Assembly (NCBI GenBank): GCA_900322215.1
Contig: ONYW01000011.1
Coordinates: 1 to 35,368 of the forward strand
Direction of reading: 5' to 3'
DNA: 35,368 nt
Source of the DNA: an uncultured Eubacteriales bacterium
Lineage (GTDB): Bacteria; Bacillota; Clostridia; Christensenellales; CAG-917
Below, piece after piece: positions 1 to 35,368 of the stretch. Within the stretch, counting starts at the first letter, position 1; each line of letters begins with the position of its first letter. The translations under genes and the position numbers were made by a program. Under the pieces are notes generated by a model. It was not told the origin of the DNA. It worked only from the letters and a program-made list of their open reading frames with translations, and searched no databases.

Positions 1-55
1 TTAAATATTGTAATATTTAATATTGAGAAAAATGCTGTATTTTGTCGAAAATATA

Positions 56-117
56 TGCTAAAATGATATATATAAAACGGCGAAAGCCAATTTTTTTTGT
101 CTCACGACTTGTGTGAC
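56..117 (+). promoter_or_regulatory. Probable promoter and 5' leader hairpin of the hydrogenase operon
   Basis: An extended -10 box (TGCTAAAAT, 56-64) lies in the AT-rich start of the window, but no good -35 is seen 17 bases upstream. In the predicted leader an inverted repeat GTCtCAC/GTGtGAC (99-105 and 111-117, loop 106-110) forms a seven-pair stem with one T:T mismatch just before the ribosome binding site. It could be an operator or an mRNA structure. The promoter call is weak. Confidence 0.35.
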
Positions 118-143
118 TCAAAAACTTGTTAAGGAGAAAATTT

Positions 144-392
144 ATGACAAAAGTGACGGTCTGTATCGGTAGTTCCTGCCACATCAGAGGCTCAAAAGAA
201 GTAGCCGACAAGTTCCTCGCGCTCGTAAAGGAGCACGGACTTGAAAACGAAGTCGAAGTCGCAGGCACTTTCTGCCTGGGAAATTGCAGAAACGGCGTCA
301 GCGTCTCTGTTGACGACGAGATTCTTGCCACAACTCCGGAGGACGCAGAGGCGTTTTTCAACGAGAAAATTTTGTCAAAGGTGAGAAAATGA
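144..392 (+). CDS. Thioredoxin-like [2Fe-2S] ferredoxin (NuoE/HydC-type), first copy
   Basis: An 82-residue protein of the thioredoxin-fold [2Fe-2S] ferredoxin family, the fold of NuoE C-terminal domains and of small electron carriers beside [FeFe]-hydrogenases. Four cysteines form the ligand set: C7-x4-C12 near the N-terminus and C44-x3-C48 in the second half. I chose ATG 144 because AAGGAG at 131-136 lies at the right distance; the upstream in-frame TTG at 126 would put that site inside the gene. It is the first gene of a five-gene operon, and its stop overlaps the next start (ATGA). Likely role: shuttling one electron to or from the hydrogenase-like proteins downstream. The family is clear; the redox partner is inferred from position. 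Confidence 0.88.
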   Translation: MTKVTVCIGSSCHIRGSKEVADKFLALVKEHGLENEVEVAGTFCLGNCRNGVSVSVDDEILATTPEDAEAFFNEKILSKVRK

Positions 393-658
393 TTGTAGTT
401 GAGATTTGTGTCGGCAGTTCCTGCCACTTGAAAGGCTCGGAAGATATTGTCGGGCTTTTTGACTCCAAAATCAAGGAATCCGCGCTCGAAGACGAGATAG
501 TGCTCGTCGGCAGTTTTTGCAAGGGCGAGTGCAACAGGGTCGGCGTGACCGTGACGGTCGACGACAAGGTGTACCCAGGCGTCACAAAGGAAGGGTTTTC
601 TGACTTTTGGACAAATACCGTACTCCCAAGTATGGAGCAAAAGAGAGGTCTTGCATAA
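389..658 (+). CDS. Thioredoxin-like [2Fe-2S] ferredoxin, second copy
   Basis: An 89-residue paralogue of the preceding gene, with the same spacing of all four ligand cysteines (C7, C12, C44, C48) and a matching GSSCH segment. The copies are diverged, so this is an old tandem duplication rather than a recent one. The ATG overlaps the upstream stop as ATGA, and its own TAA shares a base with the next ATG (TAATG), so translational coupling through the operon is likely. The C-terminus is a few residues longer (ending QKRGLA). Two different carriers may serve the two hydrogenase-type proteins downstream, or one may act in sensing and one in turnover. That division of labour is inference; the fold and cluster type are well supported. 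Confidence 0.87.
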   Translation: MIVVEICVGSSCHLKGSEDIVGLFDSKIKESALEDEIVLVGSFCKGECNRVGVTVTVDDKVYPGVTKEGFSDFWTNTVLPSMEQKRGLA

Positions 659-2331
659 TGGAATTTTTGACGCTTAAAAAATCGAATTGCAAAAACTGTT
701 ATAAGTGTATCAGGCATTGCCCCGTAAAGTCCATTCGCTTTTCCGGCAACCAAGCGCACATTATAGGCAACGAGTGCATACTCTGCGGTCATTGTTTTGT
801 CGTATGTCCGCAAAATGCCAAGGAAATCACGAGCGAGATCGAAAAGGTGAGAGTGCTCATTCAGTCGGGCGATCCTGTCTACGTCAGCCTCGCGCCGTCC
901 TTTGCCGCCAACTATGAGGGCATAGGCATAAACGGCATGAGAAAGGCGCTTAAAGACCTCGGCTTTTTTGACGTGCAGGAGACGGCTATCGGCGCAAACA
1001 TCGTCAAGACGGAGTATGACAGACTTCTCAGTGAGGACACGAGAGATATAATCATCTCTTCCTGCTGTCACTCAATAAATCTTCTAATTCAAAAGTATTT
1101 TCCAAAGGAACTTCCGTATCTTGCGGACGTGCTCTCCCCGATGCAGGCGCACGCGCAAAAGATAAAGAAGGAAGACATGAATGCAAAGGTAGTCTTTATT
1201 GGGCCATGCGTGGCAAAGAAGGACGAAGCGGACTACTACAAGGGCTACGTTGATGCAGTCCTCACTTTTGAGGAGCTTTCCGAGATGCTCAAAGCAAAGG
1301 GCGTTGTTCTCGAGCCAGATATGGACGAGACGGAAAACAGTCGTGCGAGATTCTTCCCGACGACGGGCGGAATTTTGAAGACGATGGCAAAGGAAAACCC
1401 GAAGTATTCATATATGGCACTTGACGGGGTGGAGAATTGTATAGCCGCGCTCAAAGATATAGAGAGCGGACTCATTCACAACTGCTTTATCGAGATGTCC
1501 GCTTGCGTGGGTAGCTGCGTGGGCGGTCCTGTCATGGAAAAATATCACCGCGCACCTGTCAAAGACTATGTGGCTATCGCAAAATATGCGGGCAAAAAGG
1601 ATTTCGACGTGGCGCAACCGGAGGCGGCGGACGTGAGGAAGCACTTCGCGCCTATTCCAAAGAAGAACCTCATGCCGGCGGAGTATGAAATCAAGAATAT
1701 TCTCCGCGAAATGGGCAAGGAAAGCCCGGAGGACGAGCTCAACTGCGGTTCTTGCGGCTACGACACTTGCCGCGAAAAGGCAATAGCGATCCTGCAAGGC
1801 AAGGCGGAGATCTCCATGTGTCTGCCATACCTCAAAGACAAAGCGGAGAGTTTTTCCGACTGCATTTCCACAAACACGCCGAACGGTATCGTCGTCATCA
1901 ACGACAGATTTGAAGTGCAACAGATAAACCCTGCGGCAAGAAGAATACTGAATGTTCGTTCAATCGGCGACGTCATCGGTTCTCCCGTCATTCGCATACT
2001 CGATCCAAAGCCGTTTATGCAGGTGTTCGAGACAAAGCGCGCCCAAAGAGACAAGAGACTCTACCTTGCAGAGTACGGCAAATACGTCGAGCAGACGATA
2101 GTCTATGACAACACGTACCATTTGCTTATCTGCATTCTCCGTGACGTTACGGACGAGGAGACGGCTCGCCAGACAAAGGACGAATTAAGCAAACAGACGG
2201 TTGAAATTGCGGACAAGGTCGTCGACAAGCAGATGCGCATAGTGCAAGAGATAGCCTCTCTCCTCGGCGAGACGGCGGCGGAAACGAAGATCGCACTTAC
2301 AAAACTCAAGGAGTCTATAAAAGATGAATGA
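658..2331 (+). CDS. hydS: HydS-like sensory [FeFe]-hydrogenase with 4Fe-4S and PAS domains
   Basis: A 557-residue multidomain protein. Residues 11-21 and 40-50 are two ferredoxin-type 4Fe-4S motifs. Residues about 70-330 are an H-cluster domain with C136/C137 (SSCCHS), C184 (GPCVAKKDE) and C283/C287 (SACVGSC). Residues 363-388 hold an extra 4Fe-4S module (CGSCGYDTC plus C388). Residues about 396-500 are a PAS domain, followed by a helical tail. The methionine preceding the P3 cysteines in catalytic enzymes is serine here, and the P1 motif lacks the usual proline. H-cluster plus PAS architecture is known for putative sensory group C enzymes, so an H2 or redox sensor is more likely than a bulk catalyst. 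Start at ATG 658; an upstream TTG extension (607) is rejected because it overlaps the preceding gene. The stop overlaps the phosphatase start by 8 bases. Confidence 0.86.
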   Translation: MEFLTLKKSNCKNCYKCIRHCPVKSIRFSGNQAHIIGNECILCGHCFVVCPQNAKEITSEIEKVRVLIQSGDPVYVSLAPSFAANYEGIGINGMRKALKDLGFFDVQETAIGANIVKTEYDRLLSEDTRDIIISSCCHSINLLIQKYFPKELPYLADVLSPMQAHAQKIKKEDMNAKVVFIGPCVAKKDEADYYKGYVDAVLTFEELSEMLKAKGVVLEPDMDETENSRARFFPTTGGILKTMAKENPKYSYMALDGVENCIAALKDIESGLIHNCFIEMSACVGSCVGGPVMEKYHRAPVKDYVAIAKYAGKKDFDVAQPEAADVRKHFAPIPKKNLMPAEYEIKNILREMGKESPEDELNCGSCGYDTCREKAIAILQGKAEISMCLPYLKDKAESFSDCISTNTPNGIVVINDRFEVQQINPAARRILNVRSIGDVIGSPVIRILDPKPFMQVFETKRAQRDKRLYLAEYGKYVEQTIVYDNTYHLLICILRDVTDEETARQTKDELSKQTVEIADKVVDKQMRIVQEIASLLGETAAETKIALTKLKESIKDE

Positions 2332-3496
2332 TCTCTGCGTTGACATCGGCTACAAGAGCATAAATCACGAGGGTGAGCAACTCTGCGGAGACCACGTCGA
2401 AGTCGTAAAGCAAGACGACAATTCCGTCGTAGTAGTTTTGGCGGACGGGCTTGGAAGCGGAGTTAAAGCGAGCATACTTTCCACTCTCACCTCAAAGATC
2501 ATCTCCACAATGATGGCGGCGGGCTTGTCGCTTGAAGACTGCGTAGAGACGATCGCGGCGACGCTTCCTATCTGTTCTGTCAGGGGCGTGGCATACTCGA
2601 CGTTTACTATCATTCACATCGTGGACAACAAGGAAGCGGAGATCATCCAGTATGACAATCCGCTCGTGATAATGCTCCGAAACGACCAAAACTTCGACTA
2701 TCCGAAGATGGAGATGACGATAGGCGGCAAGAAGATATACAAATCCGTCGTACAGCTTCAAGAGGGCGACCTGTTTGTTGCTATGAGCGACGGCTGTCCG
2801 CACGCTGGGCTGGGGCTTCAATACAACTTCGGTTGGAAGAGGGAAGACATCATATCTTTCCTTGAAAGCATCTCGTTTGTCGGCTACACGGCAAAGACGT
2901 ACTCGACTATCCTTGTGGACGAGTGCGACAAACTGTACGGTCACAAACCGGGCGACGACGCGACGGCGTGCGTAATAAAAGTTAAACAGCGCGTTCCAAT
3001 GAACATATTGTTCGGGCCTCCCGAACACAGGGACGACGCGAACAGAATGATGGCTTTGTTCTTCTCAAAGGAAGGAAAGCATATAGTCTGCGGTGGCACG
3101 ACATCGTCCATCGCGGCGAAATACCTTGGCAAGCCTGTGCGCGCGAGCTTGTCGTACGTCGCAAGCGACGTTCCGCCGATTGCGGAAATCGAGGGCGTCG
3201 ATCTTGTGACGGAAGGTGTTATCACCGTCAACAAAGTGCTCAAATATGCAAAGGACGCACTCGGTGAAAACAAGTATTATGAAGAGTGGAGTATGGGCAG
3301 AGACGGCGCGTGTCTCATCGCAAGGAACCTCTTTGAAGAGGCGACGGACATCAACTTCTATGTTGGCAGGGCAGTCAATCCTGCGCACCAAAATCCGGAT
3401 CTTCCAATCAACTTTAACATAAAGATGAATCTTGTCGAGGAACTTTCCGCCTGCCTCAAAGAGATGGGCAAGACGATCAAGGTCAGTTATTTCTAA
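2324..3496 (+). CDS. SpoIIE/PP2C-family serine/threonine phosphatase of the hydrogenase operon
   Basis: A 390-residue protein. The N-terminal ~220 residues carry a PP2C/SpoIIE phosphatase core: ADGLGSG with D41, MSDGCPH with D156, and GDDAT with D211/D212, the acidic residues expected to bind Mn/Mg. The C-terminal ~165 residues form a second domain with a glycine-rich CGGTTSS segment, also seen in phosphatases next to sensory hydrogenases; its function is unknown to me. AAGGAG (2309-2314) precedes ATG 2324, which lies inside the 3' end of hydS. Known relatives dephosphorylate Ser/Thr of regulatory partners such as anti-sigma antagonists. No kinase or STAS protein is visible here, so the substrate is unknown. 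Likely the output arm of the HydS sensor (inference from operon structure). Confidence 0.85.
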   Translation: MNDLCVDIGYKSINHEGEQLCGDHVEVVKQDDNSVVVVLADGLGSGVKASILSTLTSKIISTMMAAGLSLEDCVETIAATLPICSVRGVAYSTFTIIHIVDNKEAEIIQYDNPLVIMLRNDQNFDYPKMEMTIGGKKIYKSVVQLQEGDLFVAMSDGCPHAGLGLQYNFGWKREDIISFLESISFVGYTAKTYSTILVDECDKLYGHKPGDDATACVIKVKQRVPMNILFGPPEHRDDANRMMALFFSKEGKHIVCGGTTSSIAAKYLGKPVRASLSYVASDVPPIAEIEGVDLVTEGVITVNKVLKYAKDALGENKYYEEWSMGRDGACLIARNLFEEATDINFYVGRAVNPAHQNPDLPINFNIKMNLVEELSACLKEMGKTIKVSYF

Positions 3497-3518
3497 ATTG
3501 CAGAAAAAGGAGTTTATA

Positions 3519-4943
3519 GTGAGAAAATTTGATACTAAAGTACAGTATTTGAAATATAAGGTGCTCCGCGAAGTAGCAAGAGAGGCTTGGGCAGACAGGT
3601 TGCACGAGACGGCTATCGACATACCGAAGATGATAGTGCCGGGCAAGATCCCGACCATGCGTTGTTGCGTGTACAAAGAGCGTGCAATCCTTGCCGAGCG
3701 CGTCAAGATAGCGATGGGCGGAGACAAGCAAAACCCGAACGTCATCGAGGTCATCGACATTGCCTGCGACGAGTGTCCTATGGGCGGTTACTCCGTCACG
3801 GAGGCGTGCAGAGGGTGCCTCGCGCACAGATGTGAGGACGTGTGCCGTTTTGGCGCAATCACGTTCGATTCAAACCACGTGGCGCACATCGACAAGACAA
3901 AGTGCAAAGAGTGCGGTTCTTGCGCAAAGGTGTGCCCGTACAGCGCGATCCACAACTACAAGCGCCCTTGCGAGACGGCTTGCAAAGTCAAGGCGATTTC
4001 TATGGGCGAGGAGAAGGAAGCAAAGATAGACAACTCAAAGTGCATCGCGTGCGGTGCGTGCGTATACCAATGCCCGTTTGGCGCGATCACGGACAAATCC
4101 TTTATACTTGACGCAATCAAACTTTTGAAGAACAGCGATAACAACAAGAACTACAAGGTGTTCGCAGTCGTTGCGCCGTCTATTTCAAGTCAATTCTCGT
4201 ATGCAAAACTCGGGCAAGTGATAAAGGGACTCAAAGAACTCGGCTTTTTCACGGTCGTAGAGGCGGCACTCGGCGCGGATATGGTGGCGTATGCGGAGTC
4301 GAAAGAGCTTGCAGAGAAAGGCTTCCTTACAAGCTCCTGCTGTCCTGCGTTTGTGGACTTTGTAGAGAAGAACTTCCCGCAGTTTAAGGAGCATATCTCG
4401 CACAACCTCTCGCCGATGGCGACTATTGCGAAGTATATCAAGGAACACGAAGAGCCATGCAAAGTGGTGTTTATAGGGCCTTGCACGGCGAAGAAAGCCG
4501 AGGTGCAAAAGGAGAGCGTAAAGCCGTGGGTTGACGTGGCTATGACGTTTGAGGAGTTGCAGGCGCTGTTTGACAGCAGAGACATAGACATCACGACGCT
4601 TGACGAGGACGTACTTGACAACGCCTCCTACTTTGGCAGAATCTTCGCACGCAGCGGAGGACTTTCCGACGCGGTGGCGCAGGGGCTGAAAGAGCATGAC
4701 ATCACGGACTTCGAACTCAAAGCGTACCCATGCGACGGCATAGAGGCGTGCAAACTTGCGCTACTTCAAAAGAAGGGCGGAAAACTTGACGCGAACTTCA
4801 TCGAGGGTATGGCGTGCGTCGGCGGTTGTATCGGTGGTGCAGGGTGCTTGACGCACGGAGAAAAGAACAAAGCGGAAGTCGACAAATACGGTATGCAAGC
4901 ATACGAAAAGACGATTTCCTCCGCAATCTCGATGCTCAAATAA
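3519..4943 (+). CDS. hydA: [FeFe]-hydrogenase, group B (HydA-like)
   Basis: A 474-residue iron hydrogenase that would produce or consume H2 using ferredoxin in the cytoplasm. The N-terminal region is cysteine-rich (C83, C86, CRGC 97-100, C105, C109), followed by ferredoxin-type 4Fe-4S motifs at 129-139 and 175-185. The H-cluster domain has TSSCCPAF (C274/C275), GPCTAKK (C322) and EGMACVGGC (C433/C437). The P3 methionine is kept (M431), unlike in HydS. GTG 3519 is chosen because AAAAAGGAG at 3504-3512 precedes it; the longer frame from 3432 runs into the phosphatase gene. It closes the operon before a strong terminator. The N-terminal cysteine pattern and P1/P3 motifs fit group B enzymes of Clostridia. 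Maturases HydE/F/G are not in the window. Confidence 0.9.
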   Translation: MRKFDTKVQYLKYKVLREVAREAWADRLHETAIDIPKMIVPGKIPTMRCCVYKERAILAERVKIAMGGDKQNPNVIEVIDIACDECPMGGYSVTEACRGCLAHRCEDVCRFGAITFDSNHVAHIDKTKCKECGSCAKVCPYSAIHNYKRPCETACKVKAISMGEEKEAKIDNSKCIACGACVYQCPFGAITDKSFILDAIKLLKNSDNNKNYKVFAVVAPSISSQFSYAKLGQVIKGLKELGFFTVVEAALGADMVAYAESKELAEKGFLTSSCCPAFVDFVEKNFPQFKEHISHNLSPMATIAKYIKEHEEPCKVVFIGPCTAKKAEVQKESVKPWVDVAMTFEELQALFDSRDIDITTLDEDVLDNASYFGRIFARSGGLSDAVAQGLKEHDITDFELKAYPCDGIEACKLALLQKKGGKLDANFIEGMACVGGCIGGAGCLTHGEKNKAEVDKYGMQAYEKTISSAISMLK

Positions 4944-4982
4944 AAGCGCGAAAGAGACAACAAACAAGCGGTTAGAACAACA

Positions 4983-5013
4983 AAAGAGCAAGGTTTGCGC
5001 CTTGCTCTTTTTG
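4983..5013. terminator. Bidirectional intrinsic terminator
   Basis: An 11-bp perfect stem (AAAGAGCAAGG, 4983-4993; partner 5000-5010) with loop TTTGCG and T-runs on both sides lies between the convergent hydA and the GPH transporter gene. It should end transcription from both directions. Confidence 0.9.
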
Positions 5014-5031
5014 TATAGTTTTTGGTTTGTG

Positions 5032-6639
5032 TTATTCTTCTTTTTGCTCTTCGGAATCTGCTTGAGAATCTTCGTCGGCGGTCGCACCGTCTTCTTCCGA
5101 TTCAGCTTGAGCGGAGTCGTCAGCAACATCTTCGCTAGCGGTCGCACCGCTTTCTTTGGAGAATTTGTCGAAAGCGGATTCCTTTTCGACTGCGGCGAGG
5201 AACTCCTTGTCGCTGTCCTTTGCGATGATCTTCATAATCTTCTTTTCGCGATAGAAGAAGAGGATGATCGCGCCGAGCACGCAGAAGACGATAGCGACGA
5301 TGGCGACGATACCGAGTCCGAGCGGATTTGCGGTGATGTCGTTGGCCGTCTTATCTTGTGTAGCCGAGCCGATGATAGCAAGGGAAGTGAACGCGAGCAT
5401 TGCGATGGACTGACCGAGTTTCATAGAGAAAGTACGCGCTGCAAAGAACATACCCTCGCGGTTTTCGCCTGTGGTCATTGCTTCCGCTTCCGCGACGTCT
5501 GCGACGATGGATTGCGGAATAATGCCGAGCAGAGCCATCGGGAACGCCGCGATTATGCAAATAGCAAAGCCGAGGACGTAGCCGAGTGCAGGAATACTCG
5601 CGATGCCGGGGATATTCGTAAGCCCTGCGACGACGTATGCGATGGAGAGCCCGAAGAAGCCTATGATGACGAGGTTCTTTTTGCCGAACTTCTTGACGAG
5701 TTTTGTGACAAACGGGTACATAGCGGCGGAGAGAACGGTCATAACGCCCATGAGCACCATAACCATAAGTTCAGGGAGTTGCATGGAGACTTTGACGAAG
5801 AACGGGAGACCTGTTTGGAAGAGGGTAAGACCTATCCAATACATGATATCCGAGCCGACGAAGATTCTGAAATCCTTGTTTTTGAAAGTGGAAGCAAGGG
5901 ATTTGAACATATTGCTCTTTGACGGCTCCGCGTCGACGAATTCCTTTTCTTTCAAGAGGAAGGTCGGGAGAAGCATGCAAACGAGAGCGATAACTGCAAG
6001 CACGATAAAGACGATACGATATGACCAAGAGAAGCCGACCGCTCCGCGCAAGAAACCTGCGAAGAGGAACGGCGTGTATGCAAGAAGCGTACCGACGAAG
6101 AACGTGAGCGAGATAGCGGTTGAGATCGCCATTCTGTCCTCTTGCGTCTTGCCGAATTCGCTGATAAGCGCGTTGTACGGCGTGCAGTACATTGTCATGA
6201 AGAGGTAGAACAGGATGACAAAGACGGAGATCCAAGCGATGTTGATGCCGGAAATCTCGTTGACAGGCGCGCAAAACAAAAGCACGGTGATGACCGCAAA
6301 CGGAACAGCCGACCATTGCATGAACGGAATACGACGTCCGCGTTTTGACTTGCATCTGTCGGAGAGCGACGCGATAAGCGGGTCGGTGACGGCGTCAAAC
6401 AGACGACTGATAGCGGTGATAAGACCGAGTATCGTCAAGAAACCGCCGATGATGAGTCCCGGCCAAATGAATTGGGTTGCGCCGAGTTCGATGTCTCCCT
6501 TTGTCGGGAGGTAGAACGTGACAAGCCACGTGTTGACGATACCGCCTAGTATCGACCAACCGAGTTGTCCGATAGCGAATATCCAAATTTGCTTTTTGGA
6601 CAGACGCTTACCAATAGGTTTTTCAATAGTGTTTTCCAC
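5032..6639 (-). CDS. GPH-family (MelB-type) sugar:cation symporter
   Basis: A 535-residue polytopic membrane protein with about 12 transmembrane helices, of the glycoside-pentoside-hexuronide:cation symporter family. Supporting features are the N-terminal GQLGW helix, the loop DAVTDPLIASLSDR and the GRRIPFMQW segment, typical of MelB/XynP-type carriers. It would import a mono- or oligosaccharide with Na+ or H+; the substrate cannot be read from sequence and no glycoside hydrolase is adjacent. The last ~60 residues are a hydrophilic acidic tail with two copies of a GATA-ED-type motif, unusual for the family. The start is GTG 6639, preceded by CAGGGA; a stronger AAGGAG site about 35 bases upstream leads only into a frame with an immediate TAG. 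Monocistronic, with its own promoter. Confidence 0.85.
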   Translation of the reverse strand: MENTIEKPIGKRLSKKQIWIFAIGQLGWSILGGIVNTWLVTFYLPTKGDIELGATQFIWPGLIIGGFLTILGLITAISRLFDAVTDPLIASLSDRCKSKRGRRIPFMQWSAVPFAVITVLLFCAPVNEISGINIAWISVFVILFYLFMTMYCTPYNALISEFGKTQEDRMAISTAISLTFFVGTLLAYTPFLFAGFLRGAVGFSWSYRIVFIVLAVIALVCMLLPTFLLKEKEFVDAEPSKSNMFKSLASTFKNKDFRIFVGSDIMYWIGLTLFQTGLPFFVKVSMQLPELMVMVLMGVMTVLSAAMYPFVTKLVKKFGKKNLVIIGFFGLSIAYVVAGLTNIPGIASIPALGYVLGFAICIIAAFPMALLGIIPQSIVADVAEAEAMTTGENREGMFFAARTFSMKLGQSIAMLAFTSLAIIGSATQDKTANDITANPLGLGIVAIVAIVFCVLGAIILFFYREKKIMKIIAKDSDKEFLAAVEKESAFDKFSKESGATASEDVADDSAQAESEEDGATADEDSQADSEEQKEE

Positions 6640-6736
6640 AATTTTCCCTGAATACTGCGTCTAAAACAGCAATCTCTCCTTATTTTTTTGTGATTTGCGT
6701 TAGACTCGCAAGCGCGCCTATTTGCGCACAAACGCC

Positions 6737-6765
6737 ATTATATCATAAACGGCTGCGCATTTCAA
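6737..6765 (-). promoter_or_regulatory. Promoter of the GPH transporter at 5032-6639
   Basis: On the minus strand TTGAAA (6760-6765) and TATAAT (6737-6742) are separated by 17 bases. This predicts a leader of about 90 nucleotides before GTG 6639. Confidence 0.75.
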
Positions 6766-6795
6766 CAACAAAAGGCGATTAAGTGTATAAAAAAG

Positions 6796-6812
6796 ATCAT
6801 GCTCTGCATGAT
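6796..6812. repeat. Short perfect inverted repeat, possible operator
   Basis: ATCATGC-TCT-GCATGAT lies between the divergent promoters of the GPH transporter and the large lipoprotein. There is no T-run typical of a terminator on the plus strand. A regulator binding site is possible but unproven. Confidence 0.4.
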
Positions 6813-6828
6813 ATTTTGAAATTTGAGT

Positions 6829-6857
6829 TTTACAAACCTATATAAATGTATTATAAT
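6829..6857 (+). promoter_or_regulatory. Promoter of the 939-residue lipoprotein
   Basis: TTTACA (6829-6834), a 17-base spacer and TATAAT (6852-6857). GGGAGG at 6890-6895 then provides a strong ribosome binding site for ATG 6902. Confidence 0.8.
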
Positions 6858-6901
6858 ATCAGTATCAAACCTTTAAACCTTTATGGTAAGGGAGGTATCA
6901 T

Positions 6902-9721
6902 ATGAAAAAAACGAATAGTCTAAGAATTGTCGCCATCATTTTGGTGCTGGTTTTCAGCCTATCCGTCTGCCTTGTTTCGCTTTCGGCTTGCAACAAGAGG
7001 GGAGTGACCACGATAGAAGAACGTGAAACACCTGTGTTCAACTTCGTCAAAGCGGAATATGCAAGCGGACAAAACAATCCGACGTTTGCGATCAATTTCA
7101 AGAGTCTGACAATCGTTGACAAGACAAAGATCGGATTTGACGATGCTTTTGCAGATCTTGATCTTGCGAGCGTTTCAACAGAGGGCGGATCCATCTCAAT
7201 CTCCACGTCGGGCTGCATTGCCAACTTCCAAAAGGGCGCACTTGTCATCAGAAACGGCTTCTTCAAAGAGATTACAAAAGACGTAGCGTTCAACGTTGAC
7301 GTCAAAACTGCCGCCAACTATATTGACCAATCGAGTTTTGCGTTTGAGAACGGCACTTTGTCTTTCACAATTCTGCTCGAGCATCCTGCAAAGGACAACA
7401 TTGAGTCAAGCGATTTGCAGATTGTCGGTGCGACAGGCGCTCAAATCGCAGTAGTTGCACTCGGCGCAGACAAGAAGAGCCTTGCGGTTGCCGCTTCGTT
7501 TGAGAACAGCGGACTTGATTTGAACGGTGCATTGACACTTCTCAATCAATCAAAAATCAGAATCGCAGGCGCTGCCGTCAATCAACCTGCAGCCATTGAC
7601 GTATTGTTCAACGTCAACCGTCCGAAAGTGGTTGTTTATCCGACACTTGAAAATATGAAGTTGACGCTTGATGCGAGATTGAACAACTGCACGGCGGACA
7701 ATTTGCTTCAAGAGGACATCAGCTTTGAGAATACAAACCTCGTGTTTGAAGGCGAGAACGCCAATGCGACTTTGGATTCTTGCGTGATGAGTGATCACGG
7801 TTTCACATTGAATATCACGCTCTTAGATCGGAATCTCTCCAATTATAGCGGCAACATTTCAATAGGCGGTGACAAATTGAGGTCACTTTGGGGCGAAACG
7901 CACAATATCAAAGGACGTTTCGCATTCGCCTTGCCTTCTTATACGTTGACACCGAATATGGGCGAAGATTTTGAAGAGAAAGTGCTTGCAAATCCTGTCA
8001 CTTTTGACGACGTTTCCAACGTTATACTCTTCGCGGCATATGCGACGCAACTCGGTGTGAGCATCTATTCCGGTGATCCAACCAAGATCGTTTCGTCAAT
8101 CATATCCTTGCTTAAATTTTTCGGCGTCACAGGTTCAAGCGGAGAACCGACGATTGCAGACGTTCTTGCAAAACTTGAAATAATGGATCACAAACTTGAC
8201 GACATCAATCACAAGATTGATTCTTTGAGCGACCAGATTGCAAAGGGTGATGCGGCGACAGCGCTCGGCATTGACAAAATTCTCTACAATCAGTATCAAT
8301 CCAACTGGGACGTCTTTATGACCAACTATGTTGAAAAGATGGAAGATATTTTGAGATCATACCAAGTGAATTATCGCACGGAACTTATCAATCTCATCTC
8401 GACAGGCAGTTCACTCGACCTTGAAATCTGCTTCGTCAACGGCAAGGATGCCGACGGACACGATGCAAAGGTTGTTGCGATTGAAAGCCCAAGAATGCCG
8501 GGTTATTCACTCGATGGCGACGAAATCATCGATAGATGCAACATCTCGATCCCTGCAAGTTATTTGGCAAATTGCAAAGCATCAGCGGCTCACGGATACA
8601 ACGAAAGTTTCGATAAGGCTCTCAAAACCGCGCTTGCAAACTATCTCAAAGACAATCCAAACGACAAGTTGGACGCAGATGCAATCTACAACACAATACT
8701 CAGCCTTGTTCAGTTTGACGTTATAACAACAGAAGACACGCTCGCATTCTACAACTTGTTTGTAAACTTTGCAAACGGTATAAGCAGTGGAATGATGAAC
8801 TATTTCAATATGCTCGAATGCTTCTACAACTTCCAAACGGAAGCAGAAAGCTCATACTTGACTATCAGAGCCAATATGAAGCTTTTGCTCATCAAGTATG
8901 CGGGCTTTGTGAGTTTGTTCGCTGATTATGCAGGCGTAAGCGGCATTGACAGATCTCAGCTCAAAACGACCTATCAAAAAGCAGAAACGTTCTTGCAAGA
9001 TCACACTCATATGAGAGAAGTCGATGCAGGTAGCAACTATTCATATGTGCTCAACATGCCGACACACTCTGTCTATGTCAGAGCGACGTTTGACAAGGGC
9101 TACAACAATCCGGGCAATCATTGTTCGTTCTTCTATCACTACAGATTCTACGATTATTCCGCAGGTACGTCAGACTCAACGAGAAAAGAAATCGACTATA
9201 TCAACAACTCAAACATTCTTGACAAGACGGATCTTTTGAAGATTCAGGGAAGATACAACAACTTGAGGAGTTATGGCATCGTCGAAGCTGACAAGACTTT
9301 CAAAGCATATTTGGCGGACAGCGGTGTTTACAACAAGTCGTTTGATGATTATTATGCCGACGCAAAGATCCGCAACGTTGGCGAAGCATTGCCGGAGACT
9401 TTCCAGATTTTGGCGGGCTATGATGGAGTCAGCGGCTTGACTTCTGAGAGTTTTGGCACATGTTGCACCAGCAACGGTTCTGGAAACTATTACTTTGTAG
9501 ACGGCTATTATGCCTACAAGGGCTCGAAGGAATCGGATTGCTGGAGTGGTTCGGAGGCAAAGGGTACAATAATCGACTTTGAATCACTCTCAACCACCAC
9601 GACAGTCATCAACCGTATCGCAAGATACGACGAATCGCATTGGTATTGGAGCACGGACGAACATCACGCATTTGAAATGTACAGATATGGCTTCTACGGA
9701 GTCGTCTTTGTCAGAGGCTGA
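6902..9721 (+). CDS. Large secreted lipoprotein of unknown function (939 aa)
   Basis: The N-terminus is a type II signal peptide: basic MKKTNSLR, a hydrophobic stretch, then lipobox LSAC with C30 as the lipidated residue. Residues about 35-355 are rich in alternating beta-type segments and look like diverged repeats of 70-100 residues. Residues about 416-450 form an amphipathic heptad-like helix (KLEIMDHKLDDINHKIDSL), followed by a long helical stretch to about 720. The C-terminal ~200 residues are aromatic- and Gly/Tyr-rich. I do not recognise a family and assign no enzymatic function. A beta-region plus helical bundle on a lipid anchor resembles adhesins or membrane-active surface proteins, but that is only an analogy. 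It is monocistronic with a near-consensus promoter and its own terminator, so probably well expressed. Confidence 0.8.
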   Translation: MKKTNSLRIVAIILVLVFSLSVCLVSLSACNKRGVTTIEERETPVFNFVKAEYASGQNNPTFAINFKSLTIVDKTKIGFDDAFADLDLASVSTEGGSISISTSGCIANFQKGALVIRNGFFKEITKDVAFNVDVKTAANYIDQSSFAFENGTLSFTILLEHPAKDNIESSDLQIVGATGAQIAVVALGADKKSLAVAASFENSGLDLNGALTLLNQSKIRIAGAAVNQPAAIDVLFNVNRPKVVVYPTLENMKLTLDARLNNCTADNLLQEDISFENTNLVFEGENANATLDSCVMSDHGFTLNITLLDRNLSNYSGNISIGGDKLRSLWGETHNIKGRFAFALPSYTLTPNMGEDFEEKVLANPVTFDDVSNVILFAAYATQLGVSIYSGDPTKIVSSIISLLKFFGVTGSSGEPTIADVLAKLEIMDHKLDDINHKIDSLSDQIAKGDAATALGIDKILYNQYQSNWDVFMTNYVEKMEDILRSYQVNYRTELINLISTGSSLDLEICFVNGKDADGHDAKVVAIESPRMPGYSLDGDEIIDRCNISIPASYLANCKASAAHGYNESFDKALKTALANYLKDNPNDKLDADAIYNTILSLVQFDVITTEDTLAFYNLFVNFANGISSGMMNYFNMLECFYNFQTEAESSYLTIRANMKLLLIKYAGFVSLFADYAGVSGIDRSQLKTTYQKAETFLQDHTHMREVDAGSNYSYVLNMPTHSVYVRATFDKGYNNPGNHCSFFYHYRFYDYSAGTSDSTRKEIDYINNSNILDKTDLLKIQGRYNNLRSYGIVEADKTFKAYLADSGVYNKSFDDYYADAKIRNVGEALPETFQILAGYDGVSGLTSESFGTCCTSNGSGNYYFVDGYYAYKGSKESDCWSGSEAKGTIIDFESLSTTTTVINRIARYDESHWYWSTDEHHAFEMYRYGFYGVVFVRG

Positions 9722-9750
9722 CGTCCACAATTCTTTAAAACCCAAAACAC

Positions 9751-9780
9751 AAACAGCATCCGCAATGGTGCTGTTTTTTT
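9751..9780 (+). terminator. Intrinsic terminator of the 939-aa lipoprotein gene
   Basis: Stem AAACAGCA (9751-9758) pairs with TGCTGTTT (9769-9776), with extra CC/GG pairs inside, followed by a seven-T run. Confidence 0.88.
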
Positions 9781-9808
9781 GTTTTCTGCGCTTTTTTCGC
9801 TTGTTGCC

Positions 9809-9829
9809 TTTTGTGGTGGAGATGAGGGG
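9809..9829 (-). repeat. Copy 1 of a tRNA-Ala 3'-end segment
   Basis: These 21 bases are identical to 10430-10450, which cover the CCA end and 3' acceptor arm of the tRNA-Ala gene plus its immediate 3' flank. The rest of a tRNA is absent. It may be a tRNA remnant or an attachment-site-like duplication. Confidence 0.7.
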
Positions 9830-9866
9830 CGCGATTTGTTGAGACTTGCCAATCAATGTCGATGAT

Positions 9867-10006
9867 ATATCGCCATGCGATATGATATACGCACTTCGTT
9901 TGTGTATGATATAATATCCGTTCTTCCTCAATATGCCGCAGGCATATATCATCCGCTACTGCGGATATCATACCGCAGGTATATCACCCGTTCGAAGAAC
10001 GGATAT
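9867..10006. repeat. Cluster of short palindromes able to form a three-hairpin cloverleaf
   Basis: The run contains ATATCGC-cat-GCGATAT (9867-9883), ATATGCC-gca-GGCATAT (9931-9947), ATCCGC-tact-GCGGAT (9950-9965) and ATACC-gca-GGTAT (9970-9982). A 13-bp perfect stem joins ATATCCGTTCTTC (9914-9926) to its complement at 9994-10006 and encloses the last three hairpins. A local alternative, CCGTTC-gaa-GAACGG (9988-10002), competes with it. No ORF is supported here. Confidence 0.7.
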
Positions 10007-10228
10007 CATTGAAAAGAGCATTTCAACCGAAATGCACTTTTCATTGTTGAGGGCAGTGCGCCGTTTCGGGCGCCACCCCTGCCTACCGGCGGTTCTCTCA
10101 CCGCAAGCAAAACAAGTCTCACTCGCTGTAGCGAGTGCTTTTGCATCGTTTGGTATCGGTATGCCACAAGTGCCAACCAATGCAAAACCCCACCTCAAAA
10201 TGAGGCGGGGTTCGACTTGTTTTCTTTT
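10007..10228. other. Non-coding, repeat-derived stretch
   Basis: No gene is supported. It holds CACTCGC-tgta-GCGAGTG (10120-10137) and a 12-bp stem with one mismatch (10186-10197 with 10201-10212) whose T-run lies on the minus strand side. It looks like decayed intergenic repeats and terminator-like hairpins. Confidence 0.5.
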
Positions 10229-10246
10229 GGTGGAGATGCGGGGCGC
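10228..10246 (-). repeat. Copy 2 of a tRNA-Ala 3'-end segment
   Basis: TGGTGGAGATGCGGGG differs by one base from the 3' end of the tRNA-Ala gene at 10435-10450. As at copy 1, it is followed on the plus strand by CGCGA, and it joins directly onto the repeat module at 10241-10327. Confidence 0.65.
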
Positions 10247-10327
10247 GACGCGTTAAGCGGACAATCCAGTGAATTGTCCGTAGCCAAAGCGAACGAGGCG
10301 GATGCCCTCGGCAACGCCGAAGTCGGA
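10241..10327 (-). repeat. Repeat module M, inverted copy
   Basis: About 85 bases match the reverse complement of roughly 32005-32090 with a few substitutions. It includes the palindrome GGACAATcCAGTGaATTGTCC and the shared edge GGGGCGCGACGCGTTAAGCG. No ORF. See also the insertion in the large repeat at 31931-32406. Confidence 0.75.
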
Positions 10328-10404
10328 GGCGGACCCCGAGAAGGGGTTCACACGGCGGAGCCGTGCCACAACTGAGTTGTGGGACTCCTCTCACTTAAAC
10401 ACAA

Positions 10405-10433
10405 AAAATACCGTACATTTAGTACGGTATTTT
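10405..10433 (-). terminator. Intrinsic terminator of tRNA-Ala
   Basis: A 12-bp perfect stem (AAAATACCGTAC, 10405-10416; partner 10422-10433) with loop ATTTA. On the minus strand it ends in a T-run immediately after the CCA end of the tRNA. Confidence 0.9.
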
Positions 10434-10434
10434 G

Positions 10435-10510
10435 TGGTGGAGATGAGGGGAGTCGAACCCCTTACCTTTTGAATGCCATTCAAACGCTCTACCAGATGAG
10501 CTACACCCCC
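10435..10510 (-). tRNA. tRNA-Ala (anticodon GGC)
   Basis: The minus strand folds as a complete 76-nt tRNA with encoded CCA. The acceptor GGGGGTG pairs with CATCTCC, the D stem is GCTC/GAGC, the anticodon stem TTTGA/TCAAA carries loop ATGGCAT, and the T arm is AGGGG-TTCGACT-CCCCT. The anticodon is GGC, reading alanine GCC/GCU. The acceptor contains G3:U70, the classic alanine identity pair, which independently supports the call. It has its own promoter and terminator. Confidence 0.96.
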
Positions 10511-10521
10511 ACGGCTTGATT

Positions 10522-10549
10522 ATTATATCATATTATTTTCAAATTGCAA
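10522..10549 (-). promoter_or_regulatory. Promoter of tRNA-Ala
   Basis: Minus strand TTGCAA (10544-10549), a 16-base spacer and TATAAT (10522-10527), placing the start of transcription just upstream of the tRNA 5' end. Confidence 0.75.
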
Positions 10550-10643
10550 GCAAAATGGACAAATTATGTTTTCAAAACGGCGAAAGAGCGCGGTTGAGTC
10601 ATACAACAGGTGGCAGTAGAACATTAAAAATCGTTTATATTTG

Positions 10644-10672
10644 TTGATAGAGGGAAGAAAAAATGATATAAT
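10644..10672 (+). promoter_or_regulatory. Promoter of the interrupted lipoprotein gene
   Basis: TTGATA (10644-10649), 17 bases, TATAAT (10667-10672). AGGAGGAG from 10701 precedes ATG 10713. Confidence 0.8.
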
Positions 10673-10712
10673 TCCTCGTATATCAATATAAATTGCAAAT
10701 AGGAGGAGTGAT

Positions 10713-12794
10713 ATGAAAAAACTCATAATATTTGTTTTGGCAGTGCTTTGCGTATTCTCGCTTGCGGCATGCAACAAGAACGACAGGCAAAGTCTTGACT
10801 ACAAAGAGATTACCGCCGACGAAATCGCGGCATACGACAACTACAAGATAACGATGAACATAAAACAGTCGAGTCAAGGGATGAGAGATATTTCTTTGTA
10901 TTGCGGCAAGTCGATTGAAAAGGAGTTGAACGCGTCGAGCACGACCGAAATGTTTGCTTCAAACTATAAAGACAAACAAAACATGCTTGCAAAATCGAAC
11001 GAAATGGGCATCAATATGTGCGACACGTTCGATCTTGCCGAATTTTTGGAGACGTCGGGATACACGCTCGACGCTTTCAAGGAGCGCGCGGAAGCGATGG
11101 TGAAGTCCGCAAAAGACCCGAAAGCCGTCGTTATCGACGAGGCAAACGGCAGGGTGTCGTTCAACGTGAACATGTCCGAATTACTTGGCAATTCCGACGC
11201 ATATACGATTTATGACGCTGACCTCAAACAATACAAAGTTTTGAACGTTACGGACGGCAAAATCACAAGCGGAAAATATCAAAACAGGGTGACGGACGAC
11301 GGACTTTTCGGAGACGTGGATTTGCTAAGCATGAAGCCTCTTCTTGCCGAAGTGATCTCAAAGGGTACGTTTGACAATGGAGTCTATACGTATATTCCGA
11401 CGGGTAAAGACGCTGAGGGCGGAAAAATCGTGCTTGACATCGAAGAGGTAACAAGCCTCACCTTGTCAACAGTCGGCGGCAATGTAAAATTTGGTCTTAT
11501 AGGCAAAAGCGCATAAGGCTCCGTTGAAATTTCCGTCGAACTTTCCGACATAAACAAAACGTCGTTTGACGTTCCGAAGGGCGAAGTGCCATGCGTGAGC
11601 GAGCACAAATACACAAAGATGCAAGCCTTTGAAACAGGGCATAGAAAAGTTTGCTACGAGTGCGGAAAGTGCATGGATTTGACTGTAAAAGAGCACAATA
11701 TCGACGACGAAACAAAGATTTGCCTCGATTGCCACAACATACGCGAGTTTGACGAATACGCTCCCGACTTCATGTACAGCAATAGTCTCAATCACGCTTT
11801 GCTCGATTTGTATTCGCCTGCGGGTTCCGACATGGTCTATGCGAATAGCAACATGAACTTGTATTACAAGTACAATTACAGCGAGACAAAGCCGAACGGT
11901 CTCTATGCGCATTATTACTATGATGACGGCATCTTGATCCTTACGGAACTCGGCGAAGAAAAGAAGCCGTCCGAAGACTATTGCTTCACGACTCAAAAGA
12001 TAGACTATACGCTTTTAAGCGTAAAACTTACGCTTACCGACGAACAAAAGGAGGCCGTTAAGACAAAGGATCAAACGGCAGCGGAAATATTTGAACAAGC
12101 GCTCGATCTCCCCGATACAGCCGAGGAGATAAAGGCAAAATATACGGACGTCATCAAGGCGTTTACGGCGTACTCCGTCTATGAATCTCACGACTACGCA
12201 ACGACGACCGAAACAAACGGTTGCGCCGAGATTTCCGTCGCCATTTGCAAAAAATGCGGAAAAGTCGTAAGATTCGACATAGAATATCACCACGACAAGC
12301 CTGTCACGTATATTGACAAGCCGGCTTGGGGAACGGACGGGAGCGTCTATTTCACGCTCGGCGAATGCACAAAGTGCCACGAGCCTGCTGACGGGTATAT
12401 CTATGAGATAGAAGCAAACAGACTAAAAGATCACGCAGGCAAGTGGTCGCGCGCAATCTACTATAAAGCGGACGGCACAAGAGTCGGTTCGGTGTATATG
12501 CCGACTCCGCACAAAGTGTCCGACGGCGTTTGCGAAATGTGTGGAAAGCACAATCTTGTCGTCGGCAACGTGTCCGTGTTCGTTGACAAGTCAACCTGGA
12601 ACGTTGATATAGTCGGAGGGTATGACCGCTCGAACTATGTCGGAGCCGAAGACGAATATACGGTCTACGAATACTCGCGCGGGGAAGAAGCGATTTGCAA
12701 AGTCGGCTACAAGTATTCGAGCGACAACACAAAAATCGATTGGATACTGATAGTCGGCGAGGAATCGGCGACGACAACGGTTGACGCCAACTGA
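10713..12794 (+). pseudogene. Lipoprotein gene interrupted by an in-frame TAA (267 codons + 426 codons)
   Basis: ATG 10713 opens a 267-residue lipoprotein with a type II signal peptide and lipobox LAAC (C20). TAA stands at 11514-11516. The same frame then stays open without a break to the stop at 12792-12794, and the codons right after TAA (GSVEISVELSDINKTSF) read as the last beta strands of the domain cut by the stop. The second part carries repeated zinc-ribbon-like CxxC pairs (CYECGKC, CLDC, CKKC, CTKC, CEMC) with nearby histidines and would be extracellular. Undivided, the protein would have about 692 residues. No convincing ribosome binding site lies just after the stop; GTG 11586 has only weak upstream purines. 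Options are a recent nonsense mutation, a sequencing or assembly error, or stop readthrough. The first part alone could still be made and lipidated. Function unknown. Confidence 0.75.
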
Positions 12795-12810
12795 CAAACG
12801 ATGCAAAAAG

Positions 12811-12839
12811 AAAACGGGCTCGTTTCGAGTCCGTTTTTT
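12811..12839. terminator. Bidirectional intrinsic terminator
   Basis: Stem AAAACGGGCTCG (12811-12822), loop TTT and partner 12826-12837 with one G:T wobble, between two convergent genes. T-rich on the plus side, A-rich on the other. Confidence 0.88.
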
Positions 12840-12855
12840 ATTGCCTTAATCGCGG

Positions 12856-13869
12856 TTAGAAGAGCCTGCTTGTTTCCTTGACGAAATCGGTTTCAAGCGC
12901 GTCTTTGACGTTGTCGTACTTTGTGTTGAGGAAGAGGATTTCCGCGCACTTCTTCGGCCCTATATAGTCGCGCATTATGATGTTGACTTGGTTGTTTTCC
13001 GTGTCAAAGTTTTTGATATACTCGCTCATGTTCTCGTTATGAAGCGCTTCGAGAGCCTTCGGTCCTATGACAAAGATTGGATCGGTGAGCTGTCCTTGAA
13101 GGACGAAGAGTCCGAGAGGCTTTTCCTTGTGCATGGCAAGGTAAGTCGGAAGTCCCTTTTTGATGTAGGAAGCGGAGGCGAGAGTGTTGTATTTTCTTGA
13201 ATAGAAAGAGCGGAGAACCGCGTCCTCGCGTCTACCGTCGTTGTGGTCCCTGAGGAAGAGATAGTCGCCGTTTGCGACGGTCTCGGGATCTCCCCAAAAC
13301 ACAAGGCATTTTCCTCTCACGTCCGCAACCGTCAAATTGTCGACAAAAGCCATATCGGCACTTGAAGTGGTGTTTTTGACTATTTTATCCCCGAGTTTTG
13401 AAGAAAGAATGTTTATCACGTCGTTTTGGCTGTCGCCCTTGAACTTTTGCATATCAAGCACCAAAAACTCGCTCGGATGGGCGTCAAGGAACGCCTTTAT
13501 TTCCTCAACGATAGGCAAGAATTTACTGCCTTTTATCGGGCCGTGGAAGATATAATAGTCGTCGCCCTTTTTCCATACGCGCAAATCGAGATAGCGTGAA
13601 CCGCAGGCGAGTTGTTCTCCTATCGTGCGGTTTTGAGTCTCCGCCATCCAGTTCATATCCTTCGTCGCCGCGTCGTGCGATCCGGGGATGACGACGTTCT
13701 TGATTTTTACGTCATCCTTTATATAGCTCATCCATTCCGAGAGGAAGGGAGTCGCCTCCGTGTTGTCCAATGCCTTTTTTGCGTTCAGTCCGAGTCCTAA
13801 GCCGATTGCGATGACAGCAACGAGCACGCAGGATACGACGATAATCGCGATTTTGCCTCCGAGTTTCAT
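12856..13869 (-). CDS. Membrane-anchored PI-PLC X-domain phosphodiesterase
   Basis: A 337-residue protein of the phosphatidylinositol-specific phospholipase C family. Residues about 5-28 are a hydrophobic signal anchor, so the enzyme acts outside the membrane. The catalytic residues of the bacterial family are present: H65-D66 in IPGSHDAAT, R97 in SRYLDLR and H109 in FHGP. Known relatives cleave phosphatidylinositol or glycosyl-PI with release of an inositol phosphate; the substrate here is unproven. I start at ATG 13869, where AAAGGGTG precedes the codon; an in-frame ATG at 13923 has no such site. The upstream leader hairpin (13883-13902) abuts this site. Transcribed divergently from the flavodoxin-like gene. 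Confidence 0.85.
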   Translation of the reverse strand: MKLGGKIAIIVVSCVLVAVIAIGLGLGLNAKKALDNTEATPFLSEWMSYIKDDVKIKNVVIPGSHDAATKDMNWMAETQNRTIGEQLACGSRYLDLRVWKKGDDYYIFHGPIKGSKFLPIVEEIKAFLDAHPSEFLVLDMQKFKGDSQNDVINILSSKLGDKIVKNTTSSADMAFVDNLTVADVRGKCLVFWGDPETVANGDYLFLRDHNDGRREDAVLRSFYSRKYNTLASASYIKKGLPTYLAMHKEKPLGLFVLQGQLTDPIFVIGPKALEALHNENMSEYIKNFDTENNQVNIIMRDYIGPKKCAEILFLNTKYDNVKDALETDFVKETSRLF

Positions 13870-13882
13870 ATTTTCACCCTTT

Positions 13883-13902
13883 CTCCGCAAAGATATGCGG
13901 AG
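13883..13902 (-). promoter_or_regulatory. 5' leader hairpin upstream of the PI-PLC gene
   Basis: A 7-bp perfect stem (CTCCGCA, 13883-13889; partner 13896-13902) lies just before the ribosome binding site on the minus strand. It also sequesters a GGAG. It could modulate translation or mRNA stability. Confidence 0.45.
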
Positions 13903-13921
13903 TTTGTCGTTTGTTATTCTC

Positions 13922-13950
13922 ATTCTAATATGTTTTTGCCTGTTTGTAAA
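13922..13950 (-). promoter_or_regulatory. Promoter of the PI-PLC gene
   Basis: Minus strand TTTACA (13945-13950), 17 bases, TAGAAT (13922-13927). It is back-to-back with the promoter at 13971-13999. Confidence 0.72.
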
Positions 13951-13970
13951 GGTGCAAACTTGAAATGTGC

Positions 13971-13999
13971 TTGCAAACGGGTGCGGACGCGGGTATAAT
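13971..13999 (+). promoter_or_regulatory. Promoter of the flavodoxin-like reductase
   Basis: TTGCAA (13971-13976), 17 bases, TATAAT (13994-13999), followed by CGGAG seven bases before ATG 14029. Confidence 0.78.
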
Positions 14000-14028
14000 C
14001 TTTATAGTTTGAATTTCGGAGTCTATAT

Positions 14029-14679
14029 ATGAAAAAGATTATTGCAATAAACGGCAGCCCAAGAACAAACTTCAACACGGCAACTCTCATAAAAGACGCG
14101 GCTGACGGCGCAAGGCAAGCGGGAGCGGATGTGGAGATATTCGACCTGTACAGGCTCGAAAAATATTCCGGGTGCGTGTCCTGCTTCGGGTGCAAACTTG
14201 CTCCAAACAAGGGCAGGTGCGTGATAAAAGACGGACTTGCTCCCGTACTTGAGGCGATACGTTCGGCGGACGGACTGATTTTGGGCTCGCCAAACCATCT
14301 CAGCGAAGTTTCGGCAGGTTTTCGCGCACTCTACGAGAGACTAATCTTTCAGTCTTTGACGTACCAAGTGGAGAACAGGTGTTGTAACGAGCACAAAATC
14401 CCCGTGCTTTTTATCATGACGAGCAATGCGCCGAAAGAGATATATGAGCGCATGGGCTACGACGAGATGCTGAAACGCTATGAGAACACCTTGACCATGT
14501 TCGTCGGTGACACAAAGATATACGTCGCGGACAACACTTTACAGGTGAAAAATTACGACCGCTTCGACTGGACTAAGTTTGACGTCGAGACAAAGAAAAA
14601 ACGCCATGAAGAAGTCTTTCCGCTCGAAAGGCAAGAGGTTTTCGCCCTCGGTCAAGAGATGGTAGAAAAGCCTTGGTAA
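14029..14679 (+). CDS. NAD(P)H-dependent FMN reductase / flavodoxin-fold oxidoreductase
   Basis: A 216-residue cytoplasmic flavoprotein. The N-terminal IIAINGSPRTNFNTATL is the FMN phosphate-binding loop of the flavodoxin-like reductase family, and LILGSPNHLSEVSAGFRAL is the second flavin contact. Cysteines C49, C52, C55 and C64 (CVSCFGC...C) form the compact motif of iron-sulfur-flavoprotein relatives; whether they bind a cluster cannot be told from sequence, as the last spacing (8 residues) is slightly longer than in characterised Isf. It would transfer electrons from a nicotinamide or ferredoxin to an unknown acceptor. Monocistronic, with its own promoter and terminator. The family call is strong; substrate unknown. 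Confidence 0.82.
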   Translation: MKKIIAINGSPRTNFNTATLIKDAADGARQAGADVEIFDLYRLEKYSGCVSCFGCKLAPNKGRCVIKDGLAPVLEAIRSADGLILGSPNHLSEVSAGFRALYERLIFQSLTYQVENRCCNEHKIPVLFIMTSNAPKEIYERMGYDEMLKRYENTLTMFVGDTKIYVADNTLQVKNYDRFDWTKFDVETKKKRHEEVFPLERQEVFALGQEMVEKPW

Positions 14680-14709
14680 AAGTATAGCATTTTGTTTTGC
14701 TTCAACGAG

Positions 14710-14740
14710 AAATAGCACAATTTTGTGCTATTTTGTTTTT
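14710..14740 (+). terminator. Intrinsic terminator of the flavodoxin-like gene
   Basis: A stem of about 10 bp (AAATAGCACA..., 14710-14719; partner 14724-14733) followed by TGTTTTTG. Confidence 0.82.
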
Positions 14741-14753
14741 GCAAATAAATATC

Positions 14754-14816
14754 TTGCGCTAAGACTTGTTTGATGATATTATTTATATAACGAAATAGTC
14801 GCAGGAGCTTGCGACA
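14754..14816 (+). promoter_or_regulatory. Weak promoter and leader hairpin of the flavoprotein gene
   Basis: TTGCGC (14754-14759), 17 bases, TATTAT (14777-14782). A hairpin GTCGCA/TGCGAC (about 14799-14816) follows in the leader, before AAGGTG and ATG 14828. The promoter match is modest. Confidence 0.35.
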
Positions 14817-14827
14817 CAAGGTGTATT

Positions 14828-16204
14828 ATGGACAAAAATACAACGAAAATCGCAGTTATAGGCATGGGGCAGGGCGGTATGGTCGCCGCAATAAAACTCG
14901 CGAGCGCGGGCGCAAAAGTCACGATTTTTGAGAAAAATCCCGAAGGGGAAGTGGGCTACACCTGGCGTGACGACATCACGGCGAGCGTCTTTGACGGCTG
15001 CGGACTTCCGCGCCCGAATATGGACGTGTATATTCAAAAGACAAACTGGCTCTTCGTATCTCCCGACGAGAAGGGTGCGCTTCGCGTGCCGCCTCTCCGT
15101 CCGTTTGTCGAGATTTCTCCGAACAGGCGCAAACTCACGGAGTATTTTGCCGATTTGGCGAAGAGCGCGGGTGCGGAGATACGCTACGGCGTGAACGTCG
15201 ACAAACTCGTCGTCGTGGACGATAGAGTGATAGGCATAGAGGTGGACGGAGACTTTGCGAGGTTCGACCTCGTCATCGACGCAAGCGGTATGTACTCAAA
15301 ACTCCGCGAGCAGTTGCCCGAAAAGTTTTGCGTGCAAAAGACTCCGAGCGAGCAGGACACCATGTATGCCTACCGCGCGTTCTTTGAGAAAAACGAGGGC
15401 GAAACCTTCTTCCCGGACGTTGACAACACTATGGTGCTTCGCCACATGGACAAGGACGGCATAGGCTGGGCAAATTTGAACGAGGAGGGCAACGTCGACG
15501 TGCTCCTTTGCAATATCGCTCGCCCGCTCACGGACGAAGAGATAGAGGAGAGACTTGCCGACCTCAGGGCCATGAATCCGATTTTGTCGGACAGGAAAAT
15601 CAGCGAAAAGCGAGTGCCTTTGAGCGTAAGGGCAGGGATAGCAACTCCTGTCGCGGACGGCTACGTCGCACTCGGCGACTCCGCGTTTATGACAATCCCT
15701 ATCATGGGCAGCGGAATAGAGGCGGGCATGCACGGCGGTGCAATCTTTGCGGACTACGTCATCGCAAAGGATATTCAAAACTTTACCGCATACAACATGT
15801 GGCCGTTTTACGTCAAATATTTCAAAAAGTTCGGCGTTGGGTTCGCCTTTCTTGATATCGTCCGCCGTTATGCGCTCCGCTTCAAGGCAAAGTATATCAA
15901 CTATGCGCTGAGCGGCAAGTTTGTGACAGACGACACCTTGAAATTCATCATGCTTGACGACGAGGACTACCGCAAACCGAAATACAAATTCGGAATGTTC
16001 TCGCAGATACTTTGGAAACTCATTTTCCACCCCGGACTCAACTGCGCCGTACTTCGCATGGCAAGCGAGGGCTTGCACGCAATGAACGTGTCCAAGCGCA
16101 TTCCAAAGGAATATTCGCTCGCGAAAATCGCAAAGTGGAGCAAAAAGTATAACGCGCTTATCGCAAATTGCGAACGCAAAGCCGCAAAGAGAAATAAAAA
16201 ATAA
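14828..16204 (+). CDS. FAD-dependent oxidoreductase, geranylgeranyl-reductase-like
   Basis: A 458-residue flavoprotein with an N-terminal Rossmann FAD site (IAVIGMGQGGM, residues 8-18) and acidic E35 closing the second strand. The second FAD motif, GDSAFMTIPIMGSGIEAGMHGG, matches the geranylgeranyl reductase / UbiH-like superfamily. Members reduce isoprenoid double bonds or hydroxylate aromatic rings; the substrate here is not evident. The C-terminal ~120 residues are basic and may associate with the membrane. AAGGTG precedes ATG 14828. A long hairpin element follows 12 bases after the stop, and the next gene encodes a radical SAM protein, but the two are not obviously linked by function. Confidence 0.78.
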   Translation: MDKNTTKIAVIGMGQGGMVAAIKLASAGAKVTIFEKNPEGEVGYTWRDDITASVFDGCGLPRPNMDVYIQKTNWLFVSPDEKGALRVPPLRPFVEISPNRRKLTEYFADLAKSAGAEIRYGVNVDKLVVVDDRVIGIEVDGDFARFDLVIDASGMYSKLREQLPEKFCVQKTPSEQDTMYAYRAFFEKNEGETFFPDVDNTMVLRHMDKDGIGWANLNEEGNVDVLLCNIARPLTDEEIEERLADLRAMNPILSDRKISEKRVPLSVRAGIATPVADGYVALGDSAFMTIPIMGSGIEAGMHGGAIFADYVIAKDIQNFTAYNMWPFYVKYFKKFGVGFAFLDIVRRYALRFKAKYINYALSGKFVTDDTLKFIMLDDEDYRKPKYKFGMFSQILWKLIFHPGLNCAVLRMASEGLHAMNVSKRIPKEYSLAKIAKWSKKYNALIANCERKAAKRNKK

Positions 16205-16216
16205 TAAAAAAGGTAA

Positions 16217-16337
16217 GGCAACTCAATTTGGATGAGATGCAAGAAAGGGTGCTTTGGGCGAAAGCCAAGTGTACTTGGCGTACACGGTGCTTGAGAACAA
16301 AGCACGCTGACGACGCAGGTCGCCAAATTGTGTTGCC
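16217..16337. repeat. Long hairpin element LHE-A
   Basis: Outer arms GGCAACTCAATTTGG (16217-16231) and CCAAATTGTGTTGCC (16323-16337) pair over 15 bases with one mismatch. Inside are GTGCTTT/AAAGCAC (16249-16255 with 16299-16305) and an apical GTGTAC-ttggc-GTACAC (16269-16285). It shares GGATGAGATGC and GGTCGCC segments with LHE-D. Its orientation is opposite to the other copies relative to the upstream gene, and its right end lies 8 bases before the next ATG. Confidence 0.85.
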
Positions 16338-16345
16338 GTAAAGAT

Positions 16346-17182
16346 ATGTATAGAATTGCAAGAGTTGGCCTACATCATTTTGAAGAACCGTGCCTTTCAG
16401 GGAATAATGGAAGTGGCACGATTTTCTTTTCCGGCTGTAATCTAAGGTGTTTGTTTTGTCAAAACTACGAGATTTCTCACGAGGGGAAAGGGCTTGAAGT
16501 GAGCGAGGAAGAACTCGTCTCTTGCATGCGCTATCTTGAAGATTCGGGCGCGCACAATATAAATCTCGTCACCCCGTCAAACTATACAAATTTGCTCGTA
16601 TCGACGCTTAAAAAGGCAAAACAAACGGTTAAACTGCCGATTGTGTGGAATAGTAGCGGGTATGAGACGGTTGCAAATCTCAAAAAGTTGGAGGGACTCG
16701 TCGACGTTTATTTGCCCGATTTCAAGTATAGCGACGACGCGCTTGCCTGGGAGTATTCGCACGCAAAAGGCTATTTTGACGTCGCAAGAGAGGCGATAGC
16801 CGAGATGCGGAGACAACAGCCGCATGACGTCTTTGACAAGGCGGGTATTATGCAAAAGGGCGTGATCGTCCGTCACCTCGTTTTGCCTGCCGCTCTCGAA
16901 AATACGAGAGGAGTGTTGAGTGCCATTGCAAGGATAGACAAAGATATGTTCGTCAGCCTTATGGGGCAGTATTTCCCGACGCCTGCCGTGCAGGGCCATA
17001 GCGTGCTTTCCCGCAGGCTTACGGAGGAGGAGTACGATGCGGCGACGGAAATGTTTTTTGACGCAGGACTCAAAAACGGCTTCTCGCAAGACCTCGATTC
17101 CGCAACCGAGGAGTACGTCCCGAATTTCGACCTCGATGTGCTGAAAAAGATAATCAAAGATAATATGCAATTTGTATTGTAA
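16346..17182 (+). CDS. PflX-like radical SAM protein (pyruvate-formate-lyase-activase-related)
   Basis: A 278-residue radical SAM enzyme of the PflX/COG1313 group. FFSGCNLRCLFCQN holds the CX3CX2C cluster ligands C31, C35 and C38, which would bind a 4Fe-4S cluster and S-adenosylmethionine. The segment LHHFEEPCLSGNNGSGT is typical of the group. Relatives usually begin with a further ~25-residue cysteine-rich stretch (CxxCPRxC), which is absent. Upstream in frame lies only the arm of the long hairpin element 16217-16337, so the 5' end may have been replaced by it. I prefer ATG 16346 over TTG 16328, which sits in the hairpin arm; neither has a strong ribosome binding site. The protein it activates or modifies is unknown. 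Confidence 0.8.
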   Translation: MYRIARVGLHHFEEPCLSGNNGSGTIFFSGCNLRCLFCQNYEISHEGKGLEVSEEELVSCMRYLEDSGAHNINLVTPSNYTNLLVSTLKKAKQTVKLPIVWNSSGYETVANLKKLEGLVDVYLPDFKYSDDALAWEYSHAKGYFDVAREAIAEMRRQQPHDVFDKAGIMQKGVIVRHLVLPAALENTRGVLSAIARIDKDMFVSLMGQYFPTPAVQGHSVLSRRLTEEEYDAATEMFFDAGLKNGFSQDLDSATEEYVPNFDLDVLKKIIKDNMQFVL

Positions 17183-17205
17183 TTCGCATATGTATCTGCT
17201 ATAAT
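17177..17205 (+). promoter_or_regulatory. Promoter of the acyltransferase gene
   Basis: TTGTAA (17177-17182, overlapping the stop of the radical SAM gene), 17 bases, TATAAT (17200-17205). Confidence 0.72.
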
Positions 17206-17228
17206 CCCATTGACGGCAGAGGCGCTAT

Positions 17229-18269
17229 ATGACGTTCGTCTGTCAGTGTGATATGGGAAGAGAGAGAAAATCAAATTTTGAGCTATTGAGAATTATCTCC
17301 ATGCTTATGATTGTCATGCATCACCTTGCAGTACACGGCGGAGCCGTAGTCACGGACGCTTCTCCGGCATTCAGTGTGGCAGTCTTGCACTTTTTTGACC
17401 TTGGCGGAAAACTTGCCGTCAATGCATTTGTGCTTATTAGCGGGTATTTTCTTGTTAAGTCAAAATTTAAGCCTGAAAAGTTGTTCGCACTTATTGTTGA
17501 AATATTTATCTACTCAACAACCATCTATTTTATATTTGTATCACTTGGGAAAGTAAAATTCGAGTGGAAAGCACTAGTGTATTCGTTTTTGCCGCTTAGC
17601 ACAAACGGGTACTGGTTTATGACTTGCTATGTGCTTATGTATCTTGTTTCTCCGCTTGTAAACATAGTGTTAAGGCATTCGACACAGAAGATGCATATAG
17701 CACTCATTCTCATAATGTTTTTTATTTGTTCGATAGTCCCATTGTATTCAGATCATATTCTTTCAGACACGGCTTGGTTTATATTTTTGTATGTAACGGC
17801 GGCATATATCGCACTCTATCCACAAGTATTTGAAAAAAAGTGGGTGTTTGTAGTCGCGTCGACCGCACTGTATCTTGTTATTGTGCTTTTCAAACTATTT
17901 GTACATGTCAGCCTTGATAAAATGGATAATCCGATTTGCTATTTGTGCTCGGTCAGCATGTTTATTATGTTTAAAAACATGAAAATAAAGTTCAACTCAA
18001 TCATAAACTTTGTATCGTCCGCCACGCTTGGAGTATACCTTATTCACGACAACAACTATATCCGTCCGTTCATTTGGCACGATGTGTTCAAAATAGGGGA
18101 GATGTTCAAGTCGAACGACTTTTGGTGGAAGGCGATTTTTGTTGTGATTATCGTGTTTATTGCCGGCGTTGTCATCGACGTATTAAGAAGATTGATTTTG
18201 AAGTTTTTTGACCTGTTTGTCGACTACAATATACTCTCGAAAAAACAGGGGAATTTCTTGCATCTATAA
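17229..18269 (+). CDS. Acyltransferase-3 family membrane protein
   Basis: A 346-residue integral membrane protein with about ten transmembrane helices. The N-terminal SNFELLRIISMLMIVMHH carries the catalytic-type histidine region of the acyltransferase-3 family (OafA/WecH-like), which O-acetylates or otherwise acylates surface sugars, peptidoglycan or teichoic acids. ATG 17229 has AGAGG six bases upstream; ATG 17253 (MGRERKSNF) is a possible alternative closer to the usual family start. The gene is visibly more AT-rich, with more ATA, TTT and GTA codons than its neighbours, consistent with horizontal transfer. The substrate is unknown. No terminator is obvious directly after it. Confidence 0.82.
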   Translation: MTFVCQCDMGRERKSNFELLRIISMLMIVMHHLAVHGGAVVTDASPAFSVAVLHFFDLGGKLAVNAFVLISGYFLVKSKFKPEKLFALIVEIFIYSTTIYFIFVSLGKVKFEWKALVYSFLPLSTNGYWFMTCYVLMYLVSPLVNIVLRHSTQKMHIALILIMFFICSIVPLYSDHILSDTAWFIFLYVTAAYIALYPQVFEKKWVFVVASTALYLVIVLFKLFVHVSLDKMDNPICYLCSVSMFIMFKNMKIKFNSIINFVSSATLGVYLIHDNNYIRPFIWHDVFKIGEMFKSNDFWWKAIFVVIIVFIAGVVIDVLRRLILKFFDLFVDYNILSKKQGNFLHL

Positions 18270-18321
18270 TACTGTATATTATATGTTATAGTTTTAATGA
18301 ATACAGCATTTTGTTGCGCTC

Positions 18322-18340
18322 AGAATACTTATTGTATTCT
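18322..18340. repeat. Short perfect inverted repeat upstream of the uracil operon leader
   Basis: AGAATAC-ttatt-GTATTCT forms a 7-bp stem with no following T-run. Its place about 25 bases before a candidate -35 box makes it a possible operator. Confidence 0.4.
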
Positions 18341-18364
18341 ACGGAAGAAAATTGTCGAAAACTA

Positions 18365-18393
18365 TTGCTAATTTTCAAATGTTATGGTAGTAT
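18365..18393 (+). promoter_or_regulatory. Candidate promoter of the uracil permease leader
   Basis: TTGCTA (18365-18370), 17 bases, TAGTAT (18388-18393); TATAAA at 18391 is an overlapping alternative. A hairpin TGTGAG/CTCACA (18405-18422) follows in the leader. The boxes are only partial matches. Confidence 0.4.
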
Positions 18394-18437
18394 AAATCGA
18401 AAATTGTGAGCAAAAGTCTCACAGGCAGGACAAAAAT

Positions 18438-18554
18438 ATGAAGAATGCTGTTTCTGTAAAGTTTGAAAATCACGCAATAATCGCACAGTACGGTGCGAGC
18501 GAGATTTTGTTCTCCATTTCTTGCCAACTTTCAGCATCTAACTTTCTCAATTGA
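18438..18554 (+). CDS. Possible 38-aa leader ORF before the uracil permease
   Basis: ATG 18438 is preceded by GCAGGAC and opens a 38-codon frame (starting MKNAVSVKFENHAIIAQYGA) that stops at TGA 18552-18554, exactly where the terminator stem begins. Inside it TCGCAC/GTGCGA (about 18481-18498) forms a hairpin. This geometry is what a translation-coupled attenuator would show, but the peptide has no run of a regulatory amino acid. It may be a chance ORF or the remnant of a gene. Confidence 0.35.
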   Translation: MKNAVSVKFENHAIIAQYGASEILFSISCQLSASNFLN

Positions 18555-18582
18555 AGAAGTCCCTCTTTGGACTTCTTTTTTT
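18554..18582 (+). terminator. Terminator in the leader of the uracil permease gene (candidate attenuator)
   Basis: Stem AAGAAGTCC (18554-18562), loop CTCTTT and partner GGACTTCTT (18569-18577) followed by a T-run. It lies about 65 bases upstream of the permease start, and no good promoter is visible between. Expression of the permease therefore probably requires readthrough of this hairpin. No PyrR-binding consensus or purine riboswitch core was recognised. Confidence 0.8.
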
Positions 18583-18645
18583 GAGCAAAAAATGCCACAA
18601 AAGTCAACAAACAAATTTAAATATATTACATAGGAGTGAAATCGT

Positions 18646-20184
18646 ATGAACAATCAACTTATCTACAACGTTGAAGACAGACCGAAGTTCTCAAAACTCT
18701 TGGTCTTCGCGATTCAACAAGTTCTCGCTGTTATGGCGGCAACAATCGCAGTTCCTACAATCATCGGCTTGCCAACGCAAATCCCTGCGGCAATTCTCGG
18801 CGCCGGCGTCGGAACGATCGTGTATTTGCTTTTTACAAAATTCAAGAGCCCGGTCATTATTTCGAGTTCGTTTGCATTCCTTGACGCATTGTTTGTCGCG
18901 GTCGCGTTCGGATATCTCGGAATCATCGTCGGTGCGATTTTTGCAGGTCTTGTGTATGTTGTCATCGCACTCATCATTCACTTTGCAGGCACGAAATGGG
19001 TTTCAAAACTCATGCCTCCCGTCATCATCGGACCGACCGTCGCACTCATCGGTTTGAGCCTTGCGGGTGCTGCAATGGGCGACATCACAACGGCAACGGG
19101 TTCCGTGCTCAACCATAGCTACAACTTGGTCGCACTCCTTTGCGGTCTCGTCACGTTCATCACGGTTGTCATCTGCTCTTGCCAAAAGAGATTCAAGAGC
19201 ATGAAACTCATTCCGTTCATCATCGGTATCGGTGCAGGTTACCTCTGCGCATCTATCTTCTCGGCGTTCGGTTATGGTCTTGACGTTGACTACCTCAAGA
19301 TAATCAACTGGCAACCGCTCGTTTCCAACTTTGTTGACGCAAACGGCAACTTCACAGGCATCACGGCATTCCTTGACTATCCGCGTTTCGCACTCGTTGA
19401 AGGCATCAGAGAAATCGCGGACGGCAGAGTTCTTCTCACGGGCGCAGGCGTCGGTGAAATCGCACTCGCATTCATTCCGATCGCACTCGTCGTCTTTGCG
19501 GAGCATATCGCAGACCACAAGAACCTCGGTTCTATCATCAACCGTGACCTCGTCGAAGGCGAGCCCGGTCTTGAAAGAACGCTCCTTGGTGACGGCGTCG
19601 GCTCTATCGCAGGTACAGTCTTCGGTATCTGCCCGAACACAACTTACGGCGAGTCCGTCGGTTGCGTCGCTATCACAAAGAACGCGTCTGTCTCCACGAT
19701 CTTCACGGCGGCTATCATGTGCATCGTGCTCAGCTTCATAAGCCCGATCATGAGACTCCTTCAAACGATTCCGAACTGCGTTATGGGCGGCGTTTGCTTG
19801 ACGCTCTACGGCTTCATCGCAGTCAGCGGTCTCAAGATGTTCAAAGAAGTTGACCTCAACGAAAACAAGAACCTCTTCACGGTCTCCGCAATCCTCATCG
19901 CAGGTATCGGCGGTCTCGCTATCAGAATCCCGTATCACGCGACGGAAGGCGTCGTTGACAAAGTCATCACGATCACATCAATCGCAACCGCACTTGTCCT
20001 CGGCATCTGCACATACGCAATCATCAACGCACTCGAAAAGAGAGAAGGCAAAGACGAAGAAGGCGAACCGGAAAGCCTCGTCGTCGGCGCAGTCGCTCCG
20101 GACGCAACTTATGAAGTCGGCAAATCCGTCGTCAAAGATGACGCACAAGAAGAGCCTGCGGAAGAAGCTCCGGTCGAAGAATAA
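18646..20184 (+). CDS. uraA: Uracil/xanthine permease (NCS2 family)
   Basis: A 512-residue inner membrane transporter with about 14 hydrophobic segments, of the nucleobase:cation symporter-2 family. Diagnostic stretches are the FAEHIADHKNLGSI segment and GLERTLLGDGVGS followed by PNTTYGES, which carry the substrate-binding glutamates of the UraA/UapA fold. Uracil is the most likely substrate because upp follows 67 bases downstream; xanthine cannot be excluded. The last ~45 residues form an acidic hydrophilic tail (ending EEPAEEAPVEE), which the family normally lacks. TAGGAG (18631-18636) precedes ATG 18646. Transcription probably passes a terminator in the leader. Confidence 0.9.
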   Translation: MNNQLIYNVEDRPKFSKLLVFAIQQVLAVMAATIAVPTIIGLPTQIPAAILGAGVGTIVYLLFTKFKSPVIISSSFAFLDALFVAVAFGYLGIIVGAIFAGLVYVVIALIIHFAGTKWVSKLMPPVIIGPTVALIGLSLAGAAMGDITTATGSVLNHSYNLVALLCGLVTFITVVICSCQKRFKSMKLIPFIIGIGAGYLCASIFSAFGYGLDVDYLKIINWQPLVSNFVDANGNFTGITAFLDYPRFALVEGIREIADGRVLLTGAGVGEIALAFIPIALVVFAEHIADHKNLGSIINRDLVEGEPGLERTLLGDGVGSIAGTVFGICPNTTYGESVGCVAITKNASVSTIFTAAIMCIVLSFISPIMRLLQTIPNCVMGGVCLTLYGFIAVSGLKMFKEVDLNENKNLFTVSAILIAGIGGLAIRIPYHATEGVVDKVITITSIATALVLGICTYAIINALEKREGKDEEGEPESLVVGAVAPDATYEVGKSVVKDDAQEEPAEEAPVEE

Positions 20185-20206
20185 CAAACAAAAACAAAGC
20201 AAAACG

Positions 20207-20233
20207 GCAAGGGCAGTCTTTGACTGCTCTTGC
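20207..20233 (+). promoter_or_regulatory. Intercistronic hairpin between uracil permease and upp
   Basis: A 12-bp stem (GCAAGGGCAGTC, 20207-20218; partner 20222-20233, one G:T pair) with a three-base loop and no T-run. It is more likely an RNA processing or stability element than a terminator, lying just before the upp ribosome binding site AGAGG (20242-20246). Confidence 0.6.
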
Positions 20234-20251
20234 AATGTATAAGAGGTAATT

Positions 20252-20890
20252 ATGAAAAGCTATCCAAACGTAACAATATTTGATCATCCGCTCATCAGAC
20301 ACAAAGTCGCTATCCTTCGCGACAAGAACACGGGTATGAAAGAGTTTAGAGAACTCGTTGAAGAAATCACAACTCTCATGGTGTACGAAGCGTTTAAGGA
20401 CGTTCCGACCAAGAAAGTTATGGTGGAAACTCCGCTCGAAACTTGCGAACAAACGATGGTTGCAGACGGCGTTGTTACAATCGTTCCCGTCCTCCGCGCA
20501 GGTCTCGGTATGGTGAACGGCGTTCACAATCTTTTCCCAACGGCAAGAGTCGGTCATATCGGTATGTACAGAGACGAAGAAACTTGCGAACCACACGAGT
20601 ATTACTGCAAGCTTCCAAACAGAACGGATGATACAGTCGCAATCGTCCTCGACCCAATGCTCGCAACAGGCGGCAGCGCAGTCGCGGCGATCGATCTTTT
20701 GAAGCAAAAGGGATACACAAATATCCGCCTTATGAACATCATTGCGGCACCAAAGGGCGTAGAAGTCGTGACAAAGGCTCACCCGGACGTCAAGATCTAC
20801 ATCTCCACGCTCGATAGAGAACTCAATGAGCATAGCTACATTTTGCCGGGGCTGGGCGATGCCGGCGACCGCCTCTTCGGCACCAAATAA
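20252..20890 (+). CDS. upp: Uracil phosphoribosyltransferase
   Basis: A 212-residue cytosolic enzyme converting uracil and PRPP to UMP and pyrophosphate, the pyrimidine salvage step. Length and sequence match the family throughout. The PRPP-binding loop is IVLDPMLATGGSA (about residues 130-142), the VLRAGLGMVNG segment is the second substrate contact, and the C-terminal GLGDAGDRLFGTK forms the uracil-binding end. It shares a transcript with the permease upstream, coupling uptake to trapping as UMP. AGAGG precedes ATG 20252. The TAA is directly adjoined, and partly overlapped, by the arm of the long hairpin element 20889-21007. Confidence 0.97.
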   Translation: MKSYPNVTIFDHPLIRHKVAILRDKNTGMKEFRELVEEITTLMVYEAFKDVPTKKVMVETPLETCEQTMVADGVVTIVPVLRAGLGMVNGVHNLFPTARVGHIGMYRDEETCEPHEYYCKLPNRTDDTVAIVLDPMLATGGSAVAAIDLLKQKGYTNIRLMNIIAAPKGVEVVTKAHPDVKIYISTLDRELNEHSYILPGLGDAGDRLFGTK

Positions 20891-21007
20891 TCGGCGCTAT
20901 TTAGCGAATAACTTTGTCAAACCCCTCTTGCGATGCGGTTATGTACGTCAGTACACGCCCTTTCGCAAGAGGGGTTTTCCTTGTTCTTCATCTAAATATC
21001 GCCGATT
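20889..21007. repeat. Long hairpin element LHE-B
   Basis: Outer arms AATCGGCGCTATTTAG (20889-20904) and CTAAATATCGCCGATT (20992-21007) pair over 16 bases with a single C/A mismatch. An inner 15-bp perfect stem joins 20919-20933 to 20963-20977, and the tip is TGTAC-gtca-GTACA (20942-20955). The left arm starts inside the TAA of upp. It may act as the terminator of the uracil operon, since the inner stem is followed by TTTTCC. Confidence 0.9.
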
Positions 21008-21409
21008 CTTTGGCGCCGAAGTACCCAAACTCTAGTTCGAAGATTGAATTGGAGTCGCAGTGGCGACGACCGCGTGAGTGTGCCCCGACTGATATGCAGT
21101 ACGCCTCGACGGCGAGGCTCCGTTCTTTTTCGCCCAAAGAGGCGTGGCATAATGAGAGCACGATACTTTTGAGGGCACCGACGGGTCTTCCCGGAGCGGG
21201 TATAAAGTCTTGCAGAGAATAGCAAGGTCAAAATGCGACAATATTGTTTTTCATAAACTAAGCATTTTGACTTGTGTTCGGCTATTGCGCGGTGGGAAGA
21301 ACCATACGAAGGAGATGGGAAAACTTTATTTAAGGTTAAACAACAGAACTAAATGTAATAGCGAATAAAAAACACAACCAACAAGCGAGTTGGCGAGAAA
21401 ACTGAGTTA
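21008..21409. other. Non-coding stretch
   Basis: No gene is supported; the short frames here have no ribosome binding site. One inverted repeat stands out: GTCAAAATGC (21227-21236) with GCATTTTGAC (21262-21271), 10 bp and a 25-base loop. The rest looks like decayed intergenic repeat sequence. Confidence 0.5.
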
Positions 21410-21438
21410 TTGCTTTATTTCGCAGGGTTGTGTACAAT
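21410..21438 (+). promoter_or_regulatory. Promoter of the XRE/TPR regulator
   Basis: TTGCTT (21410-21415), 17 bases, TACAAT (21433-21438). CGGAGGA precedes ATG 21476. Confidence 0.65.
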
Positions 21439-21475
21439 ATAGGCAGAAACAAAGGGTACCCGTTCGGAGGACATT

Positions 21476-22522
21476 ATGGAAATAGGAAACAAAATAAAAC
21501 AATTGAGACTCAAAGTCAGTCTCACACAAGAGCAACTTGCGGACAGACTTGGCATAAGCCCGCAGTCTGTTTCTAAGTGGGAGAACTCGGTGTCTATGCC
21601 CGACATTACGCTGCTCCCCGAGATAGCGGAGATCTTTGGCGTAACGATAGACGAACTCTTTGACCTGACTGTCGAGCAAAAATTCAGCCGAATAGAGAAT
21701 CGCATGGACATCGAAGAAAGCCTCTCGTCCGACGTATTTTGGGAATACGAGGAGTTTTTGAAAGCGCAACTCAAAGTGGAGAAGTACAAGCTGCAGGCGA
21801 CGTCGCTCCTTGCAAACCTGTATCATCACCGTATGACGTCGGACGCAAAAGAGGTGAGCAAGTACGCAAGAGAGTCAATTCGTCTTGCGCCTGACGTCAA
21901 GGACTGTCAGTGGCTTCTTAATATGGCAGAAGGGCAGACCTGCTGGGATTGGAACATCTCAAACCACGCAAAACTCATAGAGTTTTATAAGGAGATTATC
22001 GCAAACGACAAAAAGGAGCCAAAAACTCCTATGCCATACTACGATCTCATCGACAACCTGCTTGCGGACAACCGTGTGGACGAAGCGGAAAAGTATGTGG
22101 GCGAAGTTGCAAAACTCCCTGCAACAAAACCTGTGCTTGTTGAGGTCTACAAGGCATATATCGCTCTCGGCAGACACGACGTCAAAACAGCCGACGCGAT
22201 TATGGAAAAGCTCGTGAGCGACAATCCGACCAACTGCGACGCGCTCTTTGAAACGGCACAATACTACGCCAGACAGTGCAAATACGAAAAGGCAATCGAG
22301 TTTTACAATCGCTCATTCGAGAGCGAACCAAAGAAACCGAGATTTATCGACGCACCGCAGGCGATCTCCATAATATACGAGATTATGGGCGACTATGAAA
22401 ACGCCGCCAAGGCAAACGAACGCGTGATACGGTGCTTAAAGGAAGAGTGGGGCATGACAGAGGAAGTGGAACTTAGAGATGCCGAAAATGAGCTTGACCG
22501 ATTGAAAAACCGCGCTATTTAG
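21476..22522 (+). CDS. XRE-family transcriptional regulator with TPR-like C-terminus
   Basis: A 348-residue protein. Residues about 5-62 are a Cro/C1-type helix-turn-helix (LTQEQLADRLGISPQSVSKW is the recognition unit). From about residue 85 to the end there are repeated helical pairs of TPR type, for example ALFETAQYYARQCKYEKAIE. This layout is common in Firmicutes regulators that sense peptides or partner proteins through the TPR part; the ligand is unknown. The stop codon and the last codons (KNRAI) are supplied by the left arm of long hairpin element LHE-C, so the present C-terminus may have been created by its insertion. CGGAGGA precedes ATG 21476. Monocistronic. Confidence 0.85.
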   Translation: MEIGNKIKQLRLKVSLTQEQLADRLGISPQSVSKWENSVSMPDITLLPEIAEIFGVTIDELFDLTVEQKFSRIENRMDIEESLSSDVFWEYEEFLKAQLKVEKYKLQATSLLANLYHHRMTSDAKEVSKYARESIRLAPDVKDCQWLLNMAEGQTCWDWNISNHAKLIEFYKEIIANDKKEPKTPMPYYDLIDNLLADNRVDEAEKYVGEVAKLPATKPVLVEVYKAYIALGRHDVKTADAIMEKLVSDNPTNCDALFETAQYYARQCKYEKAIEFYNRSFESEPKKPRFIDAPQAISIIYEIMGDYENAAKANERVIRCLKEEWGMTEEVELRDAENELDRLKNRAI

Positions 22523-22629
22523 CGCCTAACTTTGTCAAACCCCATCTTCCCGACCTCATGTACGTCGTGTACATTAGGGCTCGTGAAGATGGGGTTTTCC
22601 TTGTTATGCATCTAAATATCGCGGTTTTT
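22505..22629. repeat. Long hairpin element LHE-C
   Basis: Outer arms AAAAACCGCGCTATTTAG (22505-22522) and CTAAATATCGCGGTTTTT (22612-22629) pair over 18 bases with one C/A mismatch. The inner stem is AAACCCCATCTTC (22537-22549) with 22585-22597, and the tip ATGTAC-gtcgt-GTACAT (22558-22574). The left arm encodes the last five amino acids and the TAG of the regulator upstream. Confidence 0.92.
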
Positions 22630-22771
22630 ATGAAGCAACAAAATAATGAAGACACGAAGTGTCCGCGCCTTCCTGACAAAGGGGATTTTCCTTGTTATGC
22701 ATCTAAATATCGCGGTTTTTATGTAGCAACAAAATAATGAAGACACGAAGTGTCCGCGCCGTCGTGACAAA
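22591..22771. repeat. Tandem duplication of the LHE-C right arm
   Basis: Two direct copies, period about 90-91 bases: 22591-22680 and 22681-22771. They differ at only a few positions and by one inserted A. Each carries the right arm of the element (GCATCTAAATATCGCGG) and a GACACGAAGTGTC palindrome. Confidence 0.88.
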
Positions 22772-22795
22772 GAAATAACAAAGACACGAAGTGTC
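22651..22795. repeat. Three copies of the palindrome GACACGAAGTGTC
   Basis: Exact copies at 22651-22663, 22742-22754 and 22783-22795; a fourth lies at 32483-32495. Each forms a GACAC-gaa-GTGTC hairpin. Confidence 0.8.
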
Positions 22796-22797
22796 AA

Positions 22798-22834
22798 AAT
22801 AAAACGCTACGAGAGACGTAGCGTTTTATTTTGT
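22798..22834. terminator. Strong intrinsic terminator
   Basis: A 13-bp perfect stem (AATAAAACGCTAC, 22798-22810; partner 22818-22830) with loop GAGAGAC and a T-rich flank. It is placed to end transcription from both the XRE gene and the minus-strand ORFs. Confidence 0.88.
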
Positions 22835-22845
22835 TTTGTTTGCGG

Positions 22846-23022
22846 TCAGTTCAAGGCGTCGTCGTCAAGCGTTTCAAAAAACTTCTCGACGTCGGAAAAC
22901 CACTCGAACGTACGCCTCTCTCCGTTCACCTCAATGGTGACGGGGTAGTGACAAAAAGCAAGCTCCAAAAGGGCTTGCTTTTTATTTTCAAATTGCTTTG
23001 CTGAATCTACAATAACTATCAT
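22846..23022 (-). CDS. Possible 58-aa ORF coupled to the upstream membrane-protein gene
   Basis: The minus-strand ATG at 23022 shares its A with the TAA of the preceding gene (TAATG), the usual sign of translational coupling. The frame runs 58 codons to TGA 22846-22848. The second half (starting CHYPVTIEVNGERRTFEWF) looks protein-like and uses the GC-rich third positions typical of this genome. The first half is AT-rich and contains a perfect 11-bp terminator-type hairpin (22953-22983). Either this is a real small protein made by readthrough, or a gene fragment lying beyond the terminator of the membrane-protein gene. No family recognised. Confidence 0.4.
   Translation of the reverse strand: MIVIVDSAKQFENKKQALLELAFCHYPVTIEVNGERRTFEWFSDVEKFFETLDDDALN
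22953..22985. terminator. Terminator-type hairpin within the small minus-strand ORF
   Basis: An 11-bp perfect stem (AAAAAGCAAGC, 22953-22963; partner 22973-22983), loop TCCAAAAGG, with T-rich ends on both strands. On the minus strand it would end the transcript of the small membrane-protein gene. Confidence 0.75.
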
Positions 23023-23243
23023 TAGATGTTAAGGAGACGGCAGATCTTGTGTTGTGTGACCATGAAGATGATGTCAAGAATCCAGATGATGTTCCAACCA
23101 AAGATGAGTCTGATGATACCTGCAACGATTTTGCCCTCAGAGAAACGTGTGAGCCAACCAAGAACCCAAGATGTAACAGGGATGATTGCAAGAATCAAAC
23201 TGACGATCCAGCTAAGTCCAAAGTAATCACTTTTGTTTGCCAT
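23022..23243 (-). CDS. Small two-helix membrane protein (73 aa)
   Basis: A 73-residue hydrophobic protein with two predicted transmembrane helices (about residues 9-30 and 42-62) joined by the loop RFSEGK. The pattern WIVSLILAIIPVTSWVLG then GWNIIWILDIIFM resembles small TM2-like hypothetical proteins of Clostridia; no function is known to me. I start at ATG 23243 because GGAGG precedes it at the right distance; the in-frame ATG at 23258 overlaps that site. Own promoter. Its stop overlaps a second small ORF. Confidence 0.72.
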   Translation of the reverse strand: MANKSDYFGLSWIVSLILAIIPVTSWVLGWLTRFSEGKIVAGIIRLIFGWNIIWILDIIFMVTQHKICRLLNI

Positions 23244-23283
23244 AGTTATATCCTCCATAAATTTTGGCTATTACCTTTTCTTT

Positions 23284-23312
23284 ATTATAATACGTATTGT
23301 ATAAAATTGCAA
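23284..23312 (-). promoter_or_regulatory. Promoter of the small membrane-protein gene
   Basis: Minus strand TTGCAA (23307-23312), 17 bases, TATAAT (23284-23289). Confidence 0.78.
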
Positions 23313-23336
23313 ACATAGAATAAAAAAATATTAAGA

Positions 23337-24554
23337 TTATTTTTCTTTTTTCAGGCGGGATTTGCAGTATTTTTGAGCGAGACCTGCCTCCGCCGTCTCA
23401 CGGTACCTGCTGTTGATGTCTTTTCCTGTCGAATACATGGTCTCGACGACCGTATCGAAGGAGATTTGACGGGTGGATGAGAGGAAGGACGCAAGGGAAG
23501 CCGCGTTGATTGCGCGCATTGCGCTGACGGCGTTTCGCTCTATGCACGGTATTTGCACGAGTCCGCCGACGGGATCGCAGGTGAGACCGAGGTGGTGCTC
23601 CATAGCCACTTCCGCCGCGTATTCGATTTGATCGAGCGACATTTCATAAAGGGAGGCGATAGCCGCGGCAGCCATACTGCACGCCGTACCGCACTCTGCC
23701 TGACACCCGCACTCTGCACCCGATATAGAGGCGTTTTCTTTGACGATATTGCCAATTATCCCTGCCGTTGCGAGCGCCCTTATTATGTTCTCGTTTGAAA
23801 ACCCGTGGCGCTCCTGCTCATAGCGGAGAACAGCGGGTAGAATGCCGGAACTCCCGCAGGTCGGGGCGGTGACGATAGTGCCTCCCGCGGCGTTTTGCTC
23901 GGAGACCGCAAAGGCATAAGCGCACACGATACGGTTCTCCCTCGTTTCGGGAGTTTCGTGCGCGTCGACTTGCGAAAAGAGGTATTGCGCCTTTCTTTCC
24001 ACGTTGAGCCCGCCGGGGAGAGTGCCCTTTTTGTCAAGTCCTTTCCAAATGGACTTTTGCATCTGCTCCCAAATCTTAGCAAGATATTCGTCGATGTCCG
24101 GCTCAAATCTCTTGGCGTAGTCATAGAGCGAAAGCGAGTTGTCCTCGCAATACTCTCTGATTTGCTCGAAGTTCTTGTGAGAGTAGACGTCCTGCGCAAG
24201 TTTCACCTTTTCGCCGACGATTTCGATCGCGCCCCCGCCGACGCTCAAAACTCTCCACTTCGCAAGCGTATTGCCGCTATTGTCAAGCGCGAACATATCG
24301 AGGGTGTTCGGGTGAGGGAGATCCTTTTCTTTCAAATCGAACAGAACGTCTACAGGTTTTGTAAACGTCTTGGCAAGCACGACGTCCGTGCCGTGCCCTT
24401 TGCCTGTTTGCGCGAGCGAGCCGTAGAGGACAACCTTAAAGGACGAAGCGTTTTTGTTGGCTTCTTCAAACAGTTTTGCGGCTTTTTCAGGGCCCATGGT
24501 GTGCGAACTGGACGGACCTCTGCCGATTTTGTAGAGTTCTTTCAAACTTTTCAT
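23337..24554 (-). CDS. sdaA: L-serine dehydratase, iron-sulfur type, single chain
   Basis: A 405-residue cytosolic enzyme converting L-serine to pyruvate and ammonia. The beta and alpha domains are fused. GPSSSHTMGP (residues 13-22) is the N-terminal signature; the alpha domain has TAPTCGSSGILPA, then GAECGCQAECGTAC, and GLTCDPVGGLVQIPCIERN. C325 and C336, with one cysteine of the 281-287 group, should hold the oxygen-sensitive 4Fe-4S cluster with an open iron for serine binding. It is somewhat shorter than E. coli SdaA (about 454). GAGGTAG precedes ATG 24554. No partner subunit gene is adjacent, in keeping with the fused form. Confidence 0.93.
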   Translation of the reverse strand: MKSLKELYKIGRGPSSSHTMGPEKAAKLFEEANKNASSFKVVLYGSLAQTGKGHGTDVVLAKTFTKPVDVLFDLKEKDLPHPNTLDMFALDNSGNTLAKWRVLSVGGGAIEIVGEKVKLAQDVYSHKNFEQIREYCEDNSLSLYDYAKRFEPDIDEYLAKIWEQMQKSIWKGLDKKGTLPGGLNVERKAQYLFSQVDAHETPETRENRIVCAYAFAVSEQNAAGGTIVTAPTCGSSGILPAVLRYEQERHGFSNENIIRALATAGIIGNIVKENASISGAECGCQAECGTACSMAAAAIASLYEMSLDQIEYAAEVAMEHHLGLTCDPVGGLVQIPCIERNAVSAMRAINAASLASFLSSTRQISFDTVVETMYSTGKDINSRYRETAEAGLAQKYCKSRLKKEK

Positions 24555-24580
24555 AACTACCTCATTGAGTCGCTGACAAA

Positions 24581-24608
24581 ATTATACCATAAAAGGGGAG
24601 TTTTACAA
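24581..24608 (-). promoter_or_regulatory. Promoter of the L-serine dehydratase gene
   Basis: Minus strand TTGTAA (24603-24608), 16 bases, TATAAT (24581-24586) with an extended TGG before the -10. Confidence 0.72.
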
Positions 24609-24667
24609 GAATTTTTCGACTTTTGTCAAAAAATATTCTATATTTTTTCAAATACGGCGCGAATAGT

Positions 24668-24697
24668 TTGCCAAACGATGAAAAAATGTGTTATTAT
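24668..24697 (+). promoter_or_regulatory. Promoter of typA
   Basis: TTGCCA (24668-24673), 18 bases, TATTAT (24692-24697). GAGGGA (24731-24736) precedes ATG 24739. Confidence 0.6.
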
Positions 24698-24738
24698 ACA
24701 ACAGTTTTCAGGGCTTAGATGTCCAAAAGCGAGGGAAT

Positions 24739-26571
24739 ATGGTTAGAGAAGATCTTAGAAACATCGCAATCATCGCTCACGTCGACCACGGCAAGACGAC
24801 TCTTGTCGACGGCATGCTCAAACAATCGGGCACATTTAGAGCCAATCAACAAGTCGCAACTTGCGTTATGGATTCGGGCGACCTCGAGCGCGAACGCGGT
24901 ATTACAATTCTTGCAAAGAACACCGCCATTCACTATAACGGGGTGAAAATCAACGTCATCGACACTCCCGGTCACGCGGATTTTTCGGGCGAGGTCGAGC
25001 GCGTGCTCAAGATGGTCAACGGCGTCGTGCTTCTTGTCGACGCACAGGAAGGACCTATGCCGCAAACTCGCTTCGTCGTTGAAAAGGCGCTTGCGCTCGG
25101 GCTCAAAATCATCATCGTCGTCAACAAGATAGACAAGCCCGACGCGCGACTTTCCGAAGTCGGCGACGAAGTGCTAGAACTTCTCCTCGATCTCGGAGCA
25201 AGCGACGAGCAGCTTATGAGTCCTATCATTTATTGCAGCGGCAAGCAAGCGACTGCAACCTTTGACTACCACACGCCGGGCACGGATCTTAAACCGCTGT
25301 TCGATACGATTCTCGATTATATCCCCGCACCCGAGGGCGACGAAAAAGGCGAACTTCAACTCCTTGTCTCCGCCATCGACTACAACGATTACGTCGGACG
25401 TATCGGTATCGGCCGTATAGAGCGCGGCTCTATCAAGATGGCGCAAGAGGTCGTCGTATGCGATTTCCACAGCGGAATCTCTCCCTACAAGAGCAAGGTC
25501 GTCAACCTCTTCCAAATCGAGGGCTTAAAGCGTGTTCCCGTCGACGAGGCAAGCGTCGGAGACATCGTCTGCTTCAGCGGTATAGAGAATATCACGATCG
25601 GCAACACGATTTGCTCTACGACGAAGATAGAACCTGTTCCTTTTGTAAAGATCGGCGAACCTACGATAGAGATGAACTTTATGGTCAACGACAGTCCGTT
25701 CGCGGGCAAAGAGGGCAAATACGTCACCTCGCGCCACCTTCGCGACAGGCTCTTCAAAGAACTCTTGAAAGACGTCTCTCTCCGCGTGTATCAAACGGAG
25801 AGCCCGGACACCTTCAAGGTTTGCGGAAGAGGCGAAATGAACCTGTCTATCCTCATCGAGACTATGAGAAGAGAGGGGTATGAGTTTGGCGTCGGCACGC
25901 CGAAAGTCATCTTCAAGACGATAGACGGCGAAAAGTGCGAGCCTATGGAAAGACTCTACATCGACGTCCCGACTGAATGCACGGGCGCGGTCATGGAGCG
26001 TATGGGCGTGAGAAAAGGCGAACTTATCTCCATGAACCCACAGGGAAGCCGCATAAGAATGGAGTTTAGAATCCCTGCGCGCGGACTTTTCGGATTTAAG
26101 AACGAGTTTTTGACGGACACGAAGGGCGAGGGCATCATGAACCAACTCTTCGACGGATATGCGCCGTACAAGGGGCCGATCCCGAGAAGATTCACAGGCT
26201 CTCTCGTCGCGTTCGAGACGGGCGAGGCTGCAACCTACGGTCTCTTCAACGCGCAGGAGAGAGGCGTACTCTTCATAGATCCGCAAACGATGGTGTACGA
26301 GGGTATGGTCGTCGGTATGTCTCCGAAGGCGGAGGACATAAGAGTCAACGTCTGCAAGAGAAAGCACGTCACGAATATGCGTGCGGCAGGCTCGGACGAA
26401 GCGCTCAGGCTCAGCACTCCGAGAAAGTTCAGCCTTGAGGAGGCGATCGAGTTCCTTAACGATGACGAAATGCTTGAAGTCACTCCGAAAAACATAAGAA
26501 TCCGCAAGAATATTCTTTCAGGTTCGGAGAGATTGAAACTGCAATTCGGCAATAAGTCTGTCGAGGAATAA
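24739..26571 (+). CDS. typA: Ribosome-associated GTPase TypA/BipA
   Basis: A 610-residue translational GTPase, full length for the family. The G domain has AHVDHGKTTL (G1), ERGITI (G2 region), DTPGHADF (G3) and NKID (G4). EF-G-like domains II, III and V follow, then the BipA-specific C-terminal domain; SRIRMEFRIPARGLFGF and NAQERGVLFI are family signatures. It binds the 70S ribosome near the A site and assists subunit assembly and stress growth. ATG 24739 is chosen, with GAGGGA just upstream; a longer frame from 24688 would start inside the promoter region. Monocistronic, with a terminator 20 bases after the stop. Confidence 0.97.
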   Translation: MVREDLRNIAIIAHVDHGKTTLVDGMLKQSGTFRANQQVATCVMDSGDLERERGITILAKNTAIHYNGVKINVIDTPGHADFSGEVERVLKMVNGVVLLVDAQEGPMPQTRFVVEKALALGLKIIIVVNKIDKPDARLSEVGDEVLELLLDLGASDEQLMSPIIYCSGKQATATFDYHTPGTDLKPLFDTILDYIPAPEGDEKGELQLLVSAIDYNDYVGRIGIGRIERGSIKMAQEVVVCDFHSGISPYKSKVVNLFQIEGLKRVPVDEASVGDIVCFSGIENITIGNTICSTTKIEPVPFVKIGEPTIEMNFMVNDSPFAGKEGKYVTSRHLRDRLFKELLKDVSLRVYQTESPDTFKVCGRGEMNLSILIETMRREGYEFGVGTPKVIFKTIDGEKCEPMERLYIDVPTECTGAVMERMGVRKGELISMNPQGSRIRMEFRIPARGLFGFKNEFLTDTKGEGIMNQLFDGYAPYKGPIPRRFTGSLVAFETGEAATYGLFNAQERGVLFIDPQTMVYEGMVVGMSPKAEDIRVNVCKRKHVTNMRAAGSDEALRLSTPRKFSLEEAIEFLNDDEMLEVTPKNIRIRKNILSGSERLKLQFGNKSVEE

Positions 26572-26592
26572 ACACTTTTTGAAATGAAAAAC

Positions 26593-26618
26593 AAAAGCAC
26601 TCAGTCGAGTGCTTTTTT
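26593..26618 (+). terminator. Intrinsic terminator of typA
   Basis: Stem AAAAGCACTC (26593-26602), loop AGTC, partner GAGTGCTTTT (26607-26616) and a T-run. Confidence 0.92.
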
Positions 26619-26681
26619 GTTTGTTCCGCCAAAAAATTTTAACGCCTGTTCTCCGATTGGCAACATTTTTTTATTTGGGTA

Positions 26682-26731
26682 TTGAAATATTGTGCTTTTG
26701 GTTTTACAATTTTATTGTGACAGCTTGTCAC
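26682..26731 (+). promoter_or_regulatory. Promoter and operator of the second GPH transporter
   Basis: TTGAAA (26682-26687), 17 bases, TACAAT (26705-26710). A perfect inverted repeat GTGACA-gct-TGTCAC (26717-26731) lies where transcription should begin, so a bound repressor would block initiation. AAGGGGA follows before ATG 26748. Confidence 0.65.
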
Positions 26732-26747
26732 GATAAGGGGAAAACGT

Positions 26748-28388
26748 ATGTCAAACGAACTTACAATGGAAAGAAAGCCGCGCAGGCTCTTTGGCTGTAC
26801 CGGCAATATGTGGATTTATGCGCTCGGAATCATGGGCATAAACCTCGCGATCGGACTCGTAAACAGCTATCAAGCGGAGTTTTTCAACAAGATCATGGGG
26901 GCGAACCTCATCGCTATCGCCGTCATCATACTGGTGGCAAAGGTGGTGAGTATCGTCGCGGACTTCGTAATCGGAAATCTCATAGACAGGGCAAGATTCA
27001 AGTCGGGCAAGATGAGACCGTGGATTTTGATATCCGCATTCCCGCTCGCCGTGCTCACGATGATGTCGTTTGCATTCATACCTTTTCCAGAAACGCAGGC
27101 GGGGAATATCGGTAAATATATCTATATCGCGATAATTATGATTTTTTGGAACGTGTCCATGACGCTTGCGGACATTCCGTCGCAGGGCATGCTCTCGCTC
27201 GTCTCCAAAGATCCTGCGGACACAAACAACGCGGCGGGCATCGCCAACACCTTGAAGTCGGGCGCGCTTGCAATATCCGGCATCTTTATGACCGTCGTTT
27301 GCATGATAACGGGCAGTGAAGGCGTCGGCAAAAAGGAATATCTCATAACCGCCGGCGTCATGTGCGGAATAGGGCTCGTCTTCCAACTCCTCATGTACTT
27401 CAAGTGCAAGGAGATGGTCAAGTCAAGGACGTCTTCCGCCATGAGTTTTAAGGAGATGTTTAGAGAACTCAAACACAACAAACAAATTCTCATTGTGTTC
27501 GTCACCTATCTCCTCGGCTTTGGCAGAAATATAGGACTTGGCATCGCGGTGCAGGCGACCTGCATACTCCTGCGCGACGGCGTAAACTTCTCGGCGATAC
27601 CCGTCATCGGCTCGATTTTCCCGGATACGATGTACGGCGACGCTTGCTCTTGGGCAATAGGCGTTACGTCCGCGCTCGCAAGCACGGTGACGATCCTTTT
27701 GAACCCCGTCATCAACAAGAAACTCGGTGAAAAGAAATATTTTATAGTCGCGGGATTTTACGGTTTTGCGATAAGTCTCATATCCTTCCTTTTGTATGCG
27801 CTCGTTCCCGTTCCCGAGGGCGCGACAAGCACGGACTTTACCGTTCGCAGCCTTTGGGCCATTTGGATTTTCCAAGCGGTGTTCAGCATAGCGTATGCGC
27901 CGAACGGGTACCTGCCGATGGTCATGACGGCTGATATAGTCGACTACCAGGAGTGGAAGACGGGAAGGCGTACGGAGGGCGCGCAGTTTGCGATACTCTC
28001 CATGTCCAACAAACTCTCCAACGCGCTCTCGGTGTCGCTCGGCATACTGCTCATAGGCGCGATAGGCTACAGTTCCAGCGACTATGCGGCGGCGGTACAG
28101 GGCGGAAGTGAGGCGATACGCGCCTACGTCACGGACGATATGCAGGTCAAGGCGTGGGCTATCTATTTCTTGGTCCCGGGACTTTGTATGCTCGCCTCGT
28201 CAATTCCAATGTTCTTCTACAAGATAGACAAGAAGACTAAGACGGAGATGCGCGCGGAACTCGCTCGCAGAAGACTCGCAGCCGAGCAGGAAGAGATTTC
28301 CTCTCAAGAGCCGTCAAAACTCTCCGACGAGTCGTATATGCAAGAGGAACAACCAAGCCAAGAGCCACCGCAGGACAAAGAGGAATAA
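26748..28388 (+). CDS. GPH-family (MelB-type) sugar:cation symporter, second copy
   Basis: A 546-residue transporter with about 12 transmembrane helices. VADFVIGNLIDRARFKSGKMRPWIL is the family loop and the conserved ADIVDYQEWKTGRRTEG segment follows helix 10; both fit glycoside-pentoside-hexuronide symporters. It is only distantly related to the transporter at 5032-6639, so the two probably carry different sugars; the substrate is unknown. The C-terminal ~45 residues are a hydrophilic Glu/Gln/Pro/Ser-rich tail, a feature shared with the first copy. No sugar enzyme is adjacent. The inverted repeat at the transcription start suggests substrate-responsive repression. Confidence 0.86.
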   Translation: MSNELTMERKPRRLFGCTGNMWIYALGIMGINLAIGLVNSYQAEFFNKIMGANLIAIAVIILVAKVVSIVADFVIGNLIDRARFKSGKMRPWILISAFPLAVLTMMSFAFIPFPETQAGNIGKYIYIAIIMIFWNVSMTLADIPSQGMLSLVSKDPADTNNAAGIANTLKSGALAISGIFMTVVCMITGSEGVGKKEYLITAGVMCGIGLVFQLLMYFKCKEMVKSRTSSAMSFKEMFRELKHNKQILIVFVTYLLGFGRNIGLGIAVQATCILLRDGVNFSAIPVIGSIFPDTMYGDACSWAIGVTSALASTVTILLNPVINKKLGEKKYFIVAGFYGFAISLISFLLYALVPVPEGATSTDFTVRSLWAIWIFQAVFSIAYAPNGYLPMVMTADIVDYQEWKTGRRTEGAQFAILSMSNKLSNALSVSLGILLIGAIGYSSSDYAAAVQGGSEAIRAYVTDDMQVKAWAIYFLVPGLCMLASSIPMFFYKIDKKTKTEMRAELARRRLAAEQEEISSQEPSKLSDESYMQEEQPSQEPPQDKEE

Positions 28389-28402
28389 ACCCCGTTTACA
28401 CA

Positions 28403-28437
28403 ACAAAAAAAGCACTCAAACGAGTGCTTTTTTGTTG
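28403..28437. terminator. Bidirectional intrinsic terminator
   Basis: A stem of about 15 bp (ending AAAAGCACTC, 28409-28418; partner from GAGTGC at 28423) with loop AAAC and T-runs on both strands, between the convergent GPH transporter and P-type ATPase genes. Confidence 0.92.
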
Positions 28438-28454
28438 CCAAAATTGTTTGGAAA

Positions 28455-31067
28455 TTATTGTTTTGTCGAATCATTTGCTTCCACAGTGCTATCCGTTTCG
28501 GCTTGCGTTTGAGGCGTTTCACCCGCTTGCGTAGGGGAGGCAAGCGCAACAACGTCTTTGCCGACTGGTTGCAACACTTTGAATTTGCGGAGGATCTTCA
28601 CCATAACGCTCTCTTCCTTCTTGTTGACGTTTCTTGTCAAGAAGACGGTGATGATAAACACGATGAGCACGATATAGCAAATGCCCGCGATCGTTTTGAG
28701 GGAGTCGGTCGAAAAGTCGTTTGTAAGTCCGAAGAAGTCCTGCAAACTGAATATACCGATACCGACTTTTGAGAGGTCGGCGAAGTAGCAGGCGAGGAAG
28801 AGACCTATCATTATGACAAAGTTAAGCGCGTGAATGATAGTGAGCGGCAGGGAAACTTTGAGCAAATAGATGAGTCCGACAAACGTCGTCACGATGAGGC
28901 AGGCGTTTTGGAACTGCGGATCCGTAAGATCCTTCATGATCCACGTCTTTGTGATGATGACGGCGACTACGCCGATAAGCACGGTAATAGCGCCCGACAG
29001 AGCGGAGGATAGAACCTTTGGCAGGAAGTGCCCCGTGACTCTTTCCTTGTTCGGCTCGAGAGCGAGGACTACGGACGGAATGCCGATCGTCACCATACCG
29101 ATTATCGTGAGATGTCTCGGCTCGAACGGGTATGCCGTCGGAATGCAAAGGAAGAGAATGGCAAGCAAAATGCTATACATCGTCTTCATAAGGTAGAGAG
29201 ATGCGCTTCGCTCCAAGTTGTTAATCGACCTTCTGCCCTCGGCGACGACCTTTGGCATAGACGCGAAGTTGCTGTCGAGAAGGACGAGAGAACTTACGTT
29301 CTTTGCCGCGTCCGAGCCCGACGCCATAGCAATAGAGCAGTCCGCCTCTTTGAGGGCAAGAACGTCGTTGACGCCGTCGCCCGTCATGGCAACCGTATGT
29401 CCCTTTGCTTTGAGCGCTTTGACAAGCGCGAGTTTTTGGTCGGGGAGCACGCGTCCGAAAATCGTATATTTTTCCGCCGCGTCGTACACTTCTTGCTCGG
29501 TGGAGAGTGTGGACATATCGATTATGTTGTCGCAGTTTTCAAGTCCCGCGCGGAGCGCGACTGCACGCACGGTCTCGGGGTTGTCGCCCGAAATAATCTT
29601 GACGTCCACGCCTTGCTCTTTGAAAAATTTGAGCGTGTCCGGCGCTTCGGCTCTTATCTTGTCCGTGATATAGACGTATGCTTGCGCTTTGAGTCCTTGC
29701 GGAAGGCTGTTGTCTCCGAATTTCTTGCTTGATACGGCAAGCACCATGACGCGGTAGCCCTGTTTCGCCATTTCGGCAACCTTGGCTTGCATCTCCGCAG
29801 TTTGTTTTTTGAAAACAAATTCAGGCGCGCCGATGACAAACGATTTGCCGTCCACTCTCACACCGCTCCACTTTCTTGCGGAGGAGAACGGAACTTTTTC
29901 TTCCACCTTGCCGTTTGCGGAAAGGTCCGCGACGTATGCGCGGAGCGCGTTTGCCGTGGCGTTGTCGTCTTCGAGTGCGGTGAAGACGTTTTTGAGGTTT
30001 TGTTTGATTTCGTCAAGCGTGTAGTCGGCTGTCGGCTCTATGCCGTTGACTTCCATCGTGCCTTCCGTGATAGTGCCCGTCTTGTCAAGGCAAAGCACGT
30101 CCACGCGTGCGAGAGTCTCGACACAGTAGAGGTCCTGCGCGACCGTCTTGTTCTTTGAAAGGCGAATGACGCTCACGCAAAATACGGTCGTTGCAAGCGC
30201 GACGAGTCCGTTCGGTATCATACTGATGACGGAGGCTATCGTGGACACTACCGTCGAGTTGAGGTCGTTGCCTTGCCCCAGCCACTTTGTGAGAAGGAGC
30301 GCAACGCCGAGAGGGACGATGATGATAGACATCACCTTGACGACGAACATGAGCGAACGCCAAATCTCCGACGTCGGCTTTTTGACGTACTTAGCACCCG
30401 AGGATATCTTCATGACAAAGTTGTCCTGTCCGATATGCTCGACCTGGCATTTTGCCTTGCCGGACACGACGAAGGAGCCCGAAAGCACCTTGTCGCCCGC
30501 GGTCTTTTGAATGGCGTCCGACTCGCCCGTTATGAGGCTTTCGTTGACCTCGATAGAACCGTCGACGATGACGCCGTCCGCGCAAATTTGTTTGCCTGCG
30601 GAGAGCACCGTGATTTCGTCGATAACGATTTGTTCAAGCGGGATTTCAACCTCTTCGCCGTCTCTTATGACGATCGCTTTCGGCGCGGAGAGAAGGGCGA
30701 GTTTGTCCATAATGCGCTTTGAACGAAGCCCCTGAAAGACGCCTGCCGCCGTGTTGAATATGATGAGTATCAAAAAACCGAAGTTTCCGATTTTTGGATT
30801 GAAAAACGCAAGAATAATTGCAAACGCGACAAAAATAAAGTTGAAAAAGGTGAAGATGTTCTCGCGCAAAATCTGCCACACGGATTTTGTGCGTATTGTC
30901 TGTTCTCCGTTGACTTTGCCCGCGGCGACGCGCTCTTGAACTTGTGAGGCGGTAAGACCTGTCGCGGGGTCGGTAATCTGCGCAGGAGTCTCGGACGTCG
31001 CTGGTTCAAGCAAAACTTCAGAGGGTTCCAACGCTTGTGCTTCTTTTTTGGTTTTCTTTTTCAACAT
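28455..31067 (-). CDS. Cation-transporting P-type ATPase (CtpE/Exp7-like)
   Basis: An 870-residue P-type ATPase. The actuator loop is ITGES (TGES 180-183), the phosphorylation site CLDKTGT with D328, and the hinge TGDGVND (562-568). Transmembrane helix 4 carries IPNGL (284-288) in place of the PEGL of Ca-ATPases and lacks the CPC of heavy-metal pumps, as in the CtpE/Exp7 branch, for which a role in Ca2+ uptake has been described. About ten transmembrane helices. The first ~30 residues and last ~35 residues are hydrophilic extensions. AAAGGC precedes ATG 31067. The ion carried is an inference from the branch. Confidence 0.88.
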   Translation of the reverse strand: MLKKKTKKEAQALEPSEVLLEPATSETPAQITDPATGLTASQVQERVAAGKVNGEQTIRTKSVWQILRENIFTFFNFIFVAFAIILAFFNPKIGNFGFLILIIFNTAAGVFQGLRSKRIMDKLALLSAPKAIVIRDGEEVEIPLEQIVIDEITVLSAGKQICADGVIVDGSIEVNESLITGESDAIQKTAGDKVLSGSFVVSGKAKCQVEHIGQDNFVMKISSGAKYVKKPTSEIWRSLMFVVKVMSIIIVPLGVALLLTKWLGQGNDLNSTVVSTIASVISMIPNGLVALATTVFCVSVIRLSKNKTVAQDLYCVETLARVDVLCLDKTGTITEGTMEVNGIEPTADYTLDEIKQNLKNVFTALEDDNATANALRAYVADLSANGKVEEKVPFSSARKWSGVRVDGKSFVIGAPEFVFKKQTAEMQAKVAEMAKQGYRVMVLAVSSKKFGDNSLPQGLKAQAYVYITDKIRAEAPDTLKFFKEQGVDVKIISGDNPETVRAVALRAGLENCDNIIDMSTLSTEQEVYDAAEKYTIFGRVLPDQKLALVKALKAKGHTVAMTGDGVNDVLALKEADCSIAMASGSDAAKNVSSLVLLDSNFASMPKVVAEGRRSINNLERSASLYLMKTMYSILLAILFLCIPTAYPFEPRHLTIIGMVTIGIPSVVLALEPNKERVTGHFLPKVLSSALSGAITVLIGVVAVIITKTWIMKDLTDPQFQNACLIVTTFVGLIYLLKVSLPLTIIHALNFVIMIGLFLACYFADLSKVGIGIFSLQDFFGLTNDFSTDSLKTIAGICYIVLIVFIITVFLTRNVNKKEESVMVKILRKFKVLQPVGKDVVALASPTQAGETPQTQAETDSTVEANDSTKQ

Positions 31068-31099
31068 TGTATTTGCCTTTCTAAAAATAAATATATTTT

Positions 31100-31128
31100 A
31101 GTATAACATATAATGAACAAAATTCAAA
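31100..31128 (-). promoter_or_regulatory. Weak promoter candidate of the P-type ATPase gene
   Basis: Minus strand TTTGAA (31123-31128), 17 bases, TATACT (31100-31105). The -35 match is poor. Confidence 0.35.
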
Positions 31129-31202
31129 CGTTTGTTTTTATTTGGCGAAAAAAATATTTAAAAACGCGCATAAACGGGGTGAAATCCACGTATATTTTGC
31201 GT

Positions 31203-31865
31203 ATGAAAAGAAAAATTTTGCTTGCAATACTTGCAGTTGTTATCATCGTTGCATCACTCTCCGCGCTCGTCGCCTGCAACAAAAAGGGCGAAGAAAAGCC
31301 TGCGGAGCCTATATCTCGCATAACGCGGGAGTATTATGCCGGGGAGAGCGATCTCTTTGCCGTAGTCGTCGAAAAAGGGGAGAGAGAAAAGAATTTCATC
31401 GCGGACGGCAAGGCGACGGACGTTTGCGCGTTTGCGACGGTGTCCGTCACTCCGCTCAAAACCAACGACTATGAAGAACTCGCCTATGAACTGAAAGGCG
31501 AAACAAGCACTCTAACGGGTTCGATAGCGCGCGACGAGTACGGCGAATACAAGACGGACGTCACGCTTGACTTTGTTCCCAAACAGGCGATAATCACAGT
31601 CGGCGAAACGAAAAGCGAGATAGACCTCGTCTCCGTCCTCGAGGGTGCACTCTCCGTCGGCGATATAATAAACATCGCAAAAGCGGAGTTCAAAGATACG
31701 CTTGACAAGGAGGCTGAACTCGGCAAAGAGCGAGAAATCTACCTCAAAGTCATCACCGGCGACAGAGAAAACTATTTCTATTACGTCTCCTTCATCGGCG
31801 ACGGCGTGGACTACCTCGCGGTGCTAATAGAACCGAAGACAGGAAAGATAGTCAGTAAAAAATGA
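31203..31865 (+). CDS. Small lipoprotein of unknown function (220 aa)
   Basis: MKRKILLAILAVVIIVASL then the lipobox LVAC (C25) marks a type II signal peptide, so the mature protein is tethered to the outer face of the membrane. The remaining ~195 residues are charged and predicted mostly beta; I recognise no domain. The end (LIEPKTGKIVSKK) resembles the close of PepSY-like domains, but the match is too slight to call. ATG 31203 starts exactly at the signal peptide; no good ribosome binding site is seen, and GTG 31179 in frame is a weaker alternative. Divergent from the P-type ATPase, with a terminator overlapping its stop. Confidence 0.72.
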   Translation: MKRKILLAILAVVIIVASLSALVACNKKGEEKPAEPISRITREYYAGESDLFAVVVEKGEREKNFIADGKATDVCAFATVSVTPLKTNDYEELAYELKGETSTLTGSIARDEYGEYKTDVTLDFVPKQAIITVGETKSEIDLVSVLEGALSVGDIINIAKAEFKDTLDKEAELGKEREIYLKVITGDRENYFYYVSFIGDGVDYLAVLIEPKTGKIVSKK

Positions 31866-31884
31866 GCCGAGGGGCTCATTTTTT
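31861..31884 (+). terminator. Intrinsic terminator of the small lipoprotein gene
   Basis: AATGAGCC (31861-31868), loop GAGG, GGCTCATT (31873-31880) and a T-run; the stop codon lies inside the stem. Confidence 0.9.
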
Positions 31885-31930
31885 GTGATGTGTTTCGCTT
31901 CGCTCAACATGATGTAAATTTCGTAAAATC

Positions 31931-32406
31931 GAGCAACCACACACTTGTGTGGTTGTTATTTTTTGTAGTATTGCCGTCACTTCGAGCGTAAGTCGAGAAA
32001 GTCCGACTTCGGTGTTGCCAAGGGCATCCACCTTGTTCGCTTGGGCTACGGACAATTCACCGGATTGTCCGCTTAACGCGTCGCGCCCCTAAGTAGAGAC
32101 GTGTGGTTGCTCTAACTTGCTATCGTCGTTCAACCCTAAATGCAATACCCCTTCCTGCTCCGCCAGTTTTCCCCACCGCGGAACTTACCGAACACAAGTT
32201 GCTCACTTTTAAGGAATAAACAAAACTGTCGTTCGCAACGTTGCTATTCCCTACAAAAGCGAGTGCTCGCTCCGGGGACACCAAGTCGGCGCTCTAAAAT
32301 CCGGTTTCCTCTATTCTTTGCCACTTCGCCTTTGGGACGCTCCGCAACAAAATGTCCCAAAGTCTCGTACTGAGTGCAGACCGAGGCACTCCGGGGACTC
32401 CACTTT
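31931..32406. repeat. Large structured repeat F, copy 1 (with inserted module M)
   Basis: No gene is supported. It opens with hairpin CAACCACAC/GTGTGGTTG (31934-31942 with 31947-31955) followed by a T-run, then TTCGAGCGTAAGTCGAGAAA, module M (about 32001-32092), GTGTGGTTGCTC (32101-32112) and some 290 bases that match 35073-35368 at high identity. Internal hairpins include TTTGGGAC/GTCCCAAA (32331-32338 with 32354-32361) and GAGTGC/GCACTC (about 32371-32390). Conservation without an ORF suggests a mobile or structured RNA element. Confidence 0.88.
32001..32092 (+). repeat. Repeat module M inserted in repeat F copy 1
   Basis: Present here but absent from repeat F copy 2, where GTCGAGAAATCCC runs straight on to TGTAGAGACA. 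Most of it recurs inverted at 10241-10327. It contains the palindrome GGACAATtCACCGgATTGTCC. Confidence 0.8.
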
Positions 32407-32420
32407 GCGGAGTCGGTTCC

Positions 32421-32570
32421 GTCTTCGAAAGAGTGAGTCGGTTCACCTGCTACGCTTTGAATAGGCTGACGTGAATAACAGAGACACGAAGTGTCCGTCT
32501 TCGAAAGAGAGAGTTGAGACTCCGGCGCGTCTTCGAAAGAGTAAGTCGGAACTCCCGCGCGTCTTCGAAC
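32421..32570. repeat. Degenerate repeats with GTCTTCGAA core
   Basis: GTCTTCGAAAGAG occurs at 32421, 32497 and 32529, with GTCTTCGAAC at 32561. The last three are exactly 32 bases apart, and the intervening bases are partly conserved (AGTCGG, CTCCGGCGC-like). A GACACGAAGTGTC palindrome lies between the first two. Confidence 0.75.
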
Positions 32571-32581
32571 AGGCAAGCATC

Positions 32582-32708
32582 AAAAACCGCGATATTTGGA
32601 TGAGATGCGCGAAAGGGCGCCTTCTTTTGTGATGGAGCGTACATTGACGTACGTGACTGAACAAAAAAGGCGACCTGACAAAGCAGGTCGCCAAATAGCG
32701 CGGTTTTT
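32582..32708. repeat. Long hairpin element LHE-D
   Basis: Outer arms AAAAACCGCGATATTTGG (32582-32599) and CCAAATAGCGCGGTTTTT (32691-32708) pair over 18 bases with one mismatch at the same position as in LHE-B and LHE-C. The tip carries CGTACATTGACGTACG-type pairing near 32638-32653. The right arm ends one base from the stop codon of the HU gene on the minus strand, so it may end that transcript. Confidence 0.9.
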
Positions 32709-32709
32709 A

Positions 32710-32982
32710 TTAGTTGAAAAGGTCTTTGAACCCCTTACCAAACTTGCAGACAGGTGCTTTGGACGCTGCGATTGTGATAGGTTGCTTTGTGACAGGGTTG
32801 AAGCCTTGACGTGCCGGTTTCTCTTTGAGTTCGAAGGACGCGAAGTTTGCGATTGCAACTTTGTCGCCTGCTTTGAGAGATTCTGCGATAACTTCAACAA
32901 GTGCGTCTACAGCAGCCGTAGCGTCTTTTTGGGAGAGTTCTGCTTTTTGTGCAACGAGTTTAATAAGTTCAGTTTTGTTCAT
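32710..32982 (-). CDS. hup: HU-family DNA-binding protein
   Basis: A 90-residue nucleoid protein, the standard HU length. The N-terminal MNKTELIKLVAQKAELSQKD and the body helix match the family; the DNA-binding arm is present as PARQGFNPVTKQPITIAASK, with the proline of the arm tip retained but the usual GRNPxTG changed to GFNPVTK. The C-terminal FGKGFKDLFN replaces the usual FKPGK-ALKD-N end. It bends and compacts DNA as a dimer. AGGAGG precedes ATG 32982. Monocistronic with a near-perfect promoter; its 3' end runs into LHE-D. Confidence 0.95.
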   Translation of the reverse strand: MNKTELIKLVAQKAELSQKDATAAVDALVEVIAESLKAGDKVAIANFASFELKEKPARQGFNPVTKQPITIAASKAPVCKFGKGFKDLFN

Positions 32983-33009
32983 AATTAGCCTCCTAAGGAT
33001 AGTGAATAA

Positions 33010-33038
33010 ATTATAGCCAATTTTGTGGTTTTATGCAA
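33010..33038 (-). promoter_or_regulatory. Promoter of the HU gene
   Basis: Minus strand TTGCAT (33033-33038), 17 bases, TATAAT (33010-33015). Confidence 0.8.
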
Positions 33039-33052
33039 TACCTTTTGCAAAA

Positions 33053-33078
33053 AAACCACTAAATAGTGTGGTTTTTGC
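33053..33078. repeat. Hairpin between the divergent HU and aminotransferase genes
   Basis: AAAAACCAC and GTGTGGTTTTT pair around TAAATA with a bulge, giving T-runs on both strands. It resembles a collapsed version of the outer arms of the long hairpin elements, but homology is unproven. The remaining bases to 33220 hold no gene. Confidence 0.5.
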
Positions 33079-33220
33079 AAGATAATGATACAAGTGTAGC
33101 CAAAAATCCGCTTTGTTCCGCCCGCCGCGTTGGAGATATCGGACAATTGACAAAAAACGGAATTTGTTTATTTACTCCAAAATTTGCCGATTTGTACTGT
33201 TATCGCAAGAAGTATGGGTA

Positions 33221-33249
33221 TTTACAACCAAAAGCGAGAGGTTTATAAT
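33221..33249 (+). promoter_or_regulatory. Promoter of the class III aminotransferase gene
   Basis: TTTACA (33221-33226), 17 bases, TATAAT (33244-33249). AAGGAGGG then precedes ATG 33289. Confidence 0.82.
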
Positions 33250-33288
33250 AATGTCATAAAATAATAACTTGCCTATAAGGAGGGAATT

Positions 33289-34926
33289 ATGGCAAACGGT
33301 TATGGCATTTCAAGTTGGCAAGACGCCGCGGAGATCAATAGAGAACTGAAGGCTCTCACGGACAAACCTATCTATTGCGTGTCTGAGGACGCGCTCAAAG
33401 ACATTCTCAATCACTTTGAAACGAAGTGCGCAAAATCCAAGGAAATCACAACGGAAGCAAAGAAGTATATTCCGGGCGGTGTTCAACACAACCTCGCATT
33501 CAACTATCCTTTCCCGATGTGCATGGAAAAGGCGGAGGGCGCATACCTCTACGATAGAGACGGCAACCAGTATATCGACTTCCTTCAAGCGGGCGGTCCG
33601 ACAATTCTCGGCTCCAACTTCCCTGCGGTGAAAGAAAAGGTGTTTGAACTCCTCAACACCTGCGGTCCTGTCACGGGACTCTTCCACGAAGGCGAACTCC
33701 TTCTTGCAAAGAAGATCAACGAACTTATGCCAAACTGCGAAATGTTCCGTATGCTCGGCTCGGGCACAGAGTCCGTCATGGCGGCCATTCGTGTCGCGCG
33801 TTGCGCCACAAAGAAAAAACGCGTCATCAAAGTCGGCGGTGCCTACCACGGCTGGTCGGATCAAATGGTCTACGGTTTGAAGATACCGGGCTCTCGTCAG
33901 TTCCTCGAATCTCACGGTATTCCGGGATCTTACAACAAGACGGACGAAGTCAGACCGAACGACCTCAAGATGCTCGAAAAGATGCTCAAAAAGAACACCC
34001 TTCGCGGCGGCACTGCGGCAGTCATCGTAGAGCCTGTCGGTCCTGAATCCGGCACGCGTCCGATCGACCTCGATTACAACCTCAAAGCGCGTATCCTCGC
34101 AAAGAAATACGGCGCACTCTTCATCTTCGACGAAGTCGTCACGGGATTCCGCGTCGGCATCCACGGTGCAGCGGGCTACTTCTTCAAAGAGAACTACGGC
34201 TATGACTACAACAACGACATCGCTCTCGTCGACGGCAAACAATGGATAATAGAGGACAAAAAACTCGAAAACGGCAAGGTTGTCAAGTTCAAACGCCCTG
34301 CAACAAACAGAGATATGTATCCTGATCTCACGGTCTTCGGCAAGATCGTCGCAGGCGGTTATCCGTCCGCAGGCGGCGTCGGCGGCAAGAGAGAATACGT
34401 CAGCCTCATGGCGGCAGGCCTTGCAGGTATGGGCAAAAAGGCATACGTCGGCGGCACGCTCGCGGCAAACCCGCTTTCCTCTTATGCAGGCTATCTTGCA
34501 ATTTGCGAAATAGAGAAGAACAACGCATGTGAAAAGGCAGGTCACGCAGGCGACCGCTTGGCGGCAGGTCTTAAAGCCCTCGTCAAAAAATACAATCTCC
34601 CGTTCGTCGTCTACAATCAAGGCTCTATCGTCCACCTCGAATGCACGGGCGCAATGAGTTTTGACTTCTCCAATATGAACTTGCTCGGCTCCGTCGTCCC
34701 GATGCTCAAAAAGAAACCTGAAATGCTCCGCAGAAAGGTTGCTATGGAACAAATGGGTGCAGCCTACATGGCAAACGGCATCGTCACTCTCGCGGGTTCT
34801 CGTCTTTACACCTCAATGGCTGACACGGACGAAATCATCGACGAAGCCCTCCGCCGCTTTGAAAACGTCTTCAAGACTGTTGTGGAGTGTACTGACAACT
34901 CCCGCTTCGAGAAAAAACCTCATTAA
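33289..34926 (+). CDS. Class III PLP-dependent aminotransferase (glutamate-1-semialdehyde-aminomutase-like)
   Basis: A 545-residue PLP enzyme. Key parts of the fold are the cofactor phosphate site GSGTES (157-162), AYHGW (185-189), FDEVVTGFR with D281 contacting the pyridine nitrogen, and the Schiff-base lysine K352 in TVFGKIVAGG. Overall similarity is to HemL, but the protein is about 110 residues longer: an extra N-terminal ~55 residues and an insertion at about 297-343 just before the lysine motif. No other heme gene is in the window, so a role as HemL is doubtful; a dedicated transaminase or aminomutase for another substrate is as likely. Excellent promoter and ribosome binding site point to high expression. 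The stop overlaps the arm of a truncated hairpin element. Confidence 0.85.
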   Translation: MANGYGISSWQDAAEINRELKALTDKPIYCVSEDALKDILNHFETKCAKSKEITTEAKKYIPGGVQHNLAFNYPFPMCMEKAEGAYLYDRDGNQYIDFLQAGGPTILGSNFPAVKEKVFELLNTCGPVTGLFHEGELLLAKKINELMPNCEMFRMLGSGTESVMAAIRVARCATKKKRVIKVGGAYHGWSDQMVYGLKIPGSRQFLESHGIPGSYNKTDEVRPNDLKMLEKMLKKNTLRGGTAAVIVEPVGPESGTRPIDLDYNLKARILAKKYGALFIFDEVVTGFRVGIHGAAGYFFKENYGYDYNNDIALVDGKQWIIEDKKLENGKVVKFKRPATNRDMYPDLTVFGKIVAGGYPSAGGVGGKREYVSLMAAGLAGMGKKAYVGGTLAANPLSSYAGYLAICEIEKNNACEKAGHAGDRLAAGLKALVKKYNLPFVVYNQGSIVHLECTGAMSFDFSNMNLLGSVVPMLKKKPEMLRRKVAMEQMGAAYMANGIVTLAGSRLYTSMADTDEIIDEALRRFENVFKTVVECTDNSRFEKKPH

Positions 34927-34966
34927 AAACCGCGTGATTTAGCGAATAGCATTGTCAAAGCCCTTC
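34925..34966. repeat. Truncated long hairpin element LHE-E
   Basis: Only the left arm and its flank are present: AAAAACCGCGTGATTTAG (34925-34942) then GCGAATAGCATTGTCAAAG, matching LHE-B and LHE-C. The copy breaks off at about 34966, next to repeat F copy 2; no right arm is seen. Its first two A bases belong to the TAA of the aminotransferase gene. Confidence 0.82.
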
Positions 34967-34976
34967 ATAAAACTAG

Positions 34977-35368
34977 CAACCACACACTTTGTGTGGTTGT
35001 TTTAATTTAGGAGACAGATGTCATTTCGAGCTAAGTCGAGAAATCCCATATGTAGAGACATGTGGTTGCTCTAAAAGGCTACCGTCGTTTAACTCTAAAC
35101 GCAACACCCCTTCCTGCTCCGCCAGGTTTCCCGCACCGCGGAACAAGCCGAACACAAGTTGCTCACTTCTAAGGAATAAACAAAACTGTCGTTCGCAACG
35201 TTGCTATTCTCTACAAGAGTGTATTACTCGCTCCGGGGACACCGAGTCGGCGCTCTAAAATCCGGTTTTCTCTATTCTTTGCCACTTCGCCTTTGGGACG
35301 CTCCGCAACAGAATGTCCCAAAGTCTCGTACTGAGTGCAGACCGAGGCACTCCAGGGACTCCGCCTTG
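34977..35368. repeat. Large structured repeat F, copy 2 (runs off the window)
   Basis: Hairpin CAACCACAC/GTGTGGTTG (34977-34985 with 34991-34999) plus a T-rich flank, then ATTTCGAGCTAAGTCGAGAA, TGTGGTTGCT (35061-35070) and about 295 bases matching copy 1 from 32113 onward. Module M is missing. The hairpin AGCGAG/CTCGCT of copy 1 near 32259 is replaced here by GAGT-gtatt-ACTC, keeping a stem with other bases. No gene is supported. The element continues past the end of the window. Confidence 0.88.

Follow-up and report, generated by a model that had tools for sequence, protein, structure and literature searches.

A non-coding element of approximately 125–126 bases, which folds into one long irregular hairpin, was found by covariance-model search at 138 non-overlapping sites in the 1.59-Mb genome of a gut bacterium. 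One and the same strand of the element folds better in its copies, which lie preferentially, and mostly in one orientation, at stop codons, resemble ERIC at the level of covariance models, recur as near-identical, bounded units at unrelated genes and have been inherited at some orthologous sites. The element is probably a mobile, ERIC-like miniature element, which would need a folded single strand and be tolerated where the stop codon is rebuilt. Its hosts are Clostridia MAGs, genomes of the order and other genomes of the phylum.

Copies and their position at stop codons

In the window, the 35,368-nucleotide stretch of DNA that was analysed, the five copies described in a sequence-only reading were all confirmed on re-reading, with their arms, tips and stop-codon placement, and model-based limits were set for copies A to D. 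Copy A (16214..16340, full length, better-folding strand on +, covariance model E 6.7e-19) has its left end, by these limits, 9 bases past the stop of the gene at 14828-16204. Copy B (20887..21009, full length, − strand, E 3.5e-24) overlaps the TAA of the uracil phosphoribosyltransferase gene (20252..20890, + strand, Pfam E 2.2e-78), with its arms extending into the coding end, while the TAG stop (22520-22522) of an HTH/TPR gene (21476-22522) falls within the outer arm of copy C (22505..22629, full length, − strand, E 3.5e-26). Copy D (32582..32708, full length, + strand, E 1.4e-27) lies 1 base from the TAA of an HU-type gene on the minus strand (32710-32982). Fragment E, comprising the gene-side 42 bases of a copy (34925..34966, − strand), is located at the TAA of an aminotransferase gene (33289-34926) and falls below the reporting of the own-family covariance model, R1, at E 1e-6. 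The C/A mismatch previously seen in B, C and D, with the C-bearing arm towards the upstream gene, was likewise confirmed; copy A is the exception, displaying a T/T mismatch and a reversed orientation relative to the other three. A sixth piece, consisting of the distal 39 bases of a copy with 97% identity to C (22682..22720, − strand), adjoins a repeated flank.

The window does not hold the only copies in the genome: 143 model matches were obtained at E 0.01 or better, of which the five above E 2.5e-6 were dropped, giving the 138 sites. Using blastn at E 1 or better, copies C and D gave 57 and 59 matches in the genome, respectively, counts that lie far above chance and take in fragments and opposite-strand matches. 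The element was present in 18 of 20 genus relatives, with two lacking a match, in 61 of 200 genomes from the order, the own one among them, and in 15 of 397 other genomes of the phylum. Copy number, strand-specific fold and pairing beyond the arms were all absent from the sequence-only reading.

The bias towards gene 3' ends proved to be genome-wide, with one end at most 25 bases from the stop codon of an antisense gene at 96 of the 129 own sites examined (out of 138), and at 40 of the 47 sites examined (out of 81) in the genome G002; genes were called by a codon-usage script, and their start positions are rough. Among the best-scoring loci, 12/13 in genus relatives and 8/13 beyond the genus were placed at −6 to +2 of an antisense stop, as were 8 of 11 loci from other parts of the phylum at 0 to −6. 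In the order relative G028, none of 20 loci read had a long antisense ORF ending at −6 to +2. TAA serves as the stop at 98 of 106 modal sites, compared to 232 of 417 genes without an element. A possible explanation for tolerance at stop codons is that the terminal A-run would restore a TAA, or that an in-frame stop in the arm would take over. A strand bias along contigs was also considered as a replication signal and set aside, since it follows gene orientation in G002 stretches.

Fold, strand and inheritance

The model comprises 126 positions and 45 pairs, and covariation was assessed on 49 complete own copies (alignment A1/A2; 55 copies minus seven incomplete ones, plus copy A). Changes on both sides occurred in 32 of the 45 pairs, a strong signal across genome-wide copies, and 92.1% of cells pair compared to 74.6% in shuffles, none of 500 reaching the observed value; once partners were slid, pairing was at most 42.6%. 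The stems between conserved modules vary freely yet remain paired, while the non-canonical modules (GGAA opposite TGAC, and a bulged A with a U.G pair) are conserved. The tip is a 6-bp GTAC structure; in many copies a G.U pair closes it, and purine mismatches lie on either side. A- and T-tracts are present at both element ends. The earlier proposal of selection on structure is supported, since covariation occurs alongside conserved mismatches.

The same element strand folds better in 49/49 own copies, usually the strand antisense to the host gene, and is the more stable one in 11/11 elements examined elsewhere in the phylum. On this strand, G.U exceeds A.C by 252 to 181, with two fixed wobbles excluded.

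Pairing can extend past the arms. The 99% permutation level was exceeded in 11 of 127 own copies (approximately 1 expected), in several of which the pairing reaches into the end of the host gene's coding sequence, and in 2 of 44 copies of G002. The uracil phosphoribosyltransferase gene end was read in 18 genomes for orthologous-site comparison; in three species, the distal arm at its stop mirrors each species' own gene end. Such inverted copies of the gene end, which track synonymous differences among the three species, would be expected if template switching at hairpins, and not selection on the fold, kept the paired arms matched. This is nonetheless quite improbable, as arm correction should erase conserved mismatches, yet these persist, one of them being retained at the uracil phosphoribosyltransferase stop in all three species.

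Of 45 orthologous gene pairs bearing an element, 24 have it in common, more than would be left if elements hopped rapidly, and in the four regions computed orthologous-site pairs are more alike than shuffled partners. In 13 orthologous pairs, 82 two-sided and 20 one-sided changes kept a pair, versus 72 that lost or gained one. Together with the tracts at both ends, the stop-codon placement and the mirrored gene end in three species, these results would suit a domesticated bidirectional terminator or 3'-end stabiliser, the copies being kept by transcript selection with little present mobility. At stop-codon sites, the sense transcript would indeed end in a long hairpin with a T-tract, and may act on termination or mRNA stability. 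As the main role of the family this is unlikely, though a real possibility: the strand that folds better is usually the antisense one, with no conserved promoter in its upstream flank (no column above 0.23 bits in 70 bases, 164 copies), near-identical copies lie at unrelated genes, and two genus relatives have no match. Moreover, a terminator-like hairpin is still present downstream of the element in 62 of 102 cases, compared to 150 of 216 genes without an element (p 0.13), by a detector that gave positives in 106 of 318 shuffles as well. On this count, a role as the only terminator is unsupported. Insertion into the loop of pre-existing terminators was rejected on printed orthologues without the element, since the terminator there sits further downstream and its arms are unrelated.

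Likeness to ERIC

The sequence-only reading held that no described family fits; ERIC (also IRU or RU-1), however, matches in length (127 vs 126 bases), fold topology, folded strand, tip and reciprocal models. Both are one long irregular hairpin, with a loop module (2 / G-C / 2x2 ... 3) and a tip (GA-GCnTAC..GTAnGT-GA) in common, and in 8/8 ERIC sequences the better-folding strand is the same as in the Clostridia element. The right end of ERIC lies at the stop of an antisense gene in E. coli (ybhI) and Kosakonia, as in the Clostridia element, but among six distinct annotated ERIC loci a stop was located at the right end in two, near the left end in two and at neither in two, so that placement is far stricter in the Clostridia element than in the ERIC loci read. 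A 2005 study by De Gregorio is said to describe ERIC in Yersinia with a preferred orientation next to stop codons. The stems and ends of the Clostridia element are unlike those of ERIC, and the hosts differ, ERIC being placed in Enterobacteriaceae and Vibrionaceae in a passage of PMC10969869. Passages of PMC2229807 and PMC10969869 further indicate that ERIC orientation matters and that 3'-end ERICs affect mRNA via an RNase E site.

Two further covariance models were compared with R1, namely the ERIC-only R2, and R3, built from copies outside the genus that were recruited with R1. R1 ranked the ERIC top in 8/8 ERIC loci (two of which are the same E. coli site). Conversely, R2 ranked window copies B, D and C first, with B at the top, and matched 14 of the 19 order-relative loci with E values no higher than 0.008. 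Beyond the window it recovered only 10 own copies at E ≤ 1, and its performance elsewhere in the phylum was weak, a non-element hairpin attaining 0.02 there. R3 found the ERIC in 8/8 loci, on the same strand and at full length (E 2.9e-9 to 0.012), as well as an unforeseen ERIC in a 50-kb K-12 control stretch at 3.5e-11.

It is possible that two long-hairpin families converged on this likeness, without common descent. The stems differ completely and no sequence-only match was significant: the best nhmmer hit of the ERIC profile against the window and 40 own, 20 G002 and 20 G028 loci had E 0.13, on an element, and that of the own profile against the 8 ERIC loci 0.26, not on the ERIC. Furthermore, the hairpin of a K-12 ribosomal-operon terminator, a strong unrelated structure, scored 19.7 bits with R1, exceeding 6/8 ERICs, and 20.9 with R3, exceeding 2/8. 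On the other hand, the model matches are reciprocal, strand-specific and full-length, the K-12, Pantoea and Citrobacter ERICs stand far above the terminator with R3 (3.5e-11 to 6.7e-9), and loop module and tip are common to both families, which makes convergence rather improbable. The element thus appears related to ERIC, and the two may descend from a common ancestor. It is called ERIC-like, and not ERIC proper, because the terminator outscores the weaker ERICs, the sequence-only profiles are nonsignificant and no TA duplication was seen. At gathering scores, none of 4227 Rfam families matched at the elements, with only Gut-1 and a tRNA found elsewhere in the window, and a search of 16000-23000 at E 1 gave no match.

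Several of these results were counted against a mobile ERIC-like element, namely the overlap of terminator and ERIC scores, the identical site behind two ERIC loci, the recruitment of R3 via R1, the weakness of R2 on own copies and across the phylum, the best sequence-only value of 0.13, the mixed stops at ERIC loci and the G028 loci.

Probable mobility and significance

The earlier suggestion of a MITE-like element gained support, in the sense of a non-coding, sharply bounded and dispersed unit: among the own copies, 26 pairs at separate places are at least 90% identical and form sharply bounded units at unrelated genes. In the 12 of these pairs displayed, the flanks are unrelated on the gene side, with the distal flank shared in some. 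In 123 own copies, a T precedes the A-run on the gene side in 62 of the 82 runs found, while the distal side (n = 90) has T in 43, C in 39 and G in 8, with no excess of TA at that end.

RAYT is a Y1 protein, and IS630 carries DDE_3. The search for a transposase gave no match in the own genome (G000, a draft, 94.3% complete) to Y1 (PF01797), reverse-transcriptase or DDE_3 families. Y1 was also without a match in the copy-rich G001-G003, G006 and G008, and was found in 8 of 41 genomes, including the copy-free G020. The RAYT/REP-type repeat proposed earlier is consequently unsupported, and either a REP/RAYT-type or an integron attC-type system is highly improbable. attC cassettes recall the element in their folded single strand, antisense strand and stop-codon position, and attC sites have an invariant AAC/GTT core in the outer arms; in the 49 copies, outer-arm columns 3-18 contain no invariant pair and hence no fixed core of this kind. 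REP sequences are also folded palindromes in extragenic DNA, but at 20-40 bases with GTAG/CGTC tags (a passage of PMC3733652) they are far shorter than the Clostridia element. Against both systems, the copies occur one at a time or as short tandem arrays beside housekeeping genes, HU and uracil phosphoribosyltransferase among them. The bacterial MITEs RUP, Correia/NEMIS and YPAL/RU-2, likened here by description only, are likewise non-coding intergenic hairpin repeats of approximately 100-200 bases (a passage of PMC2229807); RUP is tied to IS630, and the DDE_3 family lacks a match in the own genome.

The empty Y1, reverse-transcriptase and DDE_3 searches, the lack of a distal TA excess and the element sharing in 24/45 orthologous pairs were also counted against a mobile ERIC-like element, which we nevertheless regard as the probable reading. 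Movement would proceed via the folded single strand, usually antisense to the host gene, recognised by a putative enzyme. More tentatively, ERIC could be just one branch within an ancient class of elements that crosses phyla and moves as a folded single strand by means of a putative enzyme, insertion itself being aimed at stop codons.

ERICs underlie a common typing method. According to passages in a 2007 review and a paper (PMC2229807, PMC2759123), the mode of movement of such repeats had not been worked out, and among the literature matches listed no title describes an ERIC-like element from Clostridia or Firmicutes. With a family of this fold present in Clostridia and further genomes of their phylum, denser than ERIC and bound to stop codons, two questions can be put to the test, namely which enzyme moves ERIC and why placement at gene ends is in one orientation. 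If the phylum-crossing reading is true, the small, copy-rich genomes of the order would let the enzyme emerge by gene presence and absence.

Copies of the hairpin element in the window and genome

All five places for which the sequence-only reading had claimed a hairpin element held up when the sites were inspected and inverted repeats listed, as four complete hairpins of 123–127 bases (copies A to D) and one 42-base fragment (E). A blastn search with copy C added a 39-base fragment at window 22682–22720. Copies B, C and D do carry the C/A mismatch said to be common to them, with the C-bearing arm facing the upstream gene as described; copy A departs from these three in both mismatch and orientation. 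Against the whole genome, blastn at E 1 or better returned 57 matches for copy C and 59 for copy D, and from a first set of 55 places in the examined loci, the 48 complete ones were aligned together with copy A (49 copies). A search of the whole genome (1.59 Mb) with a covariance model built from its own copies (R1), in which 150 candidates were scored, yielded at least 143 matches with E no higher than 0.01; 138 non-overlapping matches, some incomplete, were kept.

Several copies lie in same-orientation pairs or triplets, one directly behind the other (in the own genome, G000, at C17:36296, C21:148, C25:526, C28:13789, C38:41400, C40:6750 and others). A longer variant of approximately 195 bases, enlarged by an insert next to the tip, was seen both here (C26:7341–7536; L050:2516–2711) and in the genus relative G002 (C10:11355–11549; L188). 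The window also holds a second dispersed repeat of approximately 310 bases (21036–21345), with 90–94% identity to at least 13 other places in the genome; the window copy and seven of the 13 listed places have a hairpin element nearby, its distal side 19–259 bases away. A short motif, GTTCGAAGACGCGCGGGAGTTCCGACT, and its variants follow the distal end of several elements, including at window 32480–32570, and the motif also stands behind near-identical copies at different genes. Elsewhere in the window are a Gut-1 RNA (9941–10011, minus strand; 51.7 against a gathering score of 50 bits) and a tRNA (10438–10510).

Fold and the probable constrained strand

The base-pair covariation that had been proposed was recovered from the 49-copy alignment, with two-sided changes at 32 of 45 pairs and in 390 cells compared to 119 in shuffles, a signal that was lost when partners were slid by 1–3 columns. 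Conservation is highest in irregular modules, namely GGAA opposite TGAC, the 6-bp GTAC tip, and a bulged A accompanied by an invariant U.G pair (GATGA/TCGC). The same strand was the more stable in 49/49 copies (mean −59.3 vs −50.1 kcal/mol); where the element occupies its usual place, this strand runs antisense to the host gene. On this strand the conserved mismatches are mostly purine-purine, with T.T replacing the usual mismatch in one subfamily (6/49 copies), and, once two fixed wobbles are discounted, G.U outnumbers A.C by 252 to 181 among 177 copies from two genomes (p 7e-4, which is optimistic since the copies are related). The better-folding strand, as RNA or single-stranded DNA, is taken to be the constrained one.

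Placement, inheritance and spread

Distances to stop codons, tabulated with genes from a simple gene caller, bore out the suggested bias: 114 of the 129 own sites examined have the facing stop of an antisense gene on the right (gene-side) end, 96 of them within 25 bases and with a mode of −3 to −1, and in G002 the corresponding numbers were 43 of 47 sites and 40 within 25 bases. The left ends of the 129 own elements showed no comparable relation to genes. TAA was the stop at 98/106 modal sites compared to 232/417 element-free genes (both genomes together), and in 27 more cases the stop was located within the element arm; the A-run thus either provides the stop codon or overlaps with it. The remaining own sites had a start codon on the right (13/129, seven within 25 bases) or no gene (2/129). 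At seven sites in the own genome, e.g. C44:34604–34730, the right end lies 6–20 bases upstream of the start codon, so that the better-folding strand would fall in the 5′ leader.

Among 86 reciprocal best gene pairs with G002 on the DNA examined, under a strict position criterion, 24 shared the element at the same stop, 18 carried it only in the own genome and three only in G002; 41 had it in neither. Shared pairs were more similar than shuffled partners in each of the four regions computed, all outside the tip and one being part of another (outer 0.682 vs 0.598, inner 0.458 vs 0.379), and several of them had a wholly different inner stem. Twenty-six dispersed pairs of own copies reached at least 90% identity, and in the 12 of these that were listed identity ends at the gene-side A-run, the distal flank being common to some. 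Together, the near-identical dispersed pairs and the shared sites indicate that units have spread and that some were inherited. When the uracil phosphoribosyltransferase stop was compared by eye across 18 genomes, seven carried the element there (one cut by a contig end). In 3/7 the distal arm repeats the species' own gene end in inverted form; these three arms track synonymous differences between species, yet retain one common mismatch. Pairing past the arms exceeded the 99% permutation level in 11/127 own copies and 2/44 in G002.

Probable kinship with ERIC, and distribution

The tip resembles the published primers for ERIC (enterobacterial repetitive intergenic consensus). Sequence-only profiles gave no significant similarity between the element and ERIC. 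With R1, ERIC ranked top in 8/8 ERIC loci (L265 and L278 being the same E. coli site), at E-values from 1.5e-5 (Pantoea) to 1.1 (E. coli) with filters off; for all the covariance models used here, E-values are rough by the tool's own statement. All eight ERICs share the element's loop topology, and in all eight the conventional strand is the better-folding one. Conversely, a model from ERICs only (R2) ranked B, D and C first in the window (E 4.9e-4, 1.8e-3 and 6.2e-3), and in 86 other own loci gave 10 matches at E 1 or better, every one an element in the correct strand orientation (lowest E 1.6e-7), a yield of 10 of approximately 130 copies. At E 0.008 or better, R2 further matched 14/19 loci of order relatives and 4/11 elsewhere in the phylum; in the latter set a non-element hairpin obtained 0.02.

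A third model (R3), from 30 matches recruited with R1 outside the genus, recovered ERIC in 8/8 loci, with E-values between 2.9e-9 and 0.012. The top match of this model (E 3.5e-11) was an unforeseen ERIC in a 50-kb E. coli K-12 control stretch, between metR and metE (L298:12906–13030), with a 77-base core aligned to the ERIC consensus. The outer arms of this copy differ from the consensus yet mostly pair, which points to possible turnover of the arms in E. coli as well. The strongest unrelated K-12 hairpin, directly after the 5S rRNA gene, scored above 2/8 ERICs with R3 (E 0.0093) and above 6/8 with R1 (19.7 bits). Part of the score thus comes from hairpin strength alone, although this terminator stays far below the best ERICs, and the control slightly lowers confidence in the ERIC reading.

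Element matches occurred in 18/20 genus relatives, in 61/200 genomes of the order (own included) and in 15/397 other genomes of the phylum, none labelled as the same class; a pattern scan also matched the MAGs Christensenella sp. UBA1260 and Clostridia bacterium RGIG7896 (water-buffalo reticulum). These names suggest Christensenellales as the order, Bacillota as the phylum and the gut as the habitat. In 11/11 phylum loci outside the order, one from each of 11 genomes, the same strand folds better and the modules are common while the stems are unrelated, and in 8/11 an antisense ORF of 173–499 codons ends at the element (stop at 0 to −6). Counting against this stop-codon pattern, 0/20 loci of the order relative G028 had an antisense stop at −6 to +2. 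Many of the G028 hairpins examined (L232–L257) are embedded in a longer repeat with similar flanks.

No match to Y1, RVT_1 or DDE_3 was found in the draft own genome, and we therefore propose that the ERIC-like element could be spread in trans by an enzyme reading a folded strand; it would be retained at stop codons because it restores the stop there. The element may have a part in termination or mRNA stability. The hairpin-element finding is real and its kind, a bacterial miniature repeat, is known; what is notable about this element is its kinship, its density and its placement.
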